From assembly GCA_036874045.1 (NCBI GenBank), contig CM072343.1, forward strand, positions 17,442,001 to 17,506,000: a stretch of 64,000 bases of DNA, written 5' to 3'. Below, in pieces: positions 1-64,000 of this stretch; position 1 is the first letter of the stretch; every line of letters begins with the position of its first letter. The stretch comes from Cymodocea nodosa (lineage: Eukaryota > Streptophyta > Magnoliopsida > Alismatales > Cymodoceaceae). The notes beneath the pieces were generated by a model. That model was not told the origin of the DNA, ran no database searches, and saw only the letters and a program-made list of their open reading frames with translations. A program made the position numbers and the translations under genes.

Positions 1-3000
1 CCCATAAGATTCACACTTGTGACCTTAGGCCAAGGCCACCCTCTAATTGCCATAAGGCCCACCTGTTATTTCCTGTTTGCTAGTAAAAAGAATAAAGCAT
101 GCACCCTATGAAACATTAATCATATAGTCATCAATGACATTTAAGTTAAAACATAGGAATCCCTAATGCATGAATTTTTGTTTGAATGGTCACTGCTTCA
201 TATTACTTTAAAAAGTAACCACCTCATACACCTACGTCCTTTTAGGCAGGGCATTAGGTGGATTTTCTAGATTTGCAATCAATAAACACAGAATTAGCCA
301 TACTAGAATTTAGAACAATTGGTGGCTTTGCTAGTTTTAAAGGGACGATGTTTGCTAGTTTTAGCAATGGAGCCTAATTCTAATGGAATGAATGCTACCA
401 TCAATTTTGACAATAGAGGAGTTAGTTCTACCAAAATAAGAAATTTTTACACAAACAAGAGTGGGTTATGGTCTTGATGATGTTATTAATGAAGATACAC
501 AAATTATGTTGATTTTATAATTTTAGCATTTTCTTAAGCTATGTTACTTTGGCATAGAAAATGAGAATAAGACTGAAAATTTAAGGGCCTCATGGAACAA
601 TGCCATGAAGACATGCTTAGTTAACAAGATAACTGGTTATAAACTTATAATACACCATTTTCCATTGTCAAAATGAGTGATACAAGGAGGCATGGACGAG
701 GATAATAGAAGAATTCAATAGTTGTTTTCTAGAATTGAACTTATCAAAGCAAATGAAGCAAATATAAACAAACTTTAAAGATAACAATATATGATTCAGT
801 TAAGGATGTCTAATTATTTTGGAATGGATGGAATGCTAGAAAGAAAATGGTTTTTGAATGCCAATACGTTCCAGAGCAATGTATTAAAGCTTTCATTACT
901 AATATAACAACACACACATATACATACACGCATACATACACACACGTACATATAAGCATGCATACATTTACACATATTAATAAATACATACATACATTTA
1001 CACATATTAATAAATACATACATACAATTACACATTACACACACATGCATATACTATATATATAATATATGTTGTAGCAGGCTTCCTCCCCCCTCCCACC
1101 ACACAATCACGTTGCTCTCTTGATTTAACACACCAAAAAATAAATAACTTTATTTCAATATTCTGACCATTTCTTTTCTTAAAAAGCCCAACGCTACAAC
1201 ATTTCATGATGGTTACAAAAAATATATTGAATTGAATAAATAAATTCCGAGCTTGATCTTTGTGTGTGGATCTGCAAACTAGTTGAATAATGTAATGACA
1301 CATGTATTTAATACAAAAAAACTATAAAAACAATGATACCATGTAAGTGACATATGTCACCAAGTATGCACTCACCTATGTATTGTCCACAAAAAGAAAC
1401 AAGATAATTCATTCAACAAGGACAGAAGGCCCACAACAATTGTCGACCCGAAAGTCACGACATACTATGTACATCGTGACATGTGCCACACCTCTAAGTG
1501 ACAACTACCTCATAGTCAGCTTACCCAATGGCCCATACATGAACAAACCATAACTTGACCACCAATACTCATAACTGGTTATAACACTAGGTCTACTTAC
1601 AACCCAACAAATAACAAGACCATGGAACTAATACCAAGGGCCAACCATACACACTATCAAGTGCCCAACACTCAACAGACTAACAATGGCCACATGGAGC
1701 TACTACAGTGTGCAAACATAACATTCTACACTATGACAAATCCTTTGACATGGGGACTCAAACCCCATGATGGCCACCTTGGGTCTATAAGGTGAAGATC
1801 CCTTTAGGGTGCTCTTACAAGAAGCATCTCAAACCCCACCCCAATTGTGTGATCCAACCATTGTAAGCATTCAAACCTCACAACTACACAACTTGATCAC
1901 ATGAATTCTAACCCCACAATTAACAAACCGAGGGGACCTTAACACCATGGCAATACCTGTCAAATTGAAATATATCTCATCCTAATCATCACATCTCATG
2001 TGATGGGAACATCACATGGCCTACAAGTGTGTCATCTTTGACAACCAAACAATGCAGCATAAAAACTCTAATGGCAAGACAAACCAAGTCGATTGTAAGG
2101 ACCCCCATAACGCCACAAAAAAATCAGAAAAATCAAAAGTTTATATGACATCCTGAGAAAAGGAATGGCAATCATCATAATATTAATGAGAGAAACTCAT
2201 GCAAAAAATAAAATAAAATGGTGAGTGAAAAGCTTCCACCTCTAATATTACAAGGTTAGGTACCTACTAAGAGACTTAATCTGCTATATAAAAAAAATAG
2301 CAAAACATGCAAAACTACAAACCAAATCTCAACCCCTGATTTATAATACAATAAATAGTTCAACATAAAATATAAAAAATCCCTTGATTCATAAATCACA
2401 TCACAAAAAGGCTGCCACAGCCTAGTAGTAACAATTAGTGTGTCCTCCTTTACTTACGCCTTACCTGAAGGACTACTAGATAACCTAAAAAAAAGTAAAC
2501 CACAAATAATGAAGCCTAGTAAGTAAATCCACTATTAGCCCATAATTGGCAAAGTCATGCCAGTATAGTATATAGAAAGTTAACAAATCATCATTCATTT
2601 ATGCAAGCAAAGAAAGGCAATCTCCATTACACATAAGTGACACAATCTATGTCACATTGCATGCCCCAACTCCCTTACACATGTCAAGGTATTTAGCATA
2701 TAACTATGATCGCACTTCACCTCTGCGGTATTCACAGGTCAATACCTCAGTTTATTTTCCCTATGGCCAAATCATTATGTAGCTATATCATAACTATCAG
2801 CCCATGTGTAAAGCACACATGCATGCCACCAGCCAACATAGATGTGTATAGCCATAATGAATATATGTTTCACAAATAATAGCCACAATGAACACATTTC
2901 TAACACTATATGCTAGAAATGCAATAATCACTACTAGTCACAACAATCATGTCATGCTCAGCATCGATCAATCATATCATGCCACACTCAATAATTAATC

Positions 3001-3096
3001 AACAATAATGTGTAATGTCAACAATATTAAGTAGCATTCCATAGTAATATGAAGAGCATTGCAATCACTAAAACACAATAAGGCTCCATTACATTT
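1..3096. repeat. Long direct repeat, copy 1 (at least 3096 bp)
   Basis: This block recurs at 3761-6856 with a constant offset of 3760 bp, and I found no difference in any stretch compared. The right border is sharp: both copies share ACATTT, then diverge. The left border may lie outside the window, because base 1 already matches base 3761. It is AT-rich and non-coding as far as I can see. It includes a CA/TA-rich stretch (about 905-1065) with a doubled 28-bp motif at about 963-1020. The short open frames inside lack recognisable domains and are not called as genes. Confidence 0.93.
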
Positions 3097-3760
3097 ATAA
3101 TCACTAAAAAATAAGACACTCTCTTAGGTCATTTATTAAATTTTTTATATAAAATTCATAATGATTGTAACTCAACTTAAAATTGAAATTTTGATGACCT
3201 AGATTTATATTATTAATTAACTACATAATTAAGAGTGACCACATGAATACCATAAGTTTTGTAGGTATGCAACTCTTTAAACTCAATCACTCATTCAGAC
3301 ACACGTATGATGGGATTTATAAATATAAATAAATAGTTATAGAGACAAATAGGCACTTACATCTTTGTGTGAGATTCCCATAGATACTGTAGAAGTTTTC
3401 CTAAGATTAGATTTTAATTTTAAATTAAAATTAAAATGTAAAGATCTAGGGAGCATCTGATTGTATATAGTTTTATGTCTATAATTTGAGAACTTATTTT
3501 CTAAGGGTCAGTTTCATAATAATTATTTTAATCCACCATAAAAAAATAAGTTAACATTTTCAAAAAAATATATAGCTGATGTTCCCAAAACAAAAGCTAC
3601 AAAACACAACTTTTTCCCTTCAATATTTTTATTTCAAACTACAACATTTTTTAAACTGGCATATAGACATAAGTTGATATATAAATAATACATTTGATAA
3701 TGATTAGTGAAAAACACAAATGTATTTCCATACACTGGTTGAAATAATCATTACCAACAT
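3097..3760. other. Spacer between the two long repeat copies
   Basis: AT-rich 664-bp segment present once, between the two copies. I see no open frame, terminal inverted repeat or known element. There is a short A/T palindromic stretch near 3415-3440. If the repeat extends left of the window, part of this spacer belongs to the repeat unit. Confidence 0.6.
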
Positions 3761-6700
3761 CCCATAAGATTCACACTTGTGACCTTAGGCCAAGGCCACC
3801 CTCTAATTGCCATAAGGCCCACCTGTTATTTCCTGTTTGCTAGTAAAAAGAATAAAGCATGCACCCTATGAAACATTAATCATATAGTCATCAATGACAT
3901 TTAAGTTAAAACATAGGAATCCCTAATGCATGAATTTTTGTTTGAATGGTCACTGCTTCATATTACTTTAAAAAGTAACCACCTCATACACCTACGTCCT
4001 TTTAGGCAGGGCATTAGGTGGATTTTCTAGATTTGCAATCAATAAACACAGAATTAGCCATACTAGAATTTAGAACAATTGGTGGCTTTGCTAGTTTTAA
4101 AGGGACGATGTTTGCTAGTTTTAGCAATGGAGCCTAATTCTAATGGAATGAATGCTACCATCAATTTTGACAATAGAGGAGTTAGTTCTACCAAAATAAG
4201 AAATTTTTACACAAACAAGAGTGGGTTATGGTCTTGATGATGTTATTAATGAAGATACACAAATTATGTTGATTTTATAATTTTAGCATTTTCTTAAGCT
4301 ATGTTACTTTGGCATAGAAAATGAGAATAAGACTGAAAATTTAAGGGCCTCATGGAACAATGCCATGAAGACATGCTTAGTTAACAAGATAACTGGTTAT
4401 AAACTTATAATACACCATTTTCCATTGTCAAAATGAGTGATACAAGGAGGCATGGACGAGGATAATAGAAGAATTCAATAGTTGTTTTCTAGAATTGAAC
4501 TTATCAAAGCAAATGAAGCAAATATAAACAAACTTTAAAGATAACAATATATGATTCAGTTAAGGATGTCTAATTATTTTGGAATGGATGGAATGCTAGA
4601 AAGAAAATGGTTTTTGAATGCCAATACGTTCCAGAGCAATGTATTAAAGCTTTCATTACTAATATAACAACACACACATATACATACACGCATACATACA
4701 CACACGTACATATAAGCATGCATACATTTACACATATTAATAAATACATACATACATTTACACATATTAATAAATACATACATACAATTACACATTACAC
4801 ACACATGCATATACTATATATATAATATATGTTGTAGCAGGCTTCCTCCCCCCTCCCACCACACAATCACGTTGCTCTCTTGATTTAACACACCAAAAAA
4901 TAAATAACTTTATTTCAATATTCTGACCATTTCTTTTCTTAAAAAGCCCAACGCTACAACATTTCATGATGGTTACAAAAAATATATTGAATTGAATAAA
5001 TAAATTCCGAGCTTGATCTTTGTGTGTGGATCTGCAAACTAGTTGAATAATGTAATGACACATGTATTTAATACAAAAAAACTATAAAAACAATGATACC
5101 ATGTAAGTGACATATGTCACCAAGTATGCACTCACCTATGTATTGTCCACAAAAAGAAACAAGATAATTCATTCAACAAGGACAGAAGGCCCACAACAAT
5201 TGTCGACCCGAAAGTCACGACATACTATGTACATCGTGACATGTGCCACACCTCTAAGTGACAACTACCTCATAGTCAGCTTACCCAATGGCCCATACAT
5301 GAACAAACCATAACTTGACCACCAATACTCATAACTGGTTATAACACTAGGTCTACTTACAACCCAACAAATAACAAGACCATGGAACTAATACCAAGGG
5401 CCAACCATACACACTATCAAGTGCCCAACACTCAACAGACTAACAATGGCCACATGGAGCTACTACAGTGTGCAAACATAACATTCTACACTATGACAAA
5501 TCCTTTGACATGGGGACTCAAACCCCATGATGGCCACCTTGGGTCTATAAGGTGAAGATCCCTTTAGGGTGCTCTTACAAGAAGCATCTCAAACCCCACC
5601 CCAATTGTGTGATCCAACCATTGTAAGCATTCAAACCTCACAACTACACAACTTGATCACATGAATTCTAACCCCACAATTAACAAACCGAGGGGACCTT
5701 AACACCATGGCAATACCTGTCAAATTGAAATATATCTCATCCTAATCATCACATCTCATGTGATGGGAACATCACATGGCCTACAAGTGTGTCATCTTTG
5801 ACAACCAAACAATGCAGCATAAAAACTCTAATGGCAAGACAAACCAAGTCGATTGTAAGGACCCCCATAACGCCACAAAAAAATCAGAAAAATCAAAAGT
5901 TTATATGACATCCTGAGAAAAGGAATGGCAATCATCATAATATTAATGAGAGAAACTCATGCAAAAAATAAAATAAAATGGTGAGTGAAAAGCTTCCACC
6001 TCTAATATTACAAGGTTAGGTACCTACTAAGAGACTTAATCTGCTATATAAAAAAAATAGCAAAACATGCAAAACTACAAACCAAATCTCAACCCCTGAT
6101 TTATAATACAATAAATAGTTCAACATAAAATATAAAAAATCCCTTGATTCATAAATCACATCACAAAAAGGCTGCCACAGCCTAGTAGTAACAATTAGTG
6201 TGTCCTCCTTTACTTACGCCTTACCTGAAGGACTACTAGATAACCTAAAAAAAAGTAAACCACAAATAATGAAGCCTAGTAAGTAAATCCACTATTAGCC
6301 CATAATTGGCAAAGTCATGCCAGTATAGTATATAGAAAGTTAACAAATCATCATTCATTTATGCAAGCAAAGAAAGGCAATCTCCATTACACATAAGTGA
6401 CACAATCTATGTCACATTGCATGCCCCAACTCCCTTACACATGTCAAGGTATTTAGCATATAACTATGATCGCACTTCACCTCTGCGGTATTCACAGGTC
6501 AATACCTCAGTTTATTTTCCCTATGGCCAAATCATTATGTAGCTATATCATAACTATCAGCCCATGTGTAAAGCACACATGCATGCCACCAGCCAACATA
6601 GATGTGTATAGCCATAATGAATATATGTTTCACAAATAATAGCCACAATGAACACATTTCTAACACTATATGCTAGAAATGCAATAATCACTACTAGTCA

Positions 6701-6856
6701 CAACAATCATGTCATGCTCAGCATCGATCAATCATATCATGCCACACTCAATAATTAATCAACAATAATGTGTAATGTCAACAATATTAAGTAGCATTCC
6801 ATAGTAATATGAAGAGCATTGCAATCACTAAAACACAATAAGGCTCCATTACATTT
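3761..6856. repeat. Long direct repeat, copy 2
   Basis: Second copy of the block at 1-3096. After base 6856 the sequence runs into a different flank (6857 onward), which contains a 31-bp minisatellite. The absence of visible differences between copies in fast-evolving non-coding DNA means a very recent duplication, gene conversion or an assembly artefact. Confidence 0.93.
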
Positions 6857-6910
6857 GGATAACCATACTATCACAATCATAATGACAGTAAATGTAGTCA
6901 TACCATCGAA

Positions 6911-7130
6911 GTTGACTACCATACTACGATTTCATCCCCTGTAAGTGGGTCTACTACAATTTCATCCCCCCATAAGGAGGTCGACTACAGTTCCATCCCC
7001 CCTAGTTGGGTCTACTACGGTTTCTTACCCCTGTAGTCAGGTCTACCATGGTTTCATCCTCTCGCAGCTGAGTCTACTACAGTTTCACCCCTCCATAGCT
7101 AGGTCTACCATGCCACCACACCAATGTGGT
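6911..7130. repeat. Degenerate 31-bp minisatellite, about 7 copies
   Basis: Units begin with GTCTACTAC or GTCTACCAT, followed by a TTTCATCCCC-like block, and recur every 30-31 bp. They are visible from about 6911 to 7130. Copies differ at several bases each, so the array is older than the perfect long repeat beside it. No coding role is evident. Confidence 0.8.
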
Positions 7131-7860
7131 CAAATCCAATAAAAAATAACATGATTGGTTCCAACGTCACCAACCAATAGCAACATGACTAGGTTCATAT
7201 CATACATACTACATGTATCTCATCAATAGATTTATCATGCAACATCAATAGTGATAAATGTAACAACATCGTGCCATAATTGAATCATCATGCACTATTC
7301 AATGGCAATGAACATAAATCAGCAGCATAACTAAATGCTAGCATAATGCTTGTTTATTGCACAAATCAATCATCAATCATGTATAAAATACTGTCATAGG
7401 CCTCAAGTCAACATTATTATGCTTAACCCATCAATATGCCATTTCTTATAAATGCAACATGTACTTACATGAATAAGCCTTCCATAATCCAGGTCAAATG
7501 TACATGAAATGCATATAATGTTAATAACTCATAAATGCCATATCCATGATAAATACGCACAATCAACATGGATGTGCAATAATTCACATAACTATGCAAT
7601 ACCCAACATATAAATGCATATGTCGCACACACACACACATATATATATGCAATAATCACGATATTCATGTAACAATCAACGTATATATGCATAAGTCAAC
7701 ATATATGCATTATGTTACCCAATATCAAATCTAACAATAACATGCAGGCAAATGATATTGCAAATGATGCATAATCACAGTAGTCATGAAATAATCTCTA
7801 AAATGCTATATTCTTGAACCAAATAGTAGAAATACTTACTATAGGGGCTTATTCGCAAAA
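7131..7860. other. AT-rich non-coding stretch
   Basis: Contains repeated CAACAT/CAATCA-type words and a short CA/TA microsatellite near 7628-7650. No supported gene. It probably belongs to the same repeat-derived block as its neighbours. Confidence 0.5.
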
Positions 7861-8300
7861 ACCCTCAATAATGCCAAAATCCTCTTCCTCCTCCTTTCCG
7901 TCTTGCTCACTGATGGCCGACCGACCAACTCTTCTCCTTCAGCAGGGCTTGCCAGTAACCCCCTCCACGCATAGAAGCTCGACCGTCGGAGCTCCACCAC
8001 GTGCGTGACGCCGAAAGCACCTCCTCGTCGTGCACAGATAGCCTGCACGAGGAATGGAGGTTAGCAGCGGCCATCGCGAGCAGCTCCTCCCCCTGCCGAA
8101 CGTTCAGCCACGTACATCGTTGCCACTGGTCGCCAGACGACACCCACACTCGGGACGGCAATCGCAGCAGGAACCCTACCTTGGCGGCCGCTCGGATGGG
8201 GTCGTTCCGACGAGGGAAGGGAGTGAAAATAAAACCCCACCCCAGCCATAACCACGTCAAACCCAAGGAAATTTTACTAAAATACCCCTGGGTGATTACA
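7861..8300 (-). mobile_element. Possible end of a fossil LTR element (GC-rich island)
   Basis: GC-rich island with an abrupt AT-rich boundary near 8300. Read on the minus strand, the block begins TGTAATCACCCAGGGG, a style of start common among plant LTRs, and it passes through a T-rich segment into GC-rich sequence. With the long repeats at 1-6856, this may be part of a very long, old LTR or a solo LTR of a Ty3/gypsy-type element. No matching second end or target-site duplication was found, so family and limits are uncertain. Open frames occur in several phases and look incidental. Confidence 0.3.
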
Positions 8301-9436
8301 ATGCAAAGTTATATTTGCCAAAATAAAAAATGAATAAATCACATAACCGAAAATTATATTATCCTTCCAATAAAGAAATTACAGCATACTTTTTTTATAG
8401 ATGTGTCTCGGTCCCAAAGAAAAGAAAAAGAATCTATTTTAAACATTCATTTCGTATATTTTTCAAATAATTGACAAAAAGTGAATGAGCTAAGTAATCA
8501 ACGAGAAATTAAATAAAATATATATTTTGAAATTTGAATACAATTTAAAAGCATTACTTCAAAACATATGAGAAGGACAAAGAATGATAAAAACATTAGA
8601 AATTTCAATGATCAAGTGAGGTTAAATTGAAACGATTTATAAATTTTAATAATATAAAAATCTATATGATAACTTAAAATGTATTTCACAAATTTAGATA
8701 AAGTGACAAAAATCAACTAAATATCAAACAATCAAGTTGAACACTAATTCAACAAAACTTTGAGCTATAGGTAAGATGGTTTCCAATGAATTAGATAGTT
8801 TTAGAAGCAAATCAAAATGTTCCACATTTTTATGGATAATTTCAAAATGGATCAAAAGGTTCCTTTACAAATTAAATAGTTTCACAATTTTTCAAAATGT
8901 TTCAAGTTAAAATATTCAAAATTTGAATTACAGAAATAGCTACAAAGAATGACAGGTCAATCAAATAATTTCAGATAAAATCGAAGAGTTTTAGACCAAA
9001 CATTTTGAAATAAAGTGATCTCACATGTTGAATTAAAGACCTACATTACAAGTAGTAAAGAAAGCTTTCTCAAAACTTCAAATAATTTCAAAATATTTTC
9101 AAAAGATTTCAAATGAAATAGTCCAAAAGATAAGTAATTTCGAAAGGTTTCAAACCAAATGAACGTGACTTCACGTAATAAACTTAAAAACTCACATGAG
9201 TACGAAAGAAAGACTTTTTGAACCATCAGAGAGTTTTAAGAAGTTTTCTAAAGTTTCAAATAAAACAGTTTAAATAACAGATAAAATCAAAAGGTTTCAA
9301 AAAGACATTAAACTAAACGTTAACTTTCTACATTTGGAATTAACAATTCAATAAATACAACAAGCTAAATAACGTACCTTTAATTGATATATAAAGTAAA
9401 ATGTGTTTGTACTCTAAGATCAATGATAGAGTCTAA
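8301..9436. other. AT-rich intergenic DNA
   Basis: Dominated by degenerate TTTCAAA/AATTTCAA words (about 8500-9310). This is probably ancient repeat material. No gene or element end could be supported. Confidence 0.5.
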
Positions 9437-10046
9437 AGGGGTGTTTATATACTTGTAAAATTGTAAAAAAAAAATGATAGAAAATAATGGAAAGTTAGAA
9501 AAAATAAAAGTGTTTATACATAGAATAAGAAATGATAGAATTTGAAATACATGTGTTTGTGCAAAAAACAAAAAATGACGAAAAATCATAGAATGTAAAA
9601 TATATATGTTTATTTATAAAATAAAAAATATTAAAATTAATAAAATAAAATTTTTTGTATTTATCTATAAGATAGAAAATAACAAAATTTGTCATAGATA
9701 ATATAAGATAAAGACATTTGTGATAATAATTAAAACATAAAATACATTTTACATATTTTTATTATTCCACATATCTCTCGTAATATTAATTCTTATATAC
9801 TAAAGATATAAATAATTTATATATCAAAATTATATGTTATTAATATATTTTGTAATAATTTATATTTTCTTTTTCTTCATTTTCTATCAATTTCAAATAT
9901 CAGAATGTCAAAAAATGAAAGAAATTTGTTTTATATATCAAGAAAAAATGGTAGAATCTTTCAAAAACTCATTTATTACATGGTGAAAAAAAATTTGTCA
10001 TTTTTTTAAATATTTTTCACTATTTTCTAAGTATATAAACACACCT
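9437..10046. mobile_element. Tourist-like MITE (PIF/Harbinger type), 610 bp
   Basis: The ends form an 18-bp terminal inverted repeat with 17 matches: left AGGGGTGTTTATATACTT, right (reverse complement) AGGTGTGTTTATATACTT. Each end is flanked by TAA (9434-9436 and 10047-10049), the 3-bp target duplication typical of PIF/Harbinger insertions. The interior is AT-rich with repeated AAATGATAGAA-like words and no transposase, so it is non-autonomous. Confidence 0.75.
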
Positions 10047-10049
10047 TAA

Positions 10050-11892
10050 ATTATTAAGTGAAAATAAAGATGAAGAAACTTAATAAAAAATATTGTCGAC
10101 GTTTCCATGGTAGAGAAATCTCGATGGTTAGAGAAGTTCATTATGGAAACAAATGGTTAGACGACAAACATGGTATTTTTGCCTTACCAATATGTCCTGA
10201 TCGCTGTCCAAAAGTGACATTATTATATGCCTTGATTTCTTTTAAAAATAGTTGCCTTAATTCATTACATAACCACATTTTTTAATCCGTATAATTGAAC
10301 GTACAAGTCAAATAAAAATACTTATTTAAATGCCAAAAGTACATTTTTTGAAATTTTAAATTCAATTCGAGCAAAAAAATTTTAAAATTTGAAACGTTAA
10401 TACTGTTTTTATTCTTTTGTAATTATTTTATTGTACGACGCCGAGATAAGATGGGCTCCCGTTACATATGTTTATTTAAAATACACAGAGACAAATAATG
10501 TTTAAAGATTTCTGATGATATGTCTCTGTGTATTTTAAATATCTCGATACTTAAAAGAATAAGTTTTATGTCCATGGATCGTTACTTATTGATTTATTTG
10601 TTGGTTTGTGACTTAAAGATATATCATTCAGGTACTTTGAACTCACTGAACGTTAGTTATTTTTTAGTAAGTTATTCATATTACTTGCCAATAATTTAAA
10701 TAATAAAGAACCCAACTTGTCATGTATTATTTAAAGTTTCGATACTTATAAGTTCATTATTAGGTTTTCATTTTCTATATCAATTTTAAGGAAAGATGAA
10801 AGTGATATACGCATGTTGAAATTAATGACCAAAAGTTTTAAGCACACCATACTTTGCAACTAAAATTGTGACAATTCAACTTTCAAAGAGAGAAATTGTA
10901 CATGTCATTAGAGCATTTCACAAGGAGAATAATCAAGATTAAAAAGGTTAATGTCTTGTTGACATAAAAGTTGGTGTCTTGTGTGTTTGTACAAAATGGT
11001 GTTTGGTATTAAGCTAAGAAAATACCATTGTAAGAGTTTAGAGACTATTGTATAAATTGATATTGAACCTTAAAAATACCAAGTTAGTAGAATTCTCAAT
11101 ATTAATGCTTTAATAATTTGATTAACTTATTTGAGTAAATCTCTTATGTTCTTTTTTATCATTACTTTTATAATAAACTTTTATTATTACATATACTGTT
11201 GAAAATCAATATTTTATAAGTAAGAAGATGGAATATGGAAATAAGTATCTAAGATCTATATCAACAAATAAATGTGTTTACACAATGAAAAATAAAATTA
11301 ATAAAAATAAACTATGGATCCCAAAAGAAAATAGATTTAATATCATTACCACTAATAATATAGAACCTAAAAAAATATGAGTACCAGAAAGAATAACTTT
11401 GACTTACCTTAGGTGAAACATAAAGTTTCAAGGTAGGACTGTCCTTGTTAAACGTGAACAGGATAAATGGAGGAACTGTTAAATTTAAAAATAACGAGAA
11501 AGATAATATTGTAGAAGTATATTTTTTTATTATTTTTGGCAAAGTAGTCATTAATAATGTCTTGCACATATTGAAGAATAAGATGACAAACTAAGACCTG
11601 CAACAAATTCATGTCATATTGGTTAATGATATGATTTGATCACGTTAAGTTATATTATACTAGATTTTTTTATATACAACTGCATGATCAAAATTTATAT
11701 TAAATTTGGTATTTAATCCTCGATTTTAGTACGAAAATTGCTACACTGATTTTAATATAGCACGGTGAGAGCCTATAATAAAATTAATATAACGATTATT
11801 TACTAAAATAACACCATTTTTTTAAAAAAAAAAATTCAATGAACAGTTGCAGTTTAAAAATTATTCTGCCGTCAATTCGAAGCCGGGCGGCT
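10050..11892. other. AT-rich intergenic DNA with one strong hairpin
   Basis: No gene supported. It holds a perfect 20-bp inverted repeat at 10474-10540, listed separately. A 75-residue open frame at 10058-10285 has no recognisable motif and is not called. Confidence 0.5.
10474..10540. repeat. Perfect 20-bp inverted repeat (hairpin)
   Basis: Arms at 10474-10493 and 10521-10540 are exact reverse complements with a 27-nt loop. The arm core is ATACACAGAGACA. Further out, CGAGATA (10442-10448) pairs with TATCTCG (10540-10546). It may be the trace of a small inverted-repeat element or an expressed hairpin; the sequence alone does not tell. Confidence 0.7.
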
Positions 11893-12327
11893 TCAGTTCC
11901 GACGATAGTCTTCCTCCTGCCCTCTGAAATCGTTCGACTCCATCTGTTCGGATTCCGTCAGCAATCTCTCCAGATACTCCGGGCCAAGATCATGCAGCTC
12001 TATCTTACCATCCTCGGAGCCCGACCCCAGCATCCCGGCGGAGGCGCTGCCTACTTCTCCGCCGCCGGTTATCTGGACGGGAGCAGTAGCAGCGACCACC
12101 GGTGGGAAGTTGAGACGAGCGTTGGACCCTCTCGTTCGGAAGGCGGCGCGGTCGTATGCCAGGGCCGCCTCCACCGCCGTGTCGAACGTGCCCAACCACA
12201 CCCTCGCCCCCTGCCTGGACGGGTCCCGTATCTCCGCCGCGTACCTCCCCCACGGCCTGCGCCGCACGCCTCGGTAGTGCGGCTCCTCCGCCTCCCGCGC
12301 AGGGCCTTCCCTCGGTTTGGGAGGCAT
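11893..12327 (-). CDS. AP2/ERF transcription factor (ERF subfamily)
   Basis: Intronless gene for a 144-residue nuclear DNA-binding protein. One AP2 domain spans residues 17-75, from [11 protein letters not shown] to RLNFP, with the WLG core. Ala at domain position 14 and Asp at 19 mark the ERF (GCC-box) subfamily rather than DREB. The acidic C-terminus carries [16 protein letters not shown], loosely like the C-terminal activation motif of small group IX ERFs; that group placement is tentative. The frame is open upstream to an ATG at 12447, but a TATAAAT box lies at 12381-12387 on the minus strand, so I chose the ATG at 12327. The exon is GC-rich in an AT-rich setting, as in many monocot ERFs. 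Such factors usually act in stress, ethylene or jasmonate responses; the target genes cannot be read here. Confidence 0.88.
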
Positions 12328-12380
12328 ATCCGGCGAGCTTCCGGCTTCGAACTGTTGGGTGTTGCGCCACCGGGAGCTTG

Positions 12381-12387
12381 CATTTAT
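12381..12387 (-). promoter_or_regulatory. Probable TATA box of the ERF gene
   Basis: TATAAAT on the minus strand, 54 bp upstream of the ATG at 12327. Its position argues against translation from the farther upstream ATG at 12447. Confidence 0.55.
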
Positions 12388-12447
12388 AGTTTGCGGCGAG
12401 ATTCTTTTGCGCCGGCCATGTTTGAGTCTATTCACGATTTCGTACAT

Positions 12448-14732
12448 TGAACGTGTCTGGAAATCATTAAACCCCTGATAATTTAAATTTTATATACGCA
12501 AATTGTATCTTAATAGTGTACTTTTTTTATTATCATATTATTAATTTAAATTTAAATGATTAAAGTCCCGATAATTAATTTTTTTACCTTGGTATTAAAA
12601 AAAAAAATCAATGGGGTACAATTTTTTTCTTTCTACTTTAATAGTTAAAAAGAGTTCAAATAGAAAAAATTCATAAAGCCAAATTCCTGACAAAGGAAGA
12701 AAGAGTCCTAACAAATAATAAAATAAATAAATTATTTCTTTTTACTTTGACAACAATATTAATTATTTAAGTCACGAGAAAAATTTAGTTAAATGCCACC
12801 ACGTTACATTCCACACTTTTTTCACTTGTGGTTCGTCTTAAATTTAAAGGTACCTGAATATACATGAATCATCTCTGATATGATGTGAAATATTTTTATA
12901 TTAAAATTAATTATTAAAAAGTAAAATAATTTAGTATATATTAACCTAAATCTTATCTTTACATTTTTTTTAATGGAAGACTTTTTCACGATAAAAACAT
13001 AATTACTATAATAAAAAGGAAAATAAATAGATTTTCGAAGCCTTTTGAAAATAAACGATGAATCGAATAACCCCACGTTGGGTTCTGTTCCGTCCAATTT
13101 TGGCGGCGGCTTTTATTTGGTTTTTCACTCGAACTTGGTTTTGATTTTTGGTGGTGGCGTTATTGTCAAAAAAAAAAGTTGAACAAAGGTGGTGGTGGCG
13201 GTGTTATAATATTTATATAAAATTTAGTCTACCGATTTTACAATTTTAATGTATTAAAAGATATGATTCAACATCCTTTGTATGAGAAAGTGTAAGAAAT
13301 GAAATCTTTTTATGCACAAGGAGAGGTTGATTTAAATTAACAAATTTTAAAATTTGTTTGTGTCACTTAAAAAATTTAAAAAAATTAAAAAGTAAAATTT
13401 AAAGATATTTGTATCATCGATAGAAAGTTAGAAAAATTATATAATTCTTGAAATTTTAATATTATATATTAAATAATAAAATAATATTTTATGATTTTTA
13501 ATATTATAAAATTAAATTAAATAATATTAAAAATAATAAAATCATTAATATTTACTATTAATAAAATAATATTAAAATAATTAATTAATTAAAAAATTAT
13601 TAACAATATATACTTTAATTATATTAACAATAATAAAATAATTTATTATATTAATATACTTTAATTATAATAAAGTATATACAAAGTAATTTTAATTAAA
13701 ACAATAATATATTATACAAAGTAATAATTAAAATAATATAATACCTTAATTAAATAAAATAATATATTATATTAATATGTTATACTTTAATCATAATTAA
13801 ATTTAAATAATAGAATAATTAATTAAATAGGGATAATTCGTTTTTTCAACTTTCAAATAAGAAAAGTCTGAAAGTTTGAAATCCTTATGTGACATAAATT
13901 CTAAAGTGTTAAGAAATTTTTTTTAGTTTTTCAATTCTTAACTTTTTAGCCAGTACAAATTTAATGTTAACTCTTTTGAGAAGAAAATGCATTCGTTAAG
14001 TACATGAAAACGTTAAAAAAAAAAGAAAGGAAAACAAAACAAATGAACTGTACAAGTGTAATGCCGCAAATTTTGTCTTTCATATGTCATAAATTATTAG
14101 ATTTTTTTTTGGAATATTCAAACACCGACGACTAAATGATGATTGGATCCATGAGTCCCCTCGCCAATTGGTTGCTTACGAGACGTTCCACATTTCTCCT
14201 TATACGATACAAACGAAAACAAATTATTGCCATCCTCTTTTTCCCACAGAAAGTGTTGGATTTCCCCTCGTCCTTGCGCTGGTGCTCGTTCTTCTTTGCA
14301 TCCGTGTCAAATTTTGCCCTTGTATGGATTCATCTTTGTTTCTCTCTTCCTTCCCAAAACATCACGTGTTTCTCCACAGCTCTTCTTTGATGACGTTTCC
14401 TCCACTCTCTACTCACCTCCCTTCCACCCACCTAACAAGAATAACACCAAAACCCCTTTTTTTTGTCTGTTTTTGACTGGATTTGATGATGAATCCAAGG
14501 TATTTTAATGTTAATTTTCGATACTTATATTTAATATCTAAAATATTTTAAATTTCAGATTTCACTTTTAACATACATGTTCTTATATCTAAAATACTAT
14601 AATTTTTTATTTTAAATATTCATCTGATTTTAAATTTTTTTTATTCAGATATTTGTACTTATATATGTGCATTTTTTATTTTATCCATCAACGTACTCGA
14701 AGTTTACCTTTCGGTTTGCCAACGTGAAATAC
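12448..14732. other. AT-rich intergenic DNA
   Basis: Includes a very low-complexity TTAAT/AATAAT stretch at about 13380-13830. A more balanced, pyrimidine-rich segment lies at about 14136-14500; it resembles a promoter or 5' leader, but no gene follows it. No coding region supported. Confidence 0.5.
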
Positions 14733-14824
14733 TAGAGGTGTCAATTGGGTCGGACTGGGCCGAAAGGTGTGTTAGAAATCTGTCTGTCTGTGGGCTGGAC
14801 CGATCTGACCTATTGACATCTATA
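14733..14824. mobile_element. Miniature hAT-like MITE, 92 bp
   Basis: Left end TAGAGGTGTCAA and right end (reverse complement) TATAGATGTCAA match at 10 of 12 bases and resemble the TAGGGGTGTCAA ends of plant hAT MITEs. The 8-bp flanks TGAAATAC and GAAAATAC match at 6 of 8 bases, as expected for an ageing hAT target duplication. There is no coding content. Confidence 0.55.
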
Positions 14825-16233
14825 GAAAATACCATTGGTCTCACTAGCGACTGTAATTGCTTTTTTTCATTTTCTCTTTTTTTTCTTTTTTTGAGAAAAG
14901 AGACGGTAACTTTGACCGATGGATTAAATTCATTTTTTAAATTTTAGATGTTATTGATCGTAGGTGTTATATTTTACATCTAGGACGTTTTAAGACTTTG
15001 AGTGAGTTAGGCATTTGCACGTTATGTCTAGAAAATCTATTTTGATTTTATTTGAATATTCTCATTGTTGTATTCAAAGTGTTTAAACCTTATCTTAAAC
15101 ATTTATATTTTATAAAGTTCTTGTTGTTCTTTTTTTAGATATTTTATAATTTTCAATGATTTTTTTGCTACAAACATAAGTATCCAAATTTCAAATTTTG
15201 GTATTTTTCATTAGATACATAAATACCAGAAAAACAACAAAATTAAAAATTAGTTTCTGAGGGTTTCTTTTTTCATTATTTTTTAAAATTTTCTCGTTTT
15301 TTCAGTAGTACAAATAGATGCTTGACATCATTTTCAAACTGAAGTAAAGAGAGGGTTTCCTCCTGTTTATCTCCAACCTTGACAAAGATGGTTAAAATAT
15401 CATAGATCACTCTAATTTCCTCTTCATGTTTGCCCCCGTCAAGATTTAACACGTCATCGTTCACCAACTTTCATATCTTTTAATCTACGTTAAAAATAAG
15501 TTTCACGTGAAATATGTATCGAAAAGGTCATATTGCAGGTGCCAGCGGCACACGCAAAAGCACAAGTATGGTCAAATTAAAAATAATGTATATAAAATTA
15601 TTTCAATTTTATTGAAAATTTCAAATGTCCATTTACCGTGTTATGGTTGGATCTGTCTTTTCTTTTCTTTTAAATATTTGATTTGACGGAAGTTATATTT
15701 TAATTAGATTGACTTTAAAAAAAATATTTAGTTTAACCGAACCTATACTTTGGTCAAACTGATCTTTTCTATTTTTTCGTTTAATTTTATCTAAGATAGA
15801 ATTACTGTATTCAAAATATTAAATATGAAAATTTAGAATGTCGACATTTTCATTTAATTTCGTTTAATTTAAACAAACATATCTATTTCTCTTGTATTTT
15901 ACATTTTCATTTATTTTATTTTAAATATTCATGTAGTTTCAAAATGTTATATTTTGTTATTTAAACATTTTAATTTCTTTTTTTTAAAGTATTTCACTTC
16001 AATCATATTTTAGATGTTAATTCTTACATTTAAAGCATTTTAATTTCCTTTTTCATTTTAATACATGCCTTTTTCTTTATTTTAGCTTCAAATATTATAT
16101 TTTGTATTTTAATTTTAAACATGATATTTGTCATTTAGAATATTTTAATTTTATTTATTTCTTTTTCTTTATTTTTTATTGTTAGCACAACAACAAAAAT
16201 AATTCAAGAAAAGGACTAGATTAGTCTGAACTC

Positions 16234-16267
<34 letters not shown>

Positions 16268-17889
16268 ATGACACATTTATAGTAATTCCTAATTTTCTTT
16301 CGAAATAAATAGATTAACAAAAAAAAACACATAAATAAAGAATTTGTGTGATGAATCTCACTTAATGAAGTTATAACTTGAATTGTTGTCGTTGTTATAA
16401 TCTTATTGACAAGACAAGTGTAAATTAGTGACGTGTGAAAAATAGGTGGTCTATATTTCTATATTCTATACTTAAACTTACCGACAAAAAAAATAAATAA
16501 AAATAGTCTAAATATAAAAATAAGATTTAAAAATAAAAATATATCTAATTCATGATAATAATTAATAATCTCTACAAAAAAAAAAAACTGTAATAAATAT
16601 TAAAAAAATTCTGGCTATGATAAATGAATTGTAAAAATTGCACATATAAACTTATATAAAACTCATTTATTAAATTATCAAACATGTCGTTCAGACTTAT
16701 CTTAAACTCATTTTTTTTACATTTCGTTAGGTGCAATTTTTTAAAATTATTTTGACTTTTCCTTATATAAACAACTCTCAATCAATGTACATTCCACGTA
16801 TGATAACAACTCCTTGTAATGACATAAGAAGATAAAATCATACAGATAGACATTAGTAGATGTTATGTTTCAAGCACACGTAGACTTTGTCAGAGCATAG
16901 CTCCAGATGAGATCGTGACCCCTCTTTTAATCGTTCAATTAATCTTTCGAAAGCGTATTTAACATCCACAGGCTCGTGAAGTCATCATCGTATATAAAAT
17001 ATTCCAAAAAGGAAAGTTATTACGATGATATTATCAAACATGGCTGCCCCAGGTTGAATAGATTTTGAACTAGTCCTCACAAACTTCACGGTGAAGATAT
17101 AAATACATAATTGGACGTTGATGGACACGCGGACATGAAGTTTTTAATTGCTGCGATTAATTTTTATGGCCGTGATGTCTCCGTCGTTGTTCCGATCAAT
17201 CCTGGTTGTTCCTCTTCCAATGGACGGTTAGGATCTCTTTGTAAGTTGAATAAAATTCAAAAGATTGGAGAAAAAAAATTACAAACGACGTTTTTTCAAA
17301 AAAAAAAAAAGGGAAAAAAGAAAACGCGGTGGCTTGGGGCTTTAAAAGAACTCAAGACATGTATACGTTTTCGATTAAAAAAAGAAAGAAAGATGTGAAC
17401 GTAGACATTTGGCATTTTGTGATGTAATTGTCTAAAAATAATAAATTAAATTTATTTTTAATATGTTATTTTCTGTATTTTACGAATCATTTAAATACAT
17501 CTCGTCTCTTACTTTTGATTACGTCGTTATTTTTATCACATTTAATATTAGAAAATAAAACTCATAAAACAATATATTAAAATCAATCACAGCAACTTAT
17601 TTAGACACCAAATTTGACAATTGGACCTTGTCATAGGAAGTAACATGGAGTTATAATTAAATTAAATAATAGAATGCATGAATAGATTTAATATTATAAT
17701 TTAATTTATTATTGTAATTTCTTAAAATGGATTTGAATAGGACAGATCGTCTTAATCTCCCTTTTGTCTTTTATAATTCTGATTAAGGTTAGATTGTAAA
17801 AGAATTTTCTGATCGTTTTCTCATCCTCTTCCTGGTTACGTTTCAAACCCAAGCACAGAAGCTCGAGGAAGTGGGAACGATATTAATAC
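14825..17889. other. AT-rich intergenic DNA
   Basis: Holds a TA microsatellite at about 16232-16260 and many poly-A/T runs. Short open frames show no conserved motif. The stretch from about 17740 on is probably promoter and leader of the downstream GTPase gene. Confidence 0.5.
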
Positions 17890-18054
17890 ATGTCCAAGAA
17901 TACCAGAGCGCTCTCCATCTCTCGTACGCACGCGAGAACCATTGCGACGAACGACCACCCTCGTTTCTCGCGCCTCCTCAGGTTCTTCTACCTTCCGGCG
18001 GTTGTGTTGTTGGGAGCTGAATTGGCAGCAGGAGAAAGAAGGGGCCCGGGGTAG
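17890..18054 (+). promoter_or_regulatory. Upstream open reading frame in the RABA1 leader
   Basis: An ATG at 17890 opens a 54-codon frame that stops at 18052-18054, 16 nt before the main ATG at 18071. If transcription starts upstream of it, translation of this frame would lower initiation at the GTPase start. The transcription start is unknown. Confidence 0.4.
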
Positions 18055-18070
18055 AGATCAAGCGCGGGCC

Positions 18071-19770
18071 ATGGCGTACAGAGCCGACGACGACTACGAC
18101 TACCTGTTCAAGGTGGTCCTCATCGGCGACTCCGGCGTGGGCAAGTCCAACCTACTTTCCCGCTTCACCAGGAACGAGTTCAGCCAAGAGACCAAATCCA
18201 CCATCGGGGTCGAGTTCGCCACGCGCAGTATCCAGGTCGACGAAAAGGTCGTCAAGGCCCAGATTTGGGACACGGCTGGGCAGGAAAGGTTCCACCTTTT
18301 TCCCTTCATTCTTTCTTCCTTCGTACCAAATATCCATGCTTGCTTGCTTGTTTCTGGGTCTGAAGCAGAGTGCTCTTATTTTTATTTGGTTTGGTATTGA
18401 TCTGATGCCTTTTTAAAACTAGTAGCAGTAGCTTATCTACCTGGGTTTTTTATTCATCCCCTATTATTAAAAATATAAAGTGATATTTGGCCACAATCAA
18501 ATCAGGAACAACATGGCATGGATGTGGTGCAGAGTATGGTATAAGCTTCAAAATTCATAGAAATAGATTATTTCGCATCAACCTCATAACAAGCATCAGT
18601 ATCTCTGTGCATGTTATAGATCAAAACCATAAGGAGGAAGGAGCACCAGTTTAGATAGATAAATTTATGGGCTCCTGAGGATGCTTGCTTAATTGAAATA
18701 GCCAAAGATCCCTTTTCAATTTACTCTAGTTCATACCTTGCTTTGAAGTTTCATTTACTTCATGCCTGTTAGTTTAGTAACCACGTGAGGTAAATGGGAT
18801 CAAGGTCGAATATATTTTTTCTTCTTCTCAATATCATCTACTTTAGCGTCTAGGAATTCGAGACAGCCGCAGGTTCCATATTTAATATCATTTTCATGGA
18901 AAATCAGCTTCATTTTGTGCGCATTTTGCAAATTTTCTGTTCTCACTGCTAGTTTTGTTCATACTTGATTCCACATGGATTTATTTATTCACGAGAATTG
19001 TTGATCATTGCCTGCATAATGACTAAGAGAACTTACCCATGAAATGGCATGCACTCCGGAGAATCCCTCCGTTGCACAGCTCTTTGATCACGCTTCATGA
19101 TCAAGCCATTGGACTTCCCTTCCTTATTTTTGTATTCATCTGGTGCAGAAGCTTTACAGAATAACCAGTGCATCACCTCATTGTTTAAAACAAAAAGAGC
19201 AAAAACAATTGTTATTTTCCTTCATGCTCATTGTGTTTCGTGAATCTCAACTTTTCTCCCATTATCCTGTTGCATTCTACAATCATTTGTAAACATGGAG
19301 TGGAGAAGTTAAACAATATCTATGTTCCTGTCAAAAGGTATAGGGCAATTACAAGTGCATATTACCGAGGAGCCGTTGGTGCACTGATCGTCTATGATAT
19401 CACACAACACAAAACTTTTGGGAACGTGGAGACATGGCTGAAGGAGCTGAGGGATCACACAGAGACCAACATTGTGATCATGCTTGTTGGCAACAAAGCA
19501 GATCTACGCCACCTAAGAGCTGTTTCCACTGAAGAGGCCATGGCATTTGCTGAAAGGGAGAACAACTTTTTCATGGAGACATCTGCCCTTGAGTCATTAA
19601 ATGTGGAAAGTGCCTTCACAGAAACCCTGACTCAGATATATCGAGTTGTCGGTAGAAAGGCGCTTGAGGCTGCCGACGATCCTACATCATTACCAAAGGG
19701 GCAAACCATCAATGTTGGAATGGAAGATGATGTCTCTGCAGTCAAGAACACTGGTTGTTGCTCAAGGTAA
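18071..19770 (+). CDS. RABA1: Rab GTPase of the RABA1 (Rab11) group
   Basis: Two exons, 18071-18288 and 19338-19770, joined in phase within the switch II codon for Arg73, give 216 residues, the usual Rab11 length. Visible motifs: P-loop GDSGVGKS (19-26), switch I threonine in STIGVEF, WDTAGQE (66-72), NKAD (125-128), ETSAL, and a C-terminal CCSR for double geranylgeranylation. The effector and C-terminal regions (DDVSAVK) are those of plant RABA1, which works in trans-Golgi/recycling endosome to plasma membrane traffic and cytokinesis. The start is a strong-context ATG (GCCATGG); the open frame upstream of it has no ATG. Exon 1 is GC-rich and exon 2 is not. The 1049-bp intron sits at the conserved Rab11 position. 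A Harbinger element begins 274 bp after the stop. Confidence 0.95.
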
Positions 19771-20144
19771 ACCTGTGGGATGCTTCTTGTAACATACACA
19801 TGTTTTTCTTCTCATCTTGTGTTTGTTTACACAAGGCTTAGAGAAACATCTGCTCATGCTTAGGAGAAGTTAGAAGCTTTTTTAGGTGGTAAACCAAATG
19901 CTATGACTCTGATTATTTATTTTGATGTATTATTTTTGTCTAGATTAGCACAATATTGTGTTGTATTTTAGGTACTAATGTATTGGCGCACAATGTAACC
20001 AACAAAGATGATTATCCTTGGTTTAATGATTTTATGACACCTATAGGGCTTATTTGTGCTCTTTTCCTGTCAGAAAAGGAAACCTTGGGAGATGTATTAA
20101 ATTGTGGAAAATAGAAATAACAGGACATGACAGTATATGATAAG

Positions 20145-20275
20145 AAATGAAATGTTGTTTGTGCATCTCATGAAATAATAAAAAATTAGAAGAAATGAAA
20201 TGTTGTTTGTGCATCTCATGAATTAATAAAAAATTAGAAGAAATGAAACGTTGTTTGTACACGTCGAGAAATGAC
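20145..20275. repeat. 48-bp subterminal tandem repeat of Harbinger element 1
   Basis: Three copies of a unit with GAAATGTTGTTTGTGC (TTTGTGC at 20158 and 20206, TTTGTAC at 20254). The motif matches the inner part of the terminal inverted repeat, so these are likely binding sites for the transposase or its Myb partner; that role is inferred. Confidence 0.75.
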
Positions 20276-20593
20276 AAGAATTCTATTATATTTGTATACT
20301 TATAAGAAATAATTAGAAATACATTAACTAAGAATTTTTAAATTATTAAATATGACATTTTAAATATAAAATATTTAAATTTGAAAAGAAAAATTATAAA
20401 TAATGTATTATATAAAAGATGCAAGTTATGAATTATCTTCTTCATCAAAAATTATAATTCATTATAAGTGATTTTCAAATAAAAAAAAGCACATATTATT
20501 TCTTTCCCACATAGAGTACATAATTCGTTCATGCAACACATCAACTATTCTTTTTCGTTGATCTACACTCAAATTAGTACTAGAAGATATACT

Positions 20594-21891
20594 TTATTCT
20601 TCAACATGAATAGATGTTTCTTCTTGCAGATAATCAGTATTTTCTCTAAGTAATTCATCTTCAAGATCTTCAAGTAAATCTTCATGATCTAGTCTTCTAA
20701 TAAAATTATGCAAGAGAAAACATGCTATTACTATCTTCACTTGTGTTTGAAATAGATATGATATGTATCCTCGTAAAATGGCAAAACGATGCTTAATTAC
20801 TCCAAATGTGCGTTCAATTACATTCCTCAGTTGTGAATGTCTGTAATTGAAGTTTTCAATTGCATTATTTGGAAGTCGATTCTTATCATATTCTGATAAA
20901 TGATATCGTACGACTCGAAATGGAGAAATAAATTCAAGGCGATTTGGAAATCCTACATCGACCAAATAATATTTACCTACAAAAAAATAATACAATTATC
21001 AACTTATACAATTCAATATTATAAATTAAAAATAATGCAAATATAATAATAGCATACCATGTAGGACTTTTAGCCCATGTCGTCGAGAAGTAGCATCTTG
21101 TAAAATTCGTGCATCTGCAATTTATCCTTCCCATCCTGCAAGAACGTATGTGATCTCTATGTCAAAATTACAAGTTGCTAATACATTTTGGGACAAGTTT
21201 CCTTTTCGATTTCTAAATCTAGCATTTTCTTCTCCATAAATGGTAGCATTAACATGTGTGCCATCGATAACACCAATGCAATCATGTCAATTGAAATAAT
21301 GTTTAATTTCATTAAAAATACTAACAATGAATTAGATGACACAAACATAATAGAATGATTTACTTACCTTAAAATATGGGTAGACGTTTTGATCATTTCG
21401 AATTCTACTTGATGTTAATGTAGAAGGCTTGGCTATAAGTACATGATGTAATCTAATTATAGCATTTACAATCTCATTGAAGTATGTGCTAACTGTCCAA
21501 GAGGATCGATGAAATCGCTCAGTTGTCACTCCATACCTTTGATTTTGACCAATTGTAACCAAAAAAATTGCTAGTTTCTCTTCTATACTTATACTTCGAC
21601 TATCTTGTATTACTCTTTCTCTTCTAAGTAATCTACAAATTCCATAAATACATGTTGACTCATGCGATATATTTTTCGATAGTTGTATGCTTGGTAAGGT
21701 ATCGTAGGATCTAGCAACCTTCTTATATAAATTTGTCCTTCATTACTATATATTTGTTCTACTGCTTGAGGAATGCAATCAATATAATGTACAAGTGTTG
21801 TCGACAATTGTGTAAGTAACATGAGTAGATGACATCGTCTTCGTAGTCGCCTTTGTAATAATTGTTGTAAATCTTCTTCATCATTTTCCAT
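20594..21891 (-). pseudogene. Harbinger transposase (DDE_Tnp_4), broken
   Basis: Reading from 21891 down, the pieces correspond to a PIF/Harbinger transposase: an N-terminal region (YIRRLLDP, YRKIYRMSQ), a central region (IGQNQRYGVTTERF), the first catalytic Asp in IDGTH, the second in ADARIL, and the catalytic Glu in VIERTFGVIKHRF. Two introns are expected at the places used in element 2. Defects seen are a frame change near 21600 and an in-frame TAA at 21122-21124, just before the second catalytic Asp. The catalytic Glu is kept, unlike in element 2. The product would be a cut-and-paste transposase preferring TWA targets; this copy should not be functional. Confidence 0.88.
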
Positions 21892-22153
21892 TTAAATAGT
21901 TGCCACCTACATAAGTACATCATTATAGTATAAACATTTAAACAACTAACTTAAACATATATAAATAATAACATAAACAAAAACATAAATACTTAACACA
22001 AGAACTTAACATCAACCTTCAAAACATAAACAATGACATACTAAATTTGAAAGAAATTAATGTCAATTACATATGTCCAACTACAAAGCAATTAATAAAG
22101 GAAACATCAATGCAAACTACATAGCAGTGCTAACTTCAATAATGGTCATAAGT

Positions 22154-23122
22154 TCAATCTTTTGGAAAATTAAATCGTAACCACTTTACTTGCAATGCAT
22201 CAGTACGTAAAGTTAAAAAAAATGCCCTCTTCACTAAATTCTCTAGCAATTGCATAGCTAATAGTTGTTCATCCTCTGTAAGCACTGGTAATTCAAGTAT
22301 TTGGGGAACACATTCCTGTGTCTCTCTTCTTAAAGTAGTTTTCTCATATATTTCTTCATCTTGGTCCACAATCTTCTGTATAGCATTACTAATACAATTC
22401 ACAGACTTAGCAATAGATTGTGCGGATTCAGCATGTGGTCTAGCTCTTTTCTGAGATCTTTAACTACATTTTCTGTAGTAAACGGGCTTGGAGAACCTTC
22501 TTCTTCTTTAGCATTAGGAAATGTTGATGGAATCTGAGTATTGAAAATAGGAAATGTCTCTACAAGTTCTTCAAGTTCGCCTTTCATTGTTTGTTGTAAA
22601 TCTTCAGGAACAACACTATTTTGTCCAATAGCCATATTTCCCTCAAATACTGTATATAGATCATCAAAAATTGTACATGGCTTCCTTGCACATACTTTAC
22701 ATTTTGGATGTTCCTGTAAAATATATATATATATAATGTTTAAGTAATTCAAAAGTTTACTTGCAATTGAATAATACAAAAAGAAATTGAATAATTACCT
22801 TTACAAACTCATCCCATATTTCTTTTGAAATATCAGTATGACCACGTATGTAGTCCCAACCCCATCTACTTTGTTTTGAAATTTTTGTATAAATTTTATA
22901 TATCGTCCTCCAAGTCTTCATCCAACTCTCAACATGTTTTTTCTCAACATTTAGAGATGTCTTGTTATTATATTTCGCAATCACTTTATTTCATGTATCT
23001 GATCTGATTTTCCCATCTTGTTGTTTTGCATTCCCTTCTCTAATTTCTGCAGCTAAAATACCTAAAAAAATTTCATCCTGTCTAGTGCTCCAGTTGACGT
23101 ATTTCTTCTTTGCAGAAATCAT
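22154..23122 (-). pseudogene. Harbinger Myb/SANT-like ORF1 protein, broken
   Basis: Starts at the ATG at 23122 and shows the Myb/SANT-like domain of Harbinger ORF1 proteins (WSTRQDEIFL, WMKTWRTIYK, SRWGWDYI, EIWDEFVK), then an intron and a low-complexity acidic region. The C-terminal block (MQLLENLVKRAFFLTL) aligns with the end of ORF1 in element 2. Lesions seen are a TGA at 22991-22993, where element 2 has a Trp codon, and a frame change near 22400. Harbinger ORF1 proteins bind the element's ends and bring the transposase into the nucleus (family knowledge). Confidence 0.82.
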
Positions 23123-24378
23123 TTCCCTATAAATAACAACTTTATAGATATAAACGAAACTTACATACTGACAATGACTCAACATTACCCTAAACTCATT
23201 TACTTGTAATATATATGCAATACAATAAATCATATTATAAGAATTACAAATGAAAATGAAAATATATTAGAATTACAAGCATACAAATGAAAATGATAAC
23301 ATTTACAACATTTATAAGAACAAACAAGATTCCACTCCATTTCTTCGATGATATATGAAAATGATTTGTAAATGATGACTAATAGCACAACTATGCATTT
23401 CAATAATAAATTATGTAGCATTCCCATAATTCACACTCCAAACATTTCATAATGCATTTCGGCCAAACATTTCTGTTATCTAAATATATTTTGACATATA
23501 GATCAACTTATAAGTGCATTCCCACATAGTTTTGCATGCTAAATCATAAATTTTATCATTATAACCACATTAACATAATCATTCTTTATCAATTTAAAAG
23601 GAAACCCTGAATTTTGCACAAAACTAAAAAAGCTGATATTGAAAAAATAAAAATATATAAAATGCTAGGAATCGGTAAAGAAATATATAAAAGTAACCAT
23701 TGTGTAGCTATGTATCTATAAAAAACACTATGAAGCACATAGATATTCCATGGACAGAAACATTATAAATGGAGGAAGCATGATGAAAATTATTTCGAAG
23801 AAAGTTGAATTTCAATTGTTCAAGTCAGTGAAATGTTCAACGAAGAAGACGGTTCCTTGTTTACAAATGTAAAACAACTAAAGAATTAGCATTTGACAAG
23901 TCATTAGGGAATTTTTTGGACAATGTCATCTAAGAGAAAATTAGATCCCCTGTTCACCCTGCACAATTTTAACAACCAAACAAAAAGAATCAACCCTTTC
24001 TTCAAATAGGAGAGTCGTATTATTTGCCAAAGTATTAGATAATAACAAGAATGTCACCCCAACATTCTAACATGCATAGTTTTCTCCTGAAAATTACAAC
24101 ATAAAAGATGTAGAGTTATATCAAACTTATGATATAGAAAAGAGGCTATAACGTGAGCAGCATATCAACAATCGTCAATGGTGTATCATGCAAGCATGTA
24201 ATATAAAATATACCTTGAAGATGAGCACTAAACAGTCGACCAAAGCAGCAGCAATATCTTGGATGATGAAGCAATATCCTTGATTGAGCAAATCTTCCAA
24301 TGACCACGACGAGTGGGAGTTGAGCTACACAACGATAGCAAATGCAAGTCGAGCGAGAGTGGGAGACAGGAGACGAGC

Positions 24379-24709
24379 AACAAACTATCGAGGGCTTGCT
24401 TCCTGTGGAGGGTGAGTGGCTAGCGACGAAAGCAACAAACTGTCGAGGGCTTGCTTCTTGTGGAGGGTGAGTGGCTAGCGATGAAAGCTATTTTCCTGTC
24501 GAGGGCTTCCTTACTGTGAAGGGTGAGCAGGCAGCAGTGAAAGCAACACACTGTCGAGGGCTTGCTTGCTGTGAAGGGCAAGCAGACAACGGCGAAAGCA
24601 ACACACTATCAAGGGCTTGCTTGATGTGGAGGGCGAGCAGCCAATGACGAAAACAACACACTATTGAAGGCTTGTTTGCTAGGGAGGGCGAGCGGCCAGC
24701 GGCGATTGA
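24379..24709. repeat. 55-bp tandem array in the leader of Harbinger element 1
   Basis: Six copies start at 24379, 24434, about 24489, 24545, 24600 and 24655. Each holds a CTGTCGAGGGCTTGCTT-like block followed by GGAGGGTGAG and GAAAGC. It is much GC-richer than the rest of the element. On the element's minus-strand orientation it lies between the 5' end and ORF1. Confidence 0.9.
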
Positions 24710-24973
24710 GCACGTCTAGACCAAACAATGTCGTCGGAGAAGATTGGGTGAGAGTCGGGAGTTGAAGAGGAAGAGAGTTGGAGCGTTGCCGAAGGGAAAA
24801 GGGCGGAAAAAATTTCATAGTGAGCTTTTATATGAAGGTAACGAGGAGAAACCATTTCTTTTGATTTCTTGGTTGCACAAACAACTCTTGCAATAGTTAA
24901 TGGAGGGAAATAACTTCATTTCATACCATAACATGTCATTTCCCTTCATTGTTTGGTGGCACAAACTCACCCA

Positions 24974-26500
24974 TAAGATATCTTGCTTATGAAAAATTCC
25001 CTACCATCAAGTACTCTTGTCTTGATTTTTTTTTTGCTTATTTCTAGTCATTGGCCTCAGTCTATGAGAATCACTTCCTTGGTATGAGATTAAACTTTCA
25101 CTTTAAGTAGCAAGGATGAGATAAATTCATCAACCAAACTGGTGCTACTTCTGGTTTCTGCTCATTCCGGGTAAATTTATATGATAGCTGTTGAAATTTT
25201 GATGGCCATTACCAATCAAATGAAGCTCCCTCTGTCATCCTAATCACATTCATGCTTACTGTTATCTAAGCTAATTGTTGAACATTGGTTTTAATATTAC
25301 CTACTCACGAATAATAATAAAAAAACTGTAATTATTTATCCAATTCTATGATTATATCCACTACAATACATGGTTTAAGTGATATGAAAAAGCTGTGCCA
25401 ACAGAAAATCCATGATCGTCGCATTAAAAAAATCTGGTATACAACTCCAGAGGAATTGGATCTACTTGTACTATGAATTGTGTAAATAATATATCAAAAT
25501 AAAATTTGATATATTATGAGTGTTTACAGGGAAAATTATTTTTAGCGTATTTATGTGAGAGAAAATTCTTCTTGGGCGCAAAAAATTTTAAAAATTGTAA
25601 TCGTTATTTTTCATATCCATTTTAAATCGTAGGCTACCTTTTTTTTTAAAAAAAAAAAAAAAAACTTGTAGCATTATTTGTGTGAATTTAGATCTCTTCA
25701 ATTCTTAATAATTGAAGAGTTCGTTTCATTCACTCCAAACTATTTATTGTGAAATTTATAATACAAAGTGGATGGAGGCGAGGAGGACGCATTTTTTAGA
25801 CGATGATATTAAATTTCTCAGTATGAAAACCGTTTCTTCGACTTTTCCAAAGTAATATCGATTACTCTTGAACTAATTATAAAAGATGGTTAAGTATTCT
25901 GACCGAAAGTATTTTTGAAAACGTAATTTCTACATTATAAACCAATGCTTCTTTCAAAAGTTGTTCAAGGCAAGTTATGGAAACCACAAAAGAATTATCT
26001 TTGCAACATTTTGTATTCACAAGCTAGAAAGATGCATATGATAATTATTCAATTATTATAAAATTCACAGTTTAAAAAATTTATAATAAGATAATAATGC
26101 AACACACTTCATTTATTCATGACGGTACAAGCTGCTATTTGATTTATCGTCAACTTAAATTTCTCTATATTATAATACCTTGTTATTTAATAAACATTAT
26201 TTTTGGTTGACTTCCCAATAAGTAACTACCGAAAAATAAATATTTATAATAGGATTACGGTGCAAGTTTTCGTTGTTGCGTGTAAATTCAAATTTCAATT
26301 TTTTAGCTCTCTTATTATACTTTAAATCTTAATGAACACAAAGAATACTTTTATAAAAATTACAAATCAATCACATAGATATATACATACAGATATAAAA
26401 AAACTTTTAATAATAAAATCATTTAATTACGCCTTTAACAAAAAAAAAAATTAATTACGAGTTCGAAATCTAATAAAAAATTCAAATTGTCAACTTTGAC
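24974..26500. other. AT-rich intergenic DNA upstream of ACX3
   Basis: No gene supported. Contains poly-A/T runs (for example 25640-25665). The last 100 bp before the ACX3 ATG hold a W-box core TTGAC at 26496-26500 and, just beyond, a G-box CACGTG at 26508-26513. Confidence 0.5.
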
Positions 26501-26507
26501 CAGCTGT

Positions 26508-26513
26508 CACGTG
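26508..26513. promoter_or_regulatory. G-box (CACGTG) in the ACX3 promoter or leader
   Basis: Palindromic CACGTG about 95 bp upstream of the ACX3 ATG, a bZIP/bHLH-type site. Function is inferred from position only. Confidence 0.4.
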
Positions 26514-26608
26514 GAGGAGTCGGATACGTATCGGTCCTTCTTCCGTCAAAGAGGAGCTCTCCCCCCCCTTCTGCTCCTGAGCTCCTCCTCTTCCAGAGCT
26601 TGGCGCCG

Positions 26609-29600
26609 ATGGATTCCATCTCCAGGCGAACCGCAGTCATCGCGGGCCACCTCGCCGCCACCGTGTCCCCCACCGCCTCCCTCTCCACGTCCCCATGCCT
26701 CCATGTCACCCTCCCGGACCACCACCCCGAGAACATCGACATCTTCCCCCCCGCGGAATTCCGGGCAATCCTCGACGGGCATAACATCGAGGAAAGAGAT
26801 TGGATGTTGGGGCTGATGGAAAGCAGCGAGCTCTTCCGATCTAGGACTACGTCCAGCGGGAGGACATTCGTGTTCCCTGACTACGGAGACTCGATGGAGA
26901 AGCAGCGGGAGATGACGATGAGGAGGATCTTCTACCTCCAGAGCAAGGGGGTGTTCGACGGGTGGCTGACCACGGCGGGGGCCGAGGCGGATATGAGGAG
27001 GTTCGCGCTGCACGATTGCCTTGGGATTTACGACCACTCGCTTGGTGTCAAGTGTGGTGTGCATCTCTTCCTTTGGTATGTACGATGGATGCATGCTTTT
27101 TGATTTTTCATGTCATATTCGATTTCCGTTTTGTGGAATTACTTGCTGTTTCTTTTCAAGTGATGAATTGTTCGTGCTGGTTTTATTGAATTTTTTATGT
27201 ATCGTTTCGTGATTGTGTTGTGTTGATGATGATGATGGTATCAGATCTTTATGGTTTGGATAAATCCTTCCTTTGCAATTCGATCCTGTTTAATGGAACA
27301 TAATCAATCATGGAATGTGATACAATTGAATTATATTTCTTTATTTGATTATAACATTTTAGTTTTTACAATTCTAAGCATTGGAATTCGATTATAACAA
27401 ATTAATTTCTTTGAGATATCACTTAAATGACTAAACATAAGCTTTAATGGTAAAATTAATTATTTATATAATCTCAAATTTAGTTACCAAACTTTATAAT
27501 TTAGTTAAGTAATGCAATTCAAGCAAAAATTCTTGCCTTGGTCTCTGAGTCATGATTTCACTGGAGTTATGTTATAGTAGAGTCAGCATGTTTTGTTTTT
27601 TTCCTACTTTTCTCTACAACATGCTTTAATTACCTTCGTTTTTCTATGTAAGTAGTAACATCCTTCCTGCTGAAATGCAGGGGTTGCGGAATTCGGTTTT
27701 TGGGTACAAAACGTCACCATGACAAGTGGTTGAAGGACACTGAAAACTATTCAGTTAAGGGTTGTTTCTCGATGACAGAACTGGGGCATGGAAGTAATGT
27801 ACGTGAGGCTTCAATGGCCATTTTTATTTTCGTTTGTCTTTTTCCTAACTTATTGTTGATTTGATGATGTCAAGGTTCGAGGAATAGAAACAGTCACTAC
27901 TTATGACCCAAGTTCAGAAGAATTTATTATAAACACACCTTGCGAATCAGCTCAGAAATATTGGATTGGAGGAGCTGCTAATGTAAGTGGGTAACTTACT
28001 TGCATATGTATTGTCTAGCAAATTGTTCATAAGTAAAAGTATACCTTAGGATTTCTACATATTTTGTTTATTTTTGATATCATTGTTGTTTGCGTTCTGT
28101 TACTAACACTGTCCTTTACCCCCAGCATGCTACACATACAATTGTTTTCTCCCAACTCCTAATTAATGGAGAAAATCAAGGTGTTCATGCATTCATTGCT
28201 CAAATAAGGGATGCAAATGGCAACATTTGCCCCAATGTAAGAATAGCAGATTGTGGCCATAAAATAGGCTTGAATGGGGTTGATAATGGCAGGATTTGGT
28301 AGGACAATCTTCTAATGCAAACTATAAGCACTTTTTACTAGAATATATTATTTTGAAATCTCTTGTATTATTTGAAAATTCTTAGGTTTGATAACCTGCG
28401 AGTCCCTCGAGAAAACTTGCTTAACTCAGTTGCTGATGTGACGCCAGATGGACGCTATACAAGTTCAATTGAAAACCCAGATCAGGTGTGCTTTGTTTTC
28501 TGATATGTTGCTTCACTTTATCTAATTTATTTTTCTGGTTATAACAGTCACCAGCTTCTCGGAAACATAGCTTTCATTTCATTTATATGTACTGTATTTG
28601 ACATAATTTGGTGCTAGTGGCAGTGGTAGAGCCAGAAATTTTCTATCATGCGGAAAATGTAGAATATCAAATTAATAATTTTTTAATAATCAACAAAACA
28701 AATAACTTAAGAAGATCTTTGAACTTCTTGGTTTTAACTTATATAGATCAAACACATTCTTGATTGAGAATTTTCTAAGAGACTTAAGATAAAATGCAAA
28801 AGAGAAAAAAATTTAATTTTTTTAAAAAAACCATTTACTAGAAACTATACATGATATAATATATTATATTAAACTTTCAACATGTTACAAGAACATTTTT
28901 TCAAATTTGGGTGTGGGCATTGCCTTCACTTGTCCCACCCAAATTTGCCCCTAGCTAGTTGGTTTTTTATTAAGACTTCAGTGTTAACTTGTATTTTGTT
29001 CAGAGATTTGCTGCTTTCCTGGCTCCACTGACAATAGGTCGAATAACTATCATGTCAAATGCAGCTTATATTTCAAAGGTATACAGTCATGCTTTCCTAC
29101 TCTTGATTAGTTGGAATTACTCAGTTGCCTTTCATGGAACAATTGGTTTCTAACTTGCACATACCTTGTATCCAGCTCGGTTTGGCAGTTGCCATAAGGT
29201 ACTCCCTCACCAGGAGGGCTTTCTCTTTAACACCTGGAGATCAAGAGGTCTTGCTACTTGATTATCCTAGTCATCAGCATAGACTCCTGCCTCTTGTTGC
29301 AAAAGCGTAATCATCCTGCTCCTGCCTATTATGTCATAACATTTTTTAGTTACCATATAGAAATTTCCTAACTGAAAGTCAACACTAATATTTCCCTGGG
29401 TCTTCAGCTGTGCCATGAGTTTTACAGCTAATGATATGAAAAGACTGTATGCAAATAGAACTCCTGCATCAGTCAAAACTATCCACGTCTATTCAAGTGC
29501 TCTGAAAGCTACAATAACATGGAATAACATGAGAACCCTTCAGGTAGCAACCTTTTTCCCGTAATGCAGTAAGAAATTGTTATTTTTTTATGAATCAGAA

Positions 29601-30855
29601 GAAATCGTCATTTCTCCATAGAAATAAATGGTTTATTCTGGTTTTAATGTGCCTTAAAAAATGCATACTAGGAATGTCGTGAAACCTGTGGTGGACAAGG
29701 TGTGAAGACTGAAAACCGCATTGGCATTCTAAAAGGGGAATTTGACGTGCAATCCACATTTGAAGGTGACAATAATGTGTTGATGCAGCAGGTAATAGGC
29801 TAATAGCAAATACAACATTCAATGATATTTGACCACATCGGTTGTTTCCACACTCACAAAAGATGTAATATCAGGTCAGTAAAGCACTCCTTGGTGAATA
29901 TATAACAGCCAAGAAATTGAATAAGCCTTTTAAGGGACTGGGATTAGAACACATGAATGGACCTTGCCCGCACATGCCTAGTACCTTAACAGGTCTCATC
30001 ATCAGGAGCAGCCAATTCCAGGTAATAAACGTTAATGGCAGTTATTTGTCATGTAGAAATTGACAGCAGGCACATATGCTTATATATATTTATTTTTTGC
30101 ATGCCTAATTTTATTTATGCATTGAAGATTGATATATTCTGCTTGCGAGAACGAGATTTGCTAAACCGATTTGCCAGAGAAGTTTCTCAGCACCAAGCTC
30201 ATGGTGAGACCAGAGAATCTGCAGTCCTCCTGGTATCAATTTCCAACATTACCTTAAAAAATCCTTCTTGGAAGATACATGATTCTTTCGTTCCACTTCT
30301 TTCCTTGGTTTGCTAATTATTTCAAATGGAATCACCAGAGCTACCAACTTGGTGGAGAATTGGGTAGAGCCTTTTCTGAGAAAGCTATATTAGAAAGTAT
30401 TTTGAAGGTCGAATCGGAACAGCCTGCTGGTCCCCTAAAGGTAAGTAGTTTTAATAAGAATTTTCTCTAATACGACTACGTGAGATGTATGTAGTAATGA
30501 AGTCATGCTACAGATGATCCAATGAATTCAAAAGCACTCATTTTCAAACTTTGGTTAGCCTAGAGTAGAACGAACTTGACTCTAAATGCTGAGTTTTGCA
30601 TTTCAGGATATTTTGGGGTTACTGAGATCAATGTATGCTTTGGTCAGTATAGAGGAAGATCCTTCATTTCTTCGGTATGGGTACTTGTCATTAAGCAATG
30701 CAGCTGCAGTTAGGCAGGAATGCACCAAACTGATCGGTGAATTAAGGCCACATGCACTTACCATTGTCAAATCCTTCGGATTACCGGATTCTTTTCTGAC
30801 TCCTCTAGCCTTCGACTGGGTTGAATCTAATTCATGTGCTGCAGTCCCGCAGTAG
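26609..30855 (+). CDS. ACX3: Peroxisomal acyl-CoA oxidase, ACX3 type
   Basis: Thirteen exons in consistent phase: 26609-27075, 27681-27798, 27875-27982, 28126-28298, 28386-28485, 29004-29078, 29176-29306, 29408-29543, 29672-29791, 29875-30021, 30128-30232, 30339-30440, 30607-30855. They give 676 residues, close to Arabidopsis ACX3. The enzyme makes trans-2-enoyl-CoA plus H2O2 from (in this clade) medium-chain acyl-CoA, the first step of peroxisomal beta-oxidation. Seen: FAD/substrate-domain motifs CFSMTELGHGSN and YWIGGAANHATHT, and FEGDNNVLMQQ, which holds the catalytic Glu (about residue 467). The N-terminus contains RTAVIAGHL, fitting a degenerate PTS2 signal, and there is no C-terminal SKL, as in ACX3. 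An in-frame TTG precedes the ATG, but the ATG at 26609 is the natural start. Intron 5 carries a probable old insertion. No lesions seen. Confidence 0.95.
28616..28960. mobile_element. Possible old transposon remnant in ACX3 intron 5
   Basis: Starts GGCAGTGGTAGAGCCAGAAA and ends near CCACCCAAATTTGCCCC, wording often met at the borders of small plant repeats that carry GTGG-GAGCCAG. No clear inverted repeat or target duplication was found. It makes intron 5 (518 bp) longer than most others in the gene. Confidence 0.3.
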
Positions 30856-31222
30856 AAGATAATTTCCCTTTCCTCTTCCCACGTTCGGTGAACAACAAGT
30901 GAATCTTTTCTTCAGCTATTGCATTGCTCTTGGACTCTGGTAAAAAACATAAGCATATGTTTCAAATAAATTAATACAAGTCTTTCTTTTGAGAAAAAAA
31001 AAAGGATTTCATTGTGCCAAGATTTTGGAGCATCTTCCTGTTGTATCCACAATCCATGTATAATTAATTCCTTGTATTTTTTATGGTGCGTAAGTATTTG
31101 TTTTTCTATGTATTTTTGAATCGATAACTGAGGTTATTGGATCTTAACTGTGTACAGTACAAATCAATGGTTTTGATCATGGCACACTTAAAATTCCTGC
31201 TGCATGGAACAAAATACACTAA
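30856..31222. other. ACX3 3' flank
   Basis: Probable 3' untranslated region and downstream flank, AT-rich, ending at the TAA target site of Harbinger element 2 (31220-31222). Confidence 0.6.
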
Positions 31223-31394
31223 GGGGGGGTTAGTGCCTGATAGAATTGAGCTGACGGAAAGGAAAATTATTGAATTCCGTCAGAATGCTGTTAGTGTGCA
31301 TTACACTTGACGGAAAGGAAAGTAGGATTTTATCGTTATATAAAATCTAAAAATTTCCTTTACCGTCAAAAATTTTCTCCTCTCGACCCTAGAG

Positions 31395-32390
31395 AACCCT
31401 CGCGACGTTCGCCTACGCTGGACGCGAAACCCTCGACCGTCTCCCTCTCGCGACGTTCGCCTCCGTTGCCGCCTGCGAAAGCTTCTCTCCTTCTCGCAAC
31501 TGTCGCAGGTAGTGGCCCGGTCTCGCGTCTGCTCTGGACTCCTCTCCGCGCTGGTCCCTGCTCCCTCTAGCCTGTGAAAGCTTCTCTCCCTCTCGCGACG
31601 TTCGCCTCCACTGCCGCCTGCGAAAGCTTCTCTCCTTCTCGCAACTATCGTAGGTAGTGGCCCGGTCTCGCGTCTGCTCTGGACTCCTCTCCGCGCTGGT
31701 CCCTGCTCCCTCTGGCCTGCGAAAGCTTCTCTCCCTCTCGCGACGTTCGCCTCCGCTGCCGCCTGCGAAAGCTTCTCTCCTTCTCGCAACTGTCGTAGGT
31801 AGTGGCCCGGTCTTGCGTCTGCTCTGGACTCCTCTCTGTGCTGGTCCCTGCTCCCTCTGGCCTGCGAAAGCTTCTCTCCCTCTCGCGACATTCGCCTCCG
31901 CTGCCGCCTGCGAAAGCTTCTCTCCTTCTCGCAACTGTCGCAGGTAGTGGCCCGGTCTCGCGTCTGCTCTGGACTCCTCTTCGTGCTGGTCCCTGGTCCC
32001 TGCTCCCTCTGGCCTGCGAAAGCTTCTCTCCCTCTCACGACGTTCGCCTCCGCTGCCGCCTGTGAAAGCTTCTCTCCTTCTCGCAACTGTCGCAGGTAGT
32101 GGCCCGGTCTCGCGTCTGCTCTGGACTCCTCTCCGCGTTGGTCCCTGCTCCCTCTGGCCTGTGAAAGCTTCTCTCCCTCTCGCGACGTTCGCCTCCACTG
32201 CCGCCTGCGAAAGCTTCTCTCCTTCTCGCAACTGTCGCAGGTAGTGGCCCGGTCTCGCGTCTGCTCTGGACTCCTCTCCGCACTGGTCCCTGCTCCCTCT
32301 GGCCTGCGAAAGCTTCTCTCCCTCTCGCGATGTTCACCTCCGCTGCCGCTTGCGAAAGCTTCTCTCCTTCTCGCAACTGTCGCAGTAGTC
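31395..32390. repeat. 145-bp GC-rich tandem array in the leader of Harbinger element 2
   Basis: About seven copies; the marker GGTAGTGGCCCGG falls at 31508, 31653, 31798, 31943, 32094 and 32239 (periods 145, 145, 145, 151, 145). Within each unit a shorter block with GCGAAAGCTTCTCTCC appears twice. Copies are nearly identical, so the array is young or homogenised. Because 145 is not a multiple of 3 and stops are rare, long open frames on both strands are incidental. Confidence 0.93.
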
Positions 32391-33370
32391 GATCACGGTC
32401 GCTGCTGCTCCATCCGTCGTTGCCACCGCATCGGCCGCTGCCGCTCGCATCCATCGTGCATCCGCCGCTGCCGCTACCACCGCACCGCTCACGCTCGATA
32501 TTCCGGCATCCATACATAATAGTTTTGTTTAATCAGAGTTTTCAGCAATACTATACTATACTATGATCCAATTAATGGCATATTATCATTTAGCAGTACT
32601 TACTATGCTTTATGAATGCTAAATTTCACTTAAAGCTCAAGTCAATTTTTGAATCATATGATGATTCATGTATATTATGCTGAATTGTGTAATGACTTAC
32701 GATCATGTAATTTTTTTAAGTTGTAGTAAATGCTGTTGTTTAGTGTTATACTTACAGGGTTATGTATGCTAGTGTATAAATGGATCCTCTTCTCTAATGG
32801 CCTGATATATCTATATAAGGGACTCATTTACTTACTAATAGTCACAACCCACTAAATATATCACTCGACACTAACTCCAACTGTAGTATGTTAAATTCAC
32901 AGGTCCCTCTTGAATAGATGCAAAGAATTTCTAATGCCATGATTTTGTTAAAAACTTTTTTAAATTTAAATTAGTAACATTGATACCTATTATTGTTGAA
33001 AACTAATTAAATTTAGTTTGAAATAGAAATATAGATGCAAGTAATTTTGAAACTAAAATAATAATATTAGGATATTACCCCCTCATGTAGATGAAATAGA
33101 AATATAGATGCAAGTAATATTAGGATATTACCCCTTCATGTACCATTTATTGATGTGATTCGTAAGATAATTCTGTTTGGCATAGGATATTATTTTGCAT
33201 TTATTGTTTGGCATAAGTTATTTAATTCATTAACCATTTAATATTAATATATATTTATTGGTTTGCTTTCATTTTCAATTATTGAGTAGATTGACAAAAT
33301 ATATTATGTAGTAGTAAATCTTATAATCTTCTGTCGTAGCAGTTAATTAATATTTGATCTTATGTAGTAA
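32391..33370 (+). other. Leader region between array and ORF1 of element 2
   Basis: GC-rich up to about 32515, then AT-rich. Probably promoter and 5' untranslated sequence, possibly with a leader intron. A 45-50 bp stretch is doubled at about 33055-33140 (GATGAAATAGAAATATAGAT and ATTAGGATATTACCCC). Confidence 0.4.
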
Positions 33371-34445
33371 ATGAGTACTTCTGATAGAGGATGGGGTAAT
33401 GGAGGACGAACTTATATGACTTGGAATGCTGAAGCAGATGCATTCTTTTTAGATATTTTATCAGAAGTATTAAATGAGGGAAACAAAAAAACCCAAGATG
33501 GAAAGATAAAAGGGAGCACTTGGGATGAAGTAGTTGAAAAATACAATATTAGAAGAAATGCATGTATTACAAAGAAGAATGTGAAAAGTCGCTTAAAGAC
33601 ATGGAGACAAATTTATCGTAACTACTCAAAAATTGCAAATCAGAGTGGATGGGGATGGAATTTCATACAAGGGTATACTGATATAGATGAAGAGATATGG
33701 AAGGAGTTTATTAAGGTAAGATTTTTATTTACATACTTTAAGATTATCCCAATTGTATTGAATTTTTCTTAATATATATTGTAATTTTATGTAGGCACAT
33801 CTAGAGTGTGAAAGTTGCAAGGGAAAACCATGTTTGATTTATGAACAATTACAACTCATTTTTGAAGGTACTATGGCTAGTGGAAATATGTCTAGACAAG
33901 CAAAAGAAGTAGACATTGTACCAAACACTCAAGTTCCAAATATATTTACTCCAGACATTACACAAGATGGAATGGACCTCGATTCTGACATACCTCCTAG
34001 TTCAGGAGGAAGTGCACATGTTCTATTGGAGCAGAGGAAAAAGGGGAAGCGAGCACGCCCTCATGCAGAATCTCAACAAATGATAGCAGAAAGTTTGAAA
34101 GATAGGTCACGAGCTTTTCTTAATTTGTGTGAACAAGATACTGTTAATGGTGAGGTACGTAATGAACAAATGAGAGAGATGATTCACATACAAAAGGAGA
34201 TGTTTGTATGTAAGAAGGAAATGTTTTCATGGAAGAAGGAAATGTTTGCATGGCAAAAGAAGTCTGAGTCTTTTTTAGATGAAGCTATTGCTTCAATATT
34301 TGAGATTGAAGATCTACCTATGACTGATCGATATAAAGCTACTCAATTATTCCAAAAGCAAGAAATCAGTAAAATATTTCTATCAATTCCAAAAGAAATG
34401 CGACAAGGATGGTTGAAGTTTCACTTAGAAAAGATGGAAGACTAA
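33371..34445 (+). CDS. Harbinger ORF1: Myb/SANT-like DNA-binding protein
   Basis: Two exons, 33371-33715 and 33795-34445 (GTAAGA donor, TGTAG acceptor), give 331 residues. The Myb/SANT-like domain lies at about residues 15-113 (TWNAEADAFFLDIL, LKTWRQIYRNYSK, SGWGWNFIQG). A central acidic/proline part leads to a basic KKGKRAR stretch, a plausible nuclear localisation signal. A heptad-like KEMF repeat (three copies, about residues 254-276) then precedes a C-terminal helical block ending KMED. In the family this protein binds subterminal sites and partners the transposase. No lesion seen, so it could still be expressed and act in trans. The ATG at 33371 is the first Met in frame before the domain. 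Confidence 0.88.
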
Positions 34446-34648
34446 AGATGATTTACATGTTTTTTTTTGTATTAGATGTATGATGTAACTACTTTTTGTT
34501 TGGACAAGGAAATGTGGAATGATATTATTATTGATGTTTGTTTATCATATTTTATTATGTTCTATTAATTGTGGAATGATTTCATGTAATATGTTTATTT
34601 GTATTACAACCTTGTAATATGTTTGGACATGAAATTTTGTAGGTGACG

Positions 34649-35959
34649 ATGAATTTTGAAGAGGATTTTGACGAACTAGTAAATAACACATTGATGTTAT
34701 TTGAAGAAGAGGAAGAACATGCTAGAAGAAGGCGAAGACGTTTACTTGCTTTTTGGAATATTTTAGCAGGGATTGCAAGTACCTCAACTTTGTTTTCAAG
34801 TACAAGTCGTATTTATAGTAAAGAAGGTGCAGATTATATAAGAAGATTATTAGATCCTTCTTTACCACATCAAGTTTACAATTGCCGAAAGATTTATAGA
34901 ATGAGTCAAAGTGTTTTCAAGGGTTTTTGTGAATTAATGAGGAGGGAAGAAGTGCTGAAAGATACCAACAATATCAGTGTAGAAGAGAAGTTTGCCATGT
35001 TCCTTGTGACAGTTGGGCAAAATCAAAGGTATGGAGTAACTACAAAACGATTTAGTCGATCAAGTTGGACAGTTAGTAAATACTTTAATGAAGTGTTGAA
35101 TGCTGTATTACGACTAAATCATGTTCTTCTAGCAAGACCTTCATCTAAAACACCAAGTCGAATTCGTCAAGACTCAAATGTGTACCCATATTTTAAGGTA
35201 CATTTTCACACCTTTGGTGTTTCCTTATCTTATATGTTATTTTAGTCAATATCAAAATAAAAGTGCATGTTTATAGAATTGTATTGGAGCTATTGATGGT
35301 ACACATATCAAAGCAACTATTTATAGACAAGAAACAGCAAGATTTAGGAACAGGAAAGGTGAATTATCTCAAAATGTAATGGCAGCATGTAATTTTGATA
35401 TGGAATTTACATATATTTTAGTTGGTTGGGAAGGATCAGCTGCTGATGCTCGTATTCTCCAAGATGCAGTTACTAGACCTAATGGTTTTCAAGTTCCACC
35501 AGGTAAATGTGTTTTCCACTTCTACAAGTTATGAAGACATCACCATACTAATATTTTTTTTATACAGGTAAGTTTTACTTAGTTGATGCTGGATATCCAA
35601 ATCGATCAGAATATATTTGTCCATATCGAGGTGTAAGATACCATCTATCTGATTATGTTAATGATAGAGTTCCTCGTAATGCTGTAGAAAATTTCAACTA
35701 CAGACATTCACAATTGAGAACAGTCATTAAGCGTACATTTGGAGTTGTGAAACATCGATTTTCAATATTACGTGGTCAAATACCATATCCATATGAAACA
35801 CAAGTAAAGATTGTCATCGCATGTTTTTCGCTTCATAATTTTATTCGTAAGACTGATAAGGAAGATTTACTTGAGGACCTGCTAGATGAGTTAGAAGAGT
35901 TAAATATTATTGATGACATACAACCAATGGGAGAGATACATATAGAAAGCAATGCCTAG
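34649..35959 (+). CDS. Harbinger transposase (DDE_Tnp_4), open frame, Lys at catalytic Glu
   Basis: Three exons, 34649-35197, 35277-35502 and 35568-35959, give 388 residues. N-terminal block YIRRLLDPSLPHQVYN, then IGQNQRYGVTTKRF (helix-turn-helix region), and the RNase H-fold core: first Asp at D190 (AIDGTH) and second at D240 (AADARIL). The third acid should lie in the motif IERTFG; here it reads IKRTFG, with AAG at 35729-35731, so Glu is replaced by Lys at 313. The other two Harbinger copies in the window have Glu at this site. Introns are at the same places as in element 1. Predicted role is cut-and-paste excision and insertion at TWA; with Lys in the active site the protein is probably unable to cut DNA but may still bind its partner. 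Confidence 0.88.
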
Positions 35960-36272
35960 GTTCGAATGACTCAAGAACAAAGAAAAGAAATAGCAGATAA
36001 GATGCGAGAAGATATGATGATGACAATGTAGGATGGAAGAACTAGATGATATTATTTCGTATTGTAATATTTCAATTAAGATGTATTTGTATTTTTTGAA
36101 TATTAGTTGTAATAAACTTTTGTCAGAATTTCCATTAGAATTTTCCGTCCTGCACTAAACCCTTCTTAGAATTTTCCTTTTCCTTTACGTTACAAATTTT
36201 CTATTTCCTTTTCGTCAGAATTTTCCTTTTCTTTTCCATCAAAATTTTCCGTCCTGCACTAACACGCCCTAA

Positions 36273-36946
36273 AAGTGGGGTACCATTAGGGAACGTTACT
36301 AATGGTGCCACCCTTTTCATTAATATTTTATTTTTTTAAAAAGTAACTATATAATTAAAGAATCTATGTCATAATCTACCATATCTCAAGATTTCATATT
36401 AATTTGAGTTACATTCATGATTATATTTTTACTCAAAGAAAATCAATAGTTAAAATTTACTAGAAAAATATTGAATTTTGAGACCTTTGGATCAAGGCAT
36501 GCATTTAATTTAAATAAAAATTTCATTAAGTATTTATAGTCTTCTAATTAAAGGACCTATACAGTTATTTTCATACTCTCATACATTTACAAGAAAAAGA
36601 TTAAGATATCACTAAAAAAATTACCAATTTGATCGTTAGAAAGTCTCACCTAAAGACTACAATAGCTCCAAGCCTAATTGAGGCCACCGTTCTAATTTCG
36701 TAAGTCCAAATATTATTATATAGATGGTTAAATTTTTCGAATAAATTATAGTTAACTGTTTTTTACCTTTGATCAAATTTCAATTTACTATCTTCACCTT
36801 CAAAACATTACAACCAACTACCCAAAATCTTTAGGCATGTGAATGAGGTAGGTATTTACCAACGACCTGCCTAACCTACCTTGTTTAATATGGATGGATA
36901 TATATGAGAAGACATATATATTTCTATTTTATTACTTGTTCACTTA
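36273..36946. other. AT-rich spacer between Harbinger elements 2 and 3
   Basis: No gene supported. It lies between the right end of element 2 and the probable left end of element 3. A GGTAGGT/ACCTACC-rich part near 36845-36890 may be a separate old repeat. Confidence 0.45.
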
Positions 36947-39501
36947 TGGGTTAACTTGTGAATATAACTTGCTCCTTAACCTACATGTTTGATATGGTTA
37001 TGCCTACAGATAAGCCTATATCCGACCTTTTATGCAGATAAACTCTTGTTGATACATGAGTCAATAGAAGATCAAGAGCTATAAATCCACAATCTTCTTG
37101 TCCGAAAAGCTTCAGTCACAATTATTTAGAAGGACCACAATGGTTATGACCAGAAAATAGGGCCTCCTCATCTAAAGATGCTACAAATGCTATCATAAGT
37201 TTATGTAGAAAAGAAGATGAGAAAACTATACAATGAATGATCCATTATGATAATGCAACTAATATATAACAACATCAACTTGATATTTAGGAGCCATAAC
37301 TTGAAGTACAAGATAAATTGTTAACATTGAAATTAAAACAAGGAAGTCATACCTTTGATACTATACAAGTATTGCTGCAAATCTCATGTCTTACTAATGT
37401 AGAAAAATTTAAGGCTATGACTTTATCATGAAATGTTGATTTGGTGGAGCAATTTATAAACCTCCTAGAAGATATGAGATTGGAATAATTACAGTATAAT
37501 TTATCATAGATGTACTTTTATAGGTATTATGTTGTGAACAATGTGTTATGTTCTATTTTAAAGACAATGATGATGACAAAGTTTTATATGTTGTGAACAC
37601 CTTATTAATATAGTGAATAATGTGTTATGTTTTATTTTAGAGACAATGATGACGACAAACTTTTATGTGTTGAAATTCACCTACTTGATACTTATTTTTA
37701 ATGGATATGTTATTGAAATATTATTTCTCACGTGAAAGCTAGCTTTTTCATCTCATCATTAGGTGGTTAAAGAATGTCTACTTATGCTATTCTTTCTTGT
37801 AGAAAATAATGAATTTGATGAGTATAAATTGGTTAAAGAATTTGTTTAAAGAAGAGGGTGAAACACAAAGATGACAAAGACTATTACTTTCATTATGGAA
37901 TATCCATATAGGAGTTGCATGTATTTCAAGTATAATATCTATTACTACACATCACATTTATAGTAGAAAATGATAAAATTATATTAGAAAATTACTAAAT
38001 CCTTCACTACCACATTAAGCATTTAATTATCAAAAGATATATAGAAGGAGTCAAACATGTTTTTCTTCAATTTTGTAATTTGTTATGAATAAAAGGTCAA
38101 ATAGAAAATACTAATAATGTTAGCGTTAAAGAAAAGTTTACAATGTTTTTTGTTACTATTGGTCAAAACTAATGGTATAGAATAAATAAGGGAGTGATTT
38201 AATCATTATTAGTACCTACTTTAATGAAATAATTAATGTAATTTTGAAATTGAATGATGTACTTATTGCAATGCCTTATCTTAACTTCAAGTAGAATTAT
38301 GAATAATCCAAATGTGTATCCTTATTTTAAGGAAAATATTTTCATTGATATAGTTTAAGTTCACATGAAATTTGTTATGATTATGTTGATAGGATTACAT
38401 CGGTTGATGAGACATATATTAAGACTATTATTTATAGATAATAAATAGTAATGTTCAAAAATAGAAAATGAGAATTGACATAAAATGTCATGATAGTATG
38501 TAAATTTAACATTAAATTTACTTATATTTTTAGTGATTGAGAAAGATCAACAACTAATGCTTGAATATTTCAAAATATAGTTACAAGACAATGTTTTTAA
38601 GTTTCCACTAGATATGTAATTTAAGTGAAATTGTTAAATTTATTTTTTTATTTATACTAATTTATCATTATATGCAGTTAAGTTTTACTTGACTAATGTT
38701 AGTTATCGAAATTGACTTAAATTTATTTATTCATATTGATGTATGAGATATTATTTATTTGAATATAATAGCAATCAACTTTCAACAAATATAGTAGAAA
38801 ACTTCAATTATAGATATTTACAATTAAAAACAACAATTGAGTATATTTTTAGAATTGTAAAATATTATTTTATTATTTTACGAAACATGTCGTATCTATT
38901 TAAAATATAAGTTAAGATTGTCATTGTTTATTTTCTACTTCGTAATTTTATATGTAAAGCTGATAAAATAAATTTATTAGAAGATTTAAACGATGAGTTA
39001 CCTAAATTTGATTTTAAAAATAAAGATATTAAAATTATTGAAGAACATTCACAAATGAATAATATTTTAGAGATGACATAAAAATAAAAGAAATAAATAA
39101 CTAATAAAATGTACGACCATGTGAGATAAACGTTAGTTTTAAATTATTTCAAATGTAATGATCTGTGTGTTATGCTATATTGAATTAGATATTTAAACTT
39201 TCATATTAAGAATTGTTATTTATGTTGAAAATTTTACTTTAATAATTATTATTGATAAATAAATAAGTGAAATGAATAATAAAAATATTATAAAGAAAGA
39301 AAAAAAGTAATAATTATTAAAGTACTTTAATTTATTGTCATGTCCAAAATAATATAATTCCTAACATTTTGTTAGACATAAATGTATTTCAGGAATTCTG
39401 ATTTTCTATCACATACATAGATACCTTAATATTTTTTTTTAAGATTCTAAACTTTCTATTCTCAACTATTTTGAATTTTTTGATAGATACAAATAGACCC
39501 A
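36947..39501 (+). mobile_element. PIF/Harbinger transposon, element 3 (heavily decayed)
   Basis: Probable ends TGGGTTAACTTGTG (left, after TTA at 36944-36946) and TGGGTCTATTTGTA (right, reverse complement, followed by TAG). They match at 10 of the first 13 bases and resemble the ends of element 1. The interior keeps the last part of ORF1 and most of the transposase, with many stops and frame changes. At 2.6 kb it is about half the size of the other two, so the first ORF1 exon and leader are lost. Confidence 0.55.
37340..39070 (+). pseudogene. Remnants of Harbinger ORF1 and transposase in element 3
   Basis: About 37395-37500 aligns with the ORF1 C-terminus of element 2 (pattern K-F-K-A-M-T-L then MRLE). 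From about 37840 the transposase pieces follow: an RKLLNPSLPH-like block near 37990, GQN near 38165, NVYPYFK near 38310, AIEN/AVENFNYR-like near 38795, and a TIEYIFRIVKYYF block near 38835, which keeps the catalytic Glu. Stops and frame changes are scattered throughout, so no product is expected. Confidence 0.75.
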
Positions 39502-40035
39502 TAGTAGTTGAAGAAAAAAAAGAAAAAAAAAACTAGAATAGCCAGAGAAGAGGAGAGGAAGCACACACATGAGTCTCCGCCACAGGTCTTCATTAATAAC
39601 GTGCAGATATTTAATGCATGTCCATTTATCTACGATGCATATTATCTATGGACGTTATTAATACCATATCATATATAATGCTGGTCCATTTGTCTGTGGG
39701 CGTTATCGCCATCCATTTATTCCCCTTAATGGATCATTTCCAGTTCTGTAGAAGCCACAGAGAAGAGGAGGAGGCAAACAGGACGACTGCAAAGGAGAAG
39801 CCATTGGAATCTCTTCAATGCTGTCGGTGGTGCTGGAAGCATATATGGATGGACAGATGCGCCACGAGTCTTTACAGAAAAAGAAAAGGGTAGTAATTAA
39901 TAAAGGATATATTTCACTGTAGAGAGTAAGATTAATTTTCAAAGGAGGTGGGGAACGAAGGGTGGGTGAAGAAGATGAAGAGGGAAAGTGATCATGGTTG
40001 AAGGTACAGAAAAAGATTCATGTCATCTAACATTA
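39502..40035. other. Intergenic DNA
   Basis: A less AT-rich stretch at 39540-39900 carries a doubled motif (GTCCATTTATCTACG / GTCCATTTGTCTGTGG) at about 39620 and 39683. Short open frames have no recognisable domain. Confidence 0.45.
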
Positions 40036-40397
40036 CGAGAGATTTGTGTGTTTGAAATTTGATGGAATTAAAAAAAATTTCTGTTAAATTTTAAGAAAAA
40101 AAAGAATTTGTGTATTTTAAAATTTAATTTTTTTAAAAAAATTGAAAAAGGCCATTTGACGCTCTTGTTTGCTCTCATGTGACGAAAGCTTCTGCTTGTC
40201 ATCACTTACGCTTGATGAAGCTTTTGTTCGTCGTTGTTCGCATTTGACAAAACTTTCACTGTTTATTAGAGAAAAATAATAGAAAATGATGAAAACTCAT
40301 TTAACGTATAAACATTTAAAAAATATTATTATTTTTTATTTATTTTTTATTTATTTTAATATTTTCTACTATTTTTTTTAGACGCACAGACACCTCT
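40036..40397. mobile_element. Tourist-like MITE, 362 bp
   Basis: Ends CGAGAGATTTGTGTG (left) and AGAGGTGTCTGTGCG (right, reverse complement) match at 9 of 15 positions without gaps. Both flanks are TTA (40033-40035, 40398-40400), the PIF/Harbinger target type. The interior is AT-rich with a GC-richer centre holding doubled GACGAAAGCTTCTGCTTGTC / GATGAAGCTTTTGTTCGTC blocks. There is no coding capacity. Confidence 0.6.
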
Positions 40398-40400
40398 TTA

Positions 40401-41118
40401 TTTTTTCAAACGATTCATTTTGACGAATGAGCTTTCAATAATTTATTCTAAATGTTTGTACGTCACCTCAACCCTGAAGTCATTCTTTTTGAGGCTCAAT
40501 TCAGATTATTCTAATTCTGATTCTATTTGTTACGATTCGAGAGAATTTACCCTAAAATGATCAGTCTGATAAATAAAAAAATCATCTTATATCAAGACCA
40601 CACTAGCGTCTTTTATCACTAACGTAAAGCTATTTGATCTCATAATCAATATCAGCACACAACCAATCCGACAGGAAGATTTTGGCTGATTAAGAAAATA
40701 CTGGATGATACACAAAATCGGTATCAGTACTCCACTTTAATTTTCGAATACGTTGTTTTGCCTAACATATATATTTAGAAAAATTTAAATACATAATCTT
40801 GTGAACCAGAAGGAGACATCAACCACACCATGGTGAACCGTAGATACATGCGGACGATAATGCAAGGAGAACCAGGAATAATTCCGATCGCTTTTGCCGC
40901 GCCGCACTTTTCCAGGCCGGTCCTTTTCGCTTTTTGGGGTTCTTCTGCACCGACGGATATGCCGTAAACCACTGGAAGTAGTAGTAGCCGACAAGCTCCT
41001 GCTCTCCCCGAACAAGGTGGAAATTCTTAGGTATTACTAATCCCGATCCTTGATCGTGTTGCTGGAGGTGGTGGATCTCACGATATCTGTGCTTCTTTGT
41101 TCGATCGATCGGTAGGAG
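40401..41118. other. VOZ upstream region
   Basis: AT-rich to about 40790, then GC-richer up to the VOZ ATG. Probably promoter and 5' untranslated region. No other gene supported. Confidence 0.5.
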
Positions 41119-44100
41119 ATGGGAAGGGGATCGAAGAACGGGTGCAAGTCGGCCGCACACCAGCTGTTCGACGACAAGATGAAGAACCGGGTGGACGATC
41201 TTGAGGGAATGCTCACCGATCTCCAGTTTGCCCGGAGGGAGAGCCGGACGGGAGACGTGACGGTGCTGGAGGAGCAGGTCCACCAGATGCTGCGAGAGTG
41301 GAAGGCCGAGCTCAACGAGGCCTCCCCTGCATCTTCCTTGCGCGTAAAGAAATGGCATCTGCTTGCTCCCCTTCTTTTCTTTTATCCGTTGTCCTTGTTT
41401 GCACGCGATTTTGTTGGTGCTCGGAAAAGCGAAGTTCATGATTCGTTGTGCTTGCGTTGTTTGCTGTCGATTTTGTGTTGGGGCCATCTTTTAAGGCTGG
41501 GTTTCTGCAGGGAGGTAGCCATGTCTCGTTTGGGCTCTCCAGCGATATACACCGAATGTTGCAGCTTTACGAGGACGAAGATGATGCTACCAGTAAGTTA
41601 GCCTACTTGCAGCCTACGATCCCAAAGCCTGAGACCGATGCCACTCAAAACAATCTCCATGTTCATCAAGATGGAAAAGCTGATGTCTATCAGGAGGTGA
41701 TTATTATCTTCCATTAAACAAAAACATCAGTATTTTCACAATGCACGGTGTGCACCCTTTGTGATTGATGAAATCTTGTTGGCCTTGAGTTCTTTTCACG
41801 TGTATGTTGTATCTTTCTTGTTTGATGTCTTGCCATTAGCTTGTCGTAAAATCATGTTTTCTGTGCTTGTTTCCCACTAAAAAGTAAATTCCCTTGGCTT
41901 CAGCACAAACTTAAATTATTCCTTTGCTTTTTCCACCTATCAAAATGTAATTTAAAAATAAAATATTTTCTGTACCTTTCCACATATGCACAAATAATTT
42001 ATAGGATTCACACGAAAAGTAAAATTTTGTGAATTTATTCTTACTTGATTTCTGTTTGGGTTACATATTTTCCTTTTCTTTGGCTCTCAACATAAACAAA
42101 CCATAGATTCGTAGAATAGATACCGTTGGACCAGGGAAAAAGCAAAATAGTTTATTATTGCTTCTCTGAAGAACGTAAGTTATTCTGGATAAAAATTCTA
42201 TGTGGTTCCTTGCAACAGGCCAACATGTTGCATGCACCATCATAAACCGTTAGGCTTGCAGCCTGAGCTCCCTCTCATCAAACTCCAAGCCTCAGCAAAA
42301 GTTCAGAAGACATTCTTTTGCACTTCCAACTATCAAGTGTTATATTTTTTCTGTATATTGATAAAAAAAGATCCATCAATACACATCATGCACAATACAT
42401 GCTTTATATGTTCCACTCATTTATTTGTTCTTATAATCCTTCGACAGAATATGTTAGCAAGCTGCTAGCGACGGGAATATTTTCACCTTCAACTGTGTTC
42501 AAAGTTTCTAAATCACCTTTTAAAGTTCCAATTAACATTGTTCCTTCTACCATTAGCATACAAAAACACACGAAATTCTTCATTTTGCTTTTAGTTATCT
42601 TTTTGAATGTTGCATATTTCCTGCTAATCCATTGCTAGAGATTTCTGCATGAAATGACAATCCGTGTCCGTTCAAATTGTAGACCATTCAGACCTCCAAT
42701 TCACCAACTTCTGATTGATAATTGTCAGGATCTACAAGGTGCTGGTCTTCAATGTGTTGTGTAATGTTGTTGCTGGTGCTCTACACCTGTCTTATATTCT
42801 TGGATCTATTAATTCTCTTGTGTTGCTTGCTGCATCTATCATACCTAATATGCTGATGATTTTCAATTTTGACCAGATTTATACTTAAAAATGTGCGTTA
42901 AGCTTTTGAGTTGGTCTTTTGCAGATTTATTATGCTAATACTCAGCAAATTGTAATGCATGAGTTCCAAGGAATTGATGGATTGAAAACCACCCTTCCAA
43001 TGAGATTGGAGCTCCAAGGAATAGACGGATGCAAAGCCACCCCTCAGTTCCAAGGAATCGATGGATTGAAAACCACCATTCCAATGGGATTGGAGCTCCA
43101 AGGAATAGATGGATGCAAAGCCACCCCTCAGTTCCAAGGGATTGACCCCTATATTGAATTGCCTAATCCAATGGGTAATTGTGTAGAGGGAGCCACCCAG
43201 TTGGACTATCAGCAATTTAATATGCATCAAGATTTACTCCATAACTTATTTTCTCACTATGAAGGAAGTTGGCTACATGGGCAAAATGTGATAGCTCATA
43301 TGGATGACCTGTTTCCTACAATATGCCCCCCAGCTTCTGCTTTCTTAAGGCCAAAATGTGCACTATGGGATTGCCCCAGGCCTGCTAAGGGACGAGATAA
43401 TTTTGAGGATTACAAGGATTACTGCAGTAGTGTTCATGCTATTCTTGCCTTCAGCGAAGATCCTCCTGGAATGACTCCTGTACTGCGTCCTGGTGGCATT
43501 GATATGAAAGATGGACCTCTCTTTTGTGCACTTATTGCAAAAACACAAGGGAAGAATGTTGGCATTCCAGTTTGTGAAGGTGCAGCAACAGCAAAATCCC
43601 CATGGAATGCACCAGGTATGCCATTTCTGTACATTCCAGACTTCTTTTTTCATTTATTTGCATCATGAACTGTACCATCTTTTTCATGAACTAGCACTAG
43701 GATAAGGCTGCTTGTTGGATGTGTGGTTAAACTCGGTTATGCTGTCACATTGCAGAGCTCTTTGATCTTTCAGTGCTTGAGGGGGAATTAATTAGAGAAT
43801 GGCTTTTCTTTGATAAGCCCAGAAGAGCATTTGAAAGTGGGAACAGGAAGCAGAGGTCTCTTCCAGATTACAGTGGGCGTGGATGGCATGAATCAAGGAA
43901 GCAAGTTTTGAAGGAGTTTGGGGGGTTGAAGAGGTCCTATTACATGGATCCACAACCGCTGAACCATTTTGAGTGGCATCTCTATGAATATGAGCTCAAT
44001 AACTGTGATGCCTGTGCATTGTATAGATTGGAACTGAAGCTAGTGGATCCAAAGAAGAGTGGAAAAGGGAAAGTATCTGGCGTTTCATTTGCTAAGTTGC

Positions 44101-44357
44101 AACAGCAAATGGGGAAGCTGAGTTCTGATGGTCCTGTGGATAATAAACGTTCCGTCAAGGGCAGGGCAAAAACTAACCAGAAGGATGCTGCCATGAATAG
44201 CCATCACTCTGTGTCCGGTGGACATGTGAAGGATAACGTTGGTAATGCATGTCTGGATTCTGATCAGTCCCCACCAGCAAATGAAGTACTGGTTTATGGA
44301 CCAACCCTCCCATACGGGTACTCAATTGATACTCTCAATCAATATTATGGTGCGTAG
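41119..44357 (+). CDS. VOZ: VOZ transcription factor (vascular plant one zinc finger)
   Basis: Four exons, 41119-41343, 41511-41696, 42925-43615 and 43756-44357, give 567 residues. The N-terminus ([12 protein letters not shown], then [20 protein letters not shown]) and the C-terminal VOZ domain (zinc motif CALWDC then YCSSVH at about residues 281-305, followed by a basic DNA-binding part, [16 protein letters not shown]) are family-typical. VOZ proteins act as dimers on GCGTNx7ACGC sites and interact with phytochrome B in flowering and stress responses. Compared with the roughly 450-490 residues of Arabidopsis VOZ, this protein is longer. Most of the excess is an in-frame tandem duplication at residues 151-206 (two 28-residue units built on FQGIDG). 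Frames and splice sites are intact. Confidence 0.94.
42964..43146 (+). repeat. 84-bp in-frame tandem repeat inside VOZ exon 3
   Basis: Units start at 42964, 43048 and 43132 (the last partial). The two full units differ at about 4 of 84 bases. Each encodes [10 protein letters not shown], then [14 protein letters not shown], so GIDG recurs every 13-15 residues. The seed FQGID is normal in VOZ; the expansion is not something I recall from the family. Confidence 0.92.
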
Positions 44358-45268
44358 GTATATTTGAGACTCCAGGGAAGTAGTGGTCGGTATCATGCAA
44401 GTCTCTAAGGTGCTGGCGCATTCCAAATTTATTCTTTCCTCTTCTGATGTAAATCACTGCCAATTAAGCACATCTAGCTAACAGTAATAGGTTTATCCTG
44501 GCTTCTGATCAGCCAAGATTTCTGTATTCCACTTCTTGATGAGCTGTTTTTGTAGCGAACCAAGAAGTCGCACAATGTTTTATTTACCTCTTTTTGCCGT
44601 GTAAAGTAACCGTCACAACACTGATGCTTGAAAATATTTGTTCAGAAAGTGAAGTTTCCTGCCTTGTTTTGTTCAGAAAGAAGTTTTACCTACCTCTTTT
44701 TGTTTAGACATTTTTTTTTTTTCTGTCTTTTTTCAGAAACACTTCTTAAATCGAACCTGCAAATCTCATTTTTCTGCCTCTGTGTCACATATGACAATTC
44801 CTAATCGAATGCATTAATGCATTGGATAAATAAGTTTAAATGAGTTTGATTCTTTAATTTGCATTTGCATTTATCCATTAATCACACATATATAAATCCA
44901 ATTAAATTATCATCTACCTCCTTTTCCACACACCGCAAGTGTCAAAATGAGCCAAGTGCAAGAAACTTGGATTGAATTACAATAAGACGATAACAAAGAT
45001 AATTTAGTGGTTTCATATGTAAGATAAAATAATAACCATTCTTATAAAGTTAAGTAAAATATTCTAACGAAAGAGATATTTTGGTATGGCATTATATATC
45101 TATATATATATATATATTCTAGAAGTTCGTATATACCGATAAATAATTATTTGATGGTAAAATAATAATAATATAAGATTTTACAGTAAAGACACCAACG
45201 ATAACTAAAAACATTTGAAATAGACGAACGAACGTTTTGTTCAAAAGACGAAGAAACGTGCTGTTTAT

Positions 45269-45480
45269 GAAATAATTTGAATAAATATCATGACTGCTAC
45301 ATGTGTGGCTGGTTTGCTATATATTTATCGTGACGGCTTCGGTTGTGGAAATTAAGAAATTTTACTTGAGAAAATTTTCCATAAATAATTTAATTCGAAG
45401 GTGACGATGTGTGCATTTTCTCTTGTATCATTTATTATCATGTGCAAGTGGTCAGACAGGGTGGACTTGACCATGTGTGT
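45269..45480. repeat. Duplicated promoter-like segment, distal copy
   Basis: Shares ordered blocks (ACATGTGTGGC, GAAATTTTAC, CGAAGGTGAC, CTTGTATCATTTATTAT, GACTTGAC) with 47138-47325, which lies directly upstream of the lectin kinase gene. No gene follows this copy, so it may be the relic of a lost tandem duplicate. Confidence 0.7.
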
Positions 45481-47025
45481 GTGTTAGTCGCGGGTATTTT
45501 ATTTATCATTGGACTTCCTCAACCATGTTATATATTGCATTTTATAATTAGGCAGTTATTTAATTTCTTGTGAAAAGGCATTTTAATTACCACCCTCCTT
45601 TAATTTTCCTCCCAACACAGCAACCCAACTTGTATTGAATTACAACAAGATGATAATTTAGTAATTTAACTGGGATGAAGATTACTTGCATCCTCTTCCA
45701 TGTACTTATGAAAAGATGCAAAATGTCTCTGCCAAATTAAAAACGACCTCAATTTCATTAAATGTGGAAGGCTGGAAGAGGGGAGTTTTCTTTTATCCTT
45801 TGTATTAATCATCTATACATTAATATAAAGGATTTTTTGTTGTCTCTACCTCAAAATCACTTAATAGTGTGATTACGGATTGGAAAAGTAAATAAAGACA
45901 TTTGTATAGGATGAAAAATCTAAAAGGTAATTCTAAACTTTTCTTGATATAAATATTAAAGTTTTTCGAACCTTTCTTCCTTTCTTTTGTAGAAAATGTT
46001 GCACAAAGTTTAAAAAGTAATATGATTTTCAATGAACAAGATTTAATATTGATAGTTTGTGCACTTGTATTTAATTTATGTATTTTTATTAATACTTATT
46101 ATTTGTATTTGATGTTAATATTAAATTTAATTAATGATAATATTTATTATTTTATTTTAAAAAAATAAGGTTTATAATTTAAATTTTTTTTTTTTAATGA
46201 CGTACATAACTCCCCTTTTTTTTTTTTCCCTGAATTTCTTGCAAAACCAATTGAGAAAGATTATTCATCTCTCATCAACACACTTCATCTTTATAGCTAA
46301 TCATTATTTTGCCTATGTACATTACCTCCTCCACATATGTCACAGACTTTGGCCATCATCTTGCTCCTCCTTCACCTTGCCAACAACATCACTACAACCC
46401 ATCATCACAAAAAATGAAGCGATTTCAAAGTAATATCAACCATTCTTCCTTATATATGCTACATGATTGTTCTTAAAGATCCACATCAATCTTCCTATGT
46501 TGTTCCCATATTCATGGACATAATCTATCATATGTTTGTGTGCTGTGGCCACAATACTAAGGTAATCGTAAAGATTTACTTTGCTATTACGTCAAACATA
46601 TGGATCATATCATGGTCTGTGGGTCATCGACTAAAAAGGATTCAGCACACATATCTTAAATACTGAAAATAGGCTTGTCAATTAAGTGTGAAGCAATTGA
46701 CGATAAACTTAGGCATTGGACTATGCAACCATACGTCAAGATTACAGAATCAATGTATTTTGCATTATTGAGGCTAAGCACAAGTTTATTTTAGATAAAA
46801 TATAGATCATTAATAGAATAGAGATAAGTAGATAAGAATTTACAATTTATCATAGACCATACATCCCTTATAAATATGGAAAGGTAGATCGTTCTATGAA
46901 GTAAGAAAAGGATTGTTAGGGTTCAAGGTTTATGATTTTTCTATGACATGGAAGGGAGAGAAAAAGAGGATTTTCTTTTTCTTTTTTCAAATCCATTTAG
47001 AGACCATGCACACCCAATCGCTTTA

Positions 47026-47065
<40 letters not shown>

Positions 47066-47137
47066 GAATTTTTAATTAAAATCATAATCACAATTTTCTT
47101 GATCTCCAAGTAAAGGATATATAGATGTGTGGTATAT

Positions 47138-47325
47138 GAAATGAGTTGAATAAATGTTGTGAGTAGTACATGTGTGGCCGGCTGTCCTCTACCGTTCAGT
47201 TGAGGAAAGAAATTTTACATAAGAAATTTCCTATAAATTGATCGAAGGTGACAATTTGTGCATTTTCTCTTGTATCATTTATTATTACATTAAAGTCAAC
47301 CAGTCGCGGACTTGACTTCATGTTG
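47138..47325. repeat. Duplicated promoter-like segment, proximal copy
   Basis: Pair of the segment at 45269-45480; ends about 390 bp upstream of the lectin kinase ATG. Confidence 0.7.
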
Positions 47326-47609
47326 GTCCTAAAAGATAAAATCAGGATTTGAACATCCAGGAAAGTCTTAACTTTAATGATCGGCATTTATTAGTTGGCC
47401 CACTCCAAGATGGAAAAAGGAACAAGTCCGAAATGGGAAAGTAAATTGTACCACAACTTGTTTTTCCACATATTCAATTTCTAAGAAATTCATGTTCCGA
47501 ACATTTAATTTCAATTTCTTGGAAGAACCGGACCATGTACATGAACGATAGACTTTTCTTACGTTGAATCACAACCAAAATAGATTTCTCTTGTTTGGGT
47601 GCCTCTCGC

Positions 47610-47617
47610 TATATATA
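47610..47617 (+). promoter_or_regulatory. Probable TATA box of the lectin receptor kinase
   Basis: TATATATA, 100 bp upstream of the ATG at 47717, implying a leader of roughly 70-80 nt. That leader would contain a two-codon upstream frame, ATG GCC TGA, at 47653-47661. Confidence 0.5.
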
Positions 47618-47716
47618 CATATATGGGGAGAGAACCACAACCACGGCTACATATGGCCTGAGAAGAAAAGAGCTTCTTGATTCACTTCTTCTGCGTCAGC
47701 TTGTAGGTGATCGCCA

Positions 47717-50227
47717 ATGGCCACCAACAGGTTTTTTTTGCTTCTACCACTCCTTCATCTCTTACTCTCCATAACCCACCTTCCACAACCAGTGGCATCT
47801 CAAACTACGAATGGGACAAGGGTGACCTTGGGGAGCTCCCTTACTGCTGGTGGAAGTAATGATCGATGGCTTTCACCTTCGGGTGACTTTGCCTTTGGCT
47901 TCTTCAAGCCAAGCAGTGGCTATGGAAACCGCTTCCTCGTAGCCATTTGGTACAACAAGATCTCACAAAAGACTGCTGTCTGGTCAGCCAACAGGGACTC
48001 TCCGGTAGAAGAAGGATCTAGATTAGAGCTCACGAGAAATGGCATTCGTCTGCTTCGCCGTAGAGATGGACGGGAATCATGGCCTGCAAATGCTACAGGC
48101 GCTGCAGAATATGGAGAGATGCTCGACAATGGTAACTTTGTTCTTGGTCGAAGAAACTCCTCATCCGACTACTTGTGGCAAAGCTTTGATCACCCAACGG
48201 ACACCATCCTCCCTTCTCAGGTGAGCAAATTAAATTAAGGAGTCCAATGTTCATTCATAAAAGCTTTTGAGATTAATCGAGAATATATATATACAAGTAT
48301 AGATTGTCAAAATCTGACATAAATTTAATTATTTTATCAGGTACTCAAAGCAAAGAATAAAGATGTCGATCTTCTTACTTCTCAGCTATCAGAAACCAAT
48401 TTCTCTAGAGGTCGGTTCTCTCTTCGTCTGCAAGTTGGTGGAAATCTTTCTTTTTTTATCAAAGATGAGGAAAAATATAGGCGTTACGGGTTCACAGACA
48501 ATGAAAATTTTGGCAATGCTAATAGAGTAGTCTTCAATGAAACTGGTGCAGTTTGGGTCATGAATAATCAAAGTGAAAGAACTCGGGAACTCATTATTAG
48601 AGATCAGGAATATCCAACAAGAAACTACTATCATCGAGTAATCATTGAACATGATGGAGTTTTGAGAAAATATGTTTTCCCAAAGAACGACATCAACGGT
48701 GGTTCTTGGCTTATGAGGCAGCATACACCCAAAGATATTTGTGGGCGGCTATATCGCATTCGGCATACGCCTTGTGGCTACAACAGCATTTGTAAAGTCA
48801 ACGATAGCAGAAGCTATTGTGAGTGCATTCCTGGGTATTCATACATCAATCCAAATGATAAAAGGGCAGGGTGTACATCATATGCAAGACATGGTTGTAA
48901 GGTGCCGTTTAAGATGGTAAATTTGCAACGCATAGGTTGGCCTAAGGACTATCGTCATTTTGAAATACGTAATACCACAGACAAGGAAGAGTGTCGACAA
49001 TGGTGTGTAAATGATTGCTTTTGTGGAGTAGTTGTTTTAGACCAAAACAAATGTAGGAAGGGGATACCGCCTTTGACATCTGGGAGAATGTTCGGAGAAA
49101 AAACACCAAGTCAAGTCTTTGTAAAGGTGTGGACGAATGAGTCCATGGATAACAAGGGTACACATTACTTGCCCATTGCGCTACTTAGTATCTTCCTTTT
49201 AATAGCAATCTTCTTTGTTGTCTTCCTCTTATATCGATCCCAATGCACCTCAAGGATCATGAATTATGGCAAGGAATATCCAAGCAACTTACATCAATTC
49301 ACCTACGAAACTCTGCAAGTTTTGACGGATGGATTCACCGAAGAGCTTGGGCGTGGTACTTTTGGTACAGTCTACAAAGGAAAGATGAGAACTAATTCCC
49401 AAGGGGAGAAAAACTTCATTGCAGTCAAAAGATTGGACAGGCTCCAGATGATAGATGGAGATGAGGAGTTCAAAACGGAAGTGAACGTGATCGGACAAAC
49501 CCATCACAAGAACCTTGTCAAGCTGGTTGGATATTGCAACCAGGGTGTCCATCGACTCCTGGTATACGAGTTCATGAGCAAAGGCTGCCTCTCAGACTAT
49601 CTTTACAAACAAACCACAAAGCTATGTTGGTTCCAACGGGTCAAAATAGCTAATGCAATCGCAAGAGGGCTGTTATATCTACACGAGGAGTGTAGTAGTC
49701 CTATCATCCATTGTGACATAAAGCCTCAAAACATTCTTCTTGACGACAACCTCAATGTAAAGATATCAGACTTCGGACTCGCGAAGCTATTAAAGACGGA
49801 TCAGTCGAGAACTTACCCAGGCATTCGAGGAACCAGAGGATACATTGCACCAGAATGGTTCAAAAACATTGGTGTCACCACAAAGGTGGATGTCTACAGT
49901 TTTGGGGTCATGTTACTAGAGATCATAACTTGCAGGAGGAGCTTAGAACCGACGCTGGAAGAGAAAGGGGAGGCCATACTTGTGGATTGGGCATACCAAT
50001 GTTACGAAGAAGGAAGAATGAGCGAGTTGCTCACCGAAAGCGACGAGAGGGATGTGGAAATCGTAAAGCAATTGGAGAACATGGTGATGGTGGCCATTTG
50101 GTGCATCCAGGAAGATGCCTCCTTAAGGCCTTCTACGAGGAAAGTAACCTTGATGTTGGAAGAAGAAGTTGAAGTTCCTCATCCACCGAGTACTTTCTAC
50201 AGTAGTGTGGTGGTTAATAATGATTGA
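47717..50227 (+). CDS. G-type lectin S-receptor-like Ser/Thr protein kinase (LECRK type)
   Basis: Two exons, 47717-48220 and 48341-50227, give 796 residues. Order: signal peptide (1-28), bulb-lectin domain (about 35-165, with WSANRDSP and LWQSFDHPTDTILP), EGF-like Cys-rich part (about 309-335), PAN-like part (to about 420), transmembrane helix (about 443-466, LPIALLSIFLLIAIFFVV) and cytoplasmic kinase (about 497-775). Kinase signatures: LGRGTFGTVYKG, AVKRL, HCDIKPQNILL (a non-RD kinase, common in immune receptors), DFGLAK and GYIAPEW. It is likely a plasma-membrane receptor for defence or stress cues; the ligand is unknown. Many relatives lack introns, so the 120-nt phase-0 intron is notable; reading through it stops after five residues. 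A copia element sits 296 bp downstream. Confidence 0.93.
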
Positions 50228-50523
50228 TTTATATATGCATATCCATCAAAATACTAGTGTAATATCTTTAATTAGTTTCTCTTCGTAGAAGAAGACTCTG
50301 TGTCTGTAATATCTATCGATCTATATATCTATCTTTTGCATAATGTCGCTATAGGAAAATGCATTTAAAGTTGTACTACTATAGTTAATAATCTATATCT
50401 GTTGTAACATCAACAATGTAATTTATTAGTGTAATTATACATGTGTGTATCCTTTCTCTTCATAGATGAAATTATTGTGTATACTTACTTACCATCTTTT
50501 GTATTATGTTGCTATATATATAT
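50228..50523. other. 3' flank of the lectin kinase with a degenerate duplication
   Basis: Two similar stretches, about 50260-50352 and 50430-50520, share CTCTTCGTAGA/CTCTTCATAGA and ATCTTTTGCATAATGTCGCT/ATCTTTTGTATTATGTTGCT. The second runs up to the TATAT target site of the copia element. Confidence 0.6.
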
Positions 50524-50716
50524 TGTTGGAATCGGTCAAAAATACCAAGTTTCAAATTCAAATTCCGGTAACCACCGAAATTTAAGGAGTAAGTTGGGGG
50601 TGGAGATGGTGGAGGTCGTTAATCTTCCAAATGCTATAAATAGAGGTGAATAATACAAAGTATTAATCACCTGAAATAATCCACCATCGGAGCCCCCAAA
50701 CTTGTAAAGTCCAACA
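50524..50716 (+). repeat. 5' LTR of the copia element
   Basis: 193 bp from TGTTGGAAT to GTCCAACA, with the 5' TGTTGGA / TCCAACA 3' inverted ends usual for copia. A TATAAATA box lies at 50635-50642. Confidence 0.95.
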
Positions 50717-50730
50717 GTGGTATCAAAGCC

Positions 50731-51372
50731 AGTTCGGCCGCCCGCACGTCTGCAAGTCCCGTCGCCTACGCGTCCGCCAGTCCGGCCGCCTGCGCGAGCA
50801 CCTCCCGCTGCCCGCGCGACTGCCAGTCCGGCCGCCCGCGCGTCCGCCAGTCCCGCCGCCTACGCGTCCGCCAGTACCGCCGCCCGCGCGAGCACCTCCC
50901 ACTGTCCGCGCGTCCGCTAGTCCGGCTGCCCGTGCGTCCGCCAGTCCCGCCGCCCGCGCGAGCACCTCCCGCCGCCCGCGCGTCTGCCAGTCCGGCCGCC
51001 CGCACGTTCGCCAGTCCCGTCGCCTGCGCGTCCGCTAGTCCGGCTGCCCGCGCGTCCCCCAGTCCCGCAGCTCGTGCGCACCTCCCGCTGCCCGCGCGTC
51101 TGCCAGTTCGGCCGCCCGCGCGTTCGCCAGTCCCACAGCCCACGCGCACCTGCGCGCACCTCCCGCAGCCCGCGCGCACCTCCGCAGCCTACGTGCGCAC
51201 CTCCGCAGCCTACGCGCGCACCTCCGCAGCCTGCGCGCGCACCTCCGCAGCCCGCGCGCACCTCCTCTGCTCGCGCGCACCTCCACCTGCTCGCACGCAC
51301 CTCCCGCCACTCACGCGCACCTCCCGCCGCTCGCGCGCACCTGGATTGCCGGACTTCCGCCCTCGGGTGATT
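50731..51372. repeat. GC-rich minisatellite in the copia leader
   Basis: About 640 bp of degenerate tandem repeats built on GCCCGCGCG, CCGCCAGTC and GCACCTCC words, in an otherwise AT-rich element. Unit spacing varies; toward the right end a short unit CGCACCTCCGCAGCC dominates. Open frames exist in several phases on both strands because TA-rich stops are rare, so no coding role is claimed. Confidence 0.88.
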
Positions 51373-51650
51373 GGGTTAGAGACATTCGATATCTCCCCCT
51401 TTTGATAAAATATTATAATATATTATATTATATTATATTGGATAATATTTTTGTAATTTGAATTTGAATTTGGAAATTTAAATATTTTTGAAAATTTGAA
51501 AATTGAAATTTAAATTTGATTTTTGAATTTTGAAATTTGAATTCAAATAGTTTTTCAGAATTTTTTGAAATTTTAAATTTAATATTTGCATTTTTTTATA
51601 AGGTAATTATTTATTGAAATTGGAAAGTAATTTCGATTGTAGATATAAGT

Positions 51651-52472
51651 ATGGCTTCGAAGATGTTTACAACTGAGTTGGCAAGGATGGATAAATTAAA
51701 TGGGGTAAATTATGAGATGTGGTATCGGAAAATATATCAAGCATTAGAATATGAAGATATTGAACATGTAATAGGTTCGCATCCTCCGGAAATAAGTGAA
51801 AACGCTTCTGAAGTGGAAATAAAAAGAGTAAATCAATGGAGGAAAGATGATAAAAAGGCGAAAAATTTAATGTTCATGTTCATGGAAGATAGTCTTGTAA
51901 AATGCTATGAAACATATACTAATGCTTATACACTATGGAATGCTTTAAAAGAAAAATATAATAAAGCAATTGAAATTAACACACAGTTGCTCCTTCAGAA
52001 ATATAACTCTTGCAGGATGCTAGAGGAACAAAGTGTAGTGGAACATGTAAATAATATGATGGTAATGGCTAAAGACTTAGCTACTGCAGGAACTCCTATA
52101 CCAGAAAAATTGCAAATAGCAACCATATTGAATAGTTTGCCACACACTTATGATATGGATACCACATCTCTTAGGTCTACCCCACTACAATTATCTGAAT
52201 TGCCAGCTAGGTTGGGTACTGAACAGGAAATAATAGTCAGTCGGAGGCAACATGAATCTCATTTGGAAGAAGCCAAGCTATATTTCAAAAGCAGAGATTT
52301 GAAAAAGGCAACAAAAGAAGAAATGGACCAAACAAGAACAACTTCAAACAAAATCAAGCACGTGGAAAGAAAGCACGAGGATCTTGCCATGCTTGTGGCC
52401 AATTTGGTCATTTTAGGGCACATTGTCCCAACAGGGATGGAAATAAAGGTGGAACCTCGAAGTCGAACATAA
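51651..52472 (+). other. gag region of the copia element (fossil)
   Basis: Begins at an ATG after an AT-rich leader end and shows the copia gag pattern (LNGVNYEMWYRKI, YNSCRMLEEQSVVEHVN, ILNSLPHTYD). In life this region encodes the capsid-like structural protein that packages the RNA. Confidence 0.88.
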
Positions 52473-52489
52473 AGAACAAAAGAACCTTC

Positions 52490-55400
52490 GTGGGAGTTGT
52501 GGAATGCAATAATGTTGTAGTCCCTAGTTCAAACAATTGGTGGGTTGATTCTGGTGCCACAAGGCACATTGCCAAAACGAAAATGGGACTTGACTCATTT
52601 AAAGAGTTGAGTCCTGGACAACAACACATCTATATGGGAAACAATACTTATTTAGATGTGGAAGGTATTGGCACATATCGTTTGGACTTAGGAGACAGCA
52701 TTATGATCTTGAAAGACGTCCTCTATGCACCTGGCATGAGGCGGAATTTAATATCCGTAGGCACTCTTTTGAAGAATAATTTGGAAGTTCGATTTTATAA
52801 TAAACGTGTATCCATAGGAAAAGACAAAAAGATTTTTGCTATGAGAATTTTTGTACCTGAACATGATTTGTTTAAACTTTCTGTCGTTGCTAATGAAATA
52901 AATGAAATAGTTTCTGATTATATTGAGTGTTATTTATCTGATATTGATTTGTGGCATTTAAGGTTAGTACATATTAATAAATCTAAAATACAACAATTGA
53001 TAAAATTGAACATGTTGCCTGAAATTAAAGACATGGAATTAAATAAATGTCAACATTGCTTAGTTGGGAAAATGACTAAGAAATCTTTTGGTAAGGGATA
53101 TAGATCAGATGAATTATTGGGGTTGATTCATTCTGATGTGTGTGGTCCATTAAGTATTAAAACTCATGATGACAAAGAATATTTTGTGACTTTTATAGAT
53201 GATTTTTCAAGATATGCTTACATTTATTTAATAAGTCATAAAAGTCAAGTATTGACTTGTTTTAAGAAATACAAGTTGGAAGTAGAAAAACAACTTGGAA
53301 GAAGGATTAAGATGTTAAGGTCAGATAGGGGAGGGGAATATAATTCTAATGAATTTAAATTGTTTTGTGAAATGCATGGAATTAAAAGACAAACAACAAT
53401 GCCTTATACACCACAACAAAATGGTGTGGCGGAAAGAAAGAACAGAACTCTTATGAATTCTGTTAGATGCATGTTTTCACATTCAGGTCTCTCCAAAGTT
53501 TTTTGGGGAGAAGCATTGATCACAGCAAATTATGTATTAAATAGAATACCCTCCAAGTCTGTACCTAACATACCTTATGAATTATGGACCGGAACTAAGC
53601 CCAATTTATATCATTTAAGAAAATGGGGATCTATAGCCCATGTACTTATTCCTGAACAATTAAGGGATAAGTTAAAATCAAAGACTCTTAAATGTAGGTT
53701 TATAGGCTATTGTGAAAATTCCTTCGATTATAGGTTCTATAGTAAAGAAAAGGGAATTATTGAATATAGGGATGCCACTTTCCTAGAAAATCTAAATGAA
53801 AAGGAAGAAATAGGAAAGGAACATGAGTCACCATTTGTGGTGAATGATGACTATTTCAATAATATTCTGGAAAATGACCCTAGAGTTGAAAAAGAAGGAA
53901 ACATTGAAAATATAGATGAACCTATGGAAATTGCTGATGAAAACAATCGTGAACCCATGGAAATCATGGGAGAAATCCAAAATGAGCCTATAAATGGAAT
54001 TGAAGAGAACAATAGAAATGGAGAAGATAGAGAACCGGATTTACCTATTAGCAACAAAAGGATGAGACATCAACCAACATGGATGGATGACTACCATTTG
54101 TATTCATGTGAGATTTCTTGTTTAATGATAGACATGGAGGAAAATCACATGGAACCCGTGACATATAAGGATGTCGTCGAATCTCATGAAAAAGATTTAT
54201 GGTTGGATGCCATGAATGATGAGATTGATTCCATGAAATGGAATCATGTGTGGGAATTATGTGATCTACCTAAAGGAAGGAAAGCTATAGGGTGCAAGTG
54301 GATATTCCGGAAAAAGTTAAAGGTTGATGGGTCTATTGAAAAATATAAGGCCCGTTTAGTTGCTAAAGGTTATACACAAAAACCGGGAATTGACTTTCAT
54401 GAAACATATTCTCTAGTTGCTAAATTCGCATCAATAAGAATTATATTGGCTATAGTTGCACATTTAGATTTGGAATTACATCAAATGGATGTAAAAACTG
54501 CATTTCTAAATGGAGACTTGCAGGAAGAAATCTACATGTTACAACCTGAGGGATTTCAGGTGGAAGGACATGAGGAAAAAGTGTGCAAATTGAAGAAGTC
54601 AATATATGGTTTAAAACAAGCATCTAGACAATGGTATCATAAGTTTCATGATATAATTGTTAAAATGGGATTTGTTTCAAACAGATTAGATTACTGTGTA
54701 TATGTCAGGAATAGTGGGAGTAACTTCATAATATTATCCTTGTATGTGGATGATATTTTACTTGCTGGAAATAATGCTGACATGTTGAATGAAACAAAGG
54801 AAGAACTTAGTAGAAAATTTGAAATGAATGACATGGGGAAAGCATCCTATGTTCTTGGAATTCAGATCTTAAGAGATCGAAAATCAAGAACATTGAGTAT
54901 AAATCAGGAAAGATACCTGCAAATGGTGTTAAAAAGGTTTGGAATGGAAAATTGTTCCTCAGCTCCCACACCTTATATTTTAGGGAAAAAGTTAAGTAAT
55001 GACCAATGTCTTGGGAAAGGGAAGGAACCTTTAAGAGCACCTTATGCCCAAGTGGTTGGAAGTTTGATGTATGCTATGTTGTGTACAAGACCAGACTTGG
55101 CATATGCTGTAAGTATTGTAAGTAGGTATCAAAGTAATCCCGGAACAAAACATTGGGAAGCTGTCAAAAAAATTTTGAAATATATAAAAGGAACTTTGCA
55201 CCATAAATTGACTTATCAAGTAGATGAGCTTGAAGTGCTTGGTTATACAGATGCAGATTTAGGTGGTGACAAAGATGATGAGAAGTCTACTTCAGGACAT
55301 GTATTCATCTTTGGAGGGGCAGCCATATCTTGGGGAAGTAAGAAGCAAGGGTGTGTGGCAAAATACACACAGGAAGTTGAATATGTTGCCTGTAGTACAG

Positions 55401-55741
55401 CTGCATCACATGCAGTTTGGATCAGAAGATTCATAAATGATTTGAATCTAAACTTAATAAATGGTCTAATAGAAATGTATTGTGATAACCAAGCGGCAAT
55501 AAATCTTGTATATAGTGGTGCAAATACAACAAAAGGACAACATATAAATATACATTATCACTATACTCGTGATATTGTAGGAAATGGAGAAATAAAATTA
55601 AGTTATATCCCTACAGAAGATATGATTGCTGATCCTTTGATAAAAGGAATACCAGCGGAAAAGTACATTAAGTTTGTAAACTTAATGGGATTAAGGAACA
55701 TTTATATGGATAATGGAAACGGAGAACATTCTCACGAGTAA
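52490..55741 (+). other. pol region of the copia element (fossil)
   Basis: A long pol-type region with, in order, an aspartic protease (WVDSGATRHI), the GAG-pre-integrase block (WHLRLVHINKSKI), integrase core (DDFSRYAYIYL, TPQQNGVAERKNRTL), reverse transcriptase (VDVKTAFLNGDL-like block and YVDDILLAG) and RNase H (GYTDADLGGD, CDNQAAI). The order integrase before reverse transcriptase identifies Ty1/copia. Confidence 0.95.
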
Positions 55742-55824
55742 TGGAAAATTGAAATTGTGCTACCTACGAGTAGTGGGAGCGGAATTAAAAGGAATATAGT
55801 TGGTCTTTGTGACCAAGTGGGAGA

Positions 55825-56017
55825 TGTTGGAATTGGTCAAAAAGACCAAGTTTCAAATTCAAATTCCGGTAACCACCGGAATTTAAGGAGGAAGTTGGGG
55901 GCGGAGATGGTGGAGGTTGTTAATCCTCCAAATGCTATAAATAGAGGTGAATAATACAAAGTATTAATCACCTGAAATAATCCACCATCGAAGCCCCCAA
56001 ACTCGCGAAGTCCAACA
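55825..56017 (+). repeat. 3' LTR of the copia element
   Basis: Same length as the 5' LTR and about 94% identical, preceded by a purine-rich tract (AAGTGGGAGA) and followed by TATAT. Confidence 0.95.
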
Positions 56018-56229
56018 TATATATGATAACATTTTTCATATACATACAGGTGTACGTAGTTAATGATCTCTATCCATATCAAAATTCCAAGATTTTGATT
56101 AGTGTGATTGAAGGGAGAGGAAATTGGTCTATACCTTTAGTTGCAATATTCTGGGTGTAGATGCTATTGATTGATTATAATTATTTTTGTAACTTGTGTT
56201 TCATTTTTTTTTTCTTTTGGAGTACTAGT

Positions 56230-57600
56230 ATTAGAATTTATATCAGTAGAAATCAATGCAGCTGAGACCAATGTTCGAGGAAGATGGACGAGAGATGGAG
56301 AGGAGGATTAGGGTTATGTCGAATTTTCATTTCTTGAAAGGGTACATTATATACAGTATAGTAATAAGGTAAAAGGACCTAGATAAGGTTAGAAATAAAA
56401 TAAAAAACATTTCCTTGACGCTCCCCCTTAAACTGGAGAGTAGATGTTAACCATTCCCAATTTTTCCGAAAGCCAACTATGGAGTTTTCTAGATAAAGGC
56501 TTGGTCATGATGTCTGTCACTTGGTGTTGAGATCGAATATATTTAAGGCATACCAGTCCAACAAAAAAAATTTTCCCTCACAAACTAGTAGTCTATTTCT
56601 CTATGTGTCTCGTTCGTTCTTGGAAAACAAGATTTTTGGCAATATGGAGCGCAACCTGATTGTCACAAAATACATTGACAGAAGCATCTCGTGTAACATG
56701 TAAGTCGAATAATTTCACTAATTGTTTGTGCCAAGGCCCTAAACTCAGTCTCTACGATAGACTTCACTACATTTAGAGCATCATGAGATCAAAGAATTTC
56801 CAATAAATAGTTAGCATCAGTAAAAGCTTTCAATTGTAGATTGTTGTTATATTACTTAAATAGAGTTAACACTACTGTCTATAAATATTACACAAGAACT
56901 TTTTAAATAGTCACTCATCTTAATTCTGTTTCTGTCTAAATACAGTTAACTTCAAAATTATTATAATAATAGATACTTGATAATAGATGTAAATGTACCT
57001 GTATGAGATTTAGTTGGCTTTAACATAAATTGGCTGAGGAAATAGACGCAATATATGATGTCTGGATGAGTGATAGTAGTATAGATTAGCTTTCTAACTA
57101 ATTGTTGATCGCGGTTGAGATTTTCTAGTAGAGGACTGTTAAAATCAACCTTGAAGTTCTCATCCATCAAGGTGCTTAAAGCATTGCATCCAACAAGTCC
57201 TATCTCATTTGGTAGCTCAAGTATATATTTTTGTTAGGAGAGTATCATACCAGATTTAGATCATGCCACTTCATTACCCAAAAAAATACTTGATGTCTCC
57301 AGGATCTTTAAGTTGAAATTGATGATTAAGTTTGTTCTTGAGAGCTTGAATTTCTTTCAAATTATCTCCTGCAATGAGTATATCGTTAACATAGACTAAT
57401 ATGGGCATGAACGGATCAATTCTTTTACAGGTAAAAAGACTATAATTAGCTTGAGAGTGAATGAAGTCCATGTCAACAAGGGCTTGACTTAGCTTGAAAA
57501 ACCAATTCCTTGAGGACTGTTTCAGTCCATAAATGGATTTCTTCAACTAACAGACGTTATTCTCCCCTTGAGTCTTACACATAGAATATCTTAGTTTTTT
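56230..57600 (-). mobile_element. Old Ty1/copia fragment (fossil, heavily broken)
   Basis: On the minus strand, about 57546-57274 shows the reverse-transcriptase end (KKSIYGLKQSSRNWF, ILVYVNDILIAGDN). About 57170-56961 shows the region before RNase H (RKLIYTTITHPDIIY), and RNase H-like remnants follow to about 56450. A purine tract, AAGGGGGAGCG, near 56430 marks the probable start of a 3' LTR remnant. Many breaks; clearly older than, and of a different lineage from, the element at 50524-56017. Confidence 0.85.
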
Positions 57601-58433
57601 CTAAGATGTAATATAAACCTTAGTCAAATTTTATGTCGTTTAATTTAAAATGCCTATATCTTGTCATCCTTCGAACATTCTGCATCGTCTTTATTCCACG
57701 TTCTTCAAGCTTCTTAATTGACACTTAAATAAAAGGAGACACTGTTCTATTACCTGAGACTTGTAGAAGTTTATTTAGCAATAAAAGAATTTAAAAACTG
57801 TCGATACGATGGAAATGTCTCGTACGACTGAATCCTAAAGAATACAAAAATTAAAACATAAAAATGACAGTGAATCATACCTTAACCAGACTTTGATAAT
57901 TAATAGGGAAAATATTGTGAACACAGCTTGCTTATGAATCACATGGTAAGTTGTACAATTTTTTTTTTTTTTTTTTTTCCTTGTTATCGGTTTTGTTTGT
58001 ATATCATGTGAATCATTTGATCCTTATTTACTTTTATTTTTATTTATAAATGTCATAAATCATATAATTTATTTTTATTTTGTTTATATGTATAAAATCT
58101 ATAACAAAAAATGTTATAATAGATACATATAGCTAGTGACATTATTCTTGTTCCTTCTATTGTAAGGTCAATTTTGTTTACGAAGGCATGTAGTAGAGAG
58201 AGAGAGAGAGAGAGAACATAAAATTTTTTATTGAAATAAGAAATAAACAAGAAATTTAGACACTTATAATTAATATATTTAAATCATAAAATAAACATAA
58301 CATCTATAATAATATTAAACTCTTAATTAAATTATACGGCGGCGTGGTGATTGATTTTGCTGTATAACAAAATATAATTTCTCATGGATCGATTTAGGTT
58401 TTAAGTTGGAGACAATTATGTCCTTTTATGGTA
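57601..58433. other. AT-rich intergenic DNA
   Basis: Contains a poly-T run near 57960-57978 and a GA microsatellite at about 58196-58215. No gene supported. Confidence 0.5.
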
Positions 58434-59005
58434 CGTGATATTTGTGATCTATTTGTGCATCTAAAAAGTAATAAAAAAAATTTATTGGAAATTTTAAAAA
58501 GTGATGGAAAAGAAAATTACAAAAAGTCGTTAGAAAATATGGTATTTATGTATTGATAAGAAAGTGATAGAAATGTTTAAAAAGTAATAGAAAGTGAAAA
58601 TATAATAAAATATAAATAAATGACATAAAAATATTTTTAAACATCTTAAGTTTATGAAAAAATTAAAAATATTTTCATTCTTCGTAAGAATACATTATAT
58701 ATTACGAGGTTAATATAAATTTAACATATTATAAAAATTTATTATTATTATTTTATCTTTTTTTAACATATAAATTTAACAAATTACATTTCCTTTTATT
58801 ATTCTCCTTTGTTCTCATTTTTTTCCTCACTTTTAAATCTTCTAATTCAAGAAAGAAGATGCTTTTATTTTTTATTATAAAATTTTCTCTAAAAAATAAT
58901 TGTGACCAACCCTTTTTATTATTTTCCATTAGATACAAATATATTATATTTTTTTACTACTTTTTCTTACTTTTTTTTACTTTTCCTTATGCACAGACTT
59001 CCTAT
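58434..59005. mobile_element. Possible Tourist-like MITE
   Basis: Left GATCTATTTGTGCATC and right (reverse complement) AGGAAGTCTGTGCATAA share the GTGCAT core. The interior repeats AAAAAGTGATGGAAA-like words seen in the other MITEs here. No convincing target duplication. Confidence 0.3.
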
Positions 59006-59427
59006 TGATCTTTTATTATTAGTAATGGTCAATTTTTCCTCAATGATAATTTTTTCTTTTCTATAGTGTTTTTTTCTGACAACATTTCTATTTGATATAC
59101 TTCTATTTAGAATTATTGGATTGGAAAAAATAATAAAATCTTTGATTGCTATATTAAAAATATTATCTCAATATTTGATAATACAGTTTCTTTAACTTGT
59201 TTCCAATTAGAAAATTTAATTACTGGTTTAGGAGTACAGCTCGGGGAATACGTGAAACCTAATTAAAATTGTTTTGTAACTAGTAATACATATTAAAGTG
59301 TTGAAGAAAAATGAAATAACCGACGTTTTCTACGTCACAATTGGTATTTTTTTAATTTAATCTTGCCATGTCAAAAATAAACAATTACGATTGTTTTGGG
59401 AAAACTAAATCGTTATTTAATCGTTCT
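59006..59427. other. AT-rich intergenic DNA
   Basis: Nothing recognisable. The transition to GC-rich sequence occurs near 59430. Confidence 0.4.
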
Positions 59428-59740
59428 CAGACTCGTGAGAAGGTCAAGCCCCGCCACCCACCGCCGCCGCCCGGCCGGTCGTCACTCACCACCGCTGGCG
59501 GGATCATTGCCGGCGCACGCGCACGATCGATGGGTGGGACCGATGCCGTGCGGGTTCTCGTTGGACCACGCACCGCCCGCCAACCGACCCTGCCGGCCAT
59601 AACCGCGTGACGCCACTGGTGACGTAATTCCGTGGACCTTCCGCCCGCCACGACGGCTCCACCCGGAGCCGCCGACCACGCTGTCGTCATCGTCTCCGGG
59701 TAAGGACGGTGCCGGCCTGCGCCGTGTGCGCGTGGTCAAA
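59428..59740. other. Isolated GC-rich island
   Basis: About 310 bp of CCGCC/GCCGGC-rich sequence in very AT-rich surroundings. Open frames appear in several phases on both strands without a known domain. It could be a promoter island, the first exon of an undetected gene or a leftover of a mobile-element leader. I see no tandem period. Confidence 0.45.
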
Positions 59741-61312
59741 GAATAGCGCATCAGGTTTCCACTTCACAACTGAACACCTTTTAATATTCATGTAATATTA
59801 TTTTATATTATCAGAAGAAGCTTTTGGATTTTTTTTTTTTTTTTTTTGCAATAAAATAAGACCGTGCAAACCTCAGAATTTAAGATTTAAGGTTAAAAAT
59901 ATTGTAACGTTCATCTTCTAATTGAGATGTATTAATTGAAAATTTGTTAACAACGAATATTGTATTTTAATCAAATATTTATAAAAGAGATGTATTCATT
60001 GATTTCAAATGCAACCACCACTGTTGAAAATTTTCAAGCTTATAATTTAAACCATAAGATGAACATTTACAGTATTTTTAGTTAGTGCAAATAAATAGAG
60101 TTTTCGCTTTTAACCCTTAGGAGTAGTAGTTTTCAAGAAATATTATTTTTATATAGTATTTTTTTTGTAAACCATCCTTTTGTTTGCGGGTTTAAACCTC
60201 GTGAAAATAAAGGATTTGAAATACATAAAGAATATCTCAATTTTGGCAAAAAAAAAAAAAATTCAACAACTTTATTTGGTTATAATTCCAACATGCATTT
60301 CAACGATAATCATGATATATATATATATATGTATATGTATATATATATATAGGAATGTTGTGATAATTTTATAACGTCCTTTAAAAGTCAAACTATTATT
60401 GAATATTAACACATCCACCAACCATAAATGTTAAATAAAGATTGAAAGCTTATTTTATGCTTTGTTTCAAGGGTCATAAACCAGGGAATGCATTGCTGCA
60501 TAGAAAGTGGTGTAAGCCTAAGATAATCTAAAGACAACATTGGGGTACATATGAGCTTTTAAGAAATGGGTATTAGTTGTCATATATTGTTCACCTTGCA
60601 CTGCTTTGTATGGTTTGATTTTTATCCTTTTGGTTAGGAAATCCTAAAGCAATCAATATTATTATCTTTTCTTCTTCCCTTTTTCTTTTCATATGTTATC
60701 ATTTCATTAAAGGTTGTATTATCTCATGTTTTGCTAGTTCCAAGATGGAAACACCATTTTTTATTTTTGTGGTCAATGATTTATTGTTTACGCTTCCTTG
60801 ATCTCTTTAAAATTCTAGACATCAAGGTTTATTTGTATAACATAGAAAGTCAGTCACCCTCTTATAGTCAATTATAATAATTATTTAATCAAAGATAATA
60901 ATACTCATAACTGCCAACAAAAATCTCTTGTACCGACCATGTCACCTTCCATGTACTCTATTAATCATGATGTATGATTGGTAGTTGAACACATGTGACT
61001 GAAATTTGAAGACAAGAAATTTAATTGGATGCAAATTAAAATCTTAAGAAATTATCTTCATGTGTACCTGAAAAGTAATAAAAAAGAAAATAAGCAAAAT
61101 TTTACAAAAAATACTTTTCTTTCTTATGATCAAACTCTTGTATATATCATACTATTTTTGCATACTAATTTTACAGTGTCACTATATCATACTATTTTTG
61201 CATGTATTGTCAAATTTTTGTAATTTCCACTTTTACCATGTAATTTCTAAACAAACTTATAACAAGAGAAGTCACATAAAAGAGAGTTTAAGTGAGAGAA
61301 GAAGTTACGTTA
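59741..61312. other. AT-rich intergenic DNA
   Basis: A TA microsatellite lies at about 60317-60350. A 28-bp phrase with TATATCATACTATTTTTGCAT occurs twice (about 61141 and 61182). No gene supported. Confidence 0.5.
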
Positions 61313-61802
61313 GGGTATGTTTGTCTACTTAGAATTGAATCTAATAGAATTAAAAATTCAATTGGAAATAGAATTAGATAAAAATAAAATTTGAAATTCA
61401 GGTATTTATACATGTGTAAGAAAATAATAGAATTGAAATTTTATATTTGTGAATGGTAATAATTTAATATAGTTATCATTAATTAATTCATTCAACTAAA
61501 TAGTAATAACATAATTAATTAGTAAATCTTTTATATTAATTAATTCTTTAGCATGACATATAATGATATCATTAGACATTCATATGTTATTAATGTAACT
61601 TTTCATTTAATAAAAAAATCCAAATACTCGTTTAATGAAGAAGCAAAAATTAAATTCCCATCTAAAAGATTTTCATATTTTTACCTTATGACATGGAATT
61701 ACAATTCTTGTCGAAATTGTAATTTTGTGTGTCCAATCACTCTGATATTTAGAATTGAATAAAATTTAAATTTATTTTCATTTAATTTTACATACATAAT
61801 CC
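61313..61802. mobile_element. Possible decayed Tourist-like MITE, about 490 bp
   Basis: Left GGGTATGTTTGTCTA and right (reverse complement) GGATTATGTATGTAAA are loosely similar. The left flank is TTA and the right TCA. The interior is rich in GAATTGAA/AATTCAATT words. The ends are too diverged for a firm call. Confidence 0.35.
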
Positions 61803-62100
61803 TCACCCAAAAGAGAATATTAAATAAGAGAAGAAGAAATTGTGTAAAATTTTACACTTTTTGATGGAAAAAAAAAGTTTGAAAAATAATTACTTCAGTT
61901 TTTCTTGTGCACAAATGTCAAAAAAATAAAATAAAATTAATTTCTATCATTTTTTACGAGTAGCTTAGCAGCATTCACCGGTGTCATTCCTTCTTCGTAA
62001 GGTAAATTTGACTTACCAATCATTCAACATCATGCAAAATAATCTTCCTTCCTGCATAAGTACCTTTTAATTAAAAAAACAACTGTTTTCCCAGAAAAAA
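61803..62100. other. AT-rich intergenic DNA
   Basis: No gene supported; grades into the glutaredoxin promoter. Confidence 0.4.
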
Positions 62101-62121
62101 AAAAGAAAAATAAGCCCATCT

Positions 62122-62265
62122 ACGTCAGCATCACCATCTCGCTTCCGTGACGTCACGAAGATGGGGCGGTCTACGATGCCGCCAATGACCTGCCACGTCA
62201 CGTACAGCGGCGTGGGTATCTCTTCTGCACGTGGTTGACGACTGGATCGCCGCTTCGTGACGTCA
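62122..62265 (+). promoter_or_regulatory. Cluster of TGA/bZIP sites upstream of the glutaredoxin gene
   Basis: Two perfect TGACGTCA palindromes at 62148-62155 and 62258-62265, further TGACGT cores (reverse) at 62122-62127 and 62195-62200, a G-box CACGTG at 62228-62233 and a W-box core TTGAC at 62235-62239. The nearer palindrome is about 40 bp upstream of the TATA box. GRXC9/GRX480 in Arabidopsis is a salicylate-responsive target of TGA factors through as-1-like sites, so this arrangement fits the gene. Confidence 0.75.
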
Positions 62266-62305
62266 TACACCATTATGTCATTATTATATTATTATTCTCT
62301 CTCTC

Positions 62306-62314
62306 TATATATAT
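62306..62314 (+). promoter_or_regulatory. Probable TATA box of the glutaredoxin gene
   Basis: TATATATAT after a CT-rich stretch, 61 bp before the ATG at 62367. Confidence 0.55.
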
Positions 62315-62366
62315 CCATACACCCCTCTCACCCAACCGATCAACCCAAACACCAAAACCCCACGCT

Positions 62367-62783
62367 ATGCAGGAGGCCATCCCGTACTCCAACCGGCGGA
62401 CTTGGACGCATCTCCCGTCGCCGAAGCTGCCGATGGCGGCGGTCGACCCCCGGCCGTCGACCAGTTATCGGGACGACGTGGTGTCGCTCGTGAGGGAGAC
62501 TCCGGTGCTGGTGCTGGGCAACACCGGCTGCTGTATGTGCCACGTCGTGAGAAGGCTTTTGCTGGGCCTGGGCGTCAACCCCGCGGTGTACGAGGTCGAC
62601 GGGGACGACGGCGCCGTCGTGCGGGAGCTCAAGGCGGCGGTGACGCCGCAGGCCCTGGACTTGCAGTTCCCCGCGGTTTTCATCGGGGGAAGACACGTCG
62701 GTGGACTCGACAGGATCATGGCCGCCCACATCTCCGGCGACCTGGTGCCCATCTTGAAGGAGGCCGGCGCCCTCTGGCTCTGA
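62367..62783 (+). CDS. GRXC9: CC-type glutaredoxin (ROXY), GRXC9/GRX480-like
   Basis: Intronless gene for a 138-residue protein of the plant-only class III glutaredoxins. Seen: active site CCMC at residues 55-58 followed by HVVRRLLLGLGVNP, the glutathione-site region FPAVFIGGRHVGGLD, and the C-terminal ALWL, needed in this class to recruit TOPLESS and repress TGA-dependent transcription. The N-terminus MQEAIPYS resembles that of Arabidopsis GRXC9, which interacts with TGA factors and links salicylate to suppression of jasmonate/ethylene genes. The ATG at 62367 was chosen because it lies 61 bp after the TATA box and gives the family length; the frame is open further upstream. The exon is strongly GC-rich, so antisense frames are open but meaningless. 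Confidence 0.92.
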   Translation: MQEAIPYSNRRTWTHLPSPKLPMAAVDPRPSTSYRDDVVSLVRETPVLVLGNTGCCMCHVVRRLLLGLGVNPAVYEVDGDDGAVVRELKAAVTPQALDLQFPAVFIGGRHVGGLDRIMAAHISGDLVPILKEAGALWL

Positions 62784-63814
62784 TCGGCCGATCCATGGAC
62801 CACCGTTAGAAAAAGCTCGCCCCTTCCCTTCCGCCATGTGCTCGAGAATTCCCATTTTTTTTGCCTTCTCAGTTGAATCAGATTCCTCGCTTTCCTTGTA
62901 CAGCACAACACCTTAATTTTCTGGACGTCTCGAGAGATAGAAACCATTCGAAACCGATCCTTCTTCTCTCAATATTACAGCCATTTTGAAAGAAATCTTC
63001 GACTTTGTAATTTTTTTATTAGAATTCAAAAAAAAAAAAAAATCTAAAAAATATGAAAAAGACGTGGATGCTTATGACGTCACGCCCACGTCACCCCCCC
63101 TTCTTTTCTACGTGCACGTTTCGTCGCCCTTCCTTCCGCCGCCCCCGGGAAATTCCGGTACGGTCGACGGCCGTCCTTCTCTCGAACCCGTTACGTAATA
63201 ATAAATCCATTTATTAAATCAATTTGTATCGAATAAAACTGCAATACTCTAATAGATTAAAAATAATCCAATCTTGATTAACTTAAAAATTATTATAGAA
63301 AAATATCCCAACAGGCAAATATGTTATCTATAACGATGATCAAATGATGGATAAGGTTGCATGTATGTTTTCTTCGACGAAAGCTATCACTTGTGTAGTA
63401 GATACGCATGACTTTTTGTTTTGGCGTAAGCTTCCACTCAGGTTGACTCTTAAGTACTACGATGGTTATTCTTGTTTATCAACATTGAAAAATACAAATC
63501 TGTGTTATTCTTATATGTCAATATTATAAATTACACGACATGTTTCTTTTCTGTTCGTTAACATTATGAATTACACAATCATTTGTGTCTTTATTTTTCT
63601 TATAAATCCTGCAAACAAAATTTAGTACACAGTCTTAAACATCTATAGCAAAAATTATTTTCTTGTAAGTATTTTTATCTCTTGTATTTAAATTTAATTT
63701 TTTTCAACAATTAATGGTAACTTTTTAAAATTTTCTATAATATCAATGGTTTTTATATTTTTTTTAAAAAGTACAAATATTTTGTGGGCACCCTCGAAGG
63801 TAAGGAATCTCAAC
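62784..63814. other. 3' flank of the glutaredoxin gene and AT-rich intergenic DNA
   Basis: A GC-richer patch at 63061-63190 holds a third TGACGTCA palindrome (63075-63082) and a further ACGTCA (63088-63093), about 290 bp after the stop. No gene supported. Confidence 0.5.
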
Positions 63815-64000
63815 TTTATAATCCATTTGTGCATATTTCTCATTGAAAAATGAAATAACAGGAAATGATGAAAATAACAAAAAATGAGAATAATAAGGTA
63901 TGATAAGATATGATAGGAAATATAAAGTACTCTTCCACTCTTAATTACACTCTTCTGCATAAATTGATCTTCTCCTCTTCCTTTTAGCTATTTTCCATGA
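63815..64000. mobile_element. Possible end of another Harbinger-like element, cut by the window edge
   Basis: The stretch CCATTTGTGCATATTTCTCA followed by GAAATAACAGGAAATGA-like words resembles the left end of Harbinger element 1 (AGAAATAACAGGACATGA at about 20113, and TTTGTGCATCTCA). The other end is outside the window. Confidence 0.35.

Follow-up and report, generated by a model that had tools for sequence, protein, structure and literature searches.

The GC-rich exon 1 of En/Spm is untranslated and repetitive, the monomer types of mouse L1 elements have been replaced over time, and the repeats of Drosophila gypsy are located between the LTR and gag. In maize En/Spm (En-1), exon 1 reaches 82% GC at positions 300-550 and has been proposed as a methylation target (PMC2613891). 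Mouse L1Md carries tandem monomers in its 5' UTR, whose copy number varies among copies (PMC6454616). The Drosophila LTR elements gypsy, ZAM and Idefix have 5' UTR tandem repeats with reported insulator, enhancer or silencer functions exerted via host proteins (PMC8872304), and plant LTR elements of the Ogre/Tat type bear hypervariable, family-variable tandem arrays in their 3' UTR (PMC7004042). In Arabidopsis and rice, C exceeds G around the transcription start site (TSS) (PMC555766). Among the titles and abstract openings searched, which leave subscription journals mostly uncovered, no GC-rich leader-array pattern is described for Harbinger or plant copia elements, and the accessible part of PMC2829016 contains nothing on leader arrays. 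Here we analyze a 64,000-nucleotide stretch of the Cymodocea nodosa genome (the window), in which such arrays had been noticed in three mobile elements.

RESULTS

Three window elements carry GC-rich arrays in their leaders

The window, whose overall GC content is 0.34, holds two Harbinger elements (H1 and H2) and one copia element (Table 1). A DDE_Tnp_4 transposase is present in both H1 and H2, as in PIF/Harbinger elements; in H1, the Pfam scan found it in the open reading frame (ORF) at 20594-20995. H2 also has the TWA target site duplication of PIF/Harbinger (TAA). The ATA read on the flanks of H1 departs from the TWA consensus, and the H1 TIRs are imperfect; comparison of related loci places the 5' boundary of other H1 copies near 24950-24988. 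A Myb/SANT-like ORF, likewise a feature of PIF/Harbinger, is present in H2 (PF12776). The scanned H1 pieces gave no Pfam match, but in the H1 copies L033, L039, L044 and L046 the corresponding DNA resembles the Myb region of H2 at 66-68%. In place of the CACTA transposase and TIRs of En/Spm, DDE_Tnp_4 and GGG..TTAGTGC termini were found. The third element (50524-56017), flanked by TATAT, has the LTRs, PBS, gag and integrase ahead of reverse transcriptase that characterize Ty1/copia; we take its PBS to be of the initiator-Met type.

The preliminary description had placed a GC-rich array between the 5' end and the first reading frame of three elements belonging to two transposon classes. This holds: TRF locates all three arrays within the element boundaries and upstream of the first ORF, the H1 array being only moderately GC-rich. 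Since none of the unit steps (55, 145, 22 and 46) is divisible by 3, the arrays look non-coding; a coding origin was judged unlikely from these unit lengths. Both window Harbingers additionally have tandem arrays close to their 3' ends, which are AT-rich. Most of the 145-bp units of H2 contain (C/T)AG followed by GTAGTG, a sequence that resembles a plant splice donor and is altered in the last unit.

Table 1. Coordinates of the features of the three elements in the window
Feature	Position	Strand	Basis and remarks
H1 element	20046..24972	-	sequence reading and inverted repeats
H1 TIRs, imperfect: GGGCTTATTTGTGC.. / GGGTGAGTTTGTGCC..	termini of 20046..24972		ATA on both flanks
H1 predicted TATA box, TATAAAA	24826..24832	-	26 bp ahead of GC block
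H1 leader array, 55-bp unit x 6.0	24376..24705	-	TRF; 80% match, GC 0.54
AT-rich 48-bp tandem array near H1 3' end	20142..20258	.	TRF; not GC-rich
H2 element	31223..36269	+	TIRs GGG(G/C)G(G/T)GTTAGTGC.., TSD TAA; boundary common to other copies
H2 predicted TATA box	31337..31345	+	about 40 bp ahead of GC block
H2 GC block, automatically bounded	31379-32497	+	GC-block rule
H2 leader array, 145-bp unit x 6.5	31440..32389	+	TRF; 94% match, GC 0.63
H2 second short leader array, 36 bp	32396..32475	+	TRF; GC 0.71
H2 first ORF, Myb/SANT-like	33371..33772	+	PF12776 (Myb_DNA-bind_3), E 6e-13
H2 transposase reading frames	34643..35959	+	DDE_Tnp_4 in 35552-35959
AT-rich 24-bp tandem array near H2 3' end	36170..36250	.	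TRF
copia 5' LTR	50524..50716	+	TATAAAT at 50635
copia primer-binding site (PBS) TGGTATCAAAGC	50718..50729	+	sequence; matched in related copies
copia leader arrays, 24/70/94-bp then 20/40-bp periods	50728..51342	+	TRF; GC 0.78-0.79
copia untranslated leader before gag	50729..51649	+	0 ATG in 921 nt
copia gag and pol frames	51651..55741	+	PF14223, PF07727, rve and others
copia 3' LTR	55825..56017	+	94% alike to 5' LTR

The arrays are retained in related copies and exceed the background

We define a GC-rich array as a TRF array with a GC content of at least 0.5. In genome searches with the window arrays, the H2 array found at least 69 matches, with 40 of 82 candidates scored, and the copia array at least 44, with 40 of 130 candidates scored; the H1 array found 18. 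From these searches, 58 loci were drawn (H2, 20; H1, 18; copia, 20; window copies and the overlapping repeats L014/L025 counted), and since they were chosen via their arrays, they permit no estimate of frequency. In these loci, the similarity runs on into the same element family, with nearly common 5' boundaries. Once duplicates were removed, a GC-rich TRF array lies within the element in 46 of the 53 non-window loci (14/17 for H2, 13/17 for H1 and 19/19 for copia).

Outside the three elements, the window (48,532 bp, same TRF settings) contains, as far as GC-rich arrays are concerned, only one borderline array (6946-7112, GC 0.50) and one CT microsatellite. The borderline array, with periods of 31/61 bp and a GC content of about 0.50 over 6922-7112, belongs to no assigned element. 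In the flanks of the 53 related loci (73,407 bp), GC-rich arrays occur at 5 loci and are longer than 100 bp at 2 of them (L035 and L037). Judged against the window remainder and the locus flanks, arrays inside the elements are thus more numerous than expected by chance. The arrays of L035 (605-803) and L037 (2731-2884), of 80-82 bp, lie beyond the limits of the H1 element. Between the element and this outside array, L035 has an inverted H1-like 5' end, which may mark a second element placed head to head and bearing a leader array of its own. Two other repeats of the window deserve mention. The same three tandem-repeat rows occur at 910-1035 and 4670-4795, 3,760 bp apart, suggesting a direct duplication at the window start, and an 84-bp (28-codon) unit is duplicated at 42961-43139 within a host reading frame, presumably that of a VOZ transcription factor.

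As to the 3' side, GC-rich arrays were absent by TRF from the 3' ends of H1, H2 and the window copia element, and from the 1.5 kb past the domain match of L005, L007 and L008 (Harbinger) and of L067 and L068 (copia), a small control of five loci and three window 3' ends in which, among the five loci, the 3' end was mapped in L007 only. No GC-rich array was found either at L001-L004 and L006, whose DDE matches possibly belong to host genes, or in the stretches read at the domain matches of L069-L074 (CACTA, MULE and hAT). Some transposon domain matches are spaced tens of kilobases apart (C18:2.4-5.0 Mb, C22:1.13-1.22 Mb, C9:8.10-8.15 Mb and C3:3.29-3.37 Mb), suggesting large tandem or segmental duplications.

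Some other Harbinger and copia families share the pattern

For Harbinger, 12 Myb ORFs were hand-picked from 150 listed Myb_DNA-bind_3 matches (1473 candidates), mostly one per ORF-size class, and the 2.4 kb upstream of each was read. The picks were blind to arrays except for L084, whose class was already suspected of an H2-like array, another of its members being found beside an H2-array match. GC-rich arrays are located upstream of the Myb ORF in six of the twelve (L077, L079, L080, L081, L082 and L084), those of L081 and L082 being short (54 and 58 bp). Four of the six misses (L075, L076, L078 and L086) display transposase-like frames, recognized by eye, upstream of the Myb ORF, and were set aside because these frames put the leaders outside the stretch read. 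L083 and L085 are plain misses, with no GC block though no transposase frame was seen upstream.

The copia sample comprised six of 150 listed gag matches (10460 candidates) and four of 150 listed RVT_2 matches (15128 candidates), and GC-rich arrays were found between the PBS and gag in 5 of the 10 stretches. L087, L088 and L089 share a 62-bp array type and, judging by array and gag start, belong to one family, the PBS of L089 matching only with two mismatches; L091 and L092 have a 30-bp type, short in L092. A 187-bp unit is present twice in L090 and L094, at a GC content of 0.43-0.44. L095 and L096 have a PBS and neither a GC-rich array nor a GC block, and no PBS was seen in L093. The 5' placement proposed from three elements recurs in other Harbinger and copia families, and the loci of the small 3'-side control are free of GC-rich arrays.

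The GC blocks are C-skewed and mostly poor in ATG, and a predicted TATA box precedes most Harbinger blocks

An automatic rule set the limits of GC blocks in 23 stretches: the 3 leaders of the window, all 12 stretches upstream of Myb ORFs and, of the 10 from copia, the 8 that remained once L089 and L093 were omitted for want of a clear PBS. In 13 of them, the block reaches at least 100 bp and a GC content of at least 0.5; these represent 11 families (grouped by eye) once the second copies L088 and L092 are dropped. The sense strand is C-skewed in all 11 families (-0.16 to -0.36). ATG occurs 15 times in the blocks versus 30.5 expected, and none of 500 dinucleotide shuffles was that low; the shuffles take repeated units as independent, and the safer figure is the family count, with ATG under expectation in 9 of 11 families (the exceptions being L081 and L087). 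CAT, the reverse-complement control, is not depleted (67 observed versus 53.4 expected). Six leaders of other copia families contain 3-7 ATG versus 11-20 CAT, with ATG below CAT in each, and L095 and L096 have 25 ATG each in stretches that extend into coding sequence. In the window copia family, 19 of 20 copies have 0 or 1 ATG per leader and L052 has 8, as counted by a script that closed each leader where a gag-start-like motif first appears, except in L048, L052 and L059, which were cut at 900 nt.

A TATAWAW motif, for which chance would give about 0.2 per 80 bp, lies 26-70 bp ahead of the block in six of the eight Harbinger families (H1, H2, L077, L079, L082 and L084); L080 has none and L081 none nearby. 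Again in six of eight families (H1, H2, L077, L079, L080 and L084), 152-190 bp separate a TIR-like start from the beginning of the block, the TIRs of the last four being motif calls that lack a 3' partner; no TIR-like start was recognized in L081 or L082. RNA folding makes the sense strand less stable than the antisense strand in all 16 blocks folded; we give this difference no weight because it partly follows from C-richness with G-U pairing.

Units turn over within a conserved leader layout

In Harbinger family A, a downstream same-strand Myb or DDE match accompanies all 40 scored arrays (174 candidates), as checked with 27 Myb and 36 DDE places among the matches listed. The arrays measure 357-459 bp, and 19 of the 40 are 421 bp long; 14 of the other 21 deviate from this length by 38, 19 or 13 bp, which are unit sizes. 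Array and Myb match are 681 bp apart in 25 of 27 cases and 679-680 bp apart in the remaining two. Many family A copies are 97-100% alike over the array. Within the H2 clade, the 145-bp unit is amplified in L009-L013 and L015, and in L016-L024 a 144-bp unit is present some 2-3 times, mostly with extra arrays of 10-42 bp units (72 bp in L018 and 115 bp in L024). It follows that the GC-rich leader is constant in H2 while the amplified unit changes.

The impression that the unit sequences are unrelated is borne out, since 64 of the 66 pairs formed by 12 hand-bounded arrays show no similarity beyond that of 10 shuffles. Two pairs score above shuffles, H2/L084 and, more weakly, copia/L091; apart from these, no unit or motif is common across families, and no k-mer of 5-7 bases occurs in more families than shuffles give (12 arrays). 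Repeated independent origin, which the preliminary description had proposed, is likely between Harbinger and copia and is not supported within Harbinger. Because the terminus and TATA spacing are similar in most Harbinger families, and because branches of the H2 clade amplify different units within one GC-rich leader, the Harbinger GC leader may be ancestral, with only the units being new.

Resident H1 and H2 copies decay like methylated DNA

Substitutions were scored against the majority state. In the H2 units of five copies, they affect 60/900 CG, 60/750 CHG and 3/1198 CHH sites, with A/T transitions at 1/1497 and transversions at 10/4345; 53 de-duplicated H2 units from 17 copies give 103/1590, 113/1325 and 10/2060 for CG, CHG and CHH, respectively. 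The H1 array, in 12 copies, gives CG 71/380, CHG 41/255, CHH 56/1328 and A/T 17/1474, and the H1 AT part bears the same mark outside the array (CG 46/340, CHG 47/429 and CHH 42/2425). With the overlapping L014 and L025 still counted, the values are CG 7/112, CHG 6/182 and CHH 23/1400 in the H2 first ORF, CG 16/300 and CHG 16/169 on the H2 terminal side, and CG 0/60 and CHG 4/90, on few sites, in the H2 AT-rich leader part. Most mutations seen in the arrays of resident H1 and H2 copies are C-to-T changes in CG and CHG contexts, as would be expected from cytosine methylation at these sites. This directly observed decay contradicts the idea that the arrays serve silencing escape, at least for the resident H1 and H2 copies, which have not escaped silencing.

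DISCUSSION

We consider it rather probable that the arrays are tandem expansions within untranslated, C-rich 5' leaders, of which the composition, strand and place are kept, and not the sequence. Place, strand bias, ATG scarcity and TATA spacing are direct observations. In each window element, a predicted TATA box near the 5' end, located in Harbinger subterminal DNA or in the copia LTR, is followed by a GC-rich, C-skewed, ATG-poor block beginning near the predicted transcription start and, in copia, right after the PBS. In the mechanism that we propose, short units are repeatedly gained and lost within this block. The block is probably a non-coding leader or first exon that is tolerated or favored by transcription and ribosome scanning. 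It would then be transcribed, and its composition may be under selection rather than being the product of transcription-linked mutation; tandem expansion itself may for the most part arise incidentally, from slippage or template switching. Against this reading speak L083, L085, L095 and L096, which lack a GC block, the want of a TATA box close to the block in L080 and L081, and the ATG content of L081, L087 and other copia leaders. We put forward more tentatively that unrelated transposon families of two classes converged on a GC-rich, C-skewed, ATG-poor leader of low information content, starting near the transcription start and selected for composition and strand rather than sequence, in which tandem expansion restores what methylation decay erodes. 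The explanations listed here overlap in part and are not wholly exclusive.

A neutral origin is possible, albeit doubtful in our eyes. The leader would owe its GC-richness to mutation bias at the transcription start or to a host-like 5' GC gradient, and functionless arrays, whose length changes are tolerated, would arise in it by slippage, unequal exchange, template switching or gap repair. Such an origin agrees with the direct observations that unit sequence and number change freely and that the families share no motif, and for plant LTR elements the tandem arrays of the 3' UTR have been explained in this way (PMC7004042). Three host coding stretches of the window are likewise GC-rich (0.60-0.68), yet they contain no GC-rich TRF array. 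Moreover, the scarcity of ATG on the sense strand, with CAT as the control, points to a constraint at the RNA level, and unrelated families are alike in composition, neither of which a neutral origin would lead one to expect. A grouping of three unrelated arrays in the window by chance, for which the small number of elements speaks, is very improbable given the same pattern in 6 of 12 Harbinger and 5 of 10 copia stretches of other families and the retention of arrays in related copies.

Functional roles of the arrays themselves can also be envisaged. Their tandem multiplicity and a position of the same kind as that of the gypsy and ZAM insulators (PMC8872304) would suit sites bound by a protein of the host or of the element, acting as an enhancer or insulator as in these Drosophila elements. 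We regard this as unlikely, and a single common factor is hard to reconcile with the absence of any 5-7-base k-mer in more families than in shuffles; factors specific to a family could still act. An array might also form a transcription or chromatin island, by which the promoter would stay open and the element would evade silencing, and the CpG observed/expected ratio is 1.0-1.6 in most arrays (0.66 in H1) versus 0.34-0.61 in the three window element bodies. However, base composition and youth account for the high CpG, and resident H1 and H2 copies decay like methylated DNA, which leaves little credence for such an island.

With the same composition, strand and place found in about eleven families, it can be tested in general whether a base composition suited to transcription, to scanning or to splicing, and not a set of motifs, is what transposon leaders evolve toward. 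The arrays also call for care in annotation, since repeat libraries might detach these hypervariable leaders from their elements, or the leaders might be missed as simple repeats.

Like En/Spm, the Harbinger elements described here are plant DNA transposons with a GC-rich stretch near the 5' end; En/Spm, however, is a single element of the CACTA type, whereas the present pattern extends over Harbinger and copia families and consists of tandem arrays with family-specific units. In L1Md, an animal non-LTR element, the monomers are the promoter, while in most Harbinger families here the TATA box lies upstream of the array. Unlike the repeats of gypsy, ZAM and Idefix, the present arrays have no motif common to families. 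The Ogre/Tat arrays are untranslated as well, but they belong to the 3' side and to the gypsy lineage. The leaders resemble the C-skew at plant TSSs, for which the source concerns host genes and its abstract is silent on tandem arrays (PMC555766). These precedents are single elements; the interest of the present case is its breadth, with about eleven families of two transposon classes in one genome.
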